A DNA stretch of 64,000 nt from Lewinella sp. 4G2 (lineage in GTDB: Bacteria > Bacteroidota > Bacteroidia > Chitinophagales > Saprospiraceae), in assembly GCF_001625015.1 (NCBI RefSeq), contig NZ_LVWJ02000014.1, positions 992,001-1,056,000 on the forward strand. The letters are read 5' to 3'. Under the pieces are notes generated by a model. That model was not told the DNA's origin. It saw only the letters and a program-made list of their open reading frames with translations, and made no database searches. Positions 1 to 64,000 of the stretch are shown here, piece by piece; position 1 is the stretch's first letter; each line of letters opens with the position of its first letter. Position numbers and translations under genes: made by a program.

Positions 1-821
1 GAGGATTGCGCCAGTGACCGATCCAGGTGATCGTAGACGGGAATATTGAGGGTGATCTTCCCTTCGGGGATATTGACGTCGGTAATGAGGCGGTTATAGT
101 ACAGGTCGATATCACCGGTAGCCCAGGGTTCGTCGCCAGCTGTTGCGCCCCGGTCAATCGAGGCCAACCATTCCGCCGTGCTAGGTTGGGTGACGATTAC
201 TCGGTCGCCGCGGCGGTAGAATTCAGCGGCGGCCACCTCGAGGGTGCGGGACCCGGCGGGGACGAACTCACTCGTCACGTCGGAGCGGGTGCCAGCCACG
301 GCGTTCGTCCAACTCGGCAGGCTCTGCCCCTGCACGACGATCAGGTTGCGCAGCGTCGGGGCGTTCCCAAGGCCCTGAATCACGGTGTTCTCGCCGGAGT
401 TGATCTCCTGTCCGGAGCCGCGCAGCACCATCCCACTTGCGCGGATAAATAGCTGGCCGGATACCGGGTAGTTACCGGGCCCGAGCAGGAGGGCACCGCG
501 GTAGCCGTTGGCGTCGGGCGTCCGTGCGGCCAAATCGTCGAGTGCGGCCTGAATGTGCGCAGTATTGTCGCCCGTGATCGGGTCCAGGGTCAGTACGGTG
601 GGCACTTCGGGGAGGGGAGCGTCGCCGTTTTTGTAGCCGGCGTGGCTAAAGTCGGCCACGTAATTATTCTCATCGTCCGCCACGTACCGGAGGTGGTTTT
701 CCGCGTCGAGGTAGACAATCTCGGAGCTTTCCTGGGCGCTGACGCAGGTGCCAAGCAAAGTGAGGGCAAAGCAAGCGGACACCCCAAATGGAGTGCGGGA
801 AGAGAATAATGAACGGGGCAT
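1..821 (-). CDS. Secreted beta-helix (polysaccharide lyase-like) protein, 3' end missing
   Basis: A reading frame stays open from an ATG at 821 to the window edge (273 codons), so the C-terminus lies outside. The N-terminus is a signal peptide (hydrophobic stretch ending GTCVSAQ). It is followed by a segment with the DFSHAGYKNGDAPLPEV pattern seen in pectate-lyase-superfamily right-handed beta-helix proteins, and then GALLLGPGNYPVSG and GMVLRGSG, typical first coils of such a helix. By family it would be an exported polysaccharide-degrading or -binding enzyme. No catalytic residues are visible in the part present, so substrate and activity are unknown. A REP-like 17-mer (735-751) overlaps the signal-peptide cleavage region. 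Confidence 0.65.
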   Translation of the reverse strand, partial: MPRSLFSSRTPFGVSACFALTLLGTCVSAQESSEIVYLDAENHLRYVADDENNYVADFSHAGYKNGDAPLPEVPTVLTLDPITGDNTAHIQAALDDLAARTPDANGYRGALLLGPGNYPVSGQLFIRASGMVLRGSGQEINSGENTVIQGLGNAPTLRNLIVVQGQSLPSWTNAVAGTRSDVTSEFVPAGSRTLEVAAAEFYRRGDRVIVTQPSTAEWLASIDRGATAGDEPWATGDIDLYYNRLITDVNIPEGKITLNIPVYDHLDRSLAQS

Positions 822-1218
822 GAGCGGGATTTTCAAAACTGGCGGCCGGGCGGATCAAACAAAGGCTTCGGCCTAACTATGTCAAATATACACATTAAAT
901 TTATTGTGTGTCTTGTTGACACGTTAAAGGGATTTTGGCAAGGAACTTTACCACTATGAGTTGAGCTACAAATCCCGAATGCTGAACTCTCTGGCCGCTG
1001 AATCACCTAGCGAAAAGCAAGTGGGCGCTGCCGCAGGATGCCAGGTGGAGTGGCGAGTAAAAGGGACAAATCTGACCGCGGCGTAAATACTTAAAGCGCT
1101 GGAAGCTTACGTTAAAAAGAAGCCCCGCCTAACGCTAATCGACTTTTCCACCGTCTCTTTACCGACCACTACGTTGGATTTGACTTTCACTACGCTCTTT
1201 CCTTACCACACCCACCCT
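822..1218. other. Divergent intergenic region with one REP-like motif
   Basis: About 400 bp separate the minus-strand beta-helix gene from the plus-strand TonB receptor, so both promoters should be here. A degenerate copy of the dispersed GGCGCTGCCGCAGG motif lies at 1024-1037. An AT-rich stretch around 880-915 contains a short ACACA/TGTGT inverted repeat. I see no convincing gene or terminator. Confidence 0.5.
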
Positions 1219-3555
1219 ATGGAGTACCTCTGTCTTTTCCTCGCCTGCTGGGTGAGCCTGCCCTTGCTGTCCCAAACCACGATCTCGGGTTACCTGACGG
1301 ACCAGACCAGCGGCGAACCCCTCCTCAGCGCGACCGTGCTGGAAGTGAACTCCGGCAAGGGCGCCGTAGCCAACACCTACGGATTTTACAGCCTTACGCT
1401 GCCGGCCGGGATGACCGAGGCCAAACTGCGTTTCAGCTACATCGGTTACCAAAACCAGGAACAAACTTTTCAACTGGGCGAGGACCAAACGCTGGACATC
1501 CAACTCTCCGCCTCCGTCGACCTCGAAGAGATCGTCGTTACCTCGGACCGCGGGGAACGGATCGAACAGCAAACCCAGATGAGCCGGACGGAGGTACCCG
1601 TCGCCCAGATCAAACGCATCCCCGCTCTGCTCGGGGAGGTGGACGTGCTGAAAACCCTCCAACTCCTGCCCGGCGTACAGTCCGGCGGGGAAGGAACGAC
1701 GGGACTCTACGTACGCGGTGGCAGCCCCGACCAAAACCTGGTGCTGCTGGACGGCGTCCCGATCTACAACGTCAGCCACCTGCTGGGCATCTTCTCCGTA
1801 TTCAATGCGGACGCGCTGCGGAGCGTCACCCTGACGAAAGGGGGCTTCCCCGCCCGCTACGGTGGCCGCCTCAGTTCCGTGCTGGAGATCAACATGAAGG
1901 AAGGCAACCTCAAAAAGTGGGAAGGCGAAGGCTCCATTGGCATCATCTCGTCTAAACTGACACTGAGCGGGCCGCTGATCAAGGATAAGACCTCCATCCT
2001 CATCTCCGGCCGCCGGACCTACGCGGACTTCATCGCCAAACCCATCATCAAGTCCGCCGCCTCGAGTGAGGGAACGGACGTGGACCTCAGCCTCTACTTC
2101 TACGACCTGAACGGGAAGCTGCAGCACAAGATCAACGACAAGAACCGCCTCTTCCTCAGCTTCTATACCGGCGAGGACGTATTCGGCACCGAGATCAAGG
2201 ACGAGTTCGAAACCTTTGGGGGTGGGACGGACTGGGGTAACCTCGTCACCGCCGCCCGTTGGAACTGGGAGATCAGCCCCAAGCTGTTCATGAATACGAC
2301 GGCCACCTACAGCAAGTACGACATCAACATCAATGCCCTCCAGGACGACGGGATGGACGACTTCCGCGCCAAGTACATCTCCGGCATCTACGACTTCGGC
2401 GGCAAGGTGGACCTGGACTACATCCCCAACCCCGACCACTACATCCGCTTCGGTGGCGGATGGACGAACCACACCTACCGGCCCGGCGCCGTCTCCCTCA
2501 AAGCAAATACCGACGGTGAGGTAGAACTGGATACCCTGATCGGTAGCCAGGTCGATTACAGCAATGAATTCCAGACCTACGTGGAGGACGACTTCCGCCT
2601 CGGTGCCCTCAAGGTGAACGCCGGGCTTCACTTCAGTGCCTTCTCCGTCAACAGCGAATTGTACACCAGCCTGCAGCCCCGGCTCGGTCTGCGCTACCTC
2701 CTGAAGAATGACCTCTCCCTGAAGGGCAGTTTCAGCACCATGCAGCAGTACATCAACCTGCTGACGAGTGAAGCGCTGAGCCTTCCGACGGACCTCTGGG
2801 TGCCGAGTACCGACCGCGTCAAACCCCAGCAGAGTTGGCAGGTAGCGACGGGCGTGGCGAAGACCTTCGATAACAAGTACGAGATCAGCCTCGAAGCCTA
2901 CTACAAGCAGATGAAGAACGTCGTCAGCTTTAGGGAGGGCGCCTCCTTCGTCACCGGTATCGAAGATGATTGGGAAAATAAAGTGACCCAGGGCGAAGGC
3001 GAAGCTTACGGGCTGGAACTGTTCGTCCAGAAGAAAGAAGGCCGCTTCACCGGCTGGCTCGGCTACACCCTGAGCTGGAACTGGCGGGAGTTTGAAGAAC
3101 TCAATAGCGGTAATCGCTTCCCCTTCCGCTACGACCGCCGCCACGACCTGAGCCTGGTGGGCAATTACAACCTTTCCGAAAAGGTCTGGCTCAGTGGTGC
3201 CTTTGTGTACGGGACGGGCAACGCCGTCAGCCTCCCCACCTTCGGTTACGCCACTGCCCAACGGCCCGGCCGCTTCGGTAACGACTTCACCGAAGCCGGG
3301 GTGAGCAAGAACAGCTTCCGGATGTCAAATTACCACCGGCTGGACCTCAGCATTTCCTTCCGCAAACAGAAGAAGTGGGGTACGCGCACCTGGGTAATTG
3401 GTGCGTACAACGCCTACTGGCACAAGAACCCCTACTTCCTGACGGCCGGAGAAGTTTTCGAATGTGAGAATGGCACCTGCGAATCCCGCCGCCGCGTGCG
3501 GGAGATCAGTATTCTACCCATCATTCCTTCGGTCGCGTACCAGTTTAAGTTTTAA
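1219..3555 (+). CDS. TonB-dependent receptor with N-terminal carboxypeptidase-regulatory-like domain
   Basis: Outer-membrane beta-barrel receptor for energy-dependent uptake of an unknown ligand. The chosen ATG gives 778 aa with signal peptide MEYLCLFLACWVSLPLLSQ; an upstream in-frame TTG (1174) would add 15 residues in front of the signal peptide and is less likely. Residues about 22-105 form a CarboxypepD_reg-like (CNA-B-type) domain (ISGYLTDQTSGEPL, SYIGYQNQE). A plug domain follows with LYVRGGSPDQNLVLLDGVPI, then a long barrel ending in an aromatic residue (YQFKF). No SusD partner is adjacent. Instead the next gene, 57 nt downstream, encodes a DUF4249 lipoprotein, a recurrent pairing in Bacteroidota. 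The pair probably forms one operon and one uptake system. Confidence 0.93.
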   Translation: MEYLCLFLACWVSLPLLSQTTISGYLTDQTSGEPLLSATVLEVNSGKGAVANTYGFYSLTLPAGMTEAKLRFSYIGYQNQEQTFQLGEDQTLDIQLSASVDLEEIVVTSDRGERIEQQTQMSRTEVPVAQIKRIPALLGEVDVLKTLQLLPGVQSGGEGTTGLYVRGGSPDQNLVLLDGVPIYNVSHLLGIFSVFNADALRSVTLTKGGFPARYGGRLSSVLEINMKEGNLKKWEGEGSIGIISSKLTLSGPLIKDKTSILISGRRTYADFIAKPIIKSAASSEGTDVDLSLYFYDLNGKLQHKINDKNRLFLSFYTGEDVFGTEIKDEFETFGGGTDWGNLVTAARWNWEISPKLFMNTTATYSKYDININALQDDGMDDFRAKYISGIYDFGGKVDLDYIPNPDHYIRFGGGWTNHTYRPGAVSLKANTDGEVELDTLIGSQVDYSNEFQTYVEDDFRLGALKVNAGLHFSAFSVNSELYTSLQPRLGLRYLLKNDLSLKGSFSTMQQYINLLTSEALSLPTDLWVPSTDRVKPQQSWQVATGVAKTFDNKYEISLEAYYKQMKNVVSFREGASFVTGIEDDWENKVTQGEGEAYGLELFVQKKEGRFTGWLGYTLSWNWREFEELNSGNRFPFRYDRRHDLSLVGNYNLSEKVWLSGAFVYGTGNAVSLPTFGYATAQRPGRFGNDFTEAGVSKNSFRMSNYHRLDLSISFRKQKKWGTRTWVIGAYNAYWHKNPYFLTAGEVFECENGTCESRRRVREISILPIIPSVAYQFKF

Positions 3556-3612
3556 AGCACCCACCCAACGTAAGCACGGGCTGGAACTTCCAGACCGCCA
3601 ACCTTTTTGATT

Positions 3613-4551
3613 ATGAAAATCCTTTCCTTCTTCACCTTTGCGCTGTTACTGATCACGATTTCTTCCTGTGGGGACGACCCCTTCTCCACGACCGTAGAAA
3701 TCGACTTTCCTGAACACGAGCCGTTGCCGGTCTTTACGCTGGACGTGCGGGCCGGAGATACCTCCCTCTACTCCCGCGTAGCGTTGAGCCGGGGCCTTTT
3801 GGAGGACCCGATGCCCATTTCCGATCGGCCACGGGTCACCTTTCTGCGCGACGGGGAAGTAGTGGTGTCGAGCGAGATCGAATTATCCTCTACGGACGGG
3901 GACAACTTTGAATACCGGTTGCCCACGGCGATCCCCGGCACCAAATCTACCTACCGGGTGGAGGTCGACTTCCCTGGCTACGAACAAGCTTCCGCGGAAC
4001 AAACCATGCCCACAGCGCCGGTTGTGCGGGACGTCCAGTACGAGCGGGACGGCGCCCTCGACCTGGAGGGTTTCCGGGTGGACGAGATTGAGTTTACGCT
4101 GGAGGACGACCCCAATACGGAGGATTACTACGGTTTCCGTCCCGTCATTACCTACCGGGATACCTTCTTTAATAATTGTCGTTTCACGGATCCCGGCGAG
4201 ACGATGGTCGAGTGTGATACGGTCACCCAGGTATTTTTCAGTGAATCCTTCGTACAGAGTCCCGACCCTACCCTACGTAATGGTGAAGGCTTTGGCCTGG
4301 TGGTGTCGGATGCAGCGTTCACCGGCGGTACCTTCCGCGTACGGATGACGGCGGACAACTTCAACAGTGGAACCCTGACCCTACTGGTTTACCACCTGAC
4401 GGAGGATGCCTACCGTTACGCCCTTTCTCAGGACGCCTACTTTGAAGCGGATGGCAATCCGTTCGCGGAGCCGGTCTCCGTCCACAACAATGTGGAGGGT
4501 GGTTACGGGTACTTCATCCTTTCCAACCAGATTGAGGTGGAGTTGGAGTAG
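3613..4551 (+). CDS. DUF4249-family lipoprotein
   Basis: Predicted lipoprotein of 312 aa. The ATG at 3613 (preceded by an in-frame TTG at 3607) starts a hydrophobic signal ending ISSCG, a lipobox with the Cys lipidated. The mature chain has the beta-rich pattern of DUF4249 (VEIDFPEHEPLPVFTLDVRAGD, then an FNSGTLTLLVYHLTEDAYRY-like C-terminal segment). DUF4249 proteins are usually encoded directly after TonB receptors with a CarboxypepD_reg-like domain, as here, and are presumed surface partners of the receptor. The function of the family is not established. Frame, lipobox and context agree, so confidence in the family is good. Confidence 0.85.
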   Translation: MKILSFFTFALLLITISSCGDDPFSTTVEIDFPEHEPLPVFTLDVRAGDTSLYSRVALSRGLLEDPMPISDRPRVTFLRDGEVVVSSEIELSSTDGDNFEYRLPTAIPGTKSTYRVEVDFPGYEQASAEQTMPTAPVVRDVQYERDGALDLEGFRVDEIEFTLEDDPNTEDYYGFRPVITYRDTFFNNCRFTDPGETMVECDTVTQVFFSESFVQSPDPTLRNGEGFGLVVSDAAFTGGTFRVRMTADNFNSGTLTLLVYHLTEDAYRYALSQDAYFEADGNPFAEPVSVHNNVEGGYGYFILSNQIEVELE

Positions 4552-4612
4552 TGGAATTGTTCCCGGTGTGATCCACTGGCGACGGGTAAGATCCCCCTTC
4601 CCCACTTACTTG

Positions 4613-4630
4613 GCACCTGCGGCAGCGCCC
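4613..4630 (-). repeat. REP-like 17-bp motif
   Basis: GCACCTGCGGCAGCGCC, exact consensus of the dispersed motif, between the DUF4249 gene and the MFS gene and preceded by a pyrimidine-rich CCCTTCCCC tract as at 14431. Confidence 0.6.
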
Positions 4631-4715
4631 AAAAATTTCGTGTGCATTATCACTCTGAATTATAGTGTCCAGAATGCGCTAATAAAGGTTGCGGCGTAAC
4701 CGACCTTTGCGGCCG

Positions 4716-5942
4716 ATGACGATTACCGAACTCCTCCGCCGCCACTCCCGCTACCTGACGTACGGCTTCCTGCACTTCTTCTTTTCGGCGGTGGGCCAGA
4801 CCTTCTTCATCAGCCTGTTCGTGGACGCGATCAGCGACCGAATGGCCTGGGAGGCTGGGACGTTCGCCACGATTTATTCGGCGCTGACGCTGGTGTCAGC
4901 TTTTGTATTACCAATAATTGGTGCGCAAGTGGACCGGTTGCGGGTCCGCTACGTAAGTACCGCCACGATCATTTCGCTGGCGCTCGGCTGTTGTTTGGTC
5001 GCCCTTTCGCCGAATGCCGTGGGCCTGGTTGCAGGCCTCTTTATCTGCCGAATGGGCGGGCAAGGGGTGCTGACGCTGATCGGCTCCACGACGATCGGCC
5101 GCTACTTTCAGGAGGGCCGCGGAAAGGCACTCTCCGCTTCGTTGATCGGGACGCCGGTAGCAGAAGTGGTGCTGCCCGTCGGGGCCGTGCTGCTGCTGGA
5201 GGCCTACGGCTACGAATACGTTTGGCTGGCCGCTGCGGCCACTCTGCTACTGCTGTTTTTACCGGCAGTTTGGACGCTCATCCGCCGCTACGATAACTTC
5301 CAGACGGCGGATTCCGTAGCCAGCGAACAGGCCGCCGCAGCCGATGGCGCCGCCGAACAACGCTCGTGGACGCGCGCCGAAATGGTGCGGGATCTACGCT
5401 TCTACCTGTTGCTGCCGGCCTTCATCTTTACTCCCTTCATGTTTACTGGCCTGATCTTCAACCAGAACCTGATCGCGGAGATCCGTGGCTACAGCCTTTC
5501 CTGGATGGCCCTCGGCATTAGCGCTTATGGCACGGCGCGGGTCCTCTGCCTCCTGATCGCCGGGGAGGTGGTGGACCGATTTGGCGCCCGGAACGTGCTC
5601 CGCTTCGTGTACGTCTTCCAGTTCCTGGGCCTCTTTGCGCTGTGGGCCTGGGATCATGAATTGGCCGTCCCCGCCTTCTTTGCGCTGGCCGGCATCACGG
5701 CGGGTACGGAATCGGTGATCTGGCCGGCGTTGTGGTCGGAGTGGTACGGGCCGCGGTATTTGGGGAGTATCAAGAGCTTGCTAAAGGTCGTGGTGGTGGT
5801 GGCTTCGGCGGTGGCGCCCATCGTGTTGAGCTACGGTATCCAGTGGAGTTTGGACTGGTCGTTGCTGGGGTTAGTGGTTTATAGTGGGGGGGTGTTTTTG
5901 TTGGCGCAGGTTGGGGTGGCTTCGGCGGTTTCCAGGGAATAA
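4716..5942 (+). CDS. MFS transporter
   Basis: Polytopic inner-membrane protein of 408 aa with about 12 hydrophobic segments in two blocks separated by a hydrophilic loop (about residues 195-225, Ala/Glu rich), the Major Facilitator layout. Loop 2-3 after TM2 contains GAQVDRLRVR, a recognisable relative of the MFS motif A (GxxxDRxGRR). I chose ATG 4716; TTG 4689 is possible. The substrate cannot be read from the sequence. The last codons (5916-5938) closely match a segment that recurs inside the repeat cluster just downstream (6063-6085), so the stop codon lies within repeat-derived DNA and the native C-terminus may have been altered by it. Confidence 0.85.
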   Translation: MTITELLRRHSRYLTYGFLHFFFSAVGQTFFISLFVDAISDRMAWEAGTFATIYSALTLVSAFVLPIIGAQVDRLRVRYVSTATIISLALGCCLVALSPNAVGLVAGLFICRMGGQGVLTLIGSTTIGRYFQEGRGKALSASLIGTPVAEVVLPVGAVLLLEAYGYEYVWLAAAATLLLLFLPAVWTLIRRYDNFQTADSVASEQAAAADGAAEQRSWTRAEMVRDLRFYLLLPAFIFTPFMFTGLIFNQNLIAEIRGYSLSWMALGISAYGTARVLCLLIAGEVVDRFGARNVLRFVYVFQFLGLFALWAWDHELAVPAFFALAGITAGTESVIWPALWSEWYGPRYLGSIKSLLKVVVVVASAVAPIVLSYGIQWSLDWSLLGLVVYSGGVFLLAQVGVASAVSRE

Positions 5943-6275
5943 TTTTCGCAGGAGCGGGAGAGGTTGGGGAGGCCTGCGGCGCTGCTTGACTGTCCGCCCC
6001 GAAGGGTCGGCTTGCGTAGCGGTGGCACACCGTTAGGTGGCCCACTCTACTTTACGGCGGGTGGCCTCCGGCGGTTGCCAGGGAGCAAGAGGAGGAGTTA
6101 GAGTTGCTGAGGTTTTTTTCCGGGGTTATTTTTTTCGCAGGAGTCGGGGAGGTTGGGGAGGCCTGCGGCGCTGCGTAACTGCCCGTCCCGGAGGGCCGGC
6201 TTGGGTAGCGGTGGCACACCGTCAGGTGGCCCACTCTACTTTGCGGCAGGTGACCTCCGGCGGTTTCCGATTGCC
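5916..6275 (+). repeat. Dispersed repeat family R2, two tandem copies downstream of the MFS gene
   Basis: Two head-to-tail copies (about 5943-6120 and 6121-6275). Shared landmarks in order: a CGCAGGAG...GGTTGGGGAGGCCTGCGGCGCTGC block, a GTCCCGGAGGGCCGGCTTG-like block, GTAGCGGTGGCACACCG, TAGGTGGCCCACTCTACTTT, CTCCGGCGGTT, and in copy 1 a purine-rich AGCAAGAGGAGGAG tail. The same landmarks recur on the opposite strand at 11037-11480, downstream of ligA. In both places the repeat follows the 3' end of a gene in the same relative orientation. Short open frames inside it are not credible genes. Confidence 0.8.
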
Positions 6276-6332
6276 GACCCCGGTAGGGGTCACCATGATA
6301 GCCCGGGGTCAGAGAGGCGGAGCCTCGAAAGA

Positions 6333-6446
6333 CCCCGGGTTTTCGTTACCACCCCGGGTTTTCGTTACCACCCCGGGTTTTCGTTACCACCCCGGGTTTT
6401 CGTTACCACCCCGAATCTTCGTTTCCACCCCAGGTTTTCGTTAATC
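6333..6446 (+). repeat. 19-bp tandem repeat, six units
   Basis: Unit CCCCGGGTTTTCGTTACCA repeated with no spacers: four identical units, then two diverged ones (CCCCGAATCTTCGTTTCCA and CCCCAGGTTTTCGTTAATCA). A preceding segment (6297-6342) contains GCCCGGGGTC and GACCCCGGG, which can pair with each other. It lies between R2 copies and the SDR terminator and is not part of any gene. Confidence 0.9.
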
Positions 6447-6469
6447 ACCATAAGCAGGCATATACCTAA

Positions 6470-6509
6470 AAAACAAAACCCCATCAGCCACACAGCCAAC
6501 GGGGTTTTG
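6470..6509 (-). terminator. Rho-independent terminator of the SDR gene
   Basis: Perfect 8-bp stem AAAACCCC (6475-6482) / GGGGTTTT (6501-6508) with an 18-nt loop. On the minus strand it is followed by TTTTGTTTT and lies about 45 nt past the SDR stop codon. Confidence 0.7.
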
Positions 6510-6550
6510 AATTAAACGGTATATAATTTAATACCGGATAGTAAGCAGTC

Positions 6551-7498
6551 TTACACCATTTGCTGGTACATCTCCTGGCTCATGGGTTCGCCGATGGCCA
6601 TGCCACCGTCGACGTCGTAGCTCATGCCACTAATGAAGCTGGATTCGTCGCTGGCGATGTACTTCACCATGCTGGCGATTTCCGTGGGGTGGCCGCTGCG
6701 GCGTACCGTGAGGTAAGGGCGGTCATTGTTGATGTCTTCTGGGTGCATGTCGTTAAGCGGGGTCGCGATCTCACCGGGGCGTACGCCGTTGATGGTGATG
6801 TTCGTACCCGCCAGCGCAAAGGCGGCACACTTGATGAAACCACCGAGGGCGTGCTTCGTCATCGTGTAGATCGTATCGGCCGGGCTGGCGATGTGCTCGT
6901 GGACACTTGTGTTAATGATGATGCGGCCGGGCGTATCGCGGGGGCCGGATACATTACCGGTCAAGGCTTTGCGAGCCATCGTGGCGATTTCTTCGAAGGT
7001 GCTTTCGTTGCCGTCCGGGTCCATACCCAACATGTGGCGGGTGGCGCGCTGAATGGCGAGTACCGCGCCAAAAGTATTAATGCGGAACATCTCCGTCAGG
7101 TCCTTCAGCTCGAGGTTGGGGAATTGCTGCATGCCCATGATGCCAGCGTTATTAAAGAAGATATCCAGTCCTCCCAGGTCGGCAACCATGGCATCGACGG
7201 CAGCGAGGGCGTTCTCCGGCTTGCTGAGGTCGAGGTGGTGAACAAAACACTTGCGGCCGAAATGGCGTACGGCCTCCGCCGTCAGTTCCGCATCCTCGCG
7301 GTGGGCGTTGTAGGTGATGGCGATGTCGCAGTTGTCTTCTGCCAGCGCCAGGGCCGTGTAGCGGCCAATACCGGAATCGCCGCCGGTGATGATCACTTTA
7401 CGGGTCCGGGTGGTGTCGACGTCCCGTTTGCCGGGGGCTACGTTGGAGTCGAGCAGGTCTTGTAAATTGGTAATTTTGGATTTTGTGGATGCACTCAT
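6551..7498 (-). CDS. Short-chain dehydrogenase/reductase (SDR family)
   Basis: Cytosolic NAD(P)-dependent oxidoreductase of 315 aa, longer than the usual 250 because of an N-terminal extension of about 30 residues and an insert at 155-190. Rossmann glycine motif TGGDSGIGR at 38-46, NNAG at 116-119, and the catalytic set Asn141, Ser198, Tyr211, Lys215 (YTMTK) are all present, so it should be active. The C-terminus has the usual SDR ending (FISGMSYDVDGGMAIG). Substrate is unknown; the glucose/ribitol dehydrogenase-like branch is a guess. It appears monocistronic, with its own terminator downstream and composite repeat copy 1 upstream. Confidence 0.93.
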   Translation of the reverse strand: MSASTKSKITNLQDLLDSNVAPGKRDVDTTRTRKVIITGGDSGIGRYTALALAEDNCDIAITYNAHREDAELTAEAVRHFGRKCFVHHLDLSKPENALAAVDAMVADLGGLDIFFNNAGIMGMQQFPNLELKDLTEMFRINTFGAVLAIQRATRHMLGMDPDGNESTFEEIATMARKALTGNVSGPRDTPGRIIINTSVHEHIASPADTIYTMTKHALGGFIKCAAFALAGTNITINGVRPGEIATPLNDMHPEDINNDRPYLTVRRSGHPTEIASMVKYIASDESSFISGMSYDVDGGMAIGEPMSQEMYQQMV

Positions 7499-7556
7499 AA
7501 TGGTTAGTTTTTGTACTAATCTAGCGCAAGGACGGGTGCATTTGTTCGAGGGGATT

Positions 7557-8009
7557 AGGGACTTTAGACGTTGGATTTTAGATTTTGGACGGGATACCTT
7601 GAGGCTTGGGAGGGTATATTTCCTTTAACCGTGGTAGTGATTTTCAGGCGGAAAGGCATTGACGGACTTTAGACGTTGGATTTTAGATTTTAGACGGGAT
7701 ACTTCGGGACTTGGGAGGGGCTATTCGTCCCTTGCGGGTGGTAGTAAAATTTCTTCGGATTGGCGTTAAGAACGCTGCACTGTTCGAGCTAGTACTATTG
7801 TTAGTTGAAATACAAATTTAATGTAAGCCTAAGGCTGAGCTTGAAAAGCAATTTAATGAGCGAGTTTGCAGCGTTTAGCCAATCCGAAGAAATTTTGCGT
7901 TAAGCCACCTGCACAGGACAAGACTTTTGCTTCTTTTGGTCACAAAAGAAGTGTAAGAAGAGAAATGACGATAAGCATCGACCTAAAGGTCGACGTACCG
8001 GGAGCCGGA
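7557..8009 (+). repeat. Composite repeat, copy 1 (type I arms)
   Basis: Starts with a solitary alpha block plus left-arm remnant (7557-7663), then a complete element. Alpha block (GACGTTGGATTTTAGATTTT..., 7664-7735); left arm containing AAATTTCTTCGGATTGGCG and AACGCTGCA (about 7736-7783); spacer of about 80 nt; right arm TGCAGCGTTTAGCCAATCC... (about 7868-7912) pairing with the left; gamma hairpin CTTCTTTTG-GTCA-CAAAAGAAG (7931-7952); delta hairpin CGACCT-AA-AGGTCG (7979-7992) followed by ACGTACCGGGAGCCGG. An open frame over gamma-delta reading SIDLKVDVPGAG recurs in other copies and is not a gene. Confidence 0.85.
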
Positions 8010-8012
8010 AAA

Positions 8013-8050
8013 CAGAAAGAGCCCTTCACAAAACTGCAAAGGGCTCTTCC
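8013..8050 (-). terminator. Rho-independent terminator of the DUF2911 gene
   Basis: Ten-base stem AAGAGCCCTT (8017-8026) / AAGGGCTCTT (8039-8048), 12-nt loop, with a T-rich run (CTGTTTTCC) on the minus strand after the stem. It is about 20 nt past the stop codon. Confidence 0.75.
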
Positions 8051-8066
8051 AATAAAGTAAGTCAAG

Positions 8067-9167
8067 TTACTTCAACGTGATGGGCAACCGCGCCATCGTA
8101 TCCTCCCACCCAAAGATTAGGTGAATGGTGTTATCACCCATTTCCACGAAAGTGGCGGATAAGGCTTCCAGCTTTTCTGGTGTCTTTTCCGTCTTGGCTT
8201 TGAAGGTGAGGACGGTGGACTCCTCATCAAAATTAGGCGTCCCCCAACTCTGGTAGGATTTGTGAAGAACAAACTCCCACTCGTCCGCTTCGGGGCGAGC
8301 GAAAAGCCCGTACCGACCGGCCTTTACGGGCTTACCGTCAATCATCACGTCTTCAAAAAAGAAAACCTGGGGCGTTTCGTTAGCCCCCAAACGCCACAAT
8401 TCACCGTACTTAATGAGTTCGCCGAAAGCTACCCGGTCCTTCAACTGCGGGCGGCTGTAGACTACCCGGACCTTAGGCTCGTTAGCGGCCAGTTCTTCCG
8501 GCTTGACGAAGTTGCGCAAGCGGCTCATGTTCGGGTACTGGACGAGATCCATCGGGCTGGGATCATCGTCAGCCATGAAGGCAGGGTTAATGTTGATGGG
8601 TAGTTTAGCGCGGCTGTTCCCCCACTCCATGAACATGTGGATGGTGTTATCGTCTACGTCCTGAAAACCAATGGTAAAGCTTTCGCGAGCGTTGGGCACC
8701 TGGATGACGTCAATCTTGGCGGAGACGATGTCCTTGCTTACGTCGCGGTCCTGGCTACCACCGATAAACCGTTCCTTAGAAAGCTTCCAGATCCAGCTGG
8801 TAGCGTTGACGGGTTCGGCGAACATGGTATAAGTACCCCGGAAGACCCGCACGTTGTTGATCTCCACGTCCTGAAAAAAAGTAATCTCGGTAGCTTCGTT
8901 GGCTCCCAGGCGCCAGTCCTGACCGTAAGGAATAAGCTCACCAAACAGTTCCCGGCCCTGCATTTTCGGACGACTGTAGAGTACGCGGATCTTCATGGTC
9001 CGGTCCTTATCGTCCTCATCGAGGTAGTTGAGGTAACGGGAGCGGGAGGGGTAGTAAGCTCCGTCCATTGGGCTCTTATCGAGGCCACCAAATTTGACGT
9101 CCTGAGCGGAAAGGCCCGCACTGAAGAGGAGGCAGAGACCAAGGGTGAAGAAGTAGTGTAAGCGCAA
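8067..9167 (-). CDS. Secreted protein with two DUF2911 domains
   Basis: Exported protein of about 366 aa made of two homologous DUF2911 units. Each has the signature YSRPxxxxRxxFGELIxYGxxWRLGANE followed by a hydrophobic F-x-DV-x-I strand and G-x-Y-x-x-FA. Function of DUF2911 is not established. The start is uncertain: there is no ATG before the signal peptide, and TTG at 9167 gives a clean signal (RLHYFFTLGLCLLFSAGLSAQ). An in-frame TTG at 9233 exists, but a possible promoter -7 element (TACTTTCG, minus strand 9203-9196) lies between the two, favouring 9167. It is followed by its own terminator. Confidence 0.85.
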   Translation of the reverse strand: MRLHYFFTLGLCLLFSAGLSAQDVKFGGLDKSPMDGAYYPSRSRYLNYLDEDDKDRTMKIRVLYSRPKMQGRELFGELIPYGQDWRLGANEATEITFFQDVEINNVRVFRGTYTMFAEPVNATSWIWKLSKERFIGGSQDRDVSKDIVSAKIDVIQVPNARESFTIGFQDVDDNTIHMFMEWGNSRAKLPININPAFMADDDPSPMDLVQYPNMSRLRNFVKPEELAANEPKVRVVYSRPQLKDRVAFGELIKYGELWRLGANETPQVFFFEDVMIDGKPVKAGRYGLFARPEADEWEFVLHKSYQSWGTPNFDEESTVLTFKAKTEKTPEKLEALSATFVEMGDNTIHLIFGWEDTMARLPITLK

Positions 9168-9300
9168 AACAGCAGTATTTTGGTTAAGTAAAGCGCGAAA
9201 GTACGTTGGCTCTTTGAGGTAAAGTGACGCCAACGGTACTTGGAAAGTGAAGGAGTCGTTAATGGATTATGGCTTAGGTACTGTTAGGAAAGCTGCTTCC

Positions 9301-9780
9301 TGGCTCCCGGCCGGGTTTACTCCCGGTACGTCGACCTTTAGGTCGATGCTCAGCGCAACCTCTTCTCTATTACTTCTCTTCTACCACTTCTTTTCAGATG
9401 AAAAGGAGCAAAAATCTTGTCCTTTGCGGGTGGCTTAACGCGATTTCTCGGCGGAAAAGCTAAAATCTGCCAACTCGCCAAACGCTTTGTTCGCTGTGTT
9501 TTAGTCTCTTGATTGCATTATATAGTGGGCTAATTCTCTAAACTTGCGCGTGCTCAAACAATGCAGATTTCTTCACGCTTTTCCGCCGAGAAATCACTAC
9601 CACCCGCAAGGGACGGATACCCACCCAAGCCTCCAGATATCCCGTCCAAAATCTAAAATCTAACGTCCAAAATCCCAGACCCCCTTCCCGCCAAGAAATC
9701 ACTACCACCCGCAAGGGACGGATACCCACCCAAGCCTCCAGGTATCCCGTCTAAAATCTAAAATCTAACGTCTAAAATCC
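9301..9780 (-). repeat. Composite repeat, copy 2 (type II arms), reverse orientation
   Basis: Read on the minus strand it ends with delta (CGACCTTTAGGTCG on plus, 9331-9345) and gamma (plus CTTCTTTTCAGATGAAAAGGAG, about 9388-9409). The right arm at about 9418-9472 (GCGGGTGGCTTAACGCGATTTCTCGGCGGAAAAGC) and left arm at about 9568-9623 pair almost perfectly; the outer stem is GCGGGTGG/CCACCCGC. Spacer is about 95 nt. The alpha block lies at 9610-9677, followed by a second solitary left arm plus alpha block (9677-9780) that abuts the 3' end of the GH5-like gene. Confidence 0.85.
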
Positions 9781-9787
9781 CCAAAAC

Positions 9788-10945
9788 CTACCGCCCCGTC
9801 AACTGCCGAAACATCTTAATCTCCGCCTCATCGTAAGGCCGCCCATCCGGGTAAAAGAGGTCATGAAAGAAGACTTCGGGGAGGGGCTCTGATTCCCAAT
9901 CCGTCGTCACTTCGCCGCGGGCACGAAGTTGGTTCGGCCACATCCGCGTTCCGAAGCGGTTGCGGCTGTGCCATCCGAAGACGGTGCCGGATTTACCCGC
10001 CACGAGGCCCCAATTAATAGCCCCAACGTTAAGGGCCTTGAGCAACGGTAGGTTTTCGAACACATTGCTGTTATACGTGCGCGCGAGCCATTCCGAAACG
10101 ATGACGGGCCGGCCATCCGCGCGGTATTTATTGACGCTGCTGAAGATGTAGCGGTTGTCCGAATAAGTGTGGATGGAGTGGACGTCAGAATTATTCCGGC
10201 TGGTGGCCTCGTTCATCACGCCCCGGCTCCCGAGGGAGGTGGAGACCAGCGGCTGGGAGGGCGCAGCGGCCCGCGCCCACTGCCAGGCGGCGTAGAGGAG
10301 CTTGTTGCTGGAGTCGTAAAAGTTGTCGCAGCCAGGTTCGTTGTAGAGCTCCCACAGAAGGACGCGCTCGTCCTGGCCGTAGCGTTGCAGGGTTTCCTGG
10401 ATGTAGCCGCGGAGGCGCTCCCGGTCCGCATCCGTCTCGCTGCCCTCCGCGAAACGATCGACGACAACTACGCCGGGGGAAGTCACCCATCCGGAATTAT
10501 GGAAGCCAGGCACCGGCAGTGGTTGCGGACCAGACTTTGCCTCCGGCTCGTGGCAATCATCAAAAAAGACGAAAGCCGGGCGGATGCCCAGGGATTGGCA
10601 GATCTCCAGAAAGGCATCCATGCGTTCGTAGAGGCCGGCCTTGTCGTCGCGCCAAACGAGGTCGTGGAGATAGACGCGCATAGTATTCATCCCGATATCC
10701 GCCGCCCAGCCCAGTTCTTGTCGGATGGTAGTCGGGTCCCAGGTTTCCCCCTGCCACATCTCCAGCTGGTTGATGGCCGTCCGGGGCAAATAATTCGCCC
10801 CGACGAGCCACGGCTGAGCGTCATACCAGGCGTTGGCTTTTTCCACACTCCAGCGGCCGGGGAGGGTAAGGGTGTCCACTTGTTGAGCCCGGAGATTGGT
10901 GGCACAGAAAGAGAGGAGGACGGCCAGGAGTAGAAGAAGGCGCAT
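9788..10945 (-). CDS. Glycoside hydrolase, GH5-like (cellulase-family fold)
   Basis: Secreted glycosidase of 385 aa with an N-terminal signal peptide (LLLLAVLLSFCATNLRAQ). The ATG at 10945 is chosen over TTG 10969. TIM-barrel landmarks of clan GH-A are visible: GANYLPRTA near the first strand, MNTMRVYLHDLVW, the acid/base Glu in LWELYNEPG (about residue 203) and the nucleophile Glu in VIVSEWLAR (about residue 285). The family resembles Bacteroidota proteins annotated as cellulase-family or 1,4-beta-xylanase; the substrate is not predictable. It stands alone, with composite repeat copy 2 directly at its 3' end and the R2 repeat cluster upstream. Confidence 0.87.
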   Translation of the reverse strand: MRLLLLLAVLLSFCATNLRAQQVDTLTLPGRWSVEKANAWYDAQPWLVGANYLPRTAINQLEMWQGETWDPTTIRQELGWAADIGMNTMRVYLHDLVWRDDKAGLYERMDAFLEICQSLGIRPAFVFFDDCHEPEAKSGPQPLPVPGFHNSGWVTSPGVVVVDRFAEGSETDADRERLRGYIQETLQRYGQDERVLLWELYNEPGCDNFYDSSNKLLYAAWQWARAAAPSQPLVSTSLGSRGVMNEATSRNNSDVHSIHTYSDNRYIFSSVNKYRADGRPVIVSEWLARTYNSNVFENLPLLKALNVGAINWGLVAGKSGTVFGWHSRNRFGTRMWPNQLRARGEVTTDWESEPLPEVFFHDLFYPDGRPYDEAEIKMFRQLTGR

Positions 10946-11036
10946 GGTCGGAGGAATTTTTTTTGACAAGGTAGGCGATTTTGGGAATTGGGGGTTTGGG
11001 CGGTTTATCGCTTACCGTTTACCATTGGGTGAAGAG

Positions 11037-11480
11037 AGGCCCTACGCGGCCAGAGGCCACGTCTCCAGAATTAGTAGAGTGGGCCACGTAGCGTAATGTA
11101 GGGTGGGCCACCTGCCATAAAGTAGAGTGGGCCACCTACCGGTGTGCCACCGCTACGCAAGCCGGCCCTCCGGGACGGGCAGTTATTTAGCGGCATAGGC
11201 CTCTTGTTCTCTTCTGCTCTACCTCTCCTGCGAAATCTTTCCTTAAGGGCCGTTTCTTTTGCGAAAAGACAAGCAAAAACCTCAGCAACTCCACCTCCTC
11301 CTCTTCCTCCCTGACAACCGCCGGAGGCCCTACGCGGCCAGTAGAGTAGGCCACCTGCCATAAAGTAGAGTGGGCCACCTAACGGCGTGCCACCGCTACG
11401 CAGGCCGGCCCTCCGTGGCGGGCAGTCTTGCAGCGCCGCAGGCCTCTCCAACTCCCCAACCTCCCCATCTCCTGCGAGCA
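11037..11480 (-). repeat. Dispersed repeat family R2, two copies downstream of ligA
   Basis: Reverse-strand counterpart of 5943-6275: copy A about 11275-11480 and copy B about 11037-11235. Both carry TGCGTAGCGGTGGCAC, AGGTGGCCCACTCTACTTT and GGGCCGGC landmarks. Copy A also has the AGGAAGAGGAGGAGG tail and TTGCTGAGGTTTTTGC. Copy A begins about 30 nt after the ligA stop. A short GTAGAGTGGGCCAC motif is tandemly reiterated in both copies (about 11075-11130 and 11341-11380). Confidence 0.8.
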
Positions 11481-11511
11481 CGAAGCACTGCAAAGCAAAA
11501 CCAATTCTCAC

Positions 11512-13635
11512 CTACCCCAGCAACCCCAAAAATTCCCCCTCCGTCATCACCGTAACCGTCCCCAGCGCCTCCGCCTTCTTCAGTTTCGAGCCCGGCTTCT
11601 CCCCCACCACCAGGATATCCAGCTTACCGGAGACGGCCGAGACGATCCGCGCACCCGCCGCTTTCGCTTTGTTCTGCGCCTCCTTGCGGCTCATCTGCTG
11701 GAGGGAACCCGTGAACAGCATCGCCTTATCCAAAAAGGGGCCTTCGGTGACGGCGGCCTGGGGACGGTCCTCCTCCGTCTGGGAAATGTTGACGCCGAGG
11801 GCTTCCAATTCTTCCAGGAGGGCGACGTTACTCGGCACGGCAAACCATTCCGTTACGTTTTGGGCGACGGTAGGGCCGATATCCTTGATGTTCGTGAATT
11901 GCTCCTCCGTCCAATCCTTCAGATCGGTCGCCTTTTCGATGTTTTGGGCAACGAGACGGCTGGCCTTCTTCCCGAAGTGGTGGATGGAGAGGGAATACAG
12001 CACCCGCCATAGCGGGTTCTGCTTGGCCTTGTCGATGGCCTTTTCCAGTTTGGCCGAAGAGCGTTTGCCAAAGCCTTCCAGCGCCGCGATCTTGTCGTAG
12101 GGTAGGCGGTAGACGTCCGCAATGGTATCGAGCCAGCCGTTTTCGCGGAAGATATCGACGTAGCGTTTGCCCATCCCGTCAATATCCATGGCGGCTTTCG
12201 AGACGTGGAAGATGATCCGCGCTTCCTCCCGCCCGGCGCATTCGTAGTTGGGGCAACGGACGGCCGCTTCCCCCTCAGCCCGCACGAGGCGCGTGCCGCA
12301 AAAGGGACATTCCGACGCAAATTCGATCACCTGCTCGGAGCCATCCCGCAAATCGGCCAGCGGTTTTACGATGTAGGGGATGACGTCGCCGGCCCGCTCC
12401 AGCAATACTTTATCGCCGAGGCGGAGGTCCTTATCCTTGATGAAATCCTCGTTGTGGAGGCTCACGCTGGAGATCATCACGCCGGCCAGGCTGACGGGTT
12501 CGGTCTTCGCTACGGGGGTGATGGTCCCGATTTTTCCGATCTGGTAATCGACCCCAACGAGCGTCGTCGTTGCCTGTTTCGCGGCAAATTTGTAGGCGAT
12601 GGCCCAGCGGGGGTGGTGGCTGGTGTACCCCGCCCGTTCCTGGAGCACGAGGTCATCCACTTTCACGACCATCCCGTCGATCTCGTAGGGGTAGCTCTCC
12701 CGCTGCGCTTCCCACTTTGCACAGTATCCTGCGGCAGCGCCAATGTCTGGCGTGCGTTCGCGTTCGTAGCCCGTGGCGGGTACTTTGAAGCCGAGTTCCG
12801 TCAGCACGTCGAGGGCCCGCGTGTGGGTTTCGAGGGGTTGGATGGCGTCGTTGCCCTCCGTATCCACGCCGTAGCCGAAGCTATAAATGAAAGCTTCCAG
12901 GTTCTTGGCCGCGGCCTCGGCAGGGCGTTTGTGGCGCATGCCGCCGGTGGCCGTGTTGCGGGGGTTGGCGTAGAGGGTTTCGCCGACCGCCGCGCGTTTT
13001 TTGTTCATTTCCTCGAAGCGGTCCTTGCGGATGATCACCTCACCGCGCACCTCCACCCGGTGGAGGCCGTACTTACTGAATTTCGCCGTCAGCGGGATGG
13101 AACGGATGACCCGGGCATTATGCGTGATCTCCTCGCCCAGCACCCCGTTGCCCCGCGTCGCCGCCCGTACCAACTGGTCGTTTTCGTAGACGAGCACGAT
13201 CGTGCCGCCGTCGTATTTCGGCTCCACGGCGTAGGCCAGCGGCGCCTCTTCCTCCATATTCAGCATCCGCTTTACCTGCTTGTCGAATTCCGCCAGATCC
13301 TCCGCGTTATAACTATTCCCCAGTGACAACATCGGCACCAAATGCGGCACCGATTGGAAATCCCCCGTCAGGTCCGACCCCACCCGTTGCGTCGGGCTGT
13401 CGGGCACGATCAATTCCGGGTGCGCCGCCTCGATCGCCTCCAGCTGCTTGAACAATTCATCGTATTCCTTATCGCTCAGCACGGGGTCGTCCTGCACGTA
13501 GTACCGCCACTCGTGGTAGCGCAGGAGCGCGGCCAGTTCGGTGGCCTTTTCGGCGGCGGTCCCGTCCGTCTTTCCGGCCAGGTAATCCTTCGAGCGTTGG
13601 TAAGTCTGGGCGGGGTTTAGTTGCTGTGGCGTCAT
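11512..13635 (-). CDS. ligA: NAD-dependent DNA ligase
   Basis: Essential replication and repair ligase that seals nicks using NAD+. 707 aa from ATG 13635 (TTG 13644 in frame is less likely), normal family length. Order: Ia domain (Tyr/His-rich HEWRYYVQDDPVLSDKEYD), adenylation domain with the lysine in EPKYDGG (Lys140; the usual KxDG with Tyr), TRGNGVLGEEITHN, OB fold, four-Cys zinc site (CPFCGTRL ... CPNYEC), HhH region (ALEGFGKRSSAKL, NIKDIGPTVAQNV) and a C-terminal BRCT domain (MLFTGSLQQMSRKEA). All domains are present. The 3' end is followed directly by R2 repeats. Confidence 0.98.
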   Translation of the reverse strand: MTPQQLNPAQTYQRSKDYLAGKTDGTAAEKATELAALLRYHEWRYYVQDDPVLSDKEYDELFKQLEAIEAAHPELIVPDSPTQRVGSDLTGDFQSVPHLVPMLSLGNSYNAEDLAEFDKQVKRMLNMEEEAPLAYAVEPKYDGGTIVLVYENDQLVRAATRGNGVLGEEITHNARVIRSIPLTAKFSKYGLHRVEVRGEVIIRKDRFEEMNKKRAAVGETLYANPRNTATGGMRHKRPAEAAAKNLEAFIYSFGYGVDTEGNDAIQPLETHTRALDVLTELGFKVPATGYERERTPDIGAAAGYCAKWEAQRESYPYEIDGMVVKVDDLVLQERAGYTSHHPRWAIAYKFAAKQATTTLVGVDYQIGKIGTITPVAKTEPVSLAGVMISSVSLHNEDFIKDKDLRLGDKVLLERAGDVIPYIVKPLADLRDGSEQVIEFASECPFCGTRLVRAEGEAAVRCPNYECAGREEARIIFHVSKAAMDIDGMGKRYVDIFRENGWLDTIADVYRLPYDKIAALEGFGKRSSAKLEKAIDKAKQNPLWRVLYSLSIHHFGKKASRLVAQNIEKATDLKDWTEEQFTNIKDIGPTVAQNVTEWFAVPSNVALLEELEALGVNISQTEEDRPQAAVTEGPFLDKAMLFTGSLQQMSRKEAQNKAKAAGARIVSAVSGKLDILVVGEKPGSKLKKAEALGTVTVMTEGEFLGLLG

Positions 13636-13678
13636 GGCGTGCAAGGTAGAAATTAGTGCTTGATGTTACGGCTTTTTT

Positions 13679-13698
13679 GGGCGCTGGCGCGGGTGCGA
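13679..13698 (+). repeat. REP-like motif, variant
   Basis: GGGCGCTGGCGCGGGTGCG, a variant of the dispersed 17-mer, 44 nt upstream of the ligA start and preceded by a T-run. Confidence 0.5.
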
Positions 13699-13777
13699 AG
13701 TTGGTGGGTATGTTAGTGCTTTAGTGCTTTGGGTGGTGGAGCTTTTTAGGGAGGACGACTTTTTGTAAAATGTGGGG

Positions 13778-14346
13778 ATTTTAGACGTTAGATTTTGGAT
13801 TTTAGATGGGATACCTGAAGCCTTTGGAGTTTATCCGTCCCTTGCAGGTGGTAGTGAAATTTCTTCGGATTAGCGTTAAGAACGCTGCACTGTTCGAGCT
13901 GATACTGTTATTGGTTGAAATACTAATCTAAGGCAACCCTGAAGTTGAGCTTGAAATGCAAATTGATGAGCGAGTTTGCAGCGTTTAGCTAATCCGAAGA
14001 AATTTCGCGTTAAGCCACCTGCACAGGACAAGATTTTTGCTTCTTTTCATCTGAAAAGAAGTGATAGAGAAGTAACGACGTTAAGCATCGACCTAAAGGT
14101 CGACGTACCGGGAGCCGGGGCAAAGAAAATCGCGTTAAGCCAAGGTTATAGGACAAAGCTTTTGCTTCTTTTAGCTGCGCTGCTACTGCGTGGTGGTCAC
14201 AAAAGAAGTGCAAGAGAAGAATTGACGTTAAGCATCGACCTAAAGGTCGACGTACCGGGAGCCGGGGGCACGCGCGTTGACCAATAGTAATAAGATAAAA
14301 CTTCAGAAGAGATATGAAATTTAATCCCGACCGGAGGTCGGGAACC
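13778..14346 (+). repeat. Composite repeat, copy 3 (type I arms) with duplicated gamma-delta
   Basis: Alpha 13778-13840; left arm about 13840-13890 (GCAGGTGG then AAATTTCTTCGGATTAGC, AACGCTGCA); spacer about 85 nt; right arm about 13975-14025, pairing throughout. Gamma here is CTTCTTTTC-ATCT-GAAAAGAAG (14041-14062), where the closing G-C pair is flipped relative to copy 1 and pairing is kept. Delta 14087-14120. A second gamma-delta set follows (14135-14270) in which the gamma loop is expanded by AGCTGCGCTGCTACTGCGTG, then a delta variant CCCGACC-GGA-GGTCGGG (14325-14341). Copy 4 repeats this same extended order. Confidence 0.85.
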
Positions 14347-14450
14347 GATGTACAAACCGGACGCTCGCGATACCTCCTACGTCGGACGCCACGAGGACCT
14401 ATAGAGGGTGATTAAGTATTTAAGTTTAGTCCCCCCTTCCCCATTACTTC

Positions 14451-14467
14451 GCACCTGCGGCAGCGCC
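14451..14467 (-). repeat. REP-like 17-bp motif
   Basis: GCACCTGCGGCAGCGCC, followed by a GTCCCGCATTAAGTCGGGGCG segment. The reverse complement of this second block also flanks the copy at 22629, so the unit is longer than 17 bp. Confidence 0.6.
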
Positions 14468-14513
14468 ACACAGTAAGTCCCGCATTAAGTCGGGGCGCCC
14501 AAACGACTAGCCC

Positions 14514-15905
14514 TCAACTATACCCAATCGCCACCGCCACCAGCAAACCCAACCAAGCCCAAACCAGGATGATGCCCGTCAGCGGCAGGACGAAGCGGAG
14601 CCAACGATCAAAGGGCACCCGACAAAGACTGAGCATGGCGACCAAGCCGCCGAGGGAGGGGTTGAAGAGGTTGGTCACGCCATCCCCCACCTGGAAGGCG
14701 AGGATGGATACCTGCCGCGATAAACCGAGCGCCTCCCCGAGGGGAATCATGACCGGCAGCGTCGCCAACGCCTGCCCGCTGCCGCTGGGGATGAGGAGGT
14801 TGAGCCCGCTCTGCCCGATGGACATCCCCACCGCCGACAGGTAGGTCGGTAGCCCCTGCAAGGCTTGCGCGAGACCGTAGCTGATGGTATCCTGAATCTG
14901 CCCCTGTTCCAGTAATACTTTGACGGTCGCGGCCATCCCGATGATGAAGGTAGCCGGGGCCATTTCGGCGATGCCCTTCATCCCCGCCGCGGAGATCTGG
15001 CTAAGAGAAAGCCCGCTGCACGCCGCCATAACTACAAAGACCACCAGGAATACGGCGGAAATATCGTTGATGAACCAGCCCAGGTTGAACACCCCATAAA
15101 GTACCCAGGCCAGGCCGTCACCGAAGAGGGCGAGGAGGAGCCAGTCGCGGCCGGAAACCGCATATTCATCCAACGGTTTAGCGAGGGCGAGCCCCCGTTC
15201 GTCGAGCCCGCGCCCGATGGCCGTTTCCGGTGCCCGGCGGATCTTGCGGAAGTACCGCACGTTGAACGCCGCCGTGATCGCCAGCGCCCCAAAACACAGG
15301 ACGGAACGCAACCCCGCTCCGCTAAACAGCGGCAACTCCGCAATTTCGTGGCCAATCCCGACGGTATACGGGTTGATGGGCGATAGGCCGAAGGCCACCG
15401 TCATCCCTCCCGCACTGACGCCGGCGGCGAGCACGAGGTCTCCGCCCAGCGCCAGCACCACCACCGCGCCGATAGGGATCATGGCGATGTTGTTCTCGTA
15501 GCCCACCATGATGCCGAGTAGCCCGTAGAAAAAGGTAAGCAGAACAAGGATGAGTTCGGCCCGCTTCGTCCCCAGTTTGTAGAGCAGCCGCCCCACCGCA
15601 TTTTCGATCGTCCGCGTAGCCTTGAGGATGGCGAACATCAACGCACTGGCCAGGCAAATAAAGATGATGGGGGTGGCCACCTTGTACCCCTCCGGAAAGG
15701 CCCGAAACAATTGCAGAATCCCGATCGGGGTGGAATCTACCGTCCCGTAACTCCCGGGCACGACCCGCATCCGCCCGGCGACTTCGATACGTTCGTAGTG
15801 CCCCGCCGGCAGCACGTAAGTCATGACCGCCACGAAGACGACGATGGCGAATAGCATGATCAGCGGCGGCGGTATTCTGGCGTACCAAGGGGTGGGGGTG
15901 GGCAT
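14514..15905 (-). CDS. YfcC-family (DcuC/ArsB-clan) carrier
   Basis: Inner-membrane secondary transporter of 463 aa with about 12 hydrophobic segments. It matches the YfcC/C4-dicarboxylate anaerobic carrier pattern: an N-terminal TM followed by the periplasmic segment VLPAGHYERIEVAGR (the PAGxY signature), a central FGLSPINPYTVGIGHEIAELP half-repeat hairpin and a C-terminal GQSGLNLLIPSGSGQALATLPVM half-repeat rich in Gly/Ser/Pro. Family members are thought to carry dicarboxylates, peptides or short-chain acids; the substrate here is unknown. It is flanked on both sides by composite repeats, and no co-transcribed partner is evident. Confidence 0.88.
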   Translation of the reverse strand: MPTPTPWYARIPPPLIMLFAIVVFVAVMTYVLPAGHYERIEVAGRMRVVPGSYGTVDSTPIGILQLFRAFPEGYKVATPIIFICLASALMFAILKATRTIENAVGRLLYKLGTKRAELILVLLTFFYGLLGIMVGYENNIAMIPIGAVVVLALGGDLVLAAGVSAGGMTVAFGLSPINPYTVGIGHEIAELPLFSGAGLRSVLCFGALAITAAFNVRYFRKIRRAPETAIGRGLDERGLALAKPLDEYAVSGRDWLLLALFGDGLAWVLYGVFNLGWFINDISAVFLVVFVVMAACSGLSLSQISAAGMKGIAEMAPATFIIGMAATVKVLLEQGQIQDTISYGLAQALQGLPTYLSAVGMSIGQSGLNLLIPSGSGQALATLPVMIPLGEALGLSRQVSILAFQVGDGVTNLFNPSLGGLVAMLSLCRVPFDRWLRFVLPLTGIILVWAWLGLLVAVAIGYS

Positions 15906-15928
15906 TTGGTAAAGCTAGTTGATTAAGA

Positions 15929-16606
15929 TTTTAGAGGTTGGATTTTAGATTTTAGACGGGATACCTGAAGGCTTGGGAGGTTATCCGTCCCTTGCAGCTG
16001 GTAGTGATTTTAGTGGGAGAAAGCGTTGGGGATTTTAGACGTTAGATTTTAGATCTTAGACGAGATACCTGAAGGTTTGGGAGGTATCCGTCCCTTGCAG
16101 GTGGTAGTGATTTCTCGGCGGAAAGACGTGAAGAAATCTGCACTGTTTGAGCGCGCGATAGTCTAAAGAATTAGCCCACGATATAATGTAATCAATTGAT
16201 GGATGCACAGCGCGAAAGGTGATTGGCGAGTTGGCAGATTTTAGCCTTTCCGCCGGGAAATCGCGTTAAGCCACCTGCAAAGGACAAGACTTTTGCTTCT
16301 TTTGGTCACAAAAGAAGTGTTAGAGAAGAAATGATGTTAAGCATCGACCTAAAGGTCGACGTACCGGGAGCCGGGAGCCGCTGAAATCGCGTTAAGCCAA
16401 GTTCCAGGACAAAGTTTCTGTTTCTTTTAGCTGCGCTGCTACTGCGTGGTGGCTACAAAAGAATTGATAGAGAAGAAATGACGTTAAGCATCGACCTAAA
16501 GGTCGACGTACCGGGAGCCGGGAGCGCGCGCATTAAGCCACGATTACAGGATAAAGCTTTAGAAAAAATATAAAATTTAATCCCGACCGGAGGTCGGGAA
16601 CCGGGG
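15929..16606 (+). repeat. Composite repeat, copy 4 (type II arms) with duplicated gamma-delta
   Basis: A solitary alpha plus left-arm remnant (15929-16027) precedes the full element: alpha 16032-16090; left arm about 16092-16150 (GCAGGTGG, ATTTCTCGGCGGAAAG, AAATCTGCA); spacer about 85 nt; right arm about 16226-16282 (GGCAGATTTTAGCC, CTTTCCGCCGGGAAAT, CCACCTGC). Gamma about 16296-16318, delta about 16342-16377, then the same extended second gamma-delta (16385-16525) and CCCGACC-GGA-GGTCGGG (16583-16599) as copy 3. The outer stem is that of copy 3 and the middle stem that of copy 2, so modules reassort. Confidence 0.85.
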
Positions 16607-16622
16607 GGGAGACCGCAGTAAA

Positions 16623-19600
16623 TCACTTCCCAACCACCTCATCACTCCCATACAACTCAAAAATCAAACTCAACTTATACGCCGCTTCCTGCAAACCCGC
16701 ATACCGCCCCGAACCACCCCCGTGCCCCGCCGTGAAATCCGTCTTTAGCAGCAGGACGTGATCGTCCGTTTTCATGGCGCGGAGTTTGGCGGCCATCTTC
16801 GCCGGCTCCCAGTAGCCCACGCGGGTATCGTTGAGGCCAGTGAAAAAGAACAGGTGGGGATAGGCCTGGGCCGTGACGTTCTCGTACGGGCTGTACTGCT
16901 TCATGTACTTGTAGTACTTCTTCACTTTGGGGTTGCCCCACTCCAGGTACTCCCCCGTCGTGAGGGGCAGCGTCTCGTCGAGCATGGTGTTGATGACGTC
17001 TACGAAGGGGACGTCGAGGATGACGGCCTTGAACAGATCGGGCCGTTTGTTGACAACGGCGCCCATCAGCAAACCTCCTGCGCTGCCCCCTTGCGCGGTG
17101 ATGTCCCCCGGCTCAGCGTAGCCGTTGGCGACGAGCCAGTCCGCCACCGCGATGAAGTCGTTGAAGGTGTTCTGCTTCTTCAGCATCCGGCCTTCGTGGT
17201 ACCACTTGGGGCCGAGGTCGTTTCCGCCGCGGACGTGCGCAATCACGTAGGTAAAGCCCCGGTTGGCGAGGCAGTTGACGAAGCCGCTGTAACCCACCTG
17301 CTGCCCACTTCCGTAGGCGCCGTAACTCGTCAGGTAAACCCGTTTGTTCTCCGCCTTGGGGCCACCACCGCGCCACTTGGCGTAGACGAGCGTAAGGGGA
17401 ATCAGCGTACCGTCGGGCGCCGTCGCGTATTCGCGTTTGACGACCAACTTGCCGGGGCTGTACCCCCGCCTGCCCTGCCGGATGGTCCGCCGTTCCAGCG
17501 TCTTCATGCTCACGTTCATCGTAGAGGTGGGCACGCGGTACGAGGAGTAGACGATTTGCAGTGTATCGGTGGTAGTGACGGGGTTGTACCCCAGGCTCAC
17601 GTTATAAAAGTCGTCCTTCTTAAAGGTCACGAACTCCGATTCCATTGTGGCCCGGTCAATGATGCGGATCCGGGGCTGGATGTTCTCCCACTCCGTAACG
17701 ACGAAATACTTATCAAATACCGTCACGTTGCTCACCTGCACGTCCTCGCGGTGGGGGATGAGCGGCTGCCAGTCCTTTCGGGCGATGCGGTTGGTATCCA
17801 CCACGTAAACAGCCCCATTGACGGCGCCCTTGTCGTTACTCACGACGTAAAACTTATCCCCGGCGTGGGTTATGCCATACTGGTGATCTTCACTACGGGG
17901 CAGGAATAATTGGAACTCCCCGTTGGGATCTCCAGTGCGGAGGTACTGGTACTCGGAGGCGTCACTACTGCTGCTGGAGAGGAAGAGGAATTCCCGCGAT
18001 CGGGATTTACCCAGGCCCACGTTGAACAGCGGGTCGCTTTCCTCGTACACCAACTCGTCGTTGCGTTGGGCATCCCCCAGCCGGTGGCGGAATACCTGGT
18101 AGGCGCGCAGGGTCTTTGGGTTCTGCCGGACGTAGATAACCGTACCGTCGTCCAACCACTCCAGGCCACCGACTTCTACCAGGCTATCGGCGTACAACGT
18201 CTGCTGCTGATGGTCCTTGAAGCGCACGACGTAGCGGTCGGAGCCATCCGTATTTTCGAACCAGGACATAATCCGGTTATTCGGCGAAAACTGGATGCCA
18301 CCCGCGTTGAAGTAGTCGTGCTTTTCCGCCTCGGTGTTCACGTTCATGAGGGTATCCACGACCTTGGGGTCGGATTCCGGGGCGCGGAGGTAAATGGGGT
18401 AATCATCTTCTTCCCCGTAGGAATAGGTATAAACGTAGCCGTTCTCCACGACGGGCAGCGAAGCGTATTCTTCGCGGACGGTCGATTTAAGTTCTTTGAA
18501 CACGTCCCGCTGCATCTTGCGCAGGGGGCGGAAGTAGTTTTCGGCGTAGGCGTTTTCGGCGCGGAGGTACTCCATGATGCGGGGGTTGGCCCGCGGGTCC
18601 TTGCGGTCCTTCATCCACGCGTAGTCGTCGGTGATTTTGTCGCCGTGGAGGGTATACGTTTGCGGGTCCTTCGGCGCGACCGGGGCGGGGAGGCTCTCGT
18701 CGCGGCGCAGGCGGTCACCGAATTGCTGCTCCAGAGGTTTCTTGACCTCCAGCTCCGTCCGCGTGCTGCCCGTGATGCGAAATTCCGGGTGCTGCTCCTC
18801 GTAGGCGACCCAGTACAAACTGTCGTAGCTCAGCGGAAAATCGTACAACTCATTCCGGTCGACGTTCGTGAAATTATCCTCCGCGGCGAAGGCTTTGGCG
18901 GGTTTCAAGTCCGTACCCGTCCGCGTCCACTCGGAGGTCGCCACGTAGGGCGTCGTCGTCTGGTCGGTAGTGTCTTTGAAGATGAATTCGTCGCTGTGGC
19001 GGAGGTAATCCAGCACGTATTTCCCGTCCGCCATGGCGTAGCGGGCTTCGAGTTGGTAGTCGAAATGCTTGATCCGCATCACGTCGTATCCACAGAAATA
19101 GGGCTTCAGTTCGTTCGGTACGTGGCAGTCGTAGCCGAGCATGGCGTAGGTATCCGGGTCCACGTAGATCGTGCCTTCCAGCAGTTTATGCTTGTTGGCC
19201 TTTTGCCAGCGTTTACCCTGTTTCCAGGCCTTTTTCCCCTTTTTGGGGAGGGCCTCCAGTTCTGCCTTCGTCGTCTTGGTCCGGAAGCGCAGAGCGTACA
19301 CGTAGCCGTGGTCGCCGTAGAGGGCCTGGTCCACGAGGTAGTCGAAATCCCGCATCCGCTTCTTACCCAGGAAGCTCTCCTGGTACTTCACCCGGTCGCG
19401 GCCGAAGAGCCCGAGTGGCCCGCCGGTGATGTTGCCGTTCATGTGCCGCACCGTCTGGTTTTCGCTGCCCCGGGCGCTTTCGATGTATGCCTGTTCCTCC
19501 TTCAGGGTAGTGTGGGCGAAATGGCTGCGGTGCAAACTTTCGCGCGGGTCGAAGCCGTAGATGCCCGTCAGCGTCGAGCCCCAGTCCGCCGTATTTGTGT

Positions 19601-20150
19601 ACTGTTTCCGGCGGTAGTCTTTCTTCAGGTAGGGCGCGCTGCGGTAGGTCACCGTCGCGTCGGCGAGCTTGATGGCTACCCCGTTTTCGCGCATCGTTTC
19701 CCGGTAGTACCCGTCGTGGTGGCTAAAGCGCTGCGGGAAATTATCCTCCAGCCCGTTCAGCGCCCGCCGCAGGATGGCCCGGGCGCTGGGCAGTTTCTCG
19801 GGCGTCACGGTCACCTCGGCCAGTTCCGTCGCCACCGCCGCAAGTCGGATGGGCGTCTGGCGGTCGCGCAGTTCCGCCACCGTTCGCACTTGGTTATCGT
19901 ACCCGAGGTAGCTAAAGGTCACCGATCCATCGCTATGCTTTGCGGGCACGACCATCCGGTAGCGGCCGTCGGCTTCGGTCACCGTCCCCAGCGCCACCCC
20001 GTCAAGTTTGAGGTAGACGTAGGGTAGTTCGTCGCCGGTCGTAGCGTCGGTCACGGTTCCGGTGAGGATAATTGCTCCGGCGTTCTTTTGGGCGCTGACG
20101 CAGGTGCTGAGTAAAAGGAGGAGGAACAGGGTGTGGAGGCGTAGTGTCAT
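16623..20150 (-). CDS. Fusion: carboxypeptidase-regulatory-like module + S9 prolyl oligopeptidase (oligopeptidase B type)
   Basis: 1,175 aa exported protein. A signal peptide (LFLLLLLSTCVSAQ) is followed by a CarboxypepD_reg-like domain (about 28-110: LTGTVTDATTGDELPYVYLKL, FSYLGYDNQ). A region of about 350 residues resembles the uncharacterised C-terminal part of such Bacteroidota proteins (AIL-RRALNGLEDNFPQRF start). From about residue 500 a complete S9 peptidase follows: N-terminal DDYAWMKDRKDPR, a seven-bladed propeller, then an alpha/beta-hydrolase with nucleophile Ser1023 (GGSAGG), Asp1108 (LNDTR) and His1143 (AGHGG). The frame is continuous with no internal stop or frameshift. Oligopeptidase B normally has about 680-700 residues and no surface module, so the fusion suggests a cell-surface or periplasmic peptidase cleaving short peptides after basic or Pro residues. 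Specificity is inferred only. Confidence 0.88.
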   Translation of the reverse strand: MTLRLHTLFLLLLLSTCVSAQKNAGAIILTGTVTDATTGDELPYVYLKLDGVALGTVTEADGRYRMVVPAKHSDGSVTFSYLGYDNQVRTVAELRDRQTPIRLAAVATELAEVTVTPEKLPSARAILRRALNGLEDNFPQRFSHHDGYYRETMRENGVAIKLADATVTYRSAPYLKKDYRRKQYTNTADWGSTLTGIYGFDPRESLHRSHFAHTTLKEEQAYIESARGSENQTVRHMNGNITGGPLGLFGRDRVKYQESFLGKKRMRDFDYLVDQALYGDHGYVYALRFRTKTTKAELEALPKKGKKAWKQGKRWQKANKHKLLEGTIYVDPDTYAMLGYDCHVPNELKPYFCGYDVMRIKHFDYQLEARYAMADGKYVLDYLRHSDEFIFKDTTDQTTTPYVATSEWTRTGTDLKPAKAFAAEDNFTNVDRNELYDFPLSYDSLYWVAYEEQHPEFRITGSTRTELEVKKPLEQQFGDRLRRDESLPAPVAPKDPQTYTLHGDKITDDYAWMKDRKDPRANPRIMEYLRAENAYAENYFRPLRKMQRDVFKELKSTVREEYASLPVVENGYVYTYSYGEEDDYPIYLRAPESDPKVVDTLMNVNTEAEKHDYFNAGGIQFSPNNRIMSWFENTDGSDRYVVRFKDHQQQTLYADSLVEVGGLEWLDDGTVIYVRQNPKTLRAYQVFRHRLGDAQRNDELVYEESDPLFNVGLGKSRSREFLFLSSSSSDASEYQYLRTGDPNGEFQLFLPRSEDHQYGITHAGDKFYVVSNDKGAVNGAVYVVDTNRIARKDWQPLIPHREDVQVSNVTVFDKYFVVTEWENIQPRIRIIDRATMESEFVTFKKDDFYNVSLGYNPVTTTDTLQIVYSSYRVPTSTMNVSMKTLERRTIRQGRRGYSPGKLVVKREYATAPDGTLIPLTLVYAKWRGGGPKAENKRVYLTSYGAYGSGQQVGYSGFVNCLANRGFTYVIAHVRGGNDLGPKWYHEGRMLKKQNTFNDFIAVADWLVANGYAEPGDITAQGGSAGGLLMGAVVNKRPDLFKAVILDVPFVDVINTMLDETLPLTTGEYLEWGNPKVKKYYKYMKQYSPYENVTAQAYPHLFFFTGLNDTRVGYWEPAKMAAKLRAMKTDDHVLLLKTDFTAGHGGGSGRYAGLQEAAYKLSLIFELYGSDEVVGK

Positions 20151-20713
20151 GGGTGTGCGGGTAGGGAAGTCGTCAACGTTTGAACTAGGGACGGTGGGAT
20201 AACGGGGTTTTGTTGGGATTTGGTGGGTGTTAAGGGTTTTTGGGGTGCGCCTAAGGCATCAGCTTATTGAAGGCTCGGCGGGCGGCCGCCACCCCAGTCA
20301 GTTCCTTTGTCATCCTGATTTGGTTATCGTTTAGGTGATCATACACCGCCAGTTTTCTGGCGTTCAACTGGGGGGACTTCTTTTTTCTGGGGGGTGCTTT
20401 TGTCTAGTATTGGTGGTTAGGTAGCGTGAGAAAGATTTCCAAGTTAACGTAGCTCGCTTTTTTCCATATCTATCATCCTGCGTAACACGAGGTGAATTCA
20501 GCCGGCATAAGTCATCCATTTGGATACTGAGGTCGCTTAATCCATTTTATTGAACCTGCGCCAGCGCCTGATCTCATAAACGGATGCAAACCAGCAGTTA
20601 GGCCGTCGTAAACCATTAGCCCTACTCGAGATATTCGACCCCTAAACTAAAAACGTTGTGTCAATCTATATTAGGACAACTCAAGGTATTCACCGCCGAC
20701 TCCTCACCCCCAC
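20151..20713. other. Intergenic region with a short perfect hairpin, no gene seen
   Basis: About 560 bp between two minus-strand genes. It contains a perfect hairpin CGCCAG-TTTT-CTGGCG (20347-20362), a nearby direct repeat of CTGGGGGG (about 20369 and 20387) separated by a T-rich tract, and a degenerate REP-like motif at 20553-20568 (ACCTGCGCCAGCGCC). I find no frame with coding character. The promoter of the S9 fusion gene should lie just upstream of 20150. Confidence 0.5.
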
Positions 20714-22450
20714 CTACCGATCCGGACTAACCGGCACCACCTCCGTAGTATACCCCGTCACCAAACGCATGTACGGGTGGCCCTTTTCTAACTGGTTGGC
20801 CATCGGCACCAGGTTCACCGAATGAATACCGGGGTACCCACCGTGGCGGAAGTCCGCCGTCAGCCCAAAGGGGACGGAGGGCGTGGCGCGCAACGTCGTC
20901 AAATCAATCTGGTTGGACCAATCCGGTTCCGCCACGAAACTTCCCTGATTGATTCCCAGTACGTAAGGCCCGTAACGGAGGTAGCCCGCCCGCGGTGTGG
21001 CTGGATAGGTCATCATCAGCTCGTCGCTTTTATCGTAAAGGTGTACGCCCGGTTTGCCTTGAATAAGGTAGGCACGTCCGATCTCCGGCTGGCCAATATC
21101 CAAACCGGACCAGTCCGTTCCCCAAGTGGGTTGGCGTACCCGGAGTAACTTATCCGCCGGCCATTCGGAAACGGTTAGCACGTAGGTAGCCCGTTCCATA
21201 TCCGTCTTTACCAGTTCGACTTGAAAAGCGTAGCCCGCACCCGTCAACCGTTGGGGCATGAGGTGTTCCAGCGTGTGCGTCTGGCCTTCTTTACTGAGGG
21301 AAAAATCCTCCTTCAGCGCGATCAGTGCCCGCAGGCCGTGCATGGTGCAGCACCACCACGAGCGGCGGGGGTTACTCGCCCGCAGCACGCCGTCGTCGAA
21401 GTAGTGGTGGCCGAAATCGCCACTGGCGTACTGGTTGTAAAGCAGGGCGTTGTGGATGGCGTCCAACCCGGCGGCGCGGTAGGTGGCTTCGCCCGTCAGC
21501 TGGTAGAGGTGGAGGGCCAACCGGACGAAGTCGGCGGAGGAGCATCCCTCGTCGCGTTCGCCGGCGTTCCCCGCATCACTGGCGTCTTCCTTGCCGCCGA
21601 AGTACTCAAAAACGGCTCCGTAGCGGGTGTGGTCGTCGCTGGCGAGCAGGTCGTTGAAGAGGCCCCGGACGTAGTCCAATTGCCCCCGTTCCCCGGTCAA
21701 TTCGTGCAGCAACAGTACGCCCCGTAGCGTACTCAGGTAGCCGTGGCTGTGCTGTTTGCCCCGGGGTGGGAGGACGTCGTAATTCGCCTCCGCGGCCCGG
21801 CGGTATTTATCGTCGTCACTCACCTTCGCCAGCATGGCCAGCCCCTCGATGTACTGGGTAAAGCAGATGATGCCCTTCGCCCCAAAGCTCTTCAGTTGCT
21901 CCACCACGGCGGGTTGGCGGCAGGCCGCGGCGGTCGAGATGAAGAAGTCACCCAGGCGGCGGGCGGCGGCCAGCGCGCGTTCGTCGCCGTGGGCCTCGTA
22001 GTAGGTCATCAGCCCGACGAGCAGGCGGCCATTTCCCCACAGCAGGGCCATGTGTTCGCCACCGATCTCGCCGTCGGTAAAACTCAGGCTGGCGTCCCCG
22101 AAGCGCCCGTCGGCCTTTTGCTCGGCGATGATTCCGGTGACTAATTCCCGCAGATCCACGGTACCCCGCTGCTGCTCCGGTACGAGCGACATCACCTCCA
22201 GGTACCGCCCCGAAAGGTCACCACTGAAGTTATAAAACCGCCGCGGGTCCTCGGGCTTCAGCCGGACGTCAGCCAGCAGAAAGTCACGCGAAAAGGCGGG
22301 TTGGCGGTCCAGGTCCGTCAGCCGGTCCACACTGAGTTGGATGCGGTGGTCGAGTAGCAGTTCCCCAGCCGTTGTTGGGGCGGGCTGGGCGGTCACCATA
22401 CCACCTAAAAAGACAAGGAGCAATATCAAATACGGTGCTTTCATCTGCAT
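20714..22450 (-). CDS. GH127-like (DUF1680) glycoside hydrolase
   Basis: Secreted 578-aa enzyme with signal peptide (PYLILLLVFLGGMVTAQ). It matches the GH127/DUF1680 alpha/alpha-barrel family, whose characterised members are beta-L-arabinofuranosidases. The zinc-binding catalytic set of that family is recognisable: Glu301-x-Cys303 in DEGCSSAD and Cys367-Cys368 in SWWCCTMHG, the second cysteine being the nucleophile in the characterised enzyme. So it is likely active on an arabinofuranoside or related plant/algal glycan. Start ATG 22450; ATG 22444 also possible. It is preceded by a gap of about 340 nt from the sensor kinase gene. Confidence 0.87.
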   Translation of the reverse strand: MQMKAPYLILLLVFLGGMVTAQPAPTTAGELLLDHRIQLSVDRLTDLDRQPAFSRDFLLADVRLKPEDPRRFYNFSGDLSGRYLEVMSLVPEQQRGTVDLRELVTGIIAEQKADGRFGDASLSFTDGEIGGEHMALLWGNGRLLVGLMTYYEAHGDERALAAARRLGDFFISTAAACRQPAVVEQLKSFGAKGIICFTQYIEGLAMLAKVSDDDKYRRAAEANYDVLPPRGKQHSHGYLSTLRGVLLLHELTGERGQLDYVRGLFNDLLASDDHTRYGAVFEYFGGKEDASDAGNAGERDEGCSSADFVRLALHLYQLTGEATYRAAGLDAIHNALLYNQYASGDFGHHYFDDGVLRASNPRRSWWCCTMHGLRALIALKEDFSLSKEGQTHTLEHLMPQRLTGAGYAFQVELVKTDMERATYVLTVSEWPADKLLRVRQPTWGTDWSGLDIGQPEIGRAYLIQGKPGVHLYDKSDELMMTYPATPRAGYLRYGPYVLGINQGSFVAEPDWSNQIDLTTLRATPSVPFGLTADFRHGGYPGIHSVNLVPMANQLEKGHPYMRLVTGYTTEVVPVSPDR

Positions 22451-22628
22451 AAGATACGGTTATCGATGCTGGGAAGCCAATCAATTACTGTCTCTCAACT
22501 TAATATATGTAGTGCGATCGATTCTCACTTACACCTTACCTGAACCGAATAATTTTAATTAAATATCCAAATAATTATACGCATCAATGTCACATTAGGC
22601 GCCCCGACTGAGTGCGGGACTTAATGCG

Positions 22629-22646
22629 TGGCGCTGCCGCAGGTGC
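22629..22646 (+). repeat. REP-like 17-bp motif
   Basis: GGCGCTGCCGCAGGTGC followed by TATGCAATTGGGAATAAAACGGG. The extended downstream sequence also follows the motif at 39163, defining a longer unit of about 40 bp. Confidence 0.6.
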
Positions 22647-22740
22647 TATGCAATTGGGAATAAAACGGGATAATGCTTAATGAAAAAAATCAACGTTACT
22701 GTTTAATGAAGTCCCTTTAAACGGGAGTGCTCTTTATAAT

Positions 22741-22763
22741 AATTTGGTATTATCAACCAAATT
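22741..22763 (-). terminator. Possible terminator hairpin after the sensor kinase gene
   Basis: Eight-base stem AATTTGGT / ACCAAATT with a 7-nt loop, about 27 nt past the kinase stop, followed on the minus strand by an AT-rich ATTATTATAAAG. It is a weak terminator because the stem is AT-rich and the T-run broken. Confidence 0.35.
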
Positions 22764-22789
22764 AAAAGGGTAACGACTAAGATTAAATA

Positions 22790-25700
22790 TTACCCATTCA
22801 CCAGGGGTAGCCAGAGGCGTACCAACGTCCCCGTAGGGTGGCCATCTTTGTTTTTCAGGTCCTCTACTTCGTAGCGGATGGTCGCTTTACCGAGGGTGTC
22901 CTCCGGTAATGACGCCGCCAGTAGGGCTAGCCGGCGGGTCGTGATGTCGAGGGCTTTCGAACCGTGTTGCTTGCCCACTCGCCCGGCATTCCCGCGGCCG
23001 CGCCCGTCATCCTGAACTTCGGCGACGAGGCGGCCGGATTGGTGATAAAAGCGGAGCGTGACGACCCCGCCGCCCGCGCGGTGGCCGATGCCGTGCCAAA
23101 TGGCGTTTTCGACGAAGGGTTGCAGGATCATGGTGGGCAGGTAGGTGCTGACCTCGTCCACCTCGGTGGCGATATTGATGGCCAGGCGGAGGCCCTCCCC
23201 CAACCGGCGGCGCTCGGCGGCAACGTAGCGGGTAAGGAGCTCCAATTCCTCGTCGAGCCGCGTGAACGCCTGGGTGGAACGGGTGAGGATGTCGCGCATC
23301 AGGTCGGCAAACAGGACCAGGTAGTCGTGGGCGACGAGCGGCTCCCGGTCGAGGATGTAATCGTCGATGGAATTCAATGAATTAAAAATAAAATGAGGGT
23401 TCATCTGCAGCCGCAGGACACTCGTTTCGGTTTCCGCGGCCACTTGTTCCGCCCGTGCCCGGTCGAGTTGGGCTATTTCCACGCGGCGAAGTTGCCGGTA
23501 GCGGTAGTAGAGGAAGGCGCCGATGAGGCCGAGGGCGGTGGCCAGGTAGAGGGTATAGGCCCACCAGGTGGCGTACCAGGGGGGGCGGATGGTGATCTCG
23601 AACTCGTAGGGCTCCCGCGACCACGCCCCGTCGGCATTACTAGCCAGGACGGAGAGGTAATAGGTAGCTGGCTGCAACTGCTCCAGCAGGACCGACGGCC
23701 GGTTGCTGGGTGGACCGTAGGATGGCGGCTCGTCAGTGGTAAAGCTGTACCGAAACTGCGCTTGGGAGCGGTCGCTGTACTCCCCGGTAAAAAGCAGTAA
23801 CTCCACCTTGTTGCTATCGTGGGGCAGGCTCAGGCGATCCGCCGGCGGGGGAACAACGGTACCATTAGCCAGGAACTCCGCCACCAGCGCGCGAGCGGGC
23901 GCGAGGGCAGACTTCACCGTTGGATCGATCGCGGTAATGCCGTCGGCCCCACCGAAGATCAGCTGCCCGTCCGGCAGGGTAGCGCTGGCCCCAAAATTGT
24001 GCTCCCCCCGCTGAATGCCGTCGGACTGAGTATATACGGTAACGCGGCCGGAAGGAAGGGCCACCCGACGCACGTCGCGGGTAGTAGCGCACCAAATGGC
24101 GTCATCCACCAGCTCAAAGGCGCTGATGCCCCGCAACGAATCCGGCCGCAATTGGGTGATGGACCACTCGCCGTCCGAAGCCCCATCAATCCGGAACAAG
24201 CCAGTGAAAGTGGACAGCCAGTAGCAGCGCCGCGCGGGGTCGTACTTGGTTTCGGTGACGAGTCCGACGTCCGGGAAGGTGGCCAGTACGGTATAATCGT
24301 CGCCCGTGGTGCGGATGACGTAGGAGGTGTCCGAATTCGTATTGACCAAGGCGTGGCCGCTACCACTCAGGCTGAGGTTCTGGATGCTCGCCAGGCCACC
24401 GCCCCAAGGGACGGGCGTTGCGTCTGCGTTAGCCAGGCTGTAGGCCCCGCGATCGTAGAGGGGGACGATGAGCCCCTCGTTCCCGTTCTCGTACACTCCA
24501 CTGTACATCAGGTAGGCGTAGCCAGACCGGGGTGGTGGAAGCGGCGGGATGGCGCGGAAATCTCCCCCGGCGGGTTTGTACAGTAGCCCGCCGTAGGTGG
24601 CTACCCAGACGTTTTGGTCGCGGTCCACGGTAATGGACCGCGTACGGCGGAAGGAGATGGCGGACATGGGTAGTTCCAAAACCGTGGTGTCCGTAGGCGT
24701 GAGGTGGTACACGACGCTATCCGAAAGGGCGTAGACATCCCCGTTGCGGGCGACGGCTAAATCCAGGATGTTGGATCCCGCGGTGAAGGGTTGAGGGTCA
24801 CTCACGCTGAACTTCGGCTCCCGCAAATTGAAGAAGCGCAGGCCCTCGTTTTCCGTACTGATCCAGTATGTACCGTCCCGCCCGACGTAGCCGTGGGTGA
24901 GGTCGGTGCGAATGACCTCTGCGCTACCGTCGGAGGTGCTTACCTGACGTAAGGCGACCGCCCCCAGTGAATTGGGATCGATGGCGAAGACGCCCGCATT
25001 TGCCGTGCCGGCCAGGACCTCACCCGAGGGGGTAATGCTGACGCTGTTGAACTGTAAACCCGCCTTGCCACTGAGTTCCGGGACGACCGTCCAGGTTCCT
25101 TCCGGCCAGTTGAAGCGGAAGACGCCCGCCCTGCCGGAGATCCACACATCGTTAGTGGGGCCGACGGCTACGGAAGTGAAGCCAATCGGCTGGGGTGCCG
25201 CGACGGTGCGGGGGGTGCCGACGAGCTGGAAGTCCACAAAGTCGTGCAGTGCGAGTTCGTTCCCGCCTGGCCGGAGGATGACCAGCGAAAAGGTACCCGG
25301 TGGCGCGCCGGGTGGGAAGAGCAGGGGATCGTAGTTGGCGGCCGGCACCGCGGCGACGTGGCGGGCGGAGGACCAGTCGCCAATATCATGGTAGTACAGT
25401 TGGTCTCCGGCGGTGGTGTAGAGCCCCTTACCGTCGGGCGTAACCCGCGCCCAGGGGTAGTGGGTATTGATGGTATCCCCCCGCGCGTCGGTGTGGCGGA
25501 AGGTGGTGAAGTTGTCCGTCGCCCGGTTGTACCGGGTAAGCGAGGTGCTGCTGGCGAACCAGAGATCGCCGTTGGCGTCTTCCTGAATTTGGCTCTGGGC
25601 GCCCACCTCGTTGGGAAGAGCGTGGGGATCGTTGCGGTCCGCGTGGTACACCTTGTTGCGGTACCCATCAAACCGGTTGAGCCCGGCGATGGAGGATACC

Positions 25701-25861
25701 CAGACGAAACCGTAGCTATCGTGGTACACAAACCAGTTGTACTGGTTGGAGGAGAGGTTTTGTTGGGTGGTGAGGGTCTGGGGGTAGAGGGCCTGGGCGG
25801 GTAGGGCCTGGGATAAAATGAAGTGTAGGAACAGTGCTATTACCGCTTGGCTACCCTTCAT
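22790..25861 (-). CDS. LytS-type sensor histidine kinase with beta-propeller and Y_Y_Y sensor
   Basis: Membrane sensor kinase of 1,023 aa. ATG 25861 gives the signal peptide (VIALFLHFILSQALPAQ); longer starts upstream would run into the preceding gene. The periplasmic part holds repeated two-component-regulator-propeller blades (YDSYGFVWVSSIAGLNRFDG, EDANGDLWFASSTSLTRYN) and a Y_Y_Y beta-sandwich (YRYSFTTDEPPSY), then one TM (WWAYTLYLATALGLIGAFLYY). The cytoplasmic part is a His_kinase domain with H-box LQMNPHFIFNSLNSI and an ATPase domain (ILQPFVENAIWHGI, DDGRG). There is no fused regulator; the orphan LytTR regulator at 31870 is a plausible partner. Its start overlaps the DyP stop by 11 nt, implying translational coupling. 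Confidence 0.92.
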   Translation of the reverse strand: MKGSQAVIALFLHFILSQALPAQALYPQTLTTQQNLSSNQYNWFVYHDSYGFVWVSSIAGLNRFDGYRNKVYHADRNDPHALPNEVGAQSQIQEDANGDLWFASSTSLTRYNRATDNFTTFRHTDARGDTINTHYPWARVTPDGKGLYTTAGDQLYYHDIGDWSSARHVAAVPAANYDPLLFPPGAPPGTFSLVILRPGGNELALHDFVDFQLVGTPRTVAAPQPIGFTSVAVGPTNDVWISGRAGVFRFNWPEGTWTVVPELSGKAGLQFNSVSITPSGEVLAGTANAGVFAIDPNSLGAVALRQVSTSDGSAEVIRTDLTHGYVGRDGTYWISTENEGLRFFNLREPKFSVSDPQPFTAGSNILDLAVARNGDVYALSDSVVYHLTPTDTTVLELPMSAISFRRTRSITVDRDQNVWVATYGGLLYKPAGGDFRAIPPLPPPRSGYAYLMYSGVYENGNEGLIVPLYDRGAYSLANADATPVPWGGGLASIQNLSLSGSGHALVNTNSDTSYVIRTTGDDYTVLATFPDVGLVTETKYDPARRCYWLSTFTGLFRIDGASDGEWSITQLRPDSLRGISAFELVDDAIWCATTRDVRRVALPSGRVTVYTQSDGIQRGEHNFGASATLPDGQLIFGGADGITAIDPTVKSALAPARALVAEFLANGTVVPPPADRLSLPHDSNKVELLLFTGEYSDRSQAQFRYSFTTDEPPSYGPPSNRPSVLLEQLQPATYYLSVLASNADGAWSREPYEFEITIRPPWYATWWAYTLYLATALGLIGAFLYYRYRQLRRVEIAQLDRARAEQVAAETETSVLRLQMNPHFIFNSLNSIDDYILDREPLVAHDYLVLFADLMRDILTRSTQAFTRLDEELELLTRYVAAERRRLGEGLRLAINIATEVDEVSTYLPTMILQPFVENAIWHGIGHRAGGGVVTLRFYHQSGRLVAEVQDDGRGRGNAGRVGKQHGSKALDITTRRLALLAASLPEDTLGKATIRYEVEDLKNKDGHPTGTLVRLWLPLVNG

Positions 25862-27278
25862 CTTTTTGCGCCTTAAGGTTTTTGATGTACGCACATAAGG
25901 CAAATTTTGAAGGTACGTAGAAGAACTCACCGTTTTTGTAGGTGACTAGTTGGTCAGTTTTAGAAATATTAACTGTAACATCATGCCCTTCATCTTTCTT
26001 TTCACTCAGATAACGATTTGGAATTTTGAAATTAAAGCTCGGTGAATCGTCACCGTAGGTAATCGGATCAAAAGACCCAGGTTCTTTCATACGAAGCATG
26101 ATTGAACGTAAATTAACATCAATACTGTTTTGAAAACTGACGAAGTGAATTCCCTGTACTTCTGGTGGATTCTTATTATCTAGATTAAGTTTTCCATAGT
26201 AGTTACTTCGCCGAACTATGGGCGCGTTCCTGGTCGTCCGAGGGTCACTGCCTTCGGGTCGAGGATTAGCTTTGCGAATGTGTGCCTGAAACGGACAGAT
26301 GGAAGCGGCGCTATCGTAAGTATAACCAAAGGGCATTTTGGCCAATTCTGAAGCGTGACAATCGTTATCAGCTGCGATAATGGGGACACCTTCTGGGAAG
26401 CGCCCCATGATTAATGCTTTAGCCAAACTTTTGGCTCTTTTTGTCTCCTTTGTTTTGTCTTCAGCATCGTTATCAATGATTTCGACCACAATTTGATTGA
26501 TCAACTTTTTAAACTTGTCGGGATTCAGTTGAATGTTTTGGTAATACATGAAAGTCCCCGCCGGGAATGTCCTCGTACGCCCTTTTGACTTCGGAGTGGT
26601 TTTCCTAGTTTCCTCAACGAGTGTTACGGCTGCGTTTTCCTCAATGCCTCGATCTTCCGTTAGTCCATCTCGGTATCCGAATGGTTTAGGAAGTGGATTA
26701 GATTTTTTGTGGTTAGGGCTAAAGCCCACTGAGTTTGTTGCTGCTTGGGAGTCGTCAAAAAAATTATTGTGGCCATTCAGTAGACGATTCACTTTATCAC
26801 AATTTCTCCATTTATCAGTAGCTACACTCAGAACGAAATGAAATTTAGGATTCCCGCCTCTAATAGTATAAGGTAAATAGTTTTCGGACTTAGTTAAGCC
26901 CCGACGAAACATTCGGTCATTCGGCGTAAGGTCATCACCTAGGTTGAAGTCCCTGTAGAAATGTCCGCTGAATGCTATTGATACGATAGTATCAGTCATA
27001 CAGGTTGGGGTGCCAAGGCCGCCTTTCAGCTGCCGTCGATAGTCTCGCGTTAACAATAATTGGTGATTAAAACCGGATATGTAATCAGTTGCTAACTTGT
27101 GTAGAAAATTTTTAACCAGGTCAGTATCTATGTCATCCTTAAATTTCCGAAAATAATATCTCGTATAGTTTCGCCCGTGCGGCTTGAGTATATTGCACTG
27201 CAAATGTTCCGGGTTCACGGCAGAGGCGAACGCAGTGAAGGGTGTAACTATGATTTCTTTAAATTTTTTTAAAGGCAT
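25851..27278 (-). CDS. DyP-type heme peroxidase
   Basis: Cytoplasmic 475-aa dye-decolourising-type peroxidase; no signal or Tat peptide. Family landmarks: distal Asp204 in GYRDG (family GxxDG), MGRFPEGVPI, the proximal heme-ligand His333 in CPFQAHIRKANPR, IVRRSNYYG and GIHFVSFQNSIDVNL. It would reduce H2O2 using an organic electron donor. It overlaps the small upstream gene by 10 nt and the downstream sensor kinase by 11 nt, so all three are likely translated from one mRNA. Base composition is clearly more AT-rich than its neighbours, with AT-rich codon choice, suggesting recent transfer together with the upstream gene. No encapsulin gene is nearby. Confidence 0.87.
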   Translation of the reverse strand: MPLKKFKEIIVTPFTAFASAVNPEHLQCNILKPHGRNYTRYYFRKFKDDIDTDLVKNFLHKLATDYISGFNHQLLLTRDYRRQLKGGLGTPTCMTDTIVSIAFSGHFYRDFNLGDDLTPNDRMFRRGLTKSENYLPYTIRGGNPKFHFVLSVATDKWRNCDKVNRLLNGHNNFFDDSQAATNSVGFSPNHKKSNPLPKPFGYRDGLTEDRGIEENAAVTLVEETRKTTPKSKGRTRTFPAGTFMYYQNIQLNPDKFKKLINQIVVEIIDNDAEDKTKETKRAKSLAKALIMGRFPEGVPIIAADNDCHASELAKMPFGYTYDSAASICPFQAHIRKANPRPEGSDPRTTRNAPIVRRSNYYGKLNLDNKNPPEVQGIHFVSFQNSIDVNLRSIMLRMKEPGSFDPITYGDDSPSFNFKIPNRYLSEKKDEGHDVTVNISKTDQLVTYKNGEFFYVPSKFALCAYIKNLKAQKDEG

Positions 27279-27643
27279 AATCCTCCATTCTCATTACAGT
27301 TTGTGGATTTTTTAAGCTCACTTTTGAGAAATGGCAGCGTATCAATTATGATGGGCTCGCTTGCTTCTCCTTGATCCTTGTCGTAAAATCCCGGCGGGCA
27401 GTATAATACGAAAAAAGCATTATTGTTGAAGGTTACCGCTAGCCCCCAATAAACAAATTGATTTTCTATGTGTATTTTGACATACCCCCGTTTAGGTTCT
27501 TTCATGCCGTTTTGCCCAGCATAAATGATGTCTGGCAAATGGATATCCGGGTCACCCCGAAAGGCAATTTTACGGTATTTTAGAGTGATATTATCGTAAA
27601 AAGTGAACTCCACATTCTCAATATTTCTAAAAACAACTGCCAT
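27269..27643 (-). CDS. Small hypothetical protein upstream of DyP peroxidase
   Basis: 124 aa from ATG 27643 (a TTG 15 nt earlier is possible). I do not recognise a family. It is a soluble, beta-rich protein with no signal peptide or TM; features are IENVEFTFYDNITLKYR at the start, a central GYVKIHIENQFVYWGLAVTF and a C-terminal CNENGGLCL. Its stop overlaps the DyP start by 10 nt, and a GGAGGA ribosome-binding site for DyP lies inside its last codons. It shares the AT-rich composition of the DyP gene, so the two likely travelled together and may act together. Confidence 0.75.
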   Translation of the reverse strand: MAVVFRNIENVEFTFYDNITLKYRKIAFRGDPDIHLPDIIYAGQNGMKEPKRGYVKIHIENQFVYWGLAVTFNNNAFFVLYCPPGFYDKDQGEASEPIIIDTLPFLKSELKKSTNCNENGGLCL

Positions 27644-27717
27644 GATTTTTAATTTCAACCTAGACGTAATATGATTTGATCCTCCTGACTACTTCAAAAC
27701 GCCTAACAGTGTGTGAA

Positions 27718-27763
27718 AATAATCGCTACCGTCGACGGGAAATAGGAGTAACGACGGTAGCGA
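27718..27763 (-). terminator. Rho-independent terminator after the T9SS propeller gene
   Basis: Perfect 12-bp stem TCGCTACCGTCG (27723-27734) / CGACGGTAGCGA (27752-27763), 17-nt loop, followed on the minus strand by TTATTTTCAC. It lies about 110 nt past the stop at 27873 and about 80 nt before the next gene. Confidence 0.6.
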
Positions 27764-27872
27764 CAATGGTGAATAAACATACAAACTTCATCTGCTTTAT
27801 CCAAGTGAAATTTTGCTAAATGAGCAAATTGCGCACGAGAATAGATATTGATAGGTCCAAATTAGGGTTGCC

Positions 27873-30848
27873 CTATTGAGCGCGCACCACCCCACTCAAC
27901 GCAAACCGCCCCGACGCATAAGTAGTCCGCACCCAGTACTGCGCCGCCGGCAGCGTGGCTAATGAGAGGCGTACGGCAGTTTGCCCATTAGCAGCCCGGT
28001 CCAACAAACGACGACCATCGGTGGCGAAGACTTCTACGCGGTTGATGCGGTGGTTCTCCGGAGCCTGTACGGTAAGGAGATCGGTGGTGCTGGCGGGGTT
28101 GGGATAGATGACCGGTGGCGCCCCACCCAGCTCAATTTCTGAATTAATACTAACGCTTAGCCCCATCGGTAAACGCCAAACTTCAAAAAAGCCATCGTCG
28201 GCCGCGTGGGCCATGAAGTAGAGGTCTTCGCCGTCCGCACTTAGATTGTAGGCTTTGCCACCCGTTCCGATTTGTGGCAGGTTCGCTAAAAGCTGGGGTT
28301 CTTCGGTTCCAACGATGCGGTACAAATTGGTCCCGTCCGGCCAGTCGCCGGTGTACACAAACTGATCGCCGAGACTGGCGTAGGCCGGTATGGTAGTATT
28401 GGAGAGGACCAGACCGCCCAGCGGTACGCTCACCGGTTCCAAATCAGCATTATCCGTTGTGCGCAGCGTATAAAGTGAAAGGGCGCCCGCCCGCTCCCCG
28501 ACCACGATGAGTTGCCCGTCGGTAGATTCCAGATCCTCTACCCGGTCGATCAGCGTAGCGGGTAGTTCTGCTACGAAAGTGAGCTGAGAGGTTCCGGGGT
28601 CAACCAGGTAAATGGAACCCACTTCATCATCTTCGGCACTTCCCACTACGTACAAATCATTACCCACGGTCTCGGAGCCCCTAAGTTGGTCGATGAATAA
28701 GTTATTCCGTAAGGGCGCGAAAGATTGGCGCTCGCCGGATGCCCGGTCGTACACTTCCATATCCTGCTGCGGCGTAACGAAGTAGTATTCCGTGGGCGTG
28801 GTACCAATCAGCCGCAGGCCATCCGTTTGCCCGTTCGACAATACCGTTTTGGTACCATCGGGCGCGATGACGGTGTAGGTAATCGTACCGTTCTCATCAC
28901 GTGAGGTTAGTTCAAACCGACCTTCCGGAGTGGGTAACTGGGAGCAACTTGGTACACAACCATGGCGGAAAGCCCTGAAAACTCCATTCTCAACGGTCAG
29001 GACCCAAGAACCGCCGTACCCCAATTGATCATCGAAATCACTGACAAAATACCGTCCTTCCGAAAGTTCGTACTGAGTGGCGAATCTGCCGGGCTCCAGG
29101 GTGATGGTCTGCCCCTCTTCGTTGACGACTTGCTGGAGAATTTTCAACTCGCCCGGATTCGCATCGTCTATATAAATAATGTCGTTGGTACCTCTATTGA
29201 CCAAATAGGTATCTCCGATAGGGCCCAACACTGAAAAGAAGTCGCCCGCGAACCCCTCGGGTGATATCAGCCCCGTGTTGCCACCGGATGTCTTGGCTGC
29301 GGTGAATAGCCGCCCCAAAAAGCTGCCGGCGAGGAAGTCGCTATCATCGTTGTTATCAGCAAGGATGGGAAGGTACAATTGGGGGTCAATCTGCGCTCCC
29401 TGCAAATTGATCGATGCTATATCACCTGTAGCTGCCGGATCCCAACGGCCTATCTCACTGGTTCCAGCCTTGAGGTAATATACAACGCCATCCACCACGG
29501 CGTAGCTGTTACGAAAGAGTTGCAGGCGGCGCGTACTAATGGGCAGGGCTTCGGACGTGACGGCCGTACCAGCCCGCAAATCGATCTTGGTGAAAGTGGC
29601 ACCGGGAAGCCCTTGCCGCTCGTTGTTCGAGGCCAACCAAAAGGCATCCTCGTTTACGAATAAATCGTAGTTGTTGGTTAACGGACCCGTTACGCTAGCG
29701 ACTTCCGTGGTGATGCCATTCGCGTAGGCGTAAACAGTTACCACCCCGGTTTCGTCCATCGCCGCGTAGACAATCGTATCGTTCCTCACTACGGGAATCG
29801 TGGGAATAAACTCCGTGTAATCTCCCGAATGAATATTCTCTAGGGTCGCTCCACTAATGCGAGCGATGCGGCCACTATTTGCGGAAGGATCACGTACGTC
29901 GAACCCTCGGCGAGTAGCACTAACGTAAAGTTCTTCACTATCTCGGAAAAAACTTACGTAATCGAGGAATATATCGTCAGAGAGATTCACAGCTAGCGGG
30001 ATGGGCGTTCTCTGTAGGTTGCTTTCCAAGATGCGGTACGCTTGGATCGGTTGGGGAAAACCTTCGCCTCCTATAATGTAAGCCGCGCCATCGTGGTAGA
30101 CTAGGCGGCGCTGGTCATCTTCCAGTTCCTTGTACGAGAAATTATTCTCAAAAGGTATTTGCGTGGTTCCTCCGAGAATCTCCCGGTACGTATTCGTAGC
30201 AAAGGAATAATAACCGACCCTACTTCTATCGAAAGCTGATTTGAAGCTGACAAATAAGCCAGCCTCTCCCGTAGCAATCTCCGCCGACGGTAAAAATGCT
30301 CCGCCGCGATAGGTTACGTCAACCTCAGTCAGCCTGCTAGGAGCCGCACCATTCGTGTCCGTACTGACTCGCACCAAGCGCATTAACTGTAAGTGCTCGT
30401 TGTAGGTAACGACCGCGACGTCGCCCTCAAGCTCGTCAATCGCCAGGAGTTTGTAGCCCGTCTCCGTTTCGAAAAGGGACCGGAAGCCACCATTTTCCGC
30501 GATCAAAAGTTCTCCTTCCGATAACTTATTGAGCAACGCAAAGCGCCGCCCACCGCGCTCGAGGATTCTGCTGTTGTTCAGATCAAAACCGGAACGGAGA
30601 AAAGAGAACCGATCGAGCGGCTCCGTGAGGTTTCCGCGAGAGCCCGTGGCGGGGTCAATTTCCTGGTAGTAAGCACCGCCGGCGCCCGGAACCAGGGCCG
30701 TGCCGATTAGCCGGCCGTCCATTTCGTGGAGTTGTTGAATGACGGTGCTGCCGTTCCAACCCTGGTCCAAATTGGAAAGGATATCCTGACCGGTAAGCCA
30801 GCCAGTTTGGATGACGACAAGCATTAATATTGGTAATAGTTTGTTCAT
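27873..30848 (-). CDS. Large secreted protein with T9SS C-terminal sorting domain
   Basis: 991 aa with a signal peptide (LLPILMLVVIQTGWLTGQ). The body is beta-rich with repeated strand-turn patterns (for example GDVAVVTYNEHLQLMRLV, NDLYVVGSAEDDEVGSIYLV, GEDLYFMAHAADDGFFEVWRL), resembling propeller or ELWxxDG-type repeats, with no catalytic motif I can name. The last 80 or so residues form a type A T9SS sorting domain (PVIYPNPASTTDLLTVQAP, RVEVFATDGRRLL, YWVRTTYASGRF), so it should be exported through type IX secretion to the cell surface or medium. It is followed by a strong terminator. Confidence 0.83.
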   Translation of the reverse strand: MNKLLPILMLVVIQTGWLTGQDILSNLDQGWNGSTVIQQLHEMDGRLIGTALVPGAGGAYYQEIDPATGSRGNLTEPLDRFSFLRSGFDLNNSRILERGGRRFALLNKLSEGELLIAENGGFRSLFETETGYKLLAIDELEGDVAVVTYNEHLQLMRLVRVSTDTNGAAPSRLTEVDVTYRGGAFLPSAEIATGEAGLFVSFKSAFDRSRVGYYSFATNTYREILGGTTQIPFENNFSYKELEDDQRRLVYHDGAAYIIGGEGFPQPIQAYRILESNLQRTPIPLAVNLSDDIFLDYVSFFRDSEELYVSATRRGFDVRDPSANSGRIARISGATLENIHSGDYTEFIPTIPVVRNDTIVYAAMDETGVVTVYAYANGITTEVASVTGPLTNNYDLFVNEDAFWLASNNERQGLPGATFTKIDLRAGTAVTSEALPISTRRLQLFRNSYAVVDGVVYYLKAGTSEIGRWDPAATGDIASINLQGAQIDPQLYLPILADNNDDSDFLAGSFLGRLFTAAKTSGGNTGLISPEGFAGDFFSVLGPIGDTYLVNRGTNDIIYIDDANPGELKILQQVVNEEGQTITLEPGRFATQYELSEGRYFVSDFDDQLGYGGSWVLTVENGVFRAFRHGCVPSCSQLPTPEGRFELTSRDENGTITYTVIAPDGTKTVLSNGQTDGLRLIGTTPTEYYFVTPQQDMEVYDRASGERQSFAPLRNNLFIDQLRGSETVGNDLYVVGSAEDDEVGSIYLVDPGTSQLTFVAELPATLIDRVEDLESTDGQLIVVGERAGALSLYTLRTTDNADLEPVSVPLGGLVLSNTTIPAYASLGDQFVYTGDWPDGTNLYRIVGTEEPQLLANLPQIGTGGKAYNLSADGEDLYFMAHAADDGFFEVWRLPMGLSVSINSEIELGGAPPVIYPNPASTTDLLTVQAPENHRINRVEVFATDGRRLLDRAANGQTAVRLSLATLPAAQYWVRTTYASGRFALSGVVRAQ

Positions 30849-30943
30849 GATTAGATGTATTGAGCTATTGCCGTACGGACCCAGCGGCGCCGCACGGAGA
30901 AAACGATTAATTATTAGGTGATTAAATGAATGAAGTGGAGCAG

Positions 30944-31672
30944 TTACCCACCTTCCTCTTCCTCTCCCTCCCGCATTCGACGCAACTCTTCCAAATCACG
31001 CTCCCGCCGCAGTTTGCGGAGTTCCCGCTTTTCCTTTCTGGTGGCGTAGTTCTTCTGTTTCCCCAGCAGGTAGAGTTGCACCCCAACGTTGGCGTTGCCC
31101 ATCGCGTCCAGTTCAGTCACGTCGTCACCCGGGAGCATGGCGTACGCCTGGGCACCGGCGTAAATGCTTACCCCTTCCAATAATTTGACGTCGAACCGGA
31201 GCCGCAAATTCGCCCCGTGCAGGGTTTCAGTGAAGAGTTCCGTCCGTTCGCTGGCTCCGGTTCGGGTGTCTTCCCGGGTAAAACGGGAGTAGCCAAGGCC
31301 AAACTCGAAAAAACCGCTCAGGGGCATCCACCCTACGGTGATGGCCGAAAATTGGCGGTCTTCATTCGGCTTGCCCGTGATACTGAAATAATAGGGTGAT
31401 TGGGTATACTCACCGTAAATGGACATCCGTCGCGTAAAGCGGTAGTTCAGGCCCAGCGTGAGCGGGAGTACCTCCTCGGCCAGTTCGTACGATTCGGCAT
31501 CCAGAATGCCGTCCGGGTCACTCAGCGTAGCCACTTGTTGGACCGCGTAGCCGGCGTCGATGGCCAACCGCCGCCGTTGCGTCTGGGCGTCCGCCTCAAC
31601 TGAGCCAGCCAATACGAACGCCAGACACAGGGCGGTAAAGGTGAGATTACGAAGGGAGATAGAAATAAACAT
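30944..31672 (-). CDS. Outer-membrane beta-barrel protein with charged C-terminal tail
   Basis: 242 aa with a signal peptide ending VEADAQ. Alternating strands with glycine and aromatic residues (GLNYRFTRRMSIYGEYTQ, GFFEFGLGYSRFTRED, ANVGVQLYLLG) indicate a small outer-membrane beta-barrel. The last 40 or so residues are unusual: a highly charged Lys/Arg/Glu helix (RKEKRELRKLRRERDLEELRRM) ending in EEEEGG, probably periplasmic and coiled-coil-like. A specific function is not recognisable. It is co-oriented with the T9SS protein 95 nt downstream, so they may be co-transcribed. Confidence 0.75.
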   Translation of the reverse strand: MFISISLRNLTFTALCLAFVLAGSVEADAQTQRRRLAIDAGYAVQQVATLSDPDGILDAESYELAEEVLPLTLGLNYRFTRRMSIYGEYTQSPYYFSITGKPNEDRQFSAITVGWMPLSGFFEFGLGYSRFTREDTRTGASERTELFTETLHGANLRLRFDVKLLEGVSIYAGAQAYAMLPGDDVTELDAMGNANVGVQLYLLGKQKNYATRKEKRELRKLRRERDLEELRRMREGEEEEGG

Positions 31673-31697
31673 AATGACAGTGTGTGTTCCGTTACGG

Positions 31698-31728
31698 CAA
31701 AGTTGGCCGTAGACTACCGCGCCGGCAA
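31698..31728 (-). promoter_or_regulatory. Candidate Bacteroidota-type promoter for the beta-barrel gene
   Basis: On the minus strand, TTG (31728-31726), 20 nt spacer, then CAACTTTG (31705-31698), one mismatch from TAnnTTTG. It lies about 25 nt upstream of the ATG. Confidence 0.4.
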
Positions 31729-31869
31729 TACGTTGAGTAGCGTATTCCCGCCCTTCCGTCCCCCTGACTCCTCGTTCCTTATCACTTAATCAGGCTATTA
31801 AATCGGTAATAGAATTAAATAACTTGAGCGGAGCGTTCCCTATCTTTCCCGTACAAACCCCACCCTACC

Positions 31870-32619
31870 ATGCGCGCCGTAGCCATCGACGACGACCCCC
31901 GTATGCACCGCGTCCTCAGCCGCATGCTTGCCCTCATCAACGCTGAGGTGGAGATCGTCGCTACCGCCACCAGCGTAGCTGCGGGGGTGGAAGCCGTCAA
32001 CACCCACGAACCAGATTTATTATTTCTCGATATCGAATTGCCCGATGGTACCGGTTTCGATTTGCTGGAACAAATCAATGCCGGCCGCTACCTTATCGTA
32101 TTCATTTCCGGCCACCACCACTACGGGCGCCTGGCCCTCAAATTTGAGGCGCTTGACTATCTGGATAAACCACTGAATTCCGAGGATTTACGCGATGCCC
32201 TACGTAAGGCCCAGCGCCGTTTTGCCCAACGTTCCGCCGCCGACAGGCTCGAAGACCTGGCCGTTGCCCTCCGCAATTTTCGCGGGAGCCAGCTCCCTTC
32301 CCGGCTGACGATCTCGAATAGCGATGGCATCTTTTTCGTCCCCGTCGAAGACATTATTCGGCTCAGCACCGCCGATGGTTTAGTGACCGTCCACTGCGCT
32401 GACGGCCGCAAATTGCACAAGACGGCGCGCCTGAAAAGTTACGAGCGGCAGTTTGCGGATTACCCCCACTTCACCCTCGTGCATAAGTCTCACCTCGTCA
32501 ACCTACGTCGCGTCCGGGCGCTCGTCACGGGTCCCCACCTGATTATGGAAAATGGCGACGAAGTCATCCTTTCGGCCCAGAAAGCGAAAGAAGTCCGCGC
32601 CTTGCTCGACGGTCTCTAA
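31870..32619 (+). CDS. LytTR-family response regulator
   Basis: 249-aa transcription regulator. The receiver domain has the acidic pocket (AIDDDP, residues 5-10), phospho-acceptor Asp54 (LFLDIELPDG), the conserved Ser (FISGHH) and Lys (DYLDKP). A LytTR DNA-binding domain follows (about 145-249: FFVPVEDIIRLSTADGLVTV, KSHLVNLRRVRAL). Such regulators pair with LytS-type kinases; the only one in the window is at 22790-25861, not adjacent, so the pairing is inference. A TATCTTTC element (31841-31848), close to the -7 consensus, precedes it. Confidence 0.95.
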   Translation: MRAVAIDDDPRMHRVLSRMLALINAEVEIVATATSVAAGVEAVNTHEPDLLFLDIELPDGTGFDLLEQINAGRYLIVFISGHHHYGRLALKFEALDYLDKPLNSEDLRDALRKAQRRFAQRSAADRLEDLAVALRNFRGSQLPSRLTISNSDGIFFVPVEDIIRLSTADGLVTVHCADGRKLHKTARLKSYERQFADYPHFTLVHKSHLVNLRRVRALVTGPHLIMENGDEVILSAQKAKEVRALLDGL

Positions 32620-32831
32620 TCCGCTTAGATGTCACCAAATCACCCCTAGCCGTCACGAAACCGGCCCCCGGTGAGATACGCCCGGTAGCGTAGGCCACTG
32701 CGCCTAGTTTTACCAGCGTAATTCATTCAAAACCAGGCTGGTAGTGGCGCGGCCACGGCGTAGCGGGTGCTTGCGGTAGCGCGGCCCGGGCGGCGGTGGT
32801 ATGCCCTTTGCTGGCTGCAATTCCCCGTGGC

Positions 32832-33140
32832 ATGTTTACCAACACCTCCCCCCAATTTGCTTGTTTCTGGAACCAGGACGTCAGCCCCATGGCGCTCGCC
32901 CGCCTGCGCCGCCAAACTGATTTTGCGGCCCGGAACCGCGACCGTTTCAACCGGCTATCCCCCCGAGAACGGGAGATACTCACCCTCATCGCCCGGGGCG
33001 CCACCAACGATGAGATCGCCCGCCAACTCTTCCGTTCCGTTCACACCGTCCGCACCCACCGCAACAATATCTGGCGCCAATTGGAGATCACGACCCTCAT
33101 CGAAGCCCTCTGGTGGGCCCAGTGTTTTGATCTGGTCTGA
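32832..33140 (+). CDS. Small LuxR-type helix-turn-helix regulator
   Basis: 102 aa from ATG 32832 (GTG 32796 is in frame). The C-terminal half is a GerE/LuxR HTH: LSPREREILTLIARGATNDEIARQLFRSVHTVRTHRNNIWRQL. The N-terminal 40 residues contain no receiver or ligand-binding domain, so it is a stand-alone DNA-binding protein of the kind often found in Bacteroidota. It follows the LytTR regulator by about 210 nt on the same strand and may be co-regulated. Targets are unknown. Confidence 0.82.
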   Translation: MFTNTSPQFACFWNQDVSPMALARLRRQTDFAARNRDRFNRLSPREREILTLIARGATNDEIARQLFRSVHTVRTHRNNIWRQLEITTLIEALWWAQCFDLV

Positions 33141-33197
33141 GCGCTCCGGCACCGGCAGATCTTGTATTCAACCCTTCGCCGTTTACCCATTTACTCC

Positions 33198-33273
33198 GCA
33201 CCCGCGGCAGCGCCCGAATTGTACTCAAATTAGGAACAATAAAAATTGAAGTCCACGGCGCTGCCGCAGGTGC
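33198..33273. repeat. Inverted pair of REP-like motifs (REPIN-like)
   Basis: GCACCCGCGGCAGCGCC (33198-33214) and GGCGCTGCCGCAGGTGC (33257-33273) face each other across 42 nt and can form a 17-bp stem with one mismatch. This inverted-pair layout is the one used by REPIN elements in other bacteria. Confidence 0.6.
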
Positions 33274-33535
33274 TATAAAATAGGCAAGAAAACCGGGGGG
33301 ACAACCAATCAGCTGAATACTCCAACTAAACGAAAAGCCCAGCAGCCAGGCGGGACGGACGGGGGTTAAACGGGCAAATTCCGTTTAAGGCGGGTCTTAG
33401 CGACCAAAGATGTGGGGCAGATCGGTCTCGGATGCATCAAATCGAGGTTTCACGCGTAATTTGGGGAAACTCGATCAGCTCAGCGAAGGCACGTTTAAAG
33501 CACGTATGACATTTTGTTTCTCGCCCTTCAACACC

Positions 33536-33552
33536 GCACCTGCGCCAGCGCC
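33536..33552 (-). repeat. REP-like motif, variant
   Basis: GCACCTGCGCCAGCGCC, one base from consensus, about 280 bp upstream of the SdrD-B-like gene. Confidence 0.55.
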
Positions 33553-33635
33553 CGAAAGCAAAAATTTAGGGTTGGAATAGACCGGCAGAACCCCATCCCC
33601 ATAACAATGGGGTTACAGAAATTGGTTGCGCATTA

Positions 33636-33643
33636 TACCTTTG
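33636..33643 (+). promoter_or_regulatory. Promoter -7 element of the SdrD-B-like gene
   Basis: TACCTTTG, an exact TAnnTTTG match, about 175 nt upstream of the ATG. No TTG at the ideal 19-22 nt distance; the nearest are 7 and 11 nt away. If used, the mRNA has a long 5' UTR. Confidence 0.4.
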
Positions 33644-33819
33644 TGCCAACACTTAGTACACTGTCCGGACTGAACCCACCCTTTTTGTATTCCGTCCCCA
33701 GCCCTTTTTGGCCCGCCGGCTTAATAACCTTAACGCAGGCGTGCCCGGATGACTTTGCTACCACCACTTGAACAACAATACCTCAACATAAACTACTAAC
33801 CCTCAACCAAATCCCATCT

Positions 33820-36800
33820 ATGTTACGAAGCTTTACCCTCCGGGTGATGGCACTGGCCCTGTGCGCCCTGCCGCTGGCTACGGCCACCGCCTCCACCACT
33901 AATACCGATGGCACCATCGAAGTCTACGTCTGGGACGACTGGAACGCCGACGGCAAGCAGAACGGCTCCGAGCCCGGCCTGAGTGACGTCACCGTTAGGT
34001 TGCTCCGCAAGGACGGCCGGCCTTTCCCCGACGCCCCCACCCAAATCACCGGCACCACGAACGCCAGCGGTATTGCTACCCTGACGGCCCCCGCCGGAGA
34101 TTACAAACTGCAAATCGACGTACCGGCTGACCACGCCGTCACCAAACGGATGGCGAGCGGCATCAGTGCCGCCCAGAACAGCGACATCGGCGATAACGGC
34201 ATCACTAATTTCTTCACCCTCGCCGCTGGCCAGACCTACACTGACTACGACGCCGGCCTCTGGTCCCCCGGCCAGGTCATCACCGAAGTGTGGGACGACC
34301 GCAACGGCGACGGCAAGAACAATGGTTCCGAGCCGGGCATCGCCGGGGTTCCGGTCAAGCTCCTCCGCAGCGATGGCCGCCCCTTCCTGAAGCCCGACGG
34401 CACGGAAGTAACCGGCGTCACGAACGCCGCTGGCGAAGCCACGCTCGATTACGTACCCGCCAACATCAACGTGGGCCTCTTTTACGAGCTGCCGGCCGAC
34501 CACAAATTCACCACCCGCAATTCTTCTTCCACCAACGATACCCAGGATAGCGACGCCGGCGATAATGGCCGCACCGGTAACATCCGTGCCGACCGGGGCA
34601 ACCAGACTTTCACCAACGTTGACGCCGGAATGTGGGCGCCCGGCACCGTAGAAACCTACGTGTGGGACGACCGCAACGGCGACGGGAAAGCTAACGGCTC
34701 CGAGCCCGGCCTGAGTGGCGTGGACGTACAACTCATCCGCCAGGACGGCCAAGCCTTCCTGAAACCAGACGGCAGCCCCGTGACGGCTACGACCGGCATA
34801 GACGGTATTGCTACCCTCGACTACCTGCCCGCCGACCGGGCCGTGGCCCTGCGCTACACCCTGCCTGCCGACCATAAATTTACCGGTAAGCAGTCCAACT
34901 CCACCAACGACACCCAGGATAGCGACCCCGGTAACGATGGCCGCACCCGCTACTTCCGCGCCACCCGTGGTAGCGAGAAGATCACCAACTTCGACGCCGG
35001 AATGTGGGCGCCCGGCACGGCCGAGGTAGAGGTCTGGTTCGACGCCAACGGCGACGGCAAAAAGAACGGTTCCGAAACCGAAGGCATCTACGGCGTACGC
35101 GTCAACCTCCTCGAGAAGGACGGCCGCCCAGTACTGAAGGGCAACCGCCCCGTGACCGCCCTGGCGGCCTGTGGAACGAATACGGCCACGCTGGATTACG
35201 TCCCCGCCGACCGTGAACTCCGCGTGGAGGTGATTCCCTTCGCCGGCGGCGTCTTCAGCCCCGCCCGTGCTTTCAATGATACCCAGGATAGCGACATCGA
35301 GCGCAACAACCGCACCCGCCCGTTCCGCGCCGACCGGGGCAGCCAGGTAACGACCAACCTCGACGCTGGCTTCACCACCATCGGTACCGTGCCGAATGAC
35401 GCTTCCGTCGTCGTCCGCGCCTGGAACGATACGAACGGTAACGGTATTCAGAATGGCAACGAGCAAGACGCCAACATCGAAGGCGTGAAGGTCAATCTAC
35501 TGGATGCAACGAGCCGCGAGGTATGCGCCTGCGTCAGCACCGGAGCGGATGGCCTGGCTACCGTGCCGGCCATTTCCGAATACGGCCGATTTCTGCTGGA
35601 AGCAGAGCGCCCCGCCGACCATAAAATCACCCACTTCCGCCGGGGAAATGACCGCGAAAACAGTGACTTCTACACCAATGGATTTGCCCCCATCTTCCGC
35701 CTTACGCCGGGTGAAGTACGGGATAACCTGGACGTGGGCTTCTGGGCCCCGGGCAGTGTAGTTGCCCGCGTCTGGAACGATGCTAACGGTAACGGTATCC
35801 AGAATGGCTTTGAGGGAGACTCCAACCTCGTGGACGTCCCCGTGACCGTCCTGGAACTGGATAAAACCGAATTGATCAACCCCAACACCGGCGCTACCGT
35901 GACCGGTATGACGGGGGCTGACGGCACCGTTACCCTTCCCTACGTGCCGGCTGACCGCCAGTTCCGCCTTCGCTTCGATCTCCCGGCCGACCACAAGTTC
36001 ACCCCCACCCGCCGTGGTGGCAACGGCGCTCAGGATAGCGATGCTTACACTAACGGGATCACCCCCACTTACCGCGCCGACCGGGGTAGCCAGTTGTTCA
36101 CCGACATCGACGCCGGCCTCTGGGCCCCCGGCAGCGTCGTCGCCCGCGTGTGGGATGACCTTAACGGTAACGGTATCCAGAATGGTAACGAGGCGGACGC
36201 CAACCTTTCCGACGTGACGGTGACCGTCATGGAAAGCAACGGCCAGCCGCTGATTAACCCGAACACGAGTACCCCGGTTACCGGCCAGACCGGCACCGAC
36301 GGTACCGTTACCCTGAACTACACGCCGGCCGACCGGGCCTTCCGCCTGAAGTTTGACCTGCCCGCCGACCACCGTTGGACGCCCGCTAACCGAGGCCGCG
36401 ACGATAACCAGGATAACGACGCGTACTCCGCAGGTCTCACGAATAGCTACCGCGCGACTCAGGGAAGCCAGCGATTCACTCAGATTGACGCCGGCGTATG
36501 GGCTCCCGGCAGCGTCGTCGCTCGCGTTTGGGACGACCTGAACGGTAATGGCATCCAGAACGGTAACGAGGCGGACGCCAACGTTGCCGGCGTGACCGTC
36601 ACCGTTATGGAAACCAGCGGCCAGCCGCTCATCAACCCAACCACTAATGCCACCGTAACCGGCCAGACCGGTACCGATGGTACCGTCACCCTCGATTATA
36701 CGCCGGCCGACCGTGGCTTCCGCCTCAAGTTCGACCTGCCCGTTGACCACCGCTGGACGCGCTCTAACCAGGGCCGCGACGATAACCAGGATAACGATGC

Positions 36801-39084
36801 GTACTCCGTCGGCCTGACGGGCAACTACCGGGCCAGCCAGGGCAGCCAGCAGTTCACCCAGATTGACGCCGGCGTTTGGGCGCCCGGTTCCATCACCGCC
36901 CGTGTCTGGAATGACCTGAACGGTAACGGCATCCAGAACGGTAACGAAGCGGATGCCAACCTGGCGGGCGTGACCGTCACCGTAATCGAAAGAAACGGCG
37001 ACGACCTCATCAATCCCAACACCGGCGAGTCCGTAACGGGAATGACTGGCCCCGATGGTCTCGTCACCCTCCCCTACACCCCGGCCAACCGCCAGTTCCA
37101 CCTCAAGTTTGATTTGCCCGCGGACCATAAGTTCACCGGTTCCAACAAGGGTGGCAACGACACCCAGGATAGCGACGCCTACAATAACGGCCGTACCCCC
37201 GGCATCAGCACTAAGCAGGGTAGCCAGGTACACACCAGCGTGGATGCTGGCCTGTGGGCTCCGGGATCCGTCGTTACCCGCACTTGGGTCGACGCCAACG
37301 GTAACGGTATCCAGAATAACAACGAGACCGACGGACTTTACGGCCTGGAGGTACAACTCGTGGAAGCCGACGGCACCACGCCGGTCCGCCGCCCCGACGG
37401 TTCCATCGTAAAGGCGACCACGCAGTGTGGTGACTTCACGGCCAACCTCGATTACGTGCCCGCCGACCGTACGGTCCGCTTACTGTTTGACGTCCGTGAC
37501 GGCGCCAGGTACGCTCCCCGTAGCCGTGGTGGCAACCGCGCGCAGGACAGCGACATCTACGGCCCCGGCCTGACGACCTCCTTCCGCGCCAGCCGTGGCA
37601 GCCAACTCTTTGAGGACGTCGACGCTGGCTTCACCGATGGTGGCGCCGCCGCAATGGGTAACGTGATCGCCCGCGTCTGGGACGATCAGGACGGCGACGG
37701 CGTACAGGATGCCACGGAGCGCGACGCTAATCTGGAGGGCATCAAAGTAAGCCTCATCGATGCCAATACCCGCAAGACCTGTTCTTGTACGACTACGGAT
37801 GCCGCTGGATTGGCGAGCCTCAGCGGCCTGGTTGATTTCGGCCAGTACCGCCTGAAGGTGGACCTACCCGCCGACCATAAATTCACCAACGCTAACCGTG
37901 GTGGCAACGACAATAATGACAGCGATACGGGCGTGGATGGCCAGACCGGCAAGCTCCGCCTTACGGACGGTGGCACCGTCACCAACTTTGACGCCGGCCT
38001 CTGGGCGCCGGGTACGTTGACCGCTCGCGTCTGGAATGACGCCGACGGTGACGGCAAGCAGGACGGCTCCGAGAACGACGAAAACATCGAAGGCATCCTC
38101 GTTTCCCTGGTGGACATAGACAAAAACCCGGTATTCTACCCCGGTACCACGACGCCCATCCAGGCTCTGACCGACGCCGATGGCGAGGCCTTTATCGACC
38201 ACGTTCCGGCCGACCGTTCCGTGCGTTTGTTCTTTGCCAAGCCGCTTGATACTCGCTTTACCGCTTCCGGGCGGGCCGCGGATAAAGAGGACAACGATGC
38301 TGGCGTGGATGGCTTCACCGGCAGCTTCCGGGCTGACCGCGGCAGTATGTTCTTTAAGGACGTGGATGCAGGCATCTGGTCCGTCGGCACGGCCGTGGTC
38401 CGCGTTTGGAACGACGTCAACATGGACGGAATCCAACAGGGCAGTGAGAACAACAGCAACATTGAAGGTGCCGTGGTTACGCTCCTAGAGAGCAACCCCC
38501 GCAACGCCATCATCAACCCCATGACCGGTGCTCCCGTAAGCGCCACTACTCAGGCGGATGGTTTGGCCACGCTGGACTACGTACCGACCGACCGCAACTT
38601 CCGCTTCCGGGTAGAATTGCCGGATGGTTTCGTGTTTACGTCTTCTTTCCGGGGTACGAACAGCGCCCAGGACAGTGACTTTGGCAACGACGGCCAGAGC
38701 GCCAATTTCAACCTCACGGGCGGTGGCCAGACGATCACGCACGTCGACGCCGGTGCTTTCCTCGACGTGGCCAAGTCGGCTGCGAAGACGGCCCCGTTTG
38801 CGGCCAAGCCTAACCAGGCCCCACGCTTCCCCGTTGAGCTGAGCGTGTTCCCTAACCCCGCCACGGAGTTGGTTAACGTACGTTTCGAGCTGGCCGAAGC
38901 CGGTGAGGTAAGCCTCCGCCTGGTCGATCTGGCCGGCCGCGAGGTCGCCCGTAGCCGCCGTTCACTCACGTCCGGTAGCAACCAACTCACGCTCGAACTG
39001 CCGCAGGTACCCAACGGCACCTACATCGTCGAGCTGATCGGCCAGGATCTTCTGGAGCGCCGCAAGATCATGGTTACCCGCTAA
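33820..39084 (+). CDS. Giant surface protein: 13 SdrD-B-like calcium-binding repeats + T9SS sorting domain
   Basis: 1,754 aa with signal peptide (VMALALCALPLATATAS). From about residue 30 to 1,645 run 13 repeats of about 125 aa. Each opens with a V-W-[DN]-D-x-NGDGxxNGSE loop (an EF-like calcium site), then V-x-LL, TGxDGxATLDYVPADR, FDLPADHKFT, a [QN]DSD block and FRADRGSQ-x-FT-x-VDAG-x-WAPGS. This is the SdrD_B/CNA-B Ig-like fold of rod-like adhesins. Repeats 7-9 (about 36,110-37,260) are near-identical even in DNA, pointing to recent duplication or conversion. The C-terminus (VFPNPATELVNVRFELAEAG ... RRKIMVTR) is a T9SS sorting domain. Likely role: adhesion or surface-layer stalk. It has its own terminator. 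Confidence 0.92.
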   Translation: MLRSFTLRVMALALCALPLATATASTTNTDGTIEVYVWDDWNADGKQNGSEPGLSDVTVRLLRKDGRPFPDAPTQITGTTNASGIATLTAPAGDYKLQIDVPADHAVTKRMASGISAAQNSDIGDNGITNFFTLAAGQTYTDYDAGLWSPGQVITEVWDDRNGDGKNNGSEPGIAGVPVKLLRSDGRPFLKPDGTEVTGVTNAAGEATLDYVPANINVGLFYELPADHKFTTRNSSSTNDTQDSDAGDNGRTGNIRADRGNQTFTNVDAGMWAPGTVETYVWDDRNGDGKANGSEPGLSGVDVQLIRQDGQAFLKPDGSPVTATTGIDGIATLDYLPADRAVALRYTLPADHKFTGKQSNSTNDTQDSDPGNDGRTRYFRATRGSEKITNFDAGMWAPGTAEVEVWFDANGDGKKNGSETEGIYGVRVNLLEKDGRPVLKGNRPVTALAACGTNTATLDYVPADRELRVEVIPFAGGVFSPARAFNDTQDSDIERNNRTRPFRADRGSQVTTNLDAGFTTIGTVPNDASVVVRAWNDTNGNGIQNGNEQDANIEGVKVNLLDATSREVCACVSTGADGLATVPAISEYGRFLLEAERPADHKITHFRRGNDRENSDFYTNGFAPIFRLTPGEVRDNLDVGFWAPGSVVARVWNDANGNGIQNGFEGDSNLVDVPVTVLELDKTELINPNTGATVTGMTGADGTVTLPYVPADRQFRLRFDLPADHKFTPTRRGGNGAQDSDAYTNGITPTYRADRGSQLFTDIDAGLWAPGSVVARVWDDLNGNGIQNGNEADANLSDVTVTVMESNGQPLINPNTSTPVTGQTGTDGTVTLNYTPADRAFRLKFDLPADHRWTPANRGRDDNQDNDAYSAGLTNSYRATQGSQRFTQIDAGVWAPGSVVARVWDDLNGNGIQNGNEADANVAGVTVTVMETSGQPLINPTTNATVTGQTGTDGTVTLDYTPADRGFRLKFDLPVDHRWTRSNQGRDDNQDNDAYSVGLTGNYRASQGSQQFTQIDAGVWAPGSITARVWNDLNGNGIQNGNEADANLAGVTVTVIERNGDDLINPNTGESVTGMTGPDGLVTLPYTPANRQFHLKFDLPADHKFTGSNKGGNDTQDSDAYNNGRTPGISTKQGSQVHTSVDAGLWAPGSVVTRTWVDANGNGIQNNNETDGLYGLEVQLVEADGTTPVRRPDGSIVKATTQCGDFTANLDYVPADRTVRLLFDVRDGARYAPRSRGGNRAQDSDIYGPGLTTSFRASRGSQLFEDVDAGFTDGGAAAMGNVIARVWDDQDGDGVQDATERDANLEGIKVSLIDANTRKTCSCTTTDAAGLASLSGLVDFGQYRLKVDLPADHKFTNANRGGNDNNDSDTGVDGQTGKLRLTDGGTVTNFDAGLWAPGTLTARVWNDADGDGKQDGSENDENIEGILVSLVDIDKNPVFYPGTTTPIQALTDADGEAFIDHVPADRSVRLFFAKPLDTRFTASGRAADKEDNDAGVDGFTGSFRADRGSMFFKDVDAGIWSVGTAVVRVWNDVNMDGIQQGSENNSNIEGAVVTLLESNPRNAIINPMTGAPVSATTQADGLATLDYVPTDRNFRFRVELPDGFVFTSSFRGTNSAQDSDFGNDGQSANFNLTGGGQTITHVDAGAFLDVAKSAAKTAPFAAKPNQAPRFPVELSVFPNPATELVNVRFELAEAGEVSLRLVDLAGREVARSRRSLTSGSNQLTLELPQVPNGTYIVELIGQDLLERRKIMVTR

Positions 39085-39118
39085 GGGAAGCCTTGGTTCA
39101 GTAGACCCTTAGGTCTTC

Positions 39119-39160
39119 GGATGGGTAGTACTACTTCGGTGGTGCTACCCATCTTTTTTT
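39119..39160 (+). terminator. Strong rho-independent terminator
   Basis: Stem GATGGGTAG ... CTACCCATC with an inner ACTAC/GTGGT-like extension and a TTCGG loop, followed by eight T. It lies 35 nt past the stop of the SdrD-B-like gene. Confidence 0.9.
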
Positions 39161-39162
39161 TG

Positions 39163-39179
39163 GGCGCTGCCGCGGGTGC
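39163..39179 (+). repeat. REP-like 17-bp motif directly after a terminator
   Basis: GGCGCTGCCGCGGGTGC followed by CATGAAATAGGGATTAAAACGGG, matching the extended unit at 22629. Confidence 0.6.
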
Positions 39180-39205
39180 CATGAAATAGGGATTAAAACG
39201 GGATA

Positions 39206-39862
39206 TCACTCAATGGTGAGGACCAACGTATCCGGTACTGGAAGTGCTCCATCAAACCCCGGCCGACGAACGTGGACGTCGCGGATGATCAACGTATCCC
39301 CAATTTGAAGATCGTTGATCATCGCCCGGCCCGTCGCGTCGAAAGGACCACCCTGGTTGATGTGTCGTCGTACGGTCCCGTTGGTAATGGTGGTTATTTC
39401 GTAGGTCGTGACGGGTGCCGTAGCACAGACATCTAGATTTACCACTACCGCTCGAATTCCAATCTGTCCGAGAACGCTCGTCCTTGGTGCGGTACTGTTT
39501 CTACTTGAGAACCCACCTAGCGCTACCTCGACCGGCACCAACCGGACGTTATAGGGATACTTCGCTTTCCCGGTAGCCGTAGTAACCGTTATCGTCACTG
39601 GGCCCAGGCTGCTGGGGTTTACGGAGAAATGGCCATTGTAACCTTTTATTGGTAGTTCCTGTAAACCATCAACCGACGTTATTTCAGCGGAAATTTGTTC
39701 CCAAGCCACCGGTTCCTTCTGCTGCGCCACAATCGTAAGTGGGTTATCCACCCCCGCGTAGAGGACGCGATTTACTTTATCTACTGAAATGACGGCGGGT
39801 GGGGATTGGGAAAACGTGGGAAGGGAGAACAAGAAGAGGACCAGTAGGAGCAGTGTGCGCAT
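39206..39862 (-). CDS. Secreted GldM C-terminal-domain-like protein
   Basis: 218 aa with a signal peptide (LLLLVLFLFSLPTFSQ). The mature protein starts ISVDKVNRVLYAGVDNPLTI and continues KYPYNVRLVPVEVALGGFSS, the pattern of the periplasmic Ig-like domains 3-4 of GldM (in GldM typically MNVLYxGVDNPxxI and FRVKxVPxPxAxVGG). The N-terminal TM and first two domains of GldM are absent, so this is not the gliding/T9SS motor subunit itself. It may be a stand-alone paralogue binding T9SS components or other partners; function is inference. It faces the SdrD-B-like T9SS substrate gene convergently. Confidence 0.65.
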   Translation of the reverse strand: MRTLLLLVLFLFSLPTFSQSPPAVISVDKVNRVLYAGVDNPLTIVAQQKEPVAWEQISAEITSVDGLQELPIKGYNGHFSVNPSSLGPVTITVTTATGKAKYPYNVRLVPVEVALGGFSSRNSTAPRTSVLGQIGIRAVVVNLDVCATAPVTTYEITTITNGTVRRHINQGGPFDATGRAMINDLQIGDTLIIRDVHVRRPGFDGALPVPDTLVLTIE

Positions 39863-40161
39863 GGTTAAGCAACTGCTCTTAAGTCACTATAGTACGCGAG
39901 GGTTTGAAATTATGATCCCACCAGTTCGTCCGTCGCATGATGGCGGACGAACCTAGACTTAACCCAAACAGGTTTCACCTCTTCACTACGAGGTGTACAA
40001 TTCAGAGTGCAGAATTTTCAAAATGTCCGGTTTTCGGTCCTAAACCTGCGTTTCTGTACTACCCAAAGTACACTCTTTTCAAAATTGAACATTAAAAAGT
40101 GCAATTCTGGTCCGCATGATGCCTGAATGCCCACCTCCCCCGCACGATACCCACGAACCTC

Positions 40162-40178
40162 GCACCTGCGGCAGCGCC
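40162..40178 (-). repeat. REP-like 17-bp motif
   Basis: GCACCTGCGGCAGCGCC, exact consensus, about 180 bp upstream of the caspase-like operon. Confidence 0.6.
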
Positions 40179-40275
40179 CAAGTCAGGTAGCGGAAGCAAG
40201 GAGGGTCGAGGATGACGGAATTGAGCGCCAATGACCGCCGGGTACAGGGCCAAGTCATTGTTACTTACCTAACAG

Positions 40276-40283
40276 TATGTTTG
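40276..40283 (+). promoter_or_regulatory. Promoter -7 element of the caspase/CHASE2 operon
   Basis: TATGTTTG, an exact TAnnTTTG match, 73 nt upstream of the first gene. A TTG lies 15 nt before it, shorter than the usual spacing. Confidence 0.4.
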
Positions 40284-40356
40284 GCTGCCTACGATCGAGA
40301 GCGTAACTTCCCTGTCTCTCCGGTAACACTGTGCGGAGGCTGTTTCCCTGTCTGAC

Positions 40357-42741
40357 ATGGCACACACTCGTCTTTTACAACTAATTGCCTGCGTTGCTTG
40401 CATCCTGTTCGTGGCTATTAAGTCGGCCAGCGCGCAGGGAGGTACTGCCGTAGTGGTGGGTATTTCGGACTACCGGGATGCAGCCATTACGGACCTGCGG
40501 TTTGCCCATCGGGACGCCGAGGCGTTTGCCGATTATCTAACAACCAGCGGCATCAAGACTAAACTACTTACGGACGCTACGGCCACCCGTGCCGCCATCG
40601 AATCGGCACTCTCCTGGCAAAGAGAGAATACGGTGGCGGGGGACCTGGCCATCCTCTATTTCGCCGGCCACGGTGACGCAGAGACGAATGAATCCGACGC
40701 CGTTATCGGCTATTTACTGGCCCACGACTCCCCACCCAATAATTACCCACTGACGGCTATTGGCCTCGGCGCACTTAACGAACACCTGGCTGCCATTACC
40801 GACGCCGGCGGTAAGGCGCTCGTGGTCTCGGATGCCTGCCATTCCGGGAGCCTGGCGGGCAACGCCATCAACGGCGCGCAACTGACGGCAAAGGAACTGA
40901 TGCGGGAAGGAGAAAACCAGGTCCGCTTTCTATCCTGCCTGCCAGAAGAACGGGCCCTCGAAGGCGAACAGTGGGGCGGCGGCCGCGGCGTCTTCTCCTA
41001 CTTTTTCGTCGATGCCCTCAGGGGGCTGGCGGATGAGGATCTTAACGACCGGGTGGATCTCTTTGAAGTGGAAACGTTCGTCCGGTCAAAAGTGAGGGCG
41101 GCAACCCAACGGAAGCAACTCCCCACCCTTAGTGGTGACCAAGGGGCGGACATCACCTTTCGAACTGCAAAAGATATTAGCGAAACCCTGTTGGAATCCC
41201 GAACGCGGGACCTGCAGCAAGAATTTATTAGCGGGCTGATTGGCCTCGCCCCACCGCAAAGCCAACGGGCCTACGCCCGCTTCGAGCGCTCCATCGAACG
41301 CGGAGACCTGCTAGCCCCGGAAGGCAGAAACGCCCTGGCACACTACCGCGCCCTGAGGCAGGACCCCGCCCTGGCCGCCCTCGGCAGCGTGCTGACTGAG
41401 CGGCTGACGGTTAGTCTGCTCGACTCCGTCCAAACGGCACTGGTGGACTACCTGGCGACCGACCGGGAAGAGTTGTACTTACGATCGCAGGGAGATGACC
41501 GCTACGGCCGTTTCGTCGCCTACCTGAAAGCTGCCGGAGAACTGGTGGGTGAAAATGACCCCCGCTGGCCCGGTATCCGCCTACGGCAACATTATTTTGA
41601 ATCCGTCCGCCTGCGGAGTGCCGGCGACCTTTCCGGAGGGGATGATCAGGAAGCCTTCCTGCAGGGAAGGGCGGAAGCAAAAGCTGCCCTGGCCCTGCAG
41701 GATGACCTGGCTTACGTCTGGAATGAATTGGGCCTCCTCCAGCTCCGCCTCGGTGAGACGGAAGCGGCCGAAGGGTCTTTTCGCAAGGCCATTGCCCGAG
41801 CGCCCACCTGGGCCCTACCCTACAGTAATCTGGGGATCGCCCTCAAAAAGCAGGATGCCAAAAAGCACTTCGCGGAAGCGCGGGCCGCTTACGAAACCGC
41901 CATCCGCCTCAAGCCCGGCTACTCACTGGCGTACAATAACCTGGGGAACCTGCTGGCTGCCAATGGAGCACCGCTTGATACTTGCGTCGCCTACCTACAG
42001 CGAGCCCTCCAGGTGGATGATCGCTACGTGGACGCCCGCTACAGCCTGGCTTCTCTCTACTCCGATAAGCCGGACCATACGGAAGCCGCCCTGGAGATCC
42101 TCAATGATCTCATCGCCGAAAGGGAGGCCGTTGCGAAATACCATTTCCTGAAAGGCTTCGTCCACCTGCAAAGGGGGGAATACGGCGTGGCGGAAGCACC
42201 CCTTCAGCGCGCCGTCAACCTGAGCCCGACCTGGGAGGGAGCCTACCTGAATCTGATCAATCTATACAGCCAGCCGGGTGCCGACTTGGCTTCCGCAAAA
42301 ACGTTCTACCGGGCGCAGGCCAAGAAGCACCCCACCAATAAACTGCCCTACGTGGCGATGGCCCTGGCGGATACTGCGGACGTCAGCTGGGCCAATATCG
42401 CTGCCGACGCTGAAGTGGCGGATGCGGAAAAAGCAAAGGTGCTCATCGAAACTGGCTACTTGCTGGCAGAGTACGGCCAATTATCGTTAATGGAAACCGC
42501 CCTGGTCAGGGCCACTGAGGCAGCCCCATTGCAGTCTGGGCCCTACGGTGGATTGGCCACCTTGTACCTCTACCAAAAGAAGGAGAAAAAGGCCGTAGCC
42601 GCCGCCGTTCAGTTGTTGGAGCTGTCTTCGCCGGAAGAGCTACAAGCCACTTGCGCCAACTTTTCTAGTGGCGGAAGCTTTGAGGGCCTGGCCATCGAAA
42701 AGCGGGTTCGCCCGTTATTAAAGCAGCGGTGCCCGGATTGA
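40357..42741 (+). CDS. Caspase-like (C14) peptidase with C-terminal TPR repeats
   Basis: 794 aa, first gene of a five-gene operon. Signal peptide or N-terminal TM (LIACVACILFVAIKSASAQ), so it acts outside the cytoplasm. Residues about 28-265 are a caspase/metacaspase p20-like domain: AVVVGISDYRD, catalytic His105 in ILYFAGHGD and Cys161 in LVVSDACHSGS, then EGGRGVFSYFFVDAL-like text (GGGRGVFSYF). Both catalytic residues are intact. The remainder is alpha-helical with clear TPRs from about residue 445 (AYVWNELGLLQLRLGETEAAEGSFRKAI, LAYNNLGNLLAANG). Bacterial caspase homologues cleave after basic or acidic residues and often act in stress or cell-death pathways. The substrate is unknown; the M48-like protein and CHASE2 protein of the operon are candidates. 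Confidence 0.9.
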   Translation: MAHTRLLQLIACVACILFVAIKSASAQGGTAVVVGISDYRDAAITDLRFAHRDAEAFADYLTTSGIKTKLLTDATATRAAIESALSWQRENTVAGDLAILYFAGHGDAETNESDAVIGYLLAHDSPPNNYPLTAIGLGALNEHLAAITDAGGKALVVSDACHSGSLAGNAINGAQLTAKELMREGENQVRFLSCLPEERALEGEQWGGGRGVFSYFFVDALRGLADEDLNDRVDLFEVETFVRSKVRAATQRKQLPTLSGDQGADITFRTAKDISETLLESRTRDLQQEFISGLIGLAPPQSQRAYARFERSIERGDLLAPEGRNALAHYRALRQDPALAALGSVLTERLTVSLLDSVQTALVDYLATDREELYLRSQGDDRYGRFVAYLKAAGELVGENDPRWPGIRLRQHYFESVRLRSAGDLSGGDDQEAFLQGRAEAKAALALQDDLAYVWNELGLLQLRLGETEAAEGSFRKAIARAPTWALPYSNLGIALKKQDAKKHFAEARAAYETAIRLKPGYSLAYNNLGNLLAANGAPLDTCVAYLQRALQVDDRYVDARYSLASLYSDKPDHTEAALEILNDLIAEREAVAKYHFLKGFVHLQRGEYGVAEAPLQRAVNLSPTWEGAYLNLINLYSQPGADLASAKTFYRAQAKKHPTNKLPYVAMALADTADVSWANIAADAEVADAEKAKVLIETGYLLAEYGQLSLMETALVRATEAAPLQSGPYGGLATLYLYQKKEKKAVAAAVQLLELSSPEELQATCANFSSGGSFEGLAIEKRVRPLLKQRCPD

Positions 42742-42846
42742 TGGGCTAATCGACTAAGCAATAAGTTGCGCGGGTTCCTTCTATTTATACTTATTTCCCG
42801 GGCACGCTACCACACTCGTCTTACTTCACTTGACACACTCAAAACA

Positions 42847-43761
42847 ATGAAAATTCTCCTATCCGTTGTCCTATGCTGTAGTGGCCTTTGGGTCTCCGCA
42901 CAAACGTCCGCCCGTAGCCTGCCAGTTCTGGGGGACGGGACCCGATCCACTTCCACCACGACCAATAACTCCACCACCGACGTAAGCATGCGGCCTGGTA
43001 CGGTTGTTCCGGAAATCACCAGTACCCCCGTGATTAACCCGGTTTTGGAGACCATCCCCCTAGAGGAAGTCGGCCAGCCGGTAACCATCGATGATGGCTT
43101 TGAGGGAGACGTGGATGATTATCTTTTTATCACCAACCGGGAAGACTTTTTCCGTCACGGCATCAATTTGGCGTCCAGTTTTCATCGGAATAGTAACGAC
43201 CCCCAGGCCGCCAACCAGATGAAGGGGGCCATGGCAACGGTGGATTACTCCGATACCTACCGCGTCCGCCGCTTATTTAACATTCAGATCGTCCTGGCCC
43301 GGCTATTCTTTGAAGAAAATAATCTGGTGGCCTCCGACGAACAGATCGTCAACGCACTAACCGTGGAAAAACGGTGGTTGGCGCAGAGCCAATCCGTCAC
43401 CAAAGAAACCCTGGAGCTGCGACTAAAGATTGGCCACGACCTCTACGGCCTCGAATTTTTCAACATGGCCGGAGACCGCTTCGAGACCGTACTGGAACTC
43501 GCAAATGCAGCGGACGGCCTCAGCCCGGAAGACCGGAAGGAAGTCATCGCCCACGCCCAGTATATGTTGGCGCGTATCAATACCATCTGGGGAAAAACCG
43601 AACTGGCCATGCACCTTTTCGAGCAATCGCTGGAAGGAGGCGCCCTTAGCATCAAGAACTCGAATACGGCAGAGCTCTTTTCCCCGGAGAAGGACGTTGC
43701 GCTCCACCCGTTGCGGTCGGGGCCAAAGTGGGTTGAACTGAAAAACCGGTTCTTCTTTTAG
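42847..43761 (+). CDS. Exported helical (TPR-like) protein of the caspase/CHASE2 operon
   Basis: 304 aa from ATG 42847, which gives a standard signal peptide (MKILLSVVLCCSGLWVSAQ); a longer frame upstream has no good start. After a low-complexity Ser/Thr-rich linker (about 20-75), the rest is alpha-helical with TPR-like helix pairs (IQIVLARLFFEENNL, LRLKIGHDLYGLEFFNMAGDRFETVLEL, AQYMLARINTIWGKTELAMHLFEQSL). No enzyme motif; I do not recognise a named family. It sits between the caspase and the CHASE2 gene, 4 nt before the latter, so it likely serves as a periplasmic scaffold for that system. Confidence 0.8.
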   Translation: MKILLSVVLCCSGLWVSAQTSARSLPVLGDGTRSTSTTTNNSTTDVSMRPGTVVPEITSTPVINPVLETIPLEEVGQPVTIDDGFEGDVDDYLFITNREDFFRHGINLASSFHRNSNDPQAANQMKGAMATVDYSDTYRVRRLFNIQIVLARLFFEENNLVASDEQIVNALTVEKRWLAQSQSVTKETLELRLKIGHDLYGLEFFNMAGDRFETVLELANAADGLSPEDRKEVIAHAQYMLARINTIWGKTELAMHLFEQSLEGGALSIKNSNTAELFSPEKDVALHPLRSGPKWVELKNRFFF

Positions 43762-43765
43762 GCCC

Positions 43766-44956
43766 ATGCTACCCACCCGATCGCACTATATCCACGCGGC
43801 CGTCATCACGGTTATCGTACTGCTCTTCATCTCATTGATGAAGCTCTTTACGCTGAAGGTGCATTACTTCGACCCCTTCAGTTCCCGCCTGCAGGATTAT
43901 GAGGTGACGGACATTCTGTTCTCCCAACTACGGGATACGGCGCGGGTGAAGTTTGTCGACGAGATCATCATGGTCCACGTCCCCAAGCCGGACCGGGCCC
44001 AAATGGCGGACCTTATTGACAAGATATCCGACAAGGGTGCTCGGGTGATTGGGGTTGACGTCCTGTTCCCCGGCAGAAAGGATAGCCTGGGTGACGCCCG
44101 CCTGGCCCAAAGCCTACGGGGAAGGGATAACATTGTCCTGGCCGCCAATCTGATGCAGTACGATCCGGCCACGGATAGTATTTCGGGCATGATCACTTCC
44201 GACTCCCTATTCGCTCTGGGAAGCATAAACGCGTACACCAATTTCCTGGCGAGTACCAACCGAACGGTTCGGCTTTTCACCCCCTGGCTGAAAACCAGCG
44301 GTGGCGTCCGTCAGCAGGCCTTTGCTACGGCCATTGCCGGGGTATATGATCCCAACCTGCTGCACCGTATGCGCCGGCGGGGCGGCCGGAGCGAAAGGAT
44401 TAACTACGTGGGTGATTTCCGTAGTTTCATCCGTAAGGACATTGACGAAGTCCTGCGGGCCGATAGCCCCGATTACTTCCGGGGCCGCATTGTGCTCATT
44501 GGTTACGCCCACAGTACTGCCGTGGATGCACCGCTGGAAGACCGTTACTATACACCACTCAACCGCTTCTACACGGGGCGGAGTATTCCGGACATGTACG
44601 GTATGACGATCCACGCCAATATCATTAAAATGATCATTGACGGTAATTGGATCCGGGAGTTACCGAAGCTCTTGGTTTACTTGATTACCGTCGTTTTTAC
44701 CTTCCTGAACGTATTGCTGATCCAACGCATCTACCATCGTTTGCCGGACGTATTTCACGGAGTGACCCGGCTGTTGCAGATTGCGGAGGCCATCTTGCTC
44801 TTTCTACTCGTTGCCATTTGTTTTACTGCCTTCGACGTCAAGTTGGAACTTGGTATTGCCCTGCTGGCCATGCTAATGGTGTACGACTTCGTGATGATCT
44901 ACGAGAACCTGATACGTAAACGCATTCCTTACCTTAAAGACCTGGATTATGATTAA
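43766..44956 (+). CDS. Stand-alone CHASE2-domain membrane protein
   Basis: 396 aa inner-membrane protein. One N-terminal TM (about 9-27), a large extracytoplasmic CHASE2 domain (about 40-290: DEIIMVHVPKPDRAQMADLIDKI, ARVIGVDVLFPG, RGRIVLIGYAHSTAVDAPLEDRYYTPL, YGMTIHANIIKMIIDGNWI) and three C-terminal TMs (about 300-385), which is the normal CHASE2 topology. In known proteins CHASE2 is the sensor of adenylate cyclases, kinases or CHAT proteins. Here the chain ends about 15 residues after the last TM, with no output domain. Its stop overlaps the next start by 8 nt. The likely role is sensing an unknown envelope signal and transmitting it through partner proteins. Confidence 0.9.
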   Translation: MLPTRSHYIHAAVITVIVLLFISLMKLFTLKVHYFDPFSSRLQDYEVTDILFSQLRDTARVKFVDEIIMVHVPKPDRAQMADLIDKISDKGARVIGVDVLFPGRKDSLGDARLAQSLRGRDNIVLAANLMQYDPATDSISGMITSDSLFALGSINAYTNFLASTNRTVRLFTPWLKTSGGVRQQAFATAIAGVYDPNLLHRMRRRGGRSERINYVGDFRSFIRKDIDEVLRADSPDYFRGRIVLIGYAHSTAVDAPLEDRYYTPLNRFYTGRSIPDMYGMTIHANIIKMIIDGNWIRELPKLLVYLITVVFTFLNVLLIQRIYHRLPDVFHGVTRLLQIAEAILLFLLVAICFTAFDVKLELGIALLAMLMVYDFVMIYENLIRKRIPYLKDLDYD

Positions 44957-45941
44957 ATCGATCGCAATCAGTGCCCTCCTAATTCTGCTGGCCATCGCGC
45001 CGGGAGGGTTAGTGGCCCAGCAATCCGCCCCAGTGGTGATGTACAAAAGCGGCTCGGTATTATTTACCCCCGACGATGGCCGTTCCCCCTACGCCGTGAC
45101 GTCCGGTGACCGGCTTGGCGTGACGGGTGCCCTCCAGCTGAAAGCCGGAGCCAGGGTGGAGATCAATTATCAGGATAAACACCTCGAGCTCAAAGAAGCC
45201 GGGGAGTTTCAGATGGATGAAGTACTGCAAAACCGTGCGGAATCCAGCGGTCTGCTCAGTCGCTTTTATAATTTCATCAGTAATGGTCTGGACCAATCCA
45301 AAAGCAGGCAGTCGCTGGAAAAAGCCTACCTGAAAAACCAGGGCAACGCCCAGGGTAATACCCGTGGGGCGGGGGACGGTGGCCTAAGGAATGTCCGCCC
45401 TTTCGGCGGGAGACTGACGGCGGCGAATTACGCCTTTACCTGGCCGGCATACCCGTCCGCGAGCCATTACGAATTCAGTATTCTAGAAGAAAGCACCGGC
45501 AACTTCCTGATTACAGCCCTGGCGGCGGAGAACACGTTCAGCGTTGACCTTGGCCAACTTAACTTGGCGGACGGACAGTCCTACACCTGGGTCTGCCGCG
45601 CCGTTACGGCCGGGGGGGATAATCGCAACAGTTTGCTTTCACGTGGCGCACCGAAGACGGAGCTGGCCAGTATCACTTTTAGTTATTCGGCGGCTCCCTT
45701 CATCGAGGTCTTTACTGCCACCCGTGGTGAGCTCCCCGGTGCACAGGGTGGTATGCTGCACAATCTCAACCTGGTTATGGCGCTGGAAGACCACGGTTTC
45801 CTGGCTGATGCGGACGCCCTTTACGCCATCCTGTTGCGTGAGACCGAGGATGCGGCCCTGGTCAACAGCCTTTACGCCAGTTTCCTGGCCAGATGGAATT
45901 TGCGGGATGAAGCGGGAAGCCTTTTGGAAGGGCGGCGGTAG
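44949..45941 (+). CDS. FecR-like domain protein of the caspase/CHASE2 operon
   Basis: 330 aa with a signal peptide (SALLILLAIAPGGLVAQ). Residues about 28-95 resemble a FecR domain (VVMYKSGSVLFTPDDGRSPYAVTSGDRL ... ALQLKAGARVEINYQDKHLELKEAGEF). After a linker, residues about 155-215 look like a fibronectin III/Ig-type strand set (YAFTWPAYPSASHYEFSILEES, QSYTWVCRAVTAGG), and the C-terminus is a short helical hairpin (MALEDHGFLADADALYAILLRE). FecR-like proteins are commonly encoded beside CHASE2 proteins in other phyla, supporting a shared sensing role. It is translationally coupled to the CHASE2 gene by an 8-nt overlap. Confidence 0.8.
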   Translation: MIKSIAISALLILLAIAPGGLVAQQSAPVVMYKSGSVLFTPDDGRSPYAVTSGDRLGVTGALQLKAGARVEINYQDKHLELKEAGEFQMDEVLQNRAESSGLLSRFYNFISNGLDQSKSRQSLEKAYLKNQGNAQGNTRGAGDGGLRNVRPFGGRLTAANYAFTWPAYPSASHYEFSILEESTGNFLITALAAENTFSVDLGQLNLADGQSYTWVCRAVTAGGDNRNSLLSRGAPKTELASITFSYSAAPFIEVFTATRGELPGAQGGMLHNLNLVMALEDHGFLADADALYAILLRETEDAALVNSLYASFLARWNLRDEAGSLLEGRR

Positions 45942-45979
45942 CGGATGCGGCCATCAATCAAACACCTTAAACATTACCG

Positions 45980-47578
45980 ATGCAGCTACTGAAAATTATT
46001 TTTCTCCTCTTTCTGCTCGGCAGCGGGTGCGGGGTTTTCGGGCAAGACGCACAAAAGGAGGCCCGGGCAAGAGCGGTATTCGACCGCTTGGTAATGGCCC
46101 GCGGTGATGCCCGAACGCCCGATCCCATCTTTGTATTTAGCCCACTGAAAAGAAGCGCTGCTTCGGCGAATGACGGTACGATAACCCTGGAGGAAGCCGC
46201 TTATGATGTGTGCCTGGGTTTCGGTGAGCGGGCGGATGATGCGCTGGCTGGAATCCTGGCCCACGAGCTCGTTCATTACTATGAGGGCCACGAATGGGAG
46301 GACGGATTTATCTCCCTGGTGGATGGAGACGGAGACGCAGCGGCTACCGTGGCCGAGAATTCGGCAGCCTTCACCAAAGATGAGATCGAAGCCGATTACC
46401 TTGGTGGGTTCCTGGCTCATTTGGCCGGCTACCGCTCTACCCGGCTGATGCCAAGGCTGCTCGCCGCGGTATACAACACTTACGATCTCCCCGAAGAACT
46501 GGCGGATTACCCGCCCCTTTCCGAACGGCAGTCCATTGCACTGCGGACGGCGGATAAACTGGACCAGCTGGTGAATGCCTTTGAAGTTGGGAACCTGTTG
46601 GCCGCCCTCGGCCGCTACGAAGATGGGCTCACCTATTATCAATTTATTCTCAAAGACTTTCAAAGCAGAGAACTATACAACAACCTGGGGGTCCTTTACG
46701 CCATGGCTGCCCTGGAACACTTCGATCCCGCGGCCTTACCCATGGTCTATGCTCTTCAGCTCGATTTTGAAAGCAGGATGGCCACCGGCACGCGGGGCCT
46801 TACCCAGGACGTGGCCTTTCGGGAGGCCTTACTCGCAGAAGCTATTAAAGCGCTGGAAAGTTCCGTCAGTCTTGACGGAGAATACGCGAGTGGATATCTG
46901 AATCTTGCAGCAGCACAATCTCTACTCGCCCACTCCTTCCGTCAATCCCCGGGCAATGCCGCCAATGCAGAGGAGCAATTCGAAAAAGCGGAGGACCTCC
47001 TGCTGGCTGCTCAACTTTCCGCACGCAGGGCAGGCCGTACCCAGGCCGCTAAGGAGAACCCGGACGTGATGGAGAGCGTACGCTCCCTGCAGGATGGGCT
47101 ATCCAACCAAATCGACGATGTTGAATCGGTAAATACAGAAACTACTCCCGTCTCTAAAACTACGGAAAGGGTGAGGCCAGCCTTCACCATCAGAGAAAGT
47201 ATTGGCGGGAGCACCGTGGACGACCTCCTCCTCAAAGCTATTGAATGGGACGAGGAAATAAACATTGGCCCCTCAGGTAAAGGCCCCTCGCTAAAGACGG
47301 CGGTGGCGAGAGAAGGAGGCGACGTCACTAAGCTTTTGCACCAATCCGGCCGTAAGGGGATCCTTTTTCTGCGTGCGGCTAGTGAGGCCGATGGCAGCAC
47401 ATCACTGGGCGTTGCAGTGGGTAGCCCCCGGGAAGATATTGATATTGAATACGGGGAGCCTTCGCGTAAGGTAGCATTGCCCGGTGGTGGGGAATTACTC
47501 GTTTTCGAAGCCAGCGAATTAATCTTCCTGATCAATAAGGGGAAGGTCACCACATGGTACCTCTATCGGGAATTATGA
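45980..47578 (+). CDS. M48-like zinc metallopeptidase with TPR region
   Basis: 532 aa, last gene of the operon (38 nt after the FecR-like gene). Signal peptide (IIFLLFLLGSGCGVFGQ). Zinc motif HELVH (His95, Glu96, His99) in GILAHELVHYYEGHE and a downstream ExxxD (Glu135-Asp139, TKDEIEADYLGG) supplying the third ligand, as in M48 peptidases; there are no TMs as in HtpX. The middle is TPR-like (LLAALGRYEDGLTYYQFILKDF, SRELYNNLGVLYAM). The C-terminal 150 residues form a unique domain (LLLKAIEWDEEINIG). It is probably a periplasmic protease. Having a cysteine and a metallo protease in one operon suggests a cascade, which is inference. Confidence 0.85.
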   Translation: MQLLKIIFLLFLLGSGCGVFGQDAQKEARARAVFDRLVMARGDARTPDPIFVFSPLKRSAASANDGTITLEEAAYDVCLGFGERADDALAGILAHELVHYYEGHEWEDGFISLVDGDGDAAATVAENSAAFTKDEIEADYLGGFLAHLAGYRSTRLMPRLLAAVYNTYDLPEELADYPPLSERQSIALRTADKLDQLVNAFEVGNLLAALGRYEDGLTYYQFILKDFQSRELYNNLGVLYAMAALEHFDPAALPMVYALQLDFESRMATGTRGLTQDVAFREALLAEAIKALESSVSLDGEYASGYLNLAAAQSLLAHSFRQSPGNAANAEEQFEKAEDLLLAAQLSARRAGRTQAAKENPDVMESVRSLQDGLSNQIDDVESVNTETTPVSKTTERVRPAFTIRESIGGSTVDDLLLKAIEWDEEINIGPSGKGPSLKTAVAREGGDVTKLLHQSGRKGILFLRAASEADGSTSLGVAVGSPREDIDIEYGEPSRKVALPGGGELLVFEASELIFLINKGKVTTWYLYREL

Positions 47579-47618
47579 TGTGAAACCCATTAGGTACAGC
47601 TACTGTGCCCTTTTGTTG

Positions 47619-47635
47619 GCACCTGCGGCAGCGCC
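47619..47635 (-). repeat. REP-like 17-bp motif
   Basis: GCACCTGCGGCAGCGCC, exact consensus, 41 nt after the M48-like gene. It is followed by a run of GAGTGTCGAGT-type direct repeats (about 47645-47682). Confidence 0.6.
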
Positions 47636-47739
47636 CGTTTTGAGTTGCGAGTGTCGAGTGTCGAGTGGCGAGTATGGAGTTGCAAGTACCGAGGGGTGAG
47701 TACCTGTCTTAGGAGCAACTTTTAGGGCTTGATGTGTAG

Positions 47740-47771
47740 TTGCGTTATCATTTGCTGGCTTGCTATCTTTG
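47740..47771 (+). promoter_or_regulatory. Bacteroidota-type promoter of glyS
   Basis: TTG (47740-47742), 21 nt spacer, TATCTTTG (47764-47771): a full match to the Bacteroidota -33/-7 consensus. Transcription should start near 47778, leaving a 5' UTR of about 90 nt occupied almost entirely by a hairpin. Confidence 0.75.
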
Positions 47772-47785
47772 CGAGCCCTAAGAAA

Positions 47786-47860
47786 AGTCTGTAGTCTGTA
47801 GTCTGTAGTAGCCCTCCGAATTGTCGTTGGCTACGGACTACAGACTACGGACTGCAGACT
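47786..47860 (+). promoter_or_regulatory. Long hairpin in the glyS 5' UTR
   Basis: Left arm 47786-47813 is built of tandem AGTCTGT units; right arm 47829-47860 of ACTACAG/ACGGACT units. They pair over about 28 bp with only G-U-compatible differences and one 4-nt bulge, around a 15-nt loop. The stem ends 8 nt before the ATG, so it would mask the ribosome-binding region. No T-box (specifier loop, AGGGTGGNACCGCG) sequence is present. Confidence 0.7.
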
Positions 47861-47868
47861 ATAAAATT

Positions 47869-49434
47869 ATGATCTTCGCAGACTTCAAAAAACTCACCGC
47901 CCACGCCAAGGATTATGGCTTCGTCTTTCAGTCGTCCGAGATCTACGATGGGCTGGGGGCGGCTTATGACTACGGGCCCCTCGGCGTGCTGCTGAAGAAC
48001 AACCTCAAGGAATACTGGTGGCGGAGCATGGTACAACTGCACGACAACATCGTGGGGCTGGACGCCAGCATCTTCATGCACCCCAAGACCTGGAAGGCCT
48101 CCGGCCACGTCGATGCGTTCAACGACCCACTGGTGGATAACAAGATCAGCAAGAAGCGGTACCGCGCCGACGTATTGATCGAGGACCACATCGCCAAGAT
48201 TGAGGGTAAGCTGAACAAGGAGATTGCCAAGGCGAAAAAGCGCTTCGGCGACGCCTTCGACGAGGTGGAATTCCGCGCCACCAACGGCAACGTGAAGCGC
48301 TACCAGGGGCAGATGGACGAGATCGCCCAGCGCCTCGCCAAAGCCATGACGGACGGCAACATGGAGGAACTGCGCCAAATGCTCATCGACCTGGAAATCA
48401 AGGACCCGGAATCCGGCGCGGCGGACTGGACGGACGTGCGGCAGTTTAACCTGATGTTCTCCACCCAGCTTGGTAACATTGCCGGGGAGGAAGGTAAACT
48501 GTACCTGCGTCCGGAAACGGCCCAGGGTATTTTCGTGAACTTCCTGAACGTGCAGAAGTCAACTCGGCAGAAACTGCCCTTCGGTATCGCACAGATTGGT
48601 AAGGCTTTCCGGAACGAGATCGTAGCCCGCCAATTTATCTTCCGGATGCGGGAGTTCGAGCAGATGGAGATGCAATTTTTCATCAAGCCTGGCACGCAGA
48701 TGGAGTGGTACAACAAGTGGAAAGAAACCCGCCTGAAGTGGCACAAGGCCCTCGGCCACCCGGATGAAAAACTGCGCTTCCACGACCACGATAACCTGGC
48801 CCACTACGCCGACGCGGCAGTGGATATCCAGTTCGACTTCCCCTTCGGTTTCAAGGAGTTGGAAGGCATCCACAGCCGGACGGATTTTGACCTGGGCGCC
48901 CACATGGAACTCTCCGGCAAGAAGATGACCTACCACGACCCGGAAACGAAAGAAAGCTACGTGCCCTACGTGCTGGAGACCTCCATTGGTGCCGACCGCC
49001 TCTTCCTCGCTACGATGAGCCACGCCCTGCGGACCGAGATGGTGCCCGGGCAGGATGATGAGAAGAACGTTCGTGATGTGATGAAGCTCCACCCGGCGCT
49101 CGCGCCCATCAAGGCGGCGATCATGCCCCTGAAGCGGAACAAGCCCGAGATTGTGGAAGTAGCGAAGCAAATCTTCAATGACCTTCGCTTCCGCTTCGAT
49201 TGCCAGTACGACGATACCGGCGCCATCGGGAAGCTTTACCGCCGCCAGGATGCCGTAGGTACACCCTTCTGCGTAACGGTTGATTTCGATACGATCGAAG
49301 AAGGCGAGCATAAGGGCACCGTGACCGTCCGCGACCGCGACACGCTGGAGCAGACGCGGGTGAAGATTGAAGACCTGGCCGCGTTCATCGGCCCGAAGGT
49401 GGATATGGCTAATTTGCTGGCGGCGGCGCAGTAG
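47869..49434 (+). CDS. glyS: Glycyl-tRNA synthetase, homodimeric class II
   Basis: 521 aa enzyme charging tRNA-Gly in the cytosol. The start ATG 47869 lies just after the 5' UTR hairpin; earlier in-frame starts would read through the hairpin. Class II alpha2-type features: DYGFVFQSSEIYDGLGAAYDYGPLG at the N-terminus, motif 2 (GKAFRNEI), the glycine-binding region (MREFEQMEMQFFI), motif 3 (TSIGADRLFLA) and a C-terminal anticodon-binding domain (LAPIKAAIMPL ... GTVTVRDRDTLEQTRV). Length and all motifs are normal for the bacterial/archaeal-eukaryotic alpha2 form. Confidence 0.98.
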   Translation: MIFADFKKLTAHAKDYGFVFQSSEIYDGLGAAYDYGPLGVLLKNNLKEYWWRSMVQLHDNIVGLDASIFMHPKTWKASGHVDAFNDPLVDNKISKKRYRADVLIEDHIAKIEGKLNKEIAKAKKRFGDAFDEVEFRATNGNVKRYQGQMDEIAQRLAKAMTDGNMEELRQMLIDLEIKDPESGAADWTDVRQFNLMFSTQLGNIAGEEGKLYLRPETAQGIFVNFLNVQKSTRQKLPFGIAQIGKAFRNEIVARQFIFRMREFEQMEMQFFIKPGTQMEWYNKWKETRLKWHKALGHPDEKLRFHDHDNLAHYADAAVDIQFDFPFGFKELEGIHSRTDFDLGAHMELSGKKMTYHDPETKESYVPYVLETSIGADRLFLATMSHALRTEMVPGQDDEKNVRDVMKLHPALAPIKAAIMPLKRNKPEIVEVAKQIFNDLRFRFDCQYDDTGAIGKLYRRQDAVGTPFCVTVDFDTIEEGEHKGTVTVRDRDTLEQTRVKIEDLAAFIGPKVDMANLLAAAQ

Positions 49435-49449
49435 GCCAGCCACTTTGCA

Positions 49450-50025
49450 ATGTCCCGCCCTCAATTAAAACCCGGAAGCGGTTTACTACTCGAAGCCCTT
49501 GGCCGCCACGCGGCTCAGGGCTTCGAGCTTAGTGTCTTTACGGCCCATAAGCTAACCTACTTTCTCAAGCAATTGGGTGGGCCTTACGGGAAGCAAGTTC
49601 GGTTTTCGGGCAGCCCGCGGGGCCCGCTCTCGCCGGCGGTGGATGCGGTACTGCGGCGCCTCAACGGTAGCTATCTGCGAACCTCACTGGAAGGACCGGA
49701 TCACCTTTCCGCACCACTAGTATTGGATGCGGACCACCGCTTGATTACCGAACGCTACGTACGGGAAGAATTATCCGCATTACACCAAAAGCTCCCCGGC
49801 CATCTGGACCGGTTGTTGGAAGATTACCGCGATGAGTTTGGTTTGGAGTTGTTGTCGAGCGTCCACTTAGTCAGGACTTTCTTTACCCAGAAGAACGTCG
49901 CCCAGATCGTAGAGATTACCCGCGGCTGGATGGAGCGGCCGGTGGAGGAAGTCAGGACTCATCAGGTTGCCGCGGCGGTCAAGCGTTTGGATGATTTTGC
50001 GGGGTTGTTGGCGTTTGGGGGGTAG
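49450..50025 (+). CDS. Orphan protein resembling the DarG C-terminal domain
   Basis: 191 aa, cytosolic, starting 15 nt after the glyS stop. The pattern HKLTYFLKQLGGPYGKQVRFSG-x-x-GPLSPAVDAVLRRLNGSYLR and later FGLELLSSVHLV resembles the region that follows the macrodomain in DarG, the antitoxin of the DNA ADP-ribosylating toxin DarT (there KLAYFLQ..., YGPY..., ELLATVHWV). There is no macrodomain (about 150 residues shorter than DarG) and no DarT gene nearby, so it is not an intact DarTG system. It could be a domain with an independent role or a remnant. Assignment is from memory of the pattern and moderately uncertain. Confidence 0.5.
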   Translation: MSRPQLKPGSGLLLEALGRHAAQGFELSVFTAHKLTYFLKQLGGPYGKQVRFSGSPRGPLSPAVDAVLRRLNGSYLRTSLEGPDHLSAPLVLDADHRLITERYVREELSALHQKLPGHLDRLLEDYRDEFGLELLSSVHLVRTFFTQKNVAQIVEITRGWMERPVEEVRTHQVAAAVKRLDDFAGLLAFGG

Positions 50026-50071
50026 GGTTTTAGGTAGGATGTTGGGTTAACGGCCCTGGTACTGAAGCACA

Positions 50072-50155
50072 ATTAACCCCTATTTTACCCATGACTTTGG
50101 GTAAATAACCCCCATTTTACCCATGAATTGTGGGCAGATAACCCCCATTTTGTAC
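50072..50155 (+). repeat. Three direct repeats upstream of the AAA_14 ATPase gene
   Basis: ATAACCCCCATTTTACCCATGA-type repeats start at 50073, 50105 and 50138 (the third truncated to ATAACCCCCATTTTG), spaced 32 and 33 bp, about three helical turns. The gene starts 30 nt after the third. Regular phasing suggests a protein-binding operator, possibly autoregulatory. Confidence 0.75.
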
Positions 50156-50184
50156 GAGAATGTAGTGATTGCTTACTTTTATGC

Positions 50185-51534
50185 ATGATTGAATTAAAGT
50201 ATCGTAGCGCTGAAGAATACTTAGAACGTTGGAGGCACCGCCAAACGCGCCGCCCGTTGTTGCTAAGAGGGGCCCGACAAGTGGGGAAGTCCAGTCTGGT
50301 GCGTAAGCATAGTAAAGGGTACCGACATTTTATTGAGTTGAATCTGGAACTGCCTGCTGACCGTGAATTATTTGCGGGCTTTCCACCTATTTTAGAGATC
50401 GCGACACGTATAGCTTTACGGTATAACCTCTCCGCGCTAGACGATGAGACGCTGCTCTTCATTGATGAGATTCAAGAGCAACCTGAAGTAATTCAGCTGC
50501 TTCGTTACTTCTACGAAGAGTTACCAAATATTCGGGTGATTGCTGCTGGATCGCTGCTGGAATTTGCGTTGGGTGAAGTCCGTAGTTTTCCTGTTGGGCG
50601 CGTTGAATTTTACCAATTGCACCCTCTCACCTTCTATGAATATTTAATCTGGATGGGAAAGGATGTGCTTGCGCAAGCATCCAGAAAAGTCCCCGTAGAT
50701 CAAGCTGCCCACCACGAATTACTGACGGCATTTCATCGGTACACGATCGTGGGCGGAATGCCAGAGGTAGTAACTAATCTTGCAGCAGGGGCCAGCCTAG
50801 AAGAGGTGCAGAATCTTTACGAGCTCATTTGGTCCGCCTACCGTAGCGATGCTGAAAAGTATGCTAAAAATTTGCGCCAGCGGCAAGTATTGAGACACCT
50901 ACTTAATACCGCCGCTAACGAGGACGATCGGATCAAACTAGCAAAGTTTGGTGGTTCAAATTTCAGAAGTGAAGAGGTGAGTGCGGCGTTTCAGGCACTG
51001 CAACAAGCAGGTGTACTACGGCTGATCTACCCCACCTCTTCCTACGACTTACCGGTGATCACGGAATACAGGCGCAGCCCCCGCATTCAATTATTGGATA
51101 CGGGCTTATTGAATTACGTCCGTGGTATACAAACCGATCTGCTGCGTACGGATGATCTATCTACGGTATATCGTGGTCGGATCGCCCAACACATCATGAC
51201 CCAAGCGCTGATTGCCACCCATCATACGAGTAATTGGAACCCTCACTTTTGGGTAAGAGAAAAGTCCGGTAGTTCCGCCGAGATCGATTTGATTCTGGAA
51301 GGGAAAAAGAATATCCATCCCCTAGAGGTCAAAGCAGGCCCGCAGGGCAGGTTGAGATCACTACATCAGTTTGTAGAACGGTCACAGCATTCCGTGGCGC
51401 TGCGAACGTTGCGTAATGCTTTTTCAATAGAAGAGGTAACAACTCCCTCCGGATATCCTTACCAATTGGTCAACCTCCCCTACTACCACGTTGATCAGTG
51501 GCCAGCCTATTTGGAACTAGGCACCCGAAAATAA
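50185..51534 (+). CDS. AAA_14 / DUF4143 ATPase
   Basis: 449 aa cytosolic ATP-binding protein. ATG 50185 is chosen because it gives the standard N-terminus (IELKYRSAEEYLERW); an earlier frame start lies in the operator repeats. Walker A GARQVGKSS (29-37), Walker B LLFIDEIQ (Asp94, Glu95), sensor region VIAAGSLLEFAL, then a winged-helix part and a C-terminal DUF4143 restriction-endonuclease-like domain (SSAEIDLILEGKKNIHPLEVKAG, with Glu, Asp and Glu-x-Lys). The family is widespread, sporadic and horizontally mobile, with function unknown. The gene is more AT-rich than its neighbours, consistent with transfer. Confidence 0.88.
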   Translation: MIELKYRSAEEYLERWRHRQTRRPLLLRGARQVGKSSLVRKHSKGYRHFIELNLELPADRELFAGFPPILEIATRIALRYNLSALDDETLLFIDEIQEQPEVIQLLRYFYEELPNIRVIAAGSLLEFALGEVRSFPVGRVEFYQLHPLTFYEYLIWMGKDVLAQASRKVPVDQAAHHELLTAFHRYTIVGGMPEVVTNLAAGASLEEVQNLYELIWSAYRSDAEKYAKNLRQRQVLRHLLNTAANEDDRIKLAKFGGSNFRSEEVSAAFQALQQAGVLRLIYPTSSYDLPVITEYRRSPRIQLLDTGLLNYVRGIQTDLLRTDDLSTVYRGRIAQHIMTQALIATHHTSNWNPHFWVREKSGSSAEIDLILEGKKNIHPLEVKAGPQGRLRSLHQFVERSQHSVALRTLRNAFSIEEVTTPSGYPYQLVNLPYYHVDQWPAYLELGTRK

Positions 51535-51595
51535 TTAATCCCACCACCGTTACTTTTCGAATACCCCCGCGAGTATGTAGATAAATACCAATAAC

Positions 51596-52450
51596 ATGCT
51601 CCGATTCATCCAGACCCTCGCCTTCTTTTTATTCACCCTGGCCTACCTCTCCGCCCAGGCTACTACCGGCCGGGTGGTGGACGAAGACGGCCGGGCCATC
51701 CCTTACGCTACCATTCTAGTCGCTCACAATGGAACAGGGACGCTGACGGACAATGCGGGCTTGTTTCAACTTGAAGGGGCTCAGCTTGCGGACACTACTA
51801 CGCTCACCATCTCTTCCATCGGCTACGAAACTCAACGCGTTTCCTTGGAAGCGCTATCCATAAAAGCAGGAGGCGCAGTCGTCGTCCTGCCCTCCGCTAA
51901 TTACGTGCTTCAAACGGCTGAGGTGGCGGCGGACCGTATCAAGATGAAGCGCAAGAAGATCGGGATGCCCGGGATTATGAACGGGACTTACATCTACGGT
52001 ACGGAAAACAAGATCCGCCGCCACGAAATCGGTACGGTGCTCCGTCCGGATCAAGCCGCCAAGCTCGACGAAGTCATCATCAAAGTTCGGGGCATGGATG
52101 CCGACTCCGTGTTGCTGGACGTCAATCTCTACCGTATGCAGTTCGGCATGGTGGGGGAGCCGTTGCTGAAGGAGCGGGTTTTCCTACAACTCAGCCAGGC
52201 GGAGGTGGGAAAGGACATCAGTATTGACCTCGCCGATCAGGGGATTGAGGTGGAGGAGGAATTCCTCGTCACCCTTCGCATTCTCGACGTCGTCGGTGCC
52301 TTCACCGAATTCCGCATCGCCGGCAAAACAGGGGAAGCGATTGGTCGCTCCCGCGCTACCGGCGGCCGCTGGGTGGCGGATTATATGGCGCCGAATATTC
52401 GGGTTAGGGTGAGGTACCCGAAGGGGGGAGGGGATGTTGAGGGACTTTAG
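51596..52450 (+). CDS. Secreted carboxypeptidase-regulatory-like domain protein
   Basis: 284 aa with a signal peptide (LAFFLFTLAYLSAQ). Residues about 22-110 form a CarboxypepD_reg-like beta-sandwich (TTGRVVDEDGRAIPYATILV, ISSIGYETQRVSL). The remainder is a beta-rich module with two predicted pairs of strands (LDEVIIKVRGMDADSVLLDVNLY, EEFLVTLRILD) of the type found in Bacteroidota proteins of unknown function that carry this domain. It has no TonB barrel. The last codons run into composite repeat copy 5, whose alpha block begins at the stop codon. Confidence 0.8.
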   Translation: MLRFIQTLAFFLFTLAYLSAQATTGRVVDEDGRAIPYATILVAHNGTGTLTDNAGLFQLEGAQLADTTTLTISSIGYETQRVSLEALSIKAGGAVVVLPSANYVLQTAEVAADRIKMKRKKIGMPGIMNGTYIYGTENKIRRHEIGTVLRPDQAAKLDEVIIKVRGMDADSVLLDVNLYRMQFGMVGEPLLKERVFLQLSQAEVGKDISIDLADQGIEVEEEFLVTLRILDVVGAFTEFRIAGKTGEAIGRSRATGGRWVADYMAPNIRVRVRYPKGGGDVEGL

Positions 52451-52935
52451 ACGTTAGGTTTTGGATCTTAGACGGGATTTTGTAAGGACTTTAGACGTTA
52501 GATTTTAGCCCTTAGACGGGAAACCTAAATCCTTGGGAAGTTATCCGTCCCTTAACCGTGGTAGTGATTTCAGCGGCAGAAAGCGTGAAGAAATTTGCAC
52601 TGTTTGAGCACGCGATAGAATTAAACGTGACCCACAAAATGAATGTAAACGGCAGACCCAGAGTTTGAAACAAAAGGTGATTGGCGAGTTGGCAAATTTT
52701 AGCTTTCTGCCGCTGAAATCGCGTTAAGCCACGGTTACAGGACAAGACTTTTGCTTCTTTTGGTCACAAAAGAAGTGCTACAAAAGAAGTGCTACAAAAG
52801 GGTTGAAATAAAACCCGACCTGGAGGTCGGGAGCCGGTGAAAAGTCACGTTAAATCAGTAAGCAAAAAATTCATTTCTTATGGAAACTATTGCAGAAAGC
52901 AGCGCTCAATGTCTGACCTAAAGGTCAGACTACCG
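52441..52935 (+). repeat. Composite repeat, copy 5 (type III arms)
   Basis: Two alpha blocks (52441-52482 and 52486-52540); left arm about 52551-52610 (TTAACCGTGG, ATTTCAGCGGCAGAAAG, AAATTTGC); spacer about 80 nt; right arm about 52686-52740 (GGCAAATTTTAGC, CTTTCTGCCGCTGAAAT, CCACGGTTA). Both arms changed together relative to types I and II. Gamma CTTCTTTTG-GTCA-CAAAAGAAG (about 52754-52775), with a short tandem of CTACAAAAGAAGTG; delta variants CCCGACCT-GG-AGGTCGGG (52813-52830) and GTCTGACCT-AA-AGGTCAGAC (52910-52929), each with a different but self-complementary stem. Confidence 0.85.
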
Positions 52936-52954
52936 GGGGAGGGTTATGGCAAAC

Positions 52955-53893
52955 TCAATCTTCAAACTTCACGACCCCTTGCCGTTTCCGATCAACCACC
53001 AACCGCGTAACATCCGGCCGACTGTAGTGTCCACTCGGGTCGAAATTTTGGCGTTCGCGGACTACGGCCAAGGGGTCGAGCACCGCGTAGCGGAGGCCTT
53101 CCTCGCCGGTCAGAGGTTCCAGTAACCAGGAGCCGTCTGGGTTGGCGATGCAGCTGCCTCCGTCGGCGGGCATATCCGGTAAGTTATCTGCGATCAATTG
53201 GTAGTGGGGGGTATCCGGAGGCACGTCCGAGCGCCGCATTAATCCGGAAACGGAGATGCAGTAGCTGCGGCCTTCCCGCGCCAGGAACCGGGTAAGGATC
53301 TCCGTATTACGGGTATTCCCCGGCCAGATGGCTACGTGGAGGGTCTCCCCCTGCCCGTACAACGCCGCGCGGGGGAGGGGCATCCAGTTTTCCCAGCAGT
53401 TCAATCCGCCGAGTTGGAAACCTTCGATGGGGAAGGTCCGCAAGCCGTGGCCGTCGCCGGGAGCCCAGACGAGGCGCTCTTCGTAGGTGGGTTGCAACTT
53501 ACGGTGGACGTTGCGGATCTCCCCCGCCGCATCCACGTACACGAGGGAACAGTAGAGGGATTGGCCACCGCGGTCCAGGGGCCGCTCGACGATCCCCAGG
53601 ACGGTCGCTACCTTTTTGTCCTTACACGCTTCGGTGATGGGGTCCAGATCCCCGCGTTCGAGTTGTACAGCTTCGGTGGCGTAGTGGGCCCAAATATCTT
53701 TCTGTACGGGATCGTCGAAACGTGCGCCGCCCGTCCCGTCCAGCCAGAAGGGGTATCCTGGCAATATCGTTTCCCCGAACACCACCAACTTTGCACCTGC
53801 GGCAGCGCCCGCGTGGATGTACTGAACGATCTTTTCGGTCGTCGCTAACCGGTTCAACCAGACTGGGGAAATTTGGGCGAGGGCAACTTTCAT
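52955..53893 (-). CDS. Nitrilase (carbon-nitrogen hydrolase, branch 1)
   Basis: 312 aa cytosolic hydrolase. The catalytic triad of the nitrilase superfamily is intact: Glu41 (VVFGETILPGYPFW), Lys132 (VHRKLQPTYEERLVW) and nucleophile Cys166 (LNCWENWMP). The GYPFW and CWEN contexts are those of true nitrilases and cyanide-type hydratases, which convert nitriles to acids plus ammonia, rather than amidases. It is the last gene of a three-gene operon, 5 nt after the Nramp-like gene. A REP-identical 17-mer occurs inside its coding region (53793-53809), where it encodes part of the conserved HAGAAAGAKLV segment. Confidence 0.92.
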   Translation of the reverse strand: MKVALAQISPVWLNRLATTEKIVQYIHAGAAAGAKLVVFGETILPGYPFWLDGTGGARFDDPVQKDIWAHYATEAVQLERGDLDPITEACKDKKVATVLGIVERPLDRGGQSLYCSLVYVDAAGEIRNVHRKLQPTYEERLVWAPGDGHGLRTFPIEGFQLGGLNCWENWMPLPRAALYGQGETLHVAIWPGNTRNTEILTRFLAREGRSYCISVSGLMRRSDVPPDTPHYQLIADNLPDMPADGGSCIANPDGSWLLEPLTGEEGLRYAVLDPLAVVRERQNFDPSGHYSRPDVTRLVVDRKRQGVVKFED

Positions 53894-53898
53894 GGGGC

Positions 53899-55092
53899 TT
53901 AGTTGAGGAGTAAAACGAAGGTGCGCGCGGCCAAACCCAGCGTGACGAGAATGACTAAACCGCCGAGGATATTGGCCAGCCGGGAGTTGACGTGGCGGCC
54001 CATCACGGACCGGGAATTGGCCAAATACAACAAGTAAACGGCGATGGCCGGGAGCAATAACGCGTTCGTAACCTGGGCAAAACGGATGATGGCGAGCGGC
54101 CGCAAACCACTCGTCGCCACGCCGATACCGATGAGCAAAATGACCGCCCAGACGGCCCGGAAACGCGGGTCGCGATCGTCCGCCGGCCAGCCGAATAAAC
54201 CCCGGGCCGCGTAGGCCGCCGCGAGGGGAGCCGTGAGCGCCGAACTCAGGCCCGCCGCCAGCAAACCAACGCCCATGAGCACCCGCGCTGAACTGCCGAA
54301 GGCCGGCTCGAGCTGCACGGCGAGGTCCGCGGCATTCTTGACGGACCCGACCTCCGCCGAGGACGCCGCCGCCGTGATCACGATCAGCACCGAGATCAGA
54401 CCGCCGAGCGTGACGGCCACCGCGTTTTCGATGCGGAGATCGCGCAGGGACGCCTCCGGGCCGTGTTTTTTACTCACCGTGGAGGCGTGGAGAAAGAGGT
54501 TGTAGGGCACAACCGTCGTACCCACCACCGCCATCAGCAGTAGTAGCCGATCGCCACTGGGAAAGCTCGGGACGAAGCCGGCCAGGATGGCCCCGAAATC
54601 GGGCTGGACCAACACAGTCGTCAGTAAAAAGCAGGCGCTCATGAGGACGACCAGGCCAATCAACAGCCGCTCCACCCAGCGATAACCACCCAGGAAAAGT
54701 AGCAGGGCGCAGGGCACGCCGATGAGCCAGGGATAAGCGCCGGCTTCGCCGACGAGGAGCTCCAGACCCAGGTTGCCCCCCGAAATATTCCCCGCCTCGT
54801 AGGCCGCGTTGCCCACTAGAATGGCCCCAATGACGAGAAAAAACACCAGCCACCGCGACGGGCCGCCGGGAAATTCTTTGCGGATCGCTTCGCCCAATCC
54901 CCGTTGCGTCGCCAGGCCGAGGCGGGCGGACATCTCCTGCAAAATGATCGTACAAACGATGGAAAATGCGAGTACCCAGAGGAGTTCGTACCCCGTTTCT
55001 ACGCCGGCGAGGGTACACACCGTGAGCGTGCCCGGACCGATGAAGGCGGCGGCGACAAGTGTACTCGGGCCGAAGTATTTACCGAGGCTCAC
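53899..55092 (-). CDS. Nramp-family transporter with non-canonical metal site
   Basis: 397 aa polytopic protein with about 11 TMs. GTG 55092 is chosen: it overlaps the upstream TGA by 4 nt (GTGA), a classic coupled start, and gives the normal N-terminus (SLGKYFGPSTLVAAAFIGPG). The Nramp fold is clear (GPGTLTVCTLAGVETGYELLW, VGNAAYEAGNISGGNLGLELL, VVPYNLFLHASTVSKK). However the TM1 Asp of the canonical DPGN is Gly (GPGT) and the TM6 MPH is VPY, so both key ligands for Mn/Fe are replaced. Substrate selectivity may differ from Mn/Fe, as in Nramp-related Mg transporters; this is inference. Confidence 0.88.
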   Translation of the reverse strand: MSLGKYFGPSTLVAAAFIGPGTLTVCTLAGVETGYELLWVLAFSIVCTIILQEMSARLGLATQRGLGEAIRKEFPGGPSRWLVFFLVIGAILVGNAAYEAGNISGGNLGLELLVGEAGAYPWLIGVPCALLLFLGGYRWVERLLIGLVVLMSACFLLTTVLVQPDFGAILAGFVPSFPSGDRLLLLMAVVGTTVVPYNLFLHASTVSKKHGPEASLRDLRIENAVAVTLGGLISVLIVITAAASSAEVGSVKNAADLAVQLEPAFGSSARVLMGVGLLAAGLSSALTAPLAAAYAARGLFGWPADDRDPRFRAVWAVILLIGIGVATSGLRPLAIIRFAQVTNALLLPAIAVYLLYLANSRSVMGRHVNSRLANILGGLVILVTLGLAARTFVLLLN

Positions 55093-56177
55093 TGGCCGCG
55101 GCGTTGTTGCTCGAAGGCGTACAGGGCGAAGGATGCCAGCCAATGTTGGCCGGCGTAATCGCCGTCGGTGATCTTCTCCAGCGAGTAGGCGAGGTGGGTG
55201 TTGGCGATGCGCTGAGCGTAGGGATCATCGATCGAATACAGGCACCAGGCGCGACTGAAATTCAGTCCGTCGAGGTGGACGAGTTTGCCGTCCGAGCGGT
55301 CTTTTACACGACCGGGTTCCAAATTCAATGTGCCGTCGAACAGGCCGGGCAGGAAGGCCTTGGCCCACGGGGTGAACTCTGCATCGGGCAGCACTTTGCG
55401 CATCAGGTCGAGTTCCTGCAGGCAGGGGCTGAGGAAGTCGTACCCGCTAGGTTCCCAGCCGATGGGGCAGCCGGCGTCCTCCAGGTAAAAGCGGCGCGCG
55501 GCCGTTTCGATGGCGGTGAGGAGGGCAGCGTCGCCGGCGCTCGTGGCGTAGTCGTGCGCAAAGCTGAGCCCGAAGGCCGTGTTGCTGTGTTCGCCGACAC
55601 GGATGGGGTAGGAAAGTTTCGGCAGGTAGGTTTGGTAGGCCTGAGAAATATACCCCGTCAGCGGCCGCAAGTTGGTGGCGAGTTCGGTGGCGGCGGGGTC
55701 GTCCCACGCGTCCAGTTCTTCCTGGAGTTTGAGGAGCCAGGCCCAACCGTAGGTCCGCTCGAAGCTGGCGCTTTCCTTGTTCATCGAGAAGTAGGCGATC
55801 TCCTGGCGGATGTTCTCGGCCGTCAGGTTTTCGGCGAGTTTGCGGCGGGCTTCTTCGCCTCGTTCCAGCTCGGGGAACCGTTTTAGCAAGTACACTAACG
55901 ACCAGTGCCCGTGGACGGCCGAATGCCAATCAAAGCAACCGTAAAACGCCGGGTGGTGGGTGCGCGGCATCGCCAAATCCTCCTCCTTAGCGAGGATCAC
56001 GCCAGATTTATACGGCAGTGGTTGCTGCAGGCATTCCAGCGGTAAATCGGCCAGGCGGTTGGCCTCGGCTAGCGTCAATTCCTGGACGGTAGGCATAGGC
56101 GGTGTTTCGGTTTCCGGCGTGGTGTCGTTTGCGGTGCAGGCGGTTAGCAGCAGGAGGAGGGGGAGGTAGCGGAGCAT
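55089..56177 (-). CDS. DUF2891-family lipoprotein
   Basis: 362 aa. Signal peptide with lipobox LLTAC, so a lipoprotein. The body is alpha-helical with the DUF2891 signature HPAFYGCFDWHSAVHGHWSLVYLL, then FERTYGWAWLLKLQEEL, GEHSNTAFGLSFAHDYA and GWEPSGYDFLSPCLQE, in the layout of an (alpha/alpha)-barrel like some glycosidases. Family function is not established. It is first in the operon with the Nramp-like transporter (4-nt overlap) and the nitrilase. Confidence 0.87.
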   Translation of the reverse strand: MLRYLPLLLLLTACTANDTTPETETPPMPTVQELTLAEANRLADLPLECLQQPLPYKSGVILAKEEDLAMPRTHHPAFYGCFDWHSAVHGHWSLVYLLKRFPELERGEEARRKLAENLTAENIRQEIAYFSMNKESASFERTYGWAWLLKLQEELDAWDDPAATELATNLRPLTGYISQAYQTYLPKLSYPIRVGEHSNTAFGLSFAHDYATSAGDAALLTAIETAARRFYLEDAGCPIGWEPSGYDFLSPCLQELDLMRKVLPDAEFTPWAKAFLPGLFDGTLNLEPGRVKDRSDGKLVHLDGLNFSRAWCLYSIDDPYAQRIANTHLAYSLEKITDGDYAGQHWLASFALYAFEQQRRGQ

Positions 56178-56235
56178 GGCGCTTTAGGGTGGCGGGTGTT
56201 GGTTTAGGGCGAAGTTAGTTGATTATAGTTTTCGG

Positions 56236-56705
56236 CTCCTGACCTCTCTGTCGGGTTTACTCCTGGTACGTCGACCTTTAGGTCGATGCTTAACGTGACT
56301 TCTTGTCTACCACTTCTTATCTACCACTTCTTTTGTAGCCAAAAGAAGCAAAAGCTTTGTCCTGTGCAGGTGGCTTAACGCGAAATTTCTTCGGATTAGC
56401 TAAACGCTGCAAACTCGCTTGACGACTAGTTTTTCATGCAGCAATTTCGCTTGCAACAACTTTGGTTTTCAAGCATAGATCTGTAGCAGCTCGAACAGTG
56501 CAGCGTTCTTAACGCTAATCCGAATAAATTTCACTACCACCTGCAAGGGACGGATAAATTCCAGGACTTCAGATATTCCTCAAAAACCTATCGTCTAAAA
56601 TCCCCAATACCTTTCTACCGCTGAAATCACTACCACGGTTAAGGGACGGATAACTCTCTAAGGATTCAGGTATCCCGTCCAAAATCTAAAATCTAACGTC
56701 TAGAA
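56236..56705 (-). repeat. Composite repeat, copy 6 (type I arms), reverse orientation
   Basis: Delta about 56265-56290 (with a partial CCCGAC-type delta at 56240-56256), gamma CTTCTTTTG-TAGC-CAAAAGAAG (56329-56350), right arm about 56364-56415, spacer about 85 nt, left arm about 56500-56555 and alpha about 56560-56612. A solitary left arm of type III (CTTTCTACCGCTGAAATC...CCACGGTTA) plus alpha follows at 56612-56705, reaching the 3' end of the next gene. Type I and type III modules therefore sit side by side. Confidence 0.83.
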
Positions 56706-56707
56706 TC

Positions 56708-57601
56708 CTATTCTCCCATCTCCGCCAACCGCGCCCGCGTTCCCGCAATGATCTTAGCGAAGCGGTCACCTCGGCCGGCAAGTACCTGGAGGGCGTCCTT
56801 TACCGGTTGGGTGGGGAGGGTGGTCTTTGGTGTAGCAGGTTTCGCACCCATCATGAGGGGGCCATTTTGCTCCTGGCCGGAGAGTGCTTCCATGCTTAGT
56901 CTTGCTTTCTTTACCATACGCTCGTATTTATCGAAGAGGGCATCCGGGTCGTCAACGAGGAAGGGGTCTTCGGCGAGTCGCTCGGCTAATTTTAGGAGCA
57001 CGCCCTGCATGGTGACGTAGGTGACTGCCGCCACCGTCAGCGCCTGAAAGTCAGCGGATTTGACGACGTCCTGTTTGCTCTCGATAAGTTTGTAGTAGAT
57101 GGCCGTGGTGGAGATCGCCTCCGTACCGAAGACGCCCGAGTCCGACAAGGATTCCGATACGGCGTAGAGGAAGACGAGGAGGCCTGGGGCAATTCGCGTC
57201 ATGGAGAAACTGAAGTCGCCCGAAGAGCTGGAGGAGGACTTAGCGGCTTCGGCGACGGAGGCGACGACGTCCACGTAAGAGTCAATGGCCGCTGCGCTCA
57301 GGGCGGGGTTGGGCCCGGCCGTATAGGTAGCTAGGGTAGATTTAAGAATACTGGTGATGACGTTGGCAATGGCGTCCAAACTGAACTCACTGACGTACTC
57401 CGTTTTGATGTGGCGTTCGTACCCAATTTCCCGCGGGTCGTCGAGCTGCGCTTGTTTTAGGCGTTCGGTGATGGCCGTTTCGAAGGTGGCGCGGTAGCCG
57501 GCGTCTTGCGCTGCAATTACTTCCTCCAGCTTTTGAATCGCCTCCGAGGCGGAGCTGGTGTTCTTGACTACGTTCTGTACGTTTCCTGAGTTACATCCCA
57601 T
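56708..57601 (-). CDS. Hypothetical alpha-helical protein
   Basis: 297 aa; I do not recognise the family. No signal peptide, although it begins MGCNSG. It is almost entirely helical, with heptad-like stretches (ASEAIQKLEEVIAAQDAGYRATFETAITERLKQAQ), a Ser-rich stretch (AAKSSSSSSGDFSFSMTR), a hydrophobic helix (APGLLVFLYAVSESL) and a C-terminal helix rich in basic residues. Repeats touch both ends: copy 6 ends 3 nt after its stop. It is preceded by an AT-rich region (57600-57850) unlike the rest of the window, which may contain its promoter. Confidence 0.7.
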   Translation of the reverse strand: MGCNSGNVQNVVKNTSSASEAIQKLEEVIAAQDAGYRATFETAITERLKQAQLDDPREIGYERHIKTEYVSEFSLDAIANVITSILKSTLATYTAGPNPALSAAAIDSYVDVVASVAEAAKSSSSSSGDFSFSMTRIAPGLLVFLYAVSESLSDSGVFGTEAISTTAIYYKLIESKQDVVKSADFQALTVAAVTYVTMQGVLLKLAERLAEDPFLVDDPDALFDKYERMVKKARLSMEALSGQEQNGPLMMGAKPATPKTTLPTQPVKDALQVLAGRGDRFAKIIAGTRARLAEMGE

Positions 57602-57861
57602 GTTGACGGTGTGTTTTGGTGGCGGGTTTGTGGTAGGCCGCTATGTGTGTGCAAATTCTGCCGACAGTTGAGGCAGGGTATCAAATATAAGTTTTATTGG
57701 TTAAAATTAAAATAGCTTTTGGTGCAATTCGTATGGCATATTTTACGCATATAATTTGCTTGCGAATGTTGTCTGAAAGAAGGTTGAATTACATGTAAAC
57801 TTATTTAAATGTGATTTGAGGTGCCGTTGATGCCGTTGAGAATTATTAGGGTTTGCCTCCA
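57602..57861. other. AT-rich intergenic region, no gene seen
   Basis: About 260 bp of AT-rich sequence upstream of the minus-strand hypothetical gene, ending at composite repeat copy 7. No hairpin or open frame of note. Confidence 0.5.
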
Positions 57862-58405
57862 CTGGCACCCGACCTCTAAGTCGGGCTCATTCCTGGTACG
57901 TCGACCTTTAGGTCGATGCTTAACGTGAATTGTTGTCTACTACTTCTTTTCTATCACTTCTTTTGTGACCAAAAGAAGCAAAAGTCTTGTCCTGTAACCG
58001 TGGCTTAACGCGATTTCAGCGGCAGAATGCTAAAATTTGCCAACTCGCCAATCACCTTTCGTTTCAAGCTTTAGTTTGCCGTGTGCATTTGATTCGTGAG
58101 TTATGCATTAACCTTGCGCGTGCTCAAACAATGCAAATTTCTTAACGCTTTCTCCCACTGAAATCACTACCACGGTTAAGGGACGGATAACGAGAGGAGA
58201 AAATTCATCAAGTAGTAAATTGCTATTCGCCCCGGAGTCTCTGCTCCCCTCTCCCTTGGAGAGGGGCTGGGGGAGAGGACCACTACCACGGTCAAGGGAC
58301 GGATATCTTCCCATGGATTCAGGTATCCCGTCCAAGATCTAAAATCTAACGTCTAAAATCCTTTCAGTATCCCGTCCAAGATCTAAAATCTAACGTCTAA
58401 AATCT
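57862..58405 (-). repeat. Composite repeat, copy 7 (type III arms), reverse orientation
   Basis: CCCGAC...GTCGGG delta (57867-57884), CGACCT delta (about 57901-57915), gamma about 57957-57978, right arm about 57992-58050 (AACCGTGG, GATTTCAGCGGCAGAATGC, AAATTTGC), spacer about 80 nt, left arm about 58120-58185. The middle stem is less perfect here (GTGGGAG against GCGGCAG). Several alpha and left-arm remnants follow up to 58405, interrupted by an unrelated hairpin at 58246; the HAD gene ATG is only 6 nt beyond. Confidence 0.8.
58246..58266. repeat. Widely occurring CCCCTCTCC hairpin
   Basis: Perfect stem CCCCTCTCC / GGAGAGGGG with a 3-nt loop, followed by CTGGGGGAGAGG. This motif is a common REP-like hairpin in many unrelated bacterial genomes; here it interrupts composite repeat copy 7. 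Confidence 0.6.
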
Positions 58406-58410
58406 CAAGA

Positions 58411-59013
58411 ATGACCATCATCTTCGACATCGGCAACGTCCTCATCTCCTGGGACCCACGCCGTCTCTACCGCAAGCACTTCGCCACCGCGGATGAAGCC
58501 GACTGGTTCGTCACCAACATCACCCACCTGGATTGGAATGAGGAGCAGGACCGCGGCCGGCCCGTCGCCGAAGCCACCGAATTGCTCGTGGCGGAACACC
58601 CCAAGTGGGAACGGGAGATCCGCATGTACTACGACCGTTGGACGGAACACTTTGACGGCGCCATCGAAGGAACTGTGGAGATCCTCCAGGAACTCGACGA
58701 CTCCGGCCAACATCGCCTCCTCGCCCTCACCAATTGGAGTGCCGAACTCTTCCCCTGGGCCCGCGAGAATTTCGACTTCCTGCAGCGCTTCGAACACATT
58801 ACCGTTTCGGGGGAAGTGAAGATGAAAAAGCCGAACCCGGATATTTACGAACACATCCGCCAAGAGTACGACCTTGGCGACTTTTCGGATTGCATTTTCA
58901 TCGATGACTCGGCAAGAAACGTGGCTACGGCGCGTTCAATGGGTTTGGATTCGATTCAGTTTACTTCCCCGGAAGCTTTGCGGGAGGAGTTGAAGGAGCG
59001 GGGCATTTTGTAG
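58411..59013 (+). CDS. HAD-superfamily phosphohydrolase (subfamily IA)
   Basis: 200 aa cytosolic phosphatase. Nucleophile and acid/base region FDIGNVLISWD (the second Asp of the DxD motif is Gly-Asn here, as in epoxide-hydrolase-N-terminal/YihX-like HADs); motif II LTNWS, motif III KKPNPDIY, motif IV FIDDSARNV. A helical cap (about 17-85) follows motif I. The closest described type is YihX-like alpha-glucose-1-phosphatase or other small-metabolite phosphatases. The first motif Asp is retained, but the substitution at the second position could lower phosphatase activity. Start ATG lies directly after composite repeat copy 7. Confidence 0.88.
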   Translation: MTIIFDIGNVLISWDPRRLYRKHFATADEADWFVTNITHLDWNEEQDRGRPVAEATELLVAEHPKWEREIRMYYDRWTEHFDGAIEGTVEILQELDDSGQHRLLALTNWSAELFPWARENFDFLQRFEHITVSGEVKMKKPNPDIYEHIRQEYDLGDFSDCIFIDDSARNVATARSMGLDSIQFTSPEALREELKERGIL

Positions 59014-59191
59014 TGGGGCTGGCAAAGCATGCTTTTTGAACTTCGCCCGTGGCCACTCGTTTGGAAGGCGCTTCCTGTTTTCTACAAGGAGCCAAAGAAG
59101 GAAAAGGAGTATAAGACGCTTGCTGCCACACCTCCTTTTTCCTCATTTCCTCCTTATCCCTCTTGTCGAAAACTATAACCAAAGCACCAAA

Positions 59192-59440
59192 ATGCCCAAC
59201 TGGACCCAAGAAAACAACGCCCTCCACACCACCCTAACCTTCGCCAACTTCACCCAGGCCTTCGCCTTCATGACCGAAGTGGCCTTCGCCGCCGAAGCCG
59301 CCAACCACCACCCGGAATGGAGCAACGTCTACAACCACGTCACCATTAAGCTGACGACCCACGATGCGGGGAATACGGTGACGGACAAGGACCACCAACT
59401 GGCTAAGCAAATTGATACGATCTTTGCGAAGTATGCGTAA
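59192..59440 (+). CDS. Pterin-4a-carbinolamine dehydratase-like protein
   Basis: 82 aa from ATG 59192. The PCD/DCoH motif is present: EAANHHPEWSNVYNHVTIKL with the His-His-Pro active-site pair, then TTHDAGNTVTDKD. Such enzymes dehydrate 4a-hydroxytetrahydrobiopterin during aromatic amino acid hydroxylation or act as pterin-binding proteins. The usual N-terminal region is shorter than the family's 95-110 residues but the catalytic core is complete. Its stop overlaps the next gene's start by 8 nt. Confidence 0.92.
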   Translation: MPNWTQENNALHTTLTFANFTQAFAFMTEVAFAAEAANHHPEWSNVYNHVTIKLTTHDAGNTVTDKDHQLAKQIDTIFAKYA

Positions 59441-60899
59441 GCACCTCCTTCTCTGTCTGGGGCTACTCTTTGCCACCTGCCTCACGGCGGGGGAACACCA
59501 CTATACCTTTACGGAAGAGGCGCAGCGGATCTATACCGACATCTTCGCCCTCGAACTGGACCGCGCCGCAACCGACATCGTCACCTTTCGCCAGGCCAAC
59601 CCCACTAACCTCGTGGCGGAACACCTGGAGTCTTACCTCGATTTCTTCCACCTCTACCTCAGCGGTGACGAGGGGATGGACGCCCGGCTCGAGGACCGCT
59701 TTGACCGGCGCTACGACGTTCTATCTCAGGGAAGTGAAACGGACCCCTTCACCAAGTACGCGTTGGCGGAGAACTACCTCCACCGCAGCCTCATCGAGTT
59801 GCGGTTCGAGCGCCACCTTTCCGCCTTCCGGAACCTGAACCGGGCCAACAAACTGCTCCGGGCCAACGCGAAAGACTTCCCCGATTTCCTGCCGAACTAC
59901 AAGGACCTGGGCCTGCTCCACGCCGCCGTAGGCTCCATCCCGCCGTCCTATAAATGGGGGGTGGAGCTCTTTTCTTCCCTCAACGGCGAGATCGCCGAAG
60001 GGCGGGCGGAAATCCAACGGGCTCTGCTGGATACAGAAAGCCCCTTCTACCTCGAAACGGCAGTGGTCGCCGCCTTCGTTGAACTCCACCTGGCGGGGGA
60101 TGCCGACGGCGCCTACGAAATGGTACAGCGGCTACCGCTCCAACCCGCACGCAACGGTCTCCACTGTTTCGTGAGCGCCAACCTGGCCATGCACAGCGGG
60201 CGAAACGACGAGGCCCTCCGCCTCCTCGAAGCACAGCCACGGGGTGGGACGGCCACGGACTTCCCCTACCTGGACTTCATGCTCGGCCTTTCCAAATTGC
60301 GAAGCCTGGACCCAGTCGCCCGGATCCACTTTCAGTCCTTCATCAACCGGTACGCCGGTCGTCACTTTAAGGAGGAGGCCCGGCAGAAGATCGCCTGGGC
60401 CTATCTGTTAAAGGGGGATGAGGAGGCTTACCGCCGGTCCATTCTCGAGATCGGAGGCGGCAGCCGCGCCGGAGGTGATGAGCACGCTGCCCGGGAAGCC
60501 GCGGGTGACCGTCCGCCCCACGCCGGTCTTTTACGCTCCCGCTTATTATTTGATGGTAACTATGGCACCCGCGCCAGCGCCCAACTCGACCAAATCGAAT
60601 TCGGCACCCTCAACAAAGACGAACAACTCGAATACCTCTATCGCCGCGGCCGCGTCGCCGAAGCCCTCGAGCAATACGACGACGCCCTGACCTACTACGC
60701 CCAAACGGTAGCCCTGGGCCGCGACCACCCCGCCTATTTCGCCTGTAAATCCGCCCTCCAGGCCGGTATGGTGGAGGAAACCCGAGGGAACCGCACCGCC
60801 GCCGCCGCCCACTTCCGCGTCTGCCTGAGCATCTCCCCCAGTGAATACAAAGTGGGCCTCCACACCCTCGCCAACGCCGGTCTCAACCGCGTGGAGTAA
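59433..60899 (+). CDS. Secreted TPR-like protein
   Basis: 488 aa from ATG 59433, inside the end of the preceding gene (8-nt overlap). Signal peptide (LLLCLGLLFATCLTAG). Entirely helical, with TPR-like pairs (FALAENYLHRSLIELRFERHLSAFRNLNRANKLL, LEYLYRRGRVAEALEQYDDALTYYAQTV). No catalytic motif. It probably acts as a periplasmic protein-protein interaction module; the link to pterin dehydratase is only genomic. A REP-like 17-mer lies within the coding region at 60564-60580. Confidence 0.82.
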   Translation: MRKHLLLCLGLLFATCLTAGEHHYTFTEEAQRIYTDIFALELDRAATDIVTFRQANPTNLVAEHLESYLDFFHLYLSGDEGMDARLEDRFDRRYDVLSQGSETDPFTKYALAENYLHRSLIELRFERHLSAFRNLNRANKLLRANAKDFPDFLPNYKDLGLLHAAVGSIPPSYKWGVELFSSLNGEIAEGRAEIQRALLDTESPFYLETAVVAAFVELHLAGDADGAYEMVQRLPLQPARNGLHCFVSANLAMHSGRNDEALRLLEAQPRGGTATDFPYLDFMLGLSKLRSLDPVARIHFQSFINRYAGRHFKEEARQKIAWAYLLKGDEEAYRRSILEIGGGSRAGGDEHAAREAAGDRPPHAGLLRSRLLFDGNYGTRASAQLDQIEFGTLNKDEQLEYLYRRGRVAEALEQYDDALTYYAQTVALGRDHPAYFACKSALQAGMVEETRGNRTAAAAHFRVCLSISPSEYKVGLHTLANAGLNRVE

Positions 60900-60907
60900 C
60901 TTACGTT

Positions 60908-60975
60908 AGTAGTTGCTAGGGGTTAGTTGCTAGTTGCTAGTAACTCGCCACTAGAAACTAGCAACTCAGAACTAA
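60908..60975 (+). promoter_or_regulatory. Imperfect inverted repeat upstream of the histidine kinase gene
   Basis: Reiterated AGTTGCTAG units (60911-60940) face CTAGCAACT (60957-60965) and AGAACTAA, forming an imperfect stem (TTAGTT and TTGCTAGT pair, separated by a 5-nt mismatch). It ends 4 nt before the TTG start of the kinase, so it may influence translation. It resembles the glyS hairpin in being built of short reiterated units. Confidence 0.45.
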
Positions 60976-60978
60976 GCT

Positions 60979-62391
60979 TTGAGCAAGAGAACCATCTTCC
61001 TAATCACCACCCTCATGGCCCTGGCCCTGCTCGGCGTGATCTTCCTCCAGATCAACCTGATTCGGACGGGAATGGAAGTGAACGAACAACGCTACGACGA
61101 GGCGCTGCAGGATGCCCTCAATAAGGTGGCGCGGGAACTGGAGATCCGGGAATTGGCCAAATTCAATGCACTCACGAACGGCTACTCCTCTCGCGACCTG
61201 CCATCGAGCATCGGCGGCGGAGAACTCTCGCGGCCCCTGCAACGCCCCGGCCTCCTCGGCGGCACCGGCTCGCTGGCGGACCTGACGCCCGCCCAAATTC
61301 TGTTCTACGCAACCGATCTGGACGAGCGCATCGACCGGGAAAGCATGGACAAGGAACTCCGCACCGAGTTCGCCAACGCGGACCTGAAGGGAGATATCGA
61401 GTATGGCGTATACGACGCGAAGAAGGAAGAATTCATCATCCGTAACGGCCGGCGGCTCTCCGAAATGGGGTCCGATACGGCCCGCCACATCGACTTGCTG
61501 CGGAGCTCCAACCGCGTTCCACTCTACGACGTCGACGGCGAAACACCCGGCTACCTGATGGCCTACAGCCCGCGGAAGGACAGCGTGATCCTCAACACCA
61601 TCCTCAACAACCTGCTGGCTTCGTTGCTCTTCATCGCCATCATTTTGGGGTGCTTCGTGTACACGATCTACGTCATCCTGTTCCAGAAGAAACTCTCCGA
61701 GATGAAGACCGACTTCATCAATAACATGACCCACGAGTTCAAGACGCCAATCGCCACGATCAGCCTGGCGACGGACAGCATCAACAGCCCCAAGGTTTCC
61801 GGCGACCCGGAAAAGGTGCGGCGTTTTGCCCGCATCATCAAGCAGGAGAATAAGCGGATGAACGACCAGGTGGAGAAGGTGCTCCAAATGGCCAAGCTCG
61901 ATAAGAATAAGCTCAACCTCAACCTGACGGAGGTGGACGTGAACGACCTCGTCATCGAAGCCGGCGAGTACATCCGCCTGCAGGTAGAACCGCGGGAGGG
62001 CAGCGTGGTGGTACTGGCCGACGCCGATCCCTCCACCATTCAGGCCGACGAAACCCACATCGCCAGCCTCATCAATAATTTGCTGGATAACGCCAATAAA
62101 TACTCGCCCGAAGCGCCGGAAATCATCGTCAGTACCCGCAACGTGGCTAGTGGAATTGAAATTACCATCCAGGATCATGGCCTCGGAATGAGCCGCGAGG
62201 CACGAAAAAACATCTTTGATCGTTTCTATCGCGTCCATACCGGCGACCGCCACGACGTCAAGGGCTTCGGTCTCGGCCTCAGCTACGTGAAAACGATCAC
62301 GGAAGTGCACGGCGGCAGCATCCAGGTAAAAAGTGAACTGGGGAAGGGGAGTAGCTTTATTGTTACGCTACCTTATACCCAGAATCTTTAG
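60979..62391 (+). CDS. Sensor histidine kinase (two-component, membrane)
   Basis: 470 aa from a TTG start (60979); the first ATG (61015) would remove the first part of TM1. TM1 is IFLITTLMALALLGVIFLQ; the periplasmic sensor region (about 25-205) is of unknown fold; TM2 is LLASLLFIAIILGCFVYTIYV. The cytoplasmic part is HisKA with the phospho-accepting His in NNMTHEFKTPIATI and an HATPase_c domain (INNLLDNANKYSPEAPE, DHGLGMS, GFGLGLSYVKTI, GKGSSFIVTLP). It is followed by its response regulator. The input signal is unknown. Confidence 0.93.
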   Translation: MSKRTIFLITTLMALALLGVIFLQINLIRTGMEVNEQRYDEALQDALNKVARELEIRELAKFNALTNGYSSRDLPSSIGGGELSRPLQRPGLLGGTGSLADLTPAQILFYATDLDERIDRESMDKELRTEFANADLKGDIEYGVYDAKKEEFIIRNGRRLSEMGSDTARHIDLLRSSNRVPLYDVDGETPGYLMAYSPRKDSVILNTILNNLLASLLFIAIILGCFVYTIYVILFQKKLSEMKTDFINNMTHEFKTPIATISLATDSINSPKVSGDPEKVRRFARIIKQENKRMNDQVEKVLQMAKLDKNKLNLNLTEVDVNDLVIEAGEYIRLQVEPREGSVVVLADADPSTIQADETHIASLINNLLDNANKYSPEAPEIIVSTRNVASGIEITIQDHGLGMSREARKNIFDRFYRVHTGDRHDVKGFGLGLSYVKTITEVHGGSIQVKSELGKGSSFIVTLPYTQNL

Positions 62392-62554
62392 AAAATCCTG
62401 ACGGAATTACCATATTGGTAGCTCGGTTGAGGATGAATCCTTAGGGGTGCTTTGGTACTTTGGTATTTTGGGCTGCCGCGCGCTGTAAACGCGATAGCCC
62501 AAAGCACCAAAGCACCAACAAACAAAAAAAACCAACACGCATACTCACTACACC

Positions 62555-63301
62555 ATGTCCGAAACCAATACTCCACCCGCTCCCAAACTCCTCCTCGTCG
62601 AAGACGACCAGAACTTCGGTAACGTGCTGCGCGACTTCCTCGCCAACGTCCACGATTTTGACGTGACGCTCGCCACCGACGGCCTGGCCGGCTTCGAAGC
62701 CTACCGCAAGGGCACCTGGGATCTCTGCATTTTTGACGTCATGATGCCCCGCCTCAGTGGCTTCGAACTGGCCAAGAAAGTCAGGGAGAACGATACCCAA
62801 ACGCCCATCATTTTCCTCACGGCGAAGGCCATGAAGGAAGACATCCTCAACGGTTTCGAGATCGGGGCGGACGATTACATCACTAAGCCGTTCAACAGCG
62901 ATGAGTTGCTGGCCCGCATCAACGTCATCCTCCGCCGTTCAGCGACGCCCGTGGACCCGAAGGAAGAGCAGACCGAATTCGAATTTGGACAGTTCCACTT
63001 CAACTTTCCGCTGCGTATCCTCACGCACACCAACGCGAAGGGGGAAGAGAGCAAGGAAAAACTTTCGCCCAAGGAAGCCCAGTTACTGCGCTTGTTTGCG
63101 ATCCACAAGAACAACGTTCTGAGCCGCAGCGAGGCCCTCACCAAAATTTGGGGTGAGGATAACTACTTCACGGCTAGATCAATGGACGTATTCGTCACCA
63201 AACTCCGCAAATACATGAAGCCGGACGAGCAGATCGAGATCGTCAACATCCACGGCAATGGCTTCCAATTGCTCATCAAGGGCGAGGGTGCCAGCGCCTA
63301 A
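62555..63301 (+). CDS. OmpR-family response regulator
   Basis: 248 aa. Receiver domain with acidic pair (LVEDD), phospho-acceptor Asp61 (CIFDVMMPRLSG), Thr (FLTAK) and Lys (DYITKPF). An OmpR/PhoB winged-helix domain follows (LSPKEAQLLRLFAIHKNNVLSR, SMDVFVTKLRKYM). It pairs with the upstream kinase in one operon. It is followed by a strong terminator. Confidence 0.95.
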   Translation: MSETNTPPAPKLLLVEDDQNFGNVLRDFLANVHDFDVTLATDGLAGFEAYRKGTWDLCIFDVMMPRLSGFELAKKVRENDTQTPIIFLTAKAMKEDILNGFEIGADDYITKPFNSDELLARINVILRRSATPVDPKEEQTEFEFGQFHFNFPLRILTHTNAKGEESKEKLSPKEAQLLRLFAIHKNNVLSRSEALTKIWGEDNYFTARSMDVFVTKLRKYMKPDEQIEIVNIHGNGFQLLIKGEGASA

Positions 63302-63420
63302 ATAGTTTTCCACACTTTATCCACATTGCGCTGTGGAGAACAAGAAATAAGCTACATTTACCCATCTGCCCGTTGACCTATTCGGGTAGCGTGAATTTAG
63401 TTTTTGGGATTATGATTATA

Positions 63421-63454
63421 GCCGTCGTGCATACCTTGCACGACGGCTTTTTTC
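63421..63454 (+). terminator. Rho-independent terminator of the two-component operon
   Basis: Perfect 11-bp stem GCCGTCGTGCA (63421-63431) / TGCACGACGGC (63437-63447) with a 5-nt loop, then TTTTTT. It lies 120 nt past the regulator stop. Confidence 0.9.
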
Positions 63455-63475
63455 GTCCACTTTATTCCGTCCCTC

Positions 63476-64000
63476 GTGCCAACAAATTTTACCTGCCTTT
63501 TTCGTCCTGTTCTGATCTGCTGCCTTTTCCTGTGGGCGCTGCCGCGGGTGCAGAGTCAGGGGGCAAGTAATGCGGGATTAACCTCCAAGCAAACGGACAA
63601 ACTCTACGAGCTGGTGGACGAGAACGCCATCTTTCGGGAAGGGCACACCGGCTTCAGTCTGTACGACGTAGCGAGTTCCCAACGGCTCTACGATTACAAT
63701 GCGGACCGCCTGTTCGTCCCGGCCAGTAACGTGAAGTTGCTCACCTTCTACGTCGCCAACCGGGTGTTGGGGAACCGGGCGCCGGCGGTATTCTATCAAA
63801 CCTATCAGGACCACTACGAGATGTGGGGAACCGGGTACCCCCTCACCCTTCACCCCCAGTTTTTAACGGAAGACCTACTCACGCCGTGGTTGCGGAGTCT
63901 GGGCAAACCCTTTACCCTGCACTACCCCGGCGGAAAGGACGCCCTGCCCCGCTACGGCGCCGGCTGGAGTTGGGACGACTACAACGGAACCTACGTCTAC
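63476..64000 (+). CDS. dacB: D-Ala-D-Ala carboxypeptidase/endopeptidase (DacB, S13), 5' part
   Basis: The frame is open to the window edge (175 codons present). GTG 63476 gives a signal peptide (LFRPVLICCLFLWALPRVQSQ); no ATG is available in frame. The S13 nucleophile motif SxxK is at Ser84-x-x-Lys87 (VPASNVKLLT), preceded by GFSLYDVASSQRLYDYNADRLF, the family pattern before it. It would trim peptidoglycan peptides in the periplasm. The SxN and KTG motifs lie beyond the window. A REP-like 17-mer (63535-63551) encodes part of the signal-peptide end. Confidence 0.85.
   Translation, partial: MPTNFTCLFRPVLICCLFLWALPRVQSQGASNAGLTSKQTDKLYELVDENAIFREGHTGFSLYDVASSQRLYDYNADRLFVPASNVKLLTFYVANRVLGNRAPAVFYQTYQDHYEMWGTGYPLTLHPQFLTEDLLTPWLRSLGKPFTLHYPGGKDALPRYGAGWSWDDYNGTYVY

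Follow-up and report, generated by a model that had tools for sequence, protein, structure and literature searches.

Results

Copies in the window

The window, a stretch of 64,000 nucleotides from Lewinella sp. 4G2, contains seven copies of a repeat that consists of a core hairpin followed by a smaller hairpin, gamma, for which a pseudoknot is predicted. On the forward strand lie copy 1 (core at 7725 to 7922, gamma at 7917 to 7951), copy 3, which is beside the start of a DNA ligase gene (13835 to 14032 and 14027 to 14061), copy 4 (16088 to 16288 and 16283 to 16317) and copy 5 (52545 to 52746 and 52741 to 52775). The reverse strand carries copy 2 (core at 9416 to 9616, gamma at 9387 to 9421), copy 6 (56356 to 56553 and 56327 to 56361) and copy 7, the arms of which are partly mismatched (57986 to 58186 and 57957 to 57991). 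The arms of copy 1 and all gamma hairpins were read from the sequence, and the pseudoknots were assessed by the pairing test given below.

All seven copies are present at the places given by an earlier, sequence-only reading. A covariance model, built partly from these same copies, matched the core hairpins of copies 1 to 7 with 197, 209, 199.6, 202, 206, 190 and 198 bits, respectively, and gave two weak echoes of the same hairpins on the reverse strand (41 and 34 bits). The repeat is real, and it extends far beyond the window. The copies are not the remnants of one series of segmental duplications, since the shared sequence detected is the element and the scanned flanking genes of the window are unrelated.

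Some details of the first description needed revision. The three arm types it distinguished are correct as main types, yet they represent the frequent part of a continuous range, in which 29 aligned genome copies have private compensated arms. The arms pair within each copy as proposed, although the right arm is not always an exact complement, unpaired changes occurring at loci L022, L013 and L029 (copy 7). The order alpha block, arms, gamma and delta is not strict, as copy 7 has no alpha beside its left arm.

The unit had also been drawn too wide, since alpha and delta seem to be repeats in their own right, added locally to the core. Partial units of alpha and a left-arm half stand in tandem before copy 1 (7559 to 7663, forward strand; direct repeats D3 and D6), copy 2 (9685 to 9784, reverse strand; D8) and copy 4 (15926 to 16025, forward strand; D3 and D6). 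Copy 3 is followed on the forward strand by a delta palindrome read from the sequence (14085 to 14119), by a partial unit in which the right outer arm, gamma and delta occur again (14127 to 14268; direct repeat D4, likewise read) and by a delta-prime palindrome (14326 to 14342), identical to one that flanks a RAYT-like gene elsewhere in the genome. The delta palindrome has 52 matches in seven distinct forms at loci of this genome, and both alpha and delta were absent from the copies of other species that were read, among those listed. Alpha, delta and delta-prime would then be other repeats that accumulate beside the core in this genome.

Fold and covariation

The core hairpin, about 200 nt long, consists of three helices separated by two internal loops and capped by an apical loop of conserved sequence. 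Going inwards from its base, the outer helix leads through one internal loop to a helix of about 20 bp, and this through the other internal loop to the inner helix and the apical loop, in which ACTGTNYGAGC faces GCGAGTT. In the inner internal loop GTTAAG is opposite TA (TA/TAG). In some members of the genus the outer loop reads as this motif in the opposite orientation (GTTAAG), and elsewhere as a GATNAG form. Stem letters vary freely provided that pairing is maintained, while loop letters are kept, also across genera.

Among 29 aligned copies of the own genome, 98.2 % of the pair cells were paired, compared to 82.0 % (sd 0.7) in 500 shuffles, and the covariation score was 0.433 compared to 0.152. 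With 101 copies from 12 Neolewinella genomes the values were 94.2 and 64.3 %, and 42 of the 50 pairs had changed on both sides, i.e. the turnover of the stems was nearly total; the covariation score reached 0.770 compared to 0.210 for shuffled and at most 0.111 for slid versions. Even 36 chosen sequences from other genera and phyla were 85.2 % paired (54.6 % shuffled), with scores of 0.738 and 0.187. By the shuffle and slide controls, the complementarity of the arms is not due to chance. The covariation tests strongly support the earlier proposal that the folded single strand is under selection.

Complementary arms could also arise with no selection on the fold, by quasipalindrome correction, in which one arm is copied from the other. 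In three of the 34 own copies the outer loop has indeed given way to a sequence complementary to the left arm, exactly in two and with one G.T in the third. Hairpin-templated conversion thus occurs and could make part of the covariation. As the general explanation it is highly improbable: it predicts the loss of asymmetric loops, yet the outer loop is kept in 31 of the 34 copies and the loops are kept across genera, and it predicts neither the excess of G.T mismatches described below nor the covariation of the pseudoknot.

Gamma follows the core in most Bacteroidota members examined, and its loop can base-pair with the stretch immediately preceding gamma. A script detected gamma in 137 of 150 elements and none in the other 13. 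Own gamma loops paired over a mean of 4.05 nt, compared to 2.99 nt (sd 0.07) when loops were swapped between copies, and none of 500 swaps reached 4.05; for 95 non-redundant elements the means were 4.04 and 2.99. This pairing suggests that gamma forms a pseudoknot, though not in all members, as some relatives (Clostridium, Lachnospiraceae) lack gamma.

RNA or DNA

In 117 of 127 elements, parsed with a symmetric alignment score (10 were not parsed), isolated stem mismatches were G.T in 142 cases and A.C in 18; counting unique contexts only, the numbers were 100 and 14. REP-like hairpins of the same genome had G.T and A.C in ratios of 1:1 and 7:8, together 8:9, a small control of 17 mismatches. 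The approximately eightfold excess of G.U over A.C and the covarying pseudoknot favour RNA over DNA, and with it the "family of structured RNAs" that had been one of two candidates. G.T is also well tolerated as a mismatch in DNA, and the ratio is therefore compatible with single-stranded DNA as well.

The other candidate was a foldback element mobilised by an enzyme of the REP/IS200 type. More generally, the element could be a single-stranded DNA hairpin that is cut and moved by a structure-reading enzyme, such as a HuH transposase or an integron-type or other tyrosine recombinase, with the loops as extrahelical bases read by the enzyme. Sites of the attC and REP kind (for REP, PMC6006769 and PMC3733652) likewise act as long hairpins with conserved unpaired letters and a stem of free sequence. 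PMC6006769 reports that "atypical secondary structures" lie next to Y1 genes of subclass 2.6 in Bacteroidetes and recur at other places of the genome, and each of the 12 congeners with elements has one or more Y1_Tnp genes. However, no element was present in the 1.5 kb retrieved around each of the six Y1 genes of the own genome, the nearest Y1 gene to an element in the genus was 3.7 kb away (positions compared by eye), and genome G575, with its 13 or more elements, had no match to Y1_Tnp. Only one of 20 further Y1 loci had elements, and there (L391) an IS200 copy had inserted into an element. The cluster at 906 to 1254 kb of the own genome has 10 copies per strand, which speaks against the DNA hairpin weakly, the origin and terminus not being located. 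Together with the mismatch bias and the covarying pseudoknot, these observations make a DNA hairpin unlikely, and mobilisation by a REP/IS200-type enzyme is not favoured.

Search for a partner protein

A REPtron link was not found. Among the genus genomes, RVT_1 matches occurred in 8 of the 12 with elements and 4 of the 9 without, none of them near an element (nearest 25 kb, by eye). The reverse transcriptase of the own genome has a group II intron maturase domain and is 119 kb from the nearest element. A link to group II introns, retrons or other reverse transcriptases was rejected, as 4 of the 12 carriers have no RVT_1 match. In an all-against-all comparison of 3008 ORFs from 71 loci, the 15 largest clusters contained no recurrent gene; by position they correspond to translated elements or to translated repeat sequence adjoining them. 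One gene-like cluster was rejected because its matches were only in and beside the hairpins.

Comparison with known systems

No Rfam family reached its gathering score at the elements of the window and 10 further loci. Skipping-rope RNA resembles the element as a long hairpin that occurs in several phyla and has no assigned function, but its model (RF02924) had no match at elements in nine genomes, and element stretches of 221 and 301 bases had no RF02924 match in cmscan at E<=10. The model exceeded its cut-off once in the nine genomes (G636), where the surrounding 3084 bases had no core motif and the fold reads differently.

Integron attC sites are hairpins in which the stem sequence is free and unpaired bases are conserved, with fully paired R''/R' boxes (RYYYAAC/GTTRRRY). 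GTTAAG of the element resembles an R-box half, but by reading it faces only TA/TAG in an internal loop, and the elements, which occur in both orientations between housekeeping genes, have an RNA-like mismatch bias. Retron ncRNAs combine a long hypervariable hairpin with a smaller conserved one; this and other RT-linked RNA resemble the element in having a long variable and a smaller hairpin, and differ in that no RVT_1 match was near an element and a third of the carriers had none. Telomerase RNA and the viral ENE contain pseudoknots with a U.A-U triple helix, and the element resembles them, as read by eye only, in its U-rich strand, A-U stem and pseudoknot helix.

REP/BIME sequences with RAYT (TnpAREP) are similarly intergenic, repeated and hairpin-forming, with clustered partial or tandem units, and one component of the composite, delta-prime, is a palindrome of this kind that also borders a RAYT-like gene. 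In contrast to short palindromes of 20 to 40 nt, a size that the delta hairpins fit, the core has about 200 nt and internal loops; the elements are not beside the Y1 genes tested, and their G.U bias was not seen in the REP-like hairpins here. Palindromic Bacteroidetes candidates mentioned in PMC8040213, e.g. HMP2_4205, could overlap with the element family. Among the papers searched on hairpin repeats and structured RNAs no description of the element was found; six 15-letter strings of the core had no occurrence there, and strings of 11 to 13 letters occurred in 20 papers that are unrelated as judged by title.

Distribution and dispersal

The own genome has at least 34 copies, including the seven of the window. 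Elements are present in 12 of 21 Neolewinella genomes, with 2 to 34 copies per carrier, and relatives in 48 of 298 genomes of the family. Relatives with an independent 3' half occur in Bacteroidota, Bacillota and at a few loci of other phyla. The core pattern was found in four viral contigs, of which only two fold as members, and a phage origin was rejected.

The elements are intergenic, none of 127 copies being inside a large ORF, and sit between ordinary or housekeeping genes in either orientation. The orientation of neighbouring genes is random (60 and 47 of 110), and cis-regulation was therefore rejected. In genome G019, where nine copies were compared, the shared block mostly ends 10 to 20 nt before and about 45 to 70 nt after the hairpin, and the flanks are unrelated. 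MITEs are marked by terminal inverted repeats and a target duplication; here the hairpin arms are near-terminal inverted repeats, and no target duplication was readable in these diverged copies. No empty site with a target duplication was found, so the evidence for mobility is indirect. At the DNA ligase site, the one orthologous site examined, only the own locus of 20 genus loci had an element within the fetched flanks. Several elements are at contig ends. Dispersal as a unit is indicated, and for this reason the ideas of a structured RNA and of a mobile element are compatible.

The element could instead be a family of small RNAs, trans-acting or housekeeping, that the host maintains, e.g. 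a protein sponge or a dsRNA-like regulator, multiplied by ordinary duplication. Conservation of structure only over a long evolutionary distance and several intergenic copies per genome would fit, and a duplication of 2 kb in G575 includes an ATPase gene along with elements. On the other hand, the distribution is patchy even within the genus, copy numbers differ widely between carriers, no conserved gene neighbour was found and the position was not conserved at the one site tested, and we regard this explanation as improbable, to the same degree as the DNA hairpin.

Discussion

The reading we prefer, with about an even chance of being right, is that the core encodes a structured RNA of about 235 to 265 nt and spreads as a non-autonomous repeat. 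The strand on which the hairpin precedes gamma would supply the active RNA. A trans-acting protein may dock at the apical loop and at the internal loops, which are separated by about two turns of helix, with the helices only setting the spacing. The U-rich strand beside the A-U-rich gamma stem would allow a U.A-U triple helix in the pseudoknot. The RNA may be the handle by which the element is copied or kept, via some enzyme. A wider proposal, which we hold to be rather doubtful, is that the elements belong to a class of mobile RNA genes across bacterial phyla, with a long hairpin, a repeated internal-loop motif and often a triplex-capable pseudoknot, which would be copied from genome to genome through RNA by a host or mobile protein that recognises the loops alone, as a bacterial counterpart of SINEs.

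If the active form is RNA, the family is a structured RNA that is widespread, has been amplified repeatedly and is missing from Rfam 15; its covariation is very clean, so that a pull-down should be able to identify the partner protein. Counting G.U against A.C mismatches provides an easy means of distinguishing RNA from DNA hairpins in repeats. Dispersed non-autonomous RNA-based repeats are known mainly from eukaryotes; if the element is mobile through RNA, bacteria have them as well. Either way, the element accounts for a class of repeats in the genomes of Bacteroidota.

Results

The seven copies of the repeat reported in the sequence-only reading were confirmed: the repeats were seen when the sequence was read, and R1, a covariance model of the core hairpin made from an alignment (A1) of 29 own-genome hairpins including these seven, matched all of them at 190-209 bits. 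A repeat search of the window gave direct and inverted repeats where the first four copies lie. With a DNA query 77 matches were found in the genome (40 of 133 candidates scored), and with R1 45, i.e. 34 elements and 11 weak opposite-strand echoes of the same hairpins. As only 119 of 772 R1 candidates were scored, the genome contains at least 34 elements. Contig C14 of this genome (G000) carries 28, of which 20 lie in 350 kb (G000:C14:906-1255 kb), compared to never more than 12 in such a stretch in 5000 random placements. Local hopping or a permissive region may be the reason. The window copies sit between ordinary genes (eight proteins family-searched, one from outside the window), including those for a DUF2911 protein, DNA ligase, a DcuC carrier, peptidase S9, a CN hydrolase, a HAD hydrolase and one protein assigned to no family. 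Outside the element, at window positions 11071-11447, lie AGTAGAGTGGGCCACCTGCC-type direct repeats, downstream of the ligase gene.

The proposal that these repeats form one composite unit held for the core element with its 3' hairpin gamma, whereas alpha and delta look like two other repeat families. In genome G034, of another genus, alpha-like repeats stand by themselves, and none were seen beside the copies read in other Neolewinella genomes. Delta-prime (window 14326-14342), found behind window elements, is the 17-letter core of the palindrome ACCCGACCTCCGGTCGGGT. As ACCCGACCTCCGGTCGGGT is present, inverted, on both sides of a gene for a 242-aa Y1/RAYT-like protein (locus L035, G000:C12, 1373-2182), the delta part resembles REP. 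What was taken as a composite is thus made up of a core element, two other repeat families and partial tandem units. Locus L036 (G000:C11, 1975-2097) has a second RAYT-like gene (254 aa) and copies of another palindrome, GGTTCGCCTGAAGGCGAACC, after which CTACC follows.

Compensatory change in the arms was upheld in the own-genome alignment, in which RNAalifold predicted 50 pairs, 22 with compensated double changes. Pairing was found in 98.2 % of cells, compared to 82.0 % with the 3' letters shuffled and at most 45 % with the partners slid, and the covariation score was 0.433 compared to 0.152 in the control. The numbers of both-side-changed pairs (22 vs 21.2) and of pair types (45 vs 44.7) were not above shuffles in this alignment. 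Relatedness is lost in shuffles and kept by slid controls, the values of which were far lower than the real ones. In 3 of the 34 own copies the left arm's complement had taken the place of the outer loop, twice exactly and once with one G.T. It seems that one arm is indeed sometimes copied from the other and this may ease covariation, but such copying does not account for the persistence of the outer loop in 31 own copies of the 34 and across genera.

In the genus (taken as Neolewinella), R1 matched 12 of 21 genomes at E<=0.01, and the relatives' folds, among those listed, shared one architecture although their stem letters differed widely. In all, 71 stretches were retrieved, and 140 aligned matches less 13 (11 reverse echoes, two fragments) gave 127 elements. 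The genus covariation set comprised 101 sequences from 72 of the sources; both sides had changed in 42 of 50 pairs, 94.2 % of cells were paired (64.3 % shuffled) and the covariation score was 0.770 (0.210 shuffled, at most 0.111 slid), figures biased towards the predicted structure by the structure-fitted alignment. At family level, matches were found in 48 of the 298 genomes, and in 31 of the 112 genera, which are lower bounds because stricter filters were used and eight candidates were scored per genome.

A pattern of the inner 5' half occurred in at least 120 stretches of named GTDB genomes (80 listed with titles). The pattern includes conserved letters, and therefore the 3' half outside it was examined. 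Among the matches listed, 107 of 134 (raw count) were followed by a GCGAG...TT(T/G/C)AG 3' half that formed at least 5 of 6 inner-stem pairs, G.U allowed. Such a 3' half was present at 59 of the 80 listed loci: 39/47 in Bacteroidota, 14/18 in Bacillota, 2/3 in Campylobacterota, 1/3 in Nitrospirota, 1/3 in a Thermotoga MAG, 2/4 in Actinomycetota (both in a single, perhaps misbinned, MAG labelled Bifidobacterium breve) and 0/1 each in Pseudomonadota and Gemmatimonadota. R1 matched somewhere in 63 of these 80 loci at E<=0.001. In 36 short-loop members picked from regular-expression matches, the core CGTTAA.AA, ACTGT, GAGC, GCGAGT and TTTAG was invariant or at least 90 % kept, and the covarying stems were 85.2 % paired (vs 54.6 %) with a score of 0.738 (vs 0.187). 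R2, a second covariance model made from these 36, matched 12 of the 296 genomes, and 8 of the 139 genera, across the phylum (13 candidates scored per genome).

Conserved letters of the core are mainly at loop positions. The inner internal loop has GTTAAG opposite TA; the motif GTNAAR is absent mainly in genomes G013 and G016 among the 127 elements. The outer loop of the 127 Neolewinella elements is of the GTTAAG type, i.e. the inner motif turned round, in 48, of the GATNAG type in 60 and of another form in 19, while other groups may have a second motif copy in the same orientation. In the own genome 21 pairs, about two turns, are predicted for the helix that separates the internal loops. Gamma lies 3' of the core hairpin in most Bacteroidota members examined; it was detected in 137 of 150 elements (the 127 and 23 added). 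Its loop pairs with the segment directly before it in a predicted pseudoknot: the mean longest Watson-Crick match was 4.05, compared to 2.99 (sd 0.07) with loops swapped, and none of 500 swaps reached 4.05; for 95 non-redundant elements the values were 4.04 and 2.99 (swap maximum 3.28). On reading, the pseudoknot strand is separated from the A-U-rich gamma stem by a U-rich strand, so that U.A-U triples would be possible. In this genome and N. antarctica (G019), TTAGCTTCGCTGATCGTCG-like and GCTGCGCTGCTACTGCGTGG-like inserts of ~26-32 nt are found repeatedly at comparable places in the loops, in the apical region (loci L016, L017, L110) or the gamma loop (L001, L008, L112), as if small repeats enter loops.

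Discussion

RNA seems to be the acting form of the strand that reads from hairpin to gamma. If DNA pairing alone mattered and neither mismatch had an advantage, similar numbers of G.T and A.C would be expected. Isolated mismatches, counted in an alignment scoring all mismatches alike, were G.T 142, A.C 18 and other kinds 156 (117 of 127 elements; 10 unparsed), and in unique contexts 100 G.T compared to 14 A.C (p about 3e-17). This excess is absent in the own genome's REP-like hairpins, delta and delta-prime (G.T:A.C 1:1 and 7:8; Fisher p 0.0003 against the core, with a small control). Single-stranded DNA may still be the acting form, since G.T is a mild, well tolerated mismatch in DNA.

By simple ORF calling, none of the 127 elements was inside a large ORF, and the neighbouring gene had the direction of the element in 60 of 110 cases on the 5' side and 47 of 110 on the 3' side. 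In nine G019 copies the common block mostly starts 10-20 nt before the hairpin and stops 45-70 nt after it; it is longer in G020 (Lewinella sp. IMCC34183), G015, G013 and G005. When 20 DNA ligase loci from the genus were compared, with flanks up to 1.5 kb, the element was found only at the own locus. Overall, no empty site with target duplication was seen. Copies are also arranged as divergent pairs and tandem arrays. Locus L204 of Neolewinella aurantiaca (2977-6995) has eleven hairpins of alternating orientation; they make up some five units in tandem, each ~750-790 bp long and with two divergent family hairpins. Nine elements lie in ~23 kb at L343-L344 (G575:C2) amid AAA/DUF234, AAA/DUF4143, SusCD-like and Fic genes, where a 2-kb duplication takes elements and an ATPase gene together.

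No recurrent gene was found beside the 71 loci among the 15 largest ORF clusters. In the genus, RVT_1 (reverse transcriptase domain) was found in 8 of the 12 genomes with elements and in 4 of the 9 without, and Y1_Tnp in 12 of 12 and 8 of 9. A RAYT/IS200-type transposase, suggested as a possible partner, is represented by Y1 genes in the genome, but elements adjoin none of their six loci, and Y1_Tnp is absent from genome G575 despite at least 13 elements there. Of 20 further Y1 loci one had elements, L391 (G428:C1), where an IS200 copy (1380-1973; one internal stop, 98 % identical to the L381 copy of the same genome) interrupts an element in its right arm.

Searches of Rfam 15 gave no family match at the elements by gathering scores, and a permissive search only matches far under these. 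The skipping-rope family was rejected, as in nine genomes tested the sole match above cut-off was in a stretch that lacks this motif of the core. Atypical structures are described beside Bacteroidetes Y1 subclass 2.6 genes (PMC6006769); no such arrangement was seen for the present elements. We rate the core element as belonging with dispersed hairpin repeats or structured RNAs of unknown function. If RNA-based mobility were true, it would be a new kind of element.
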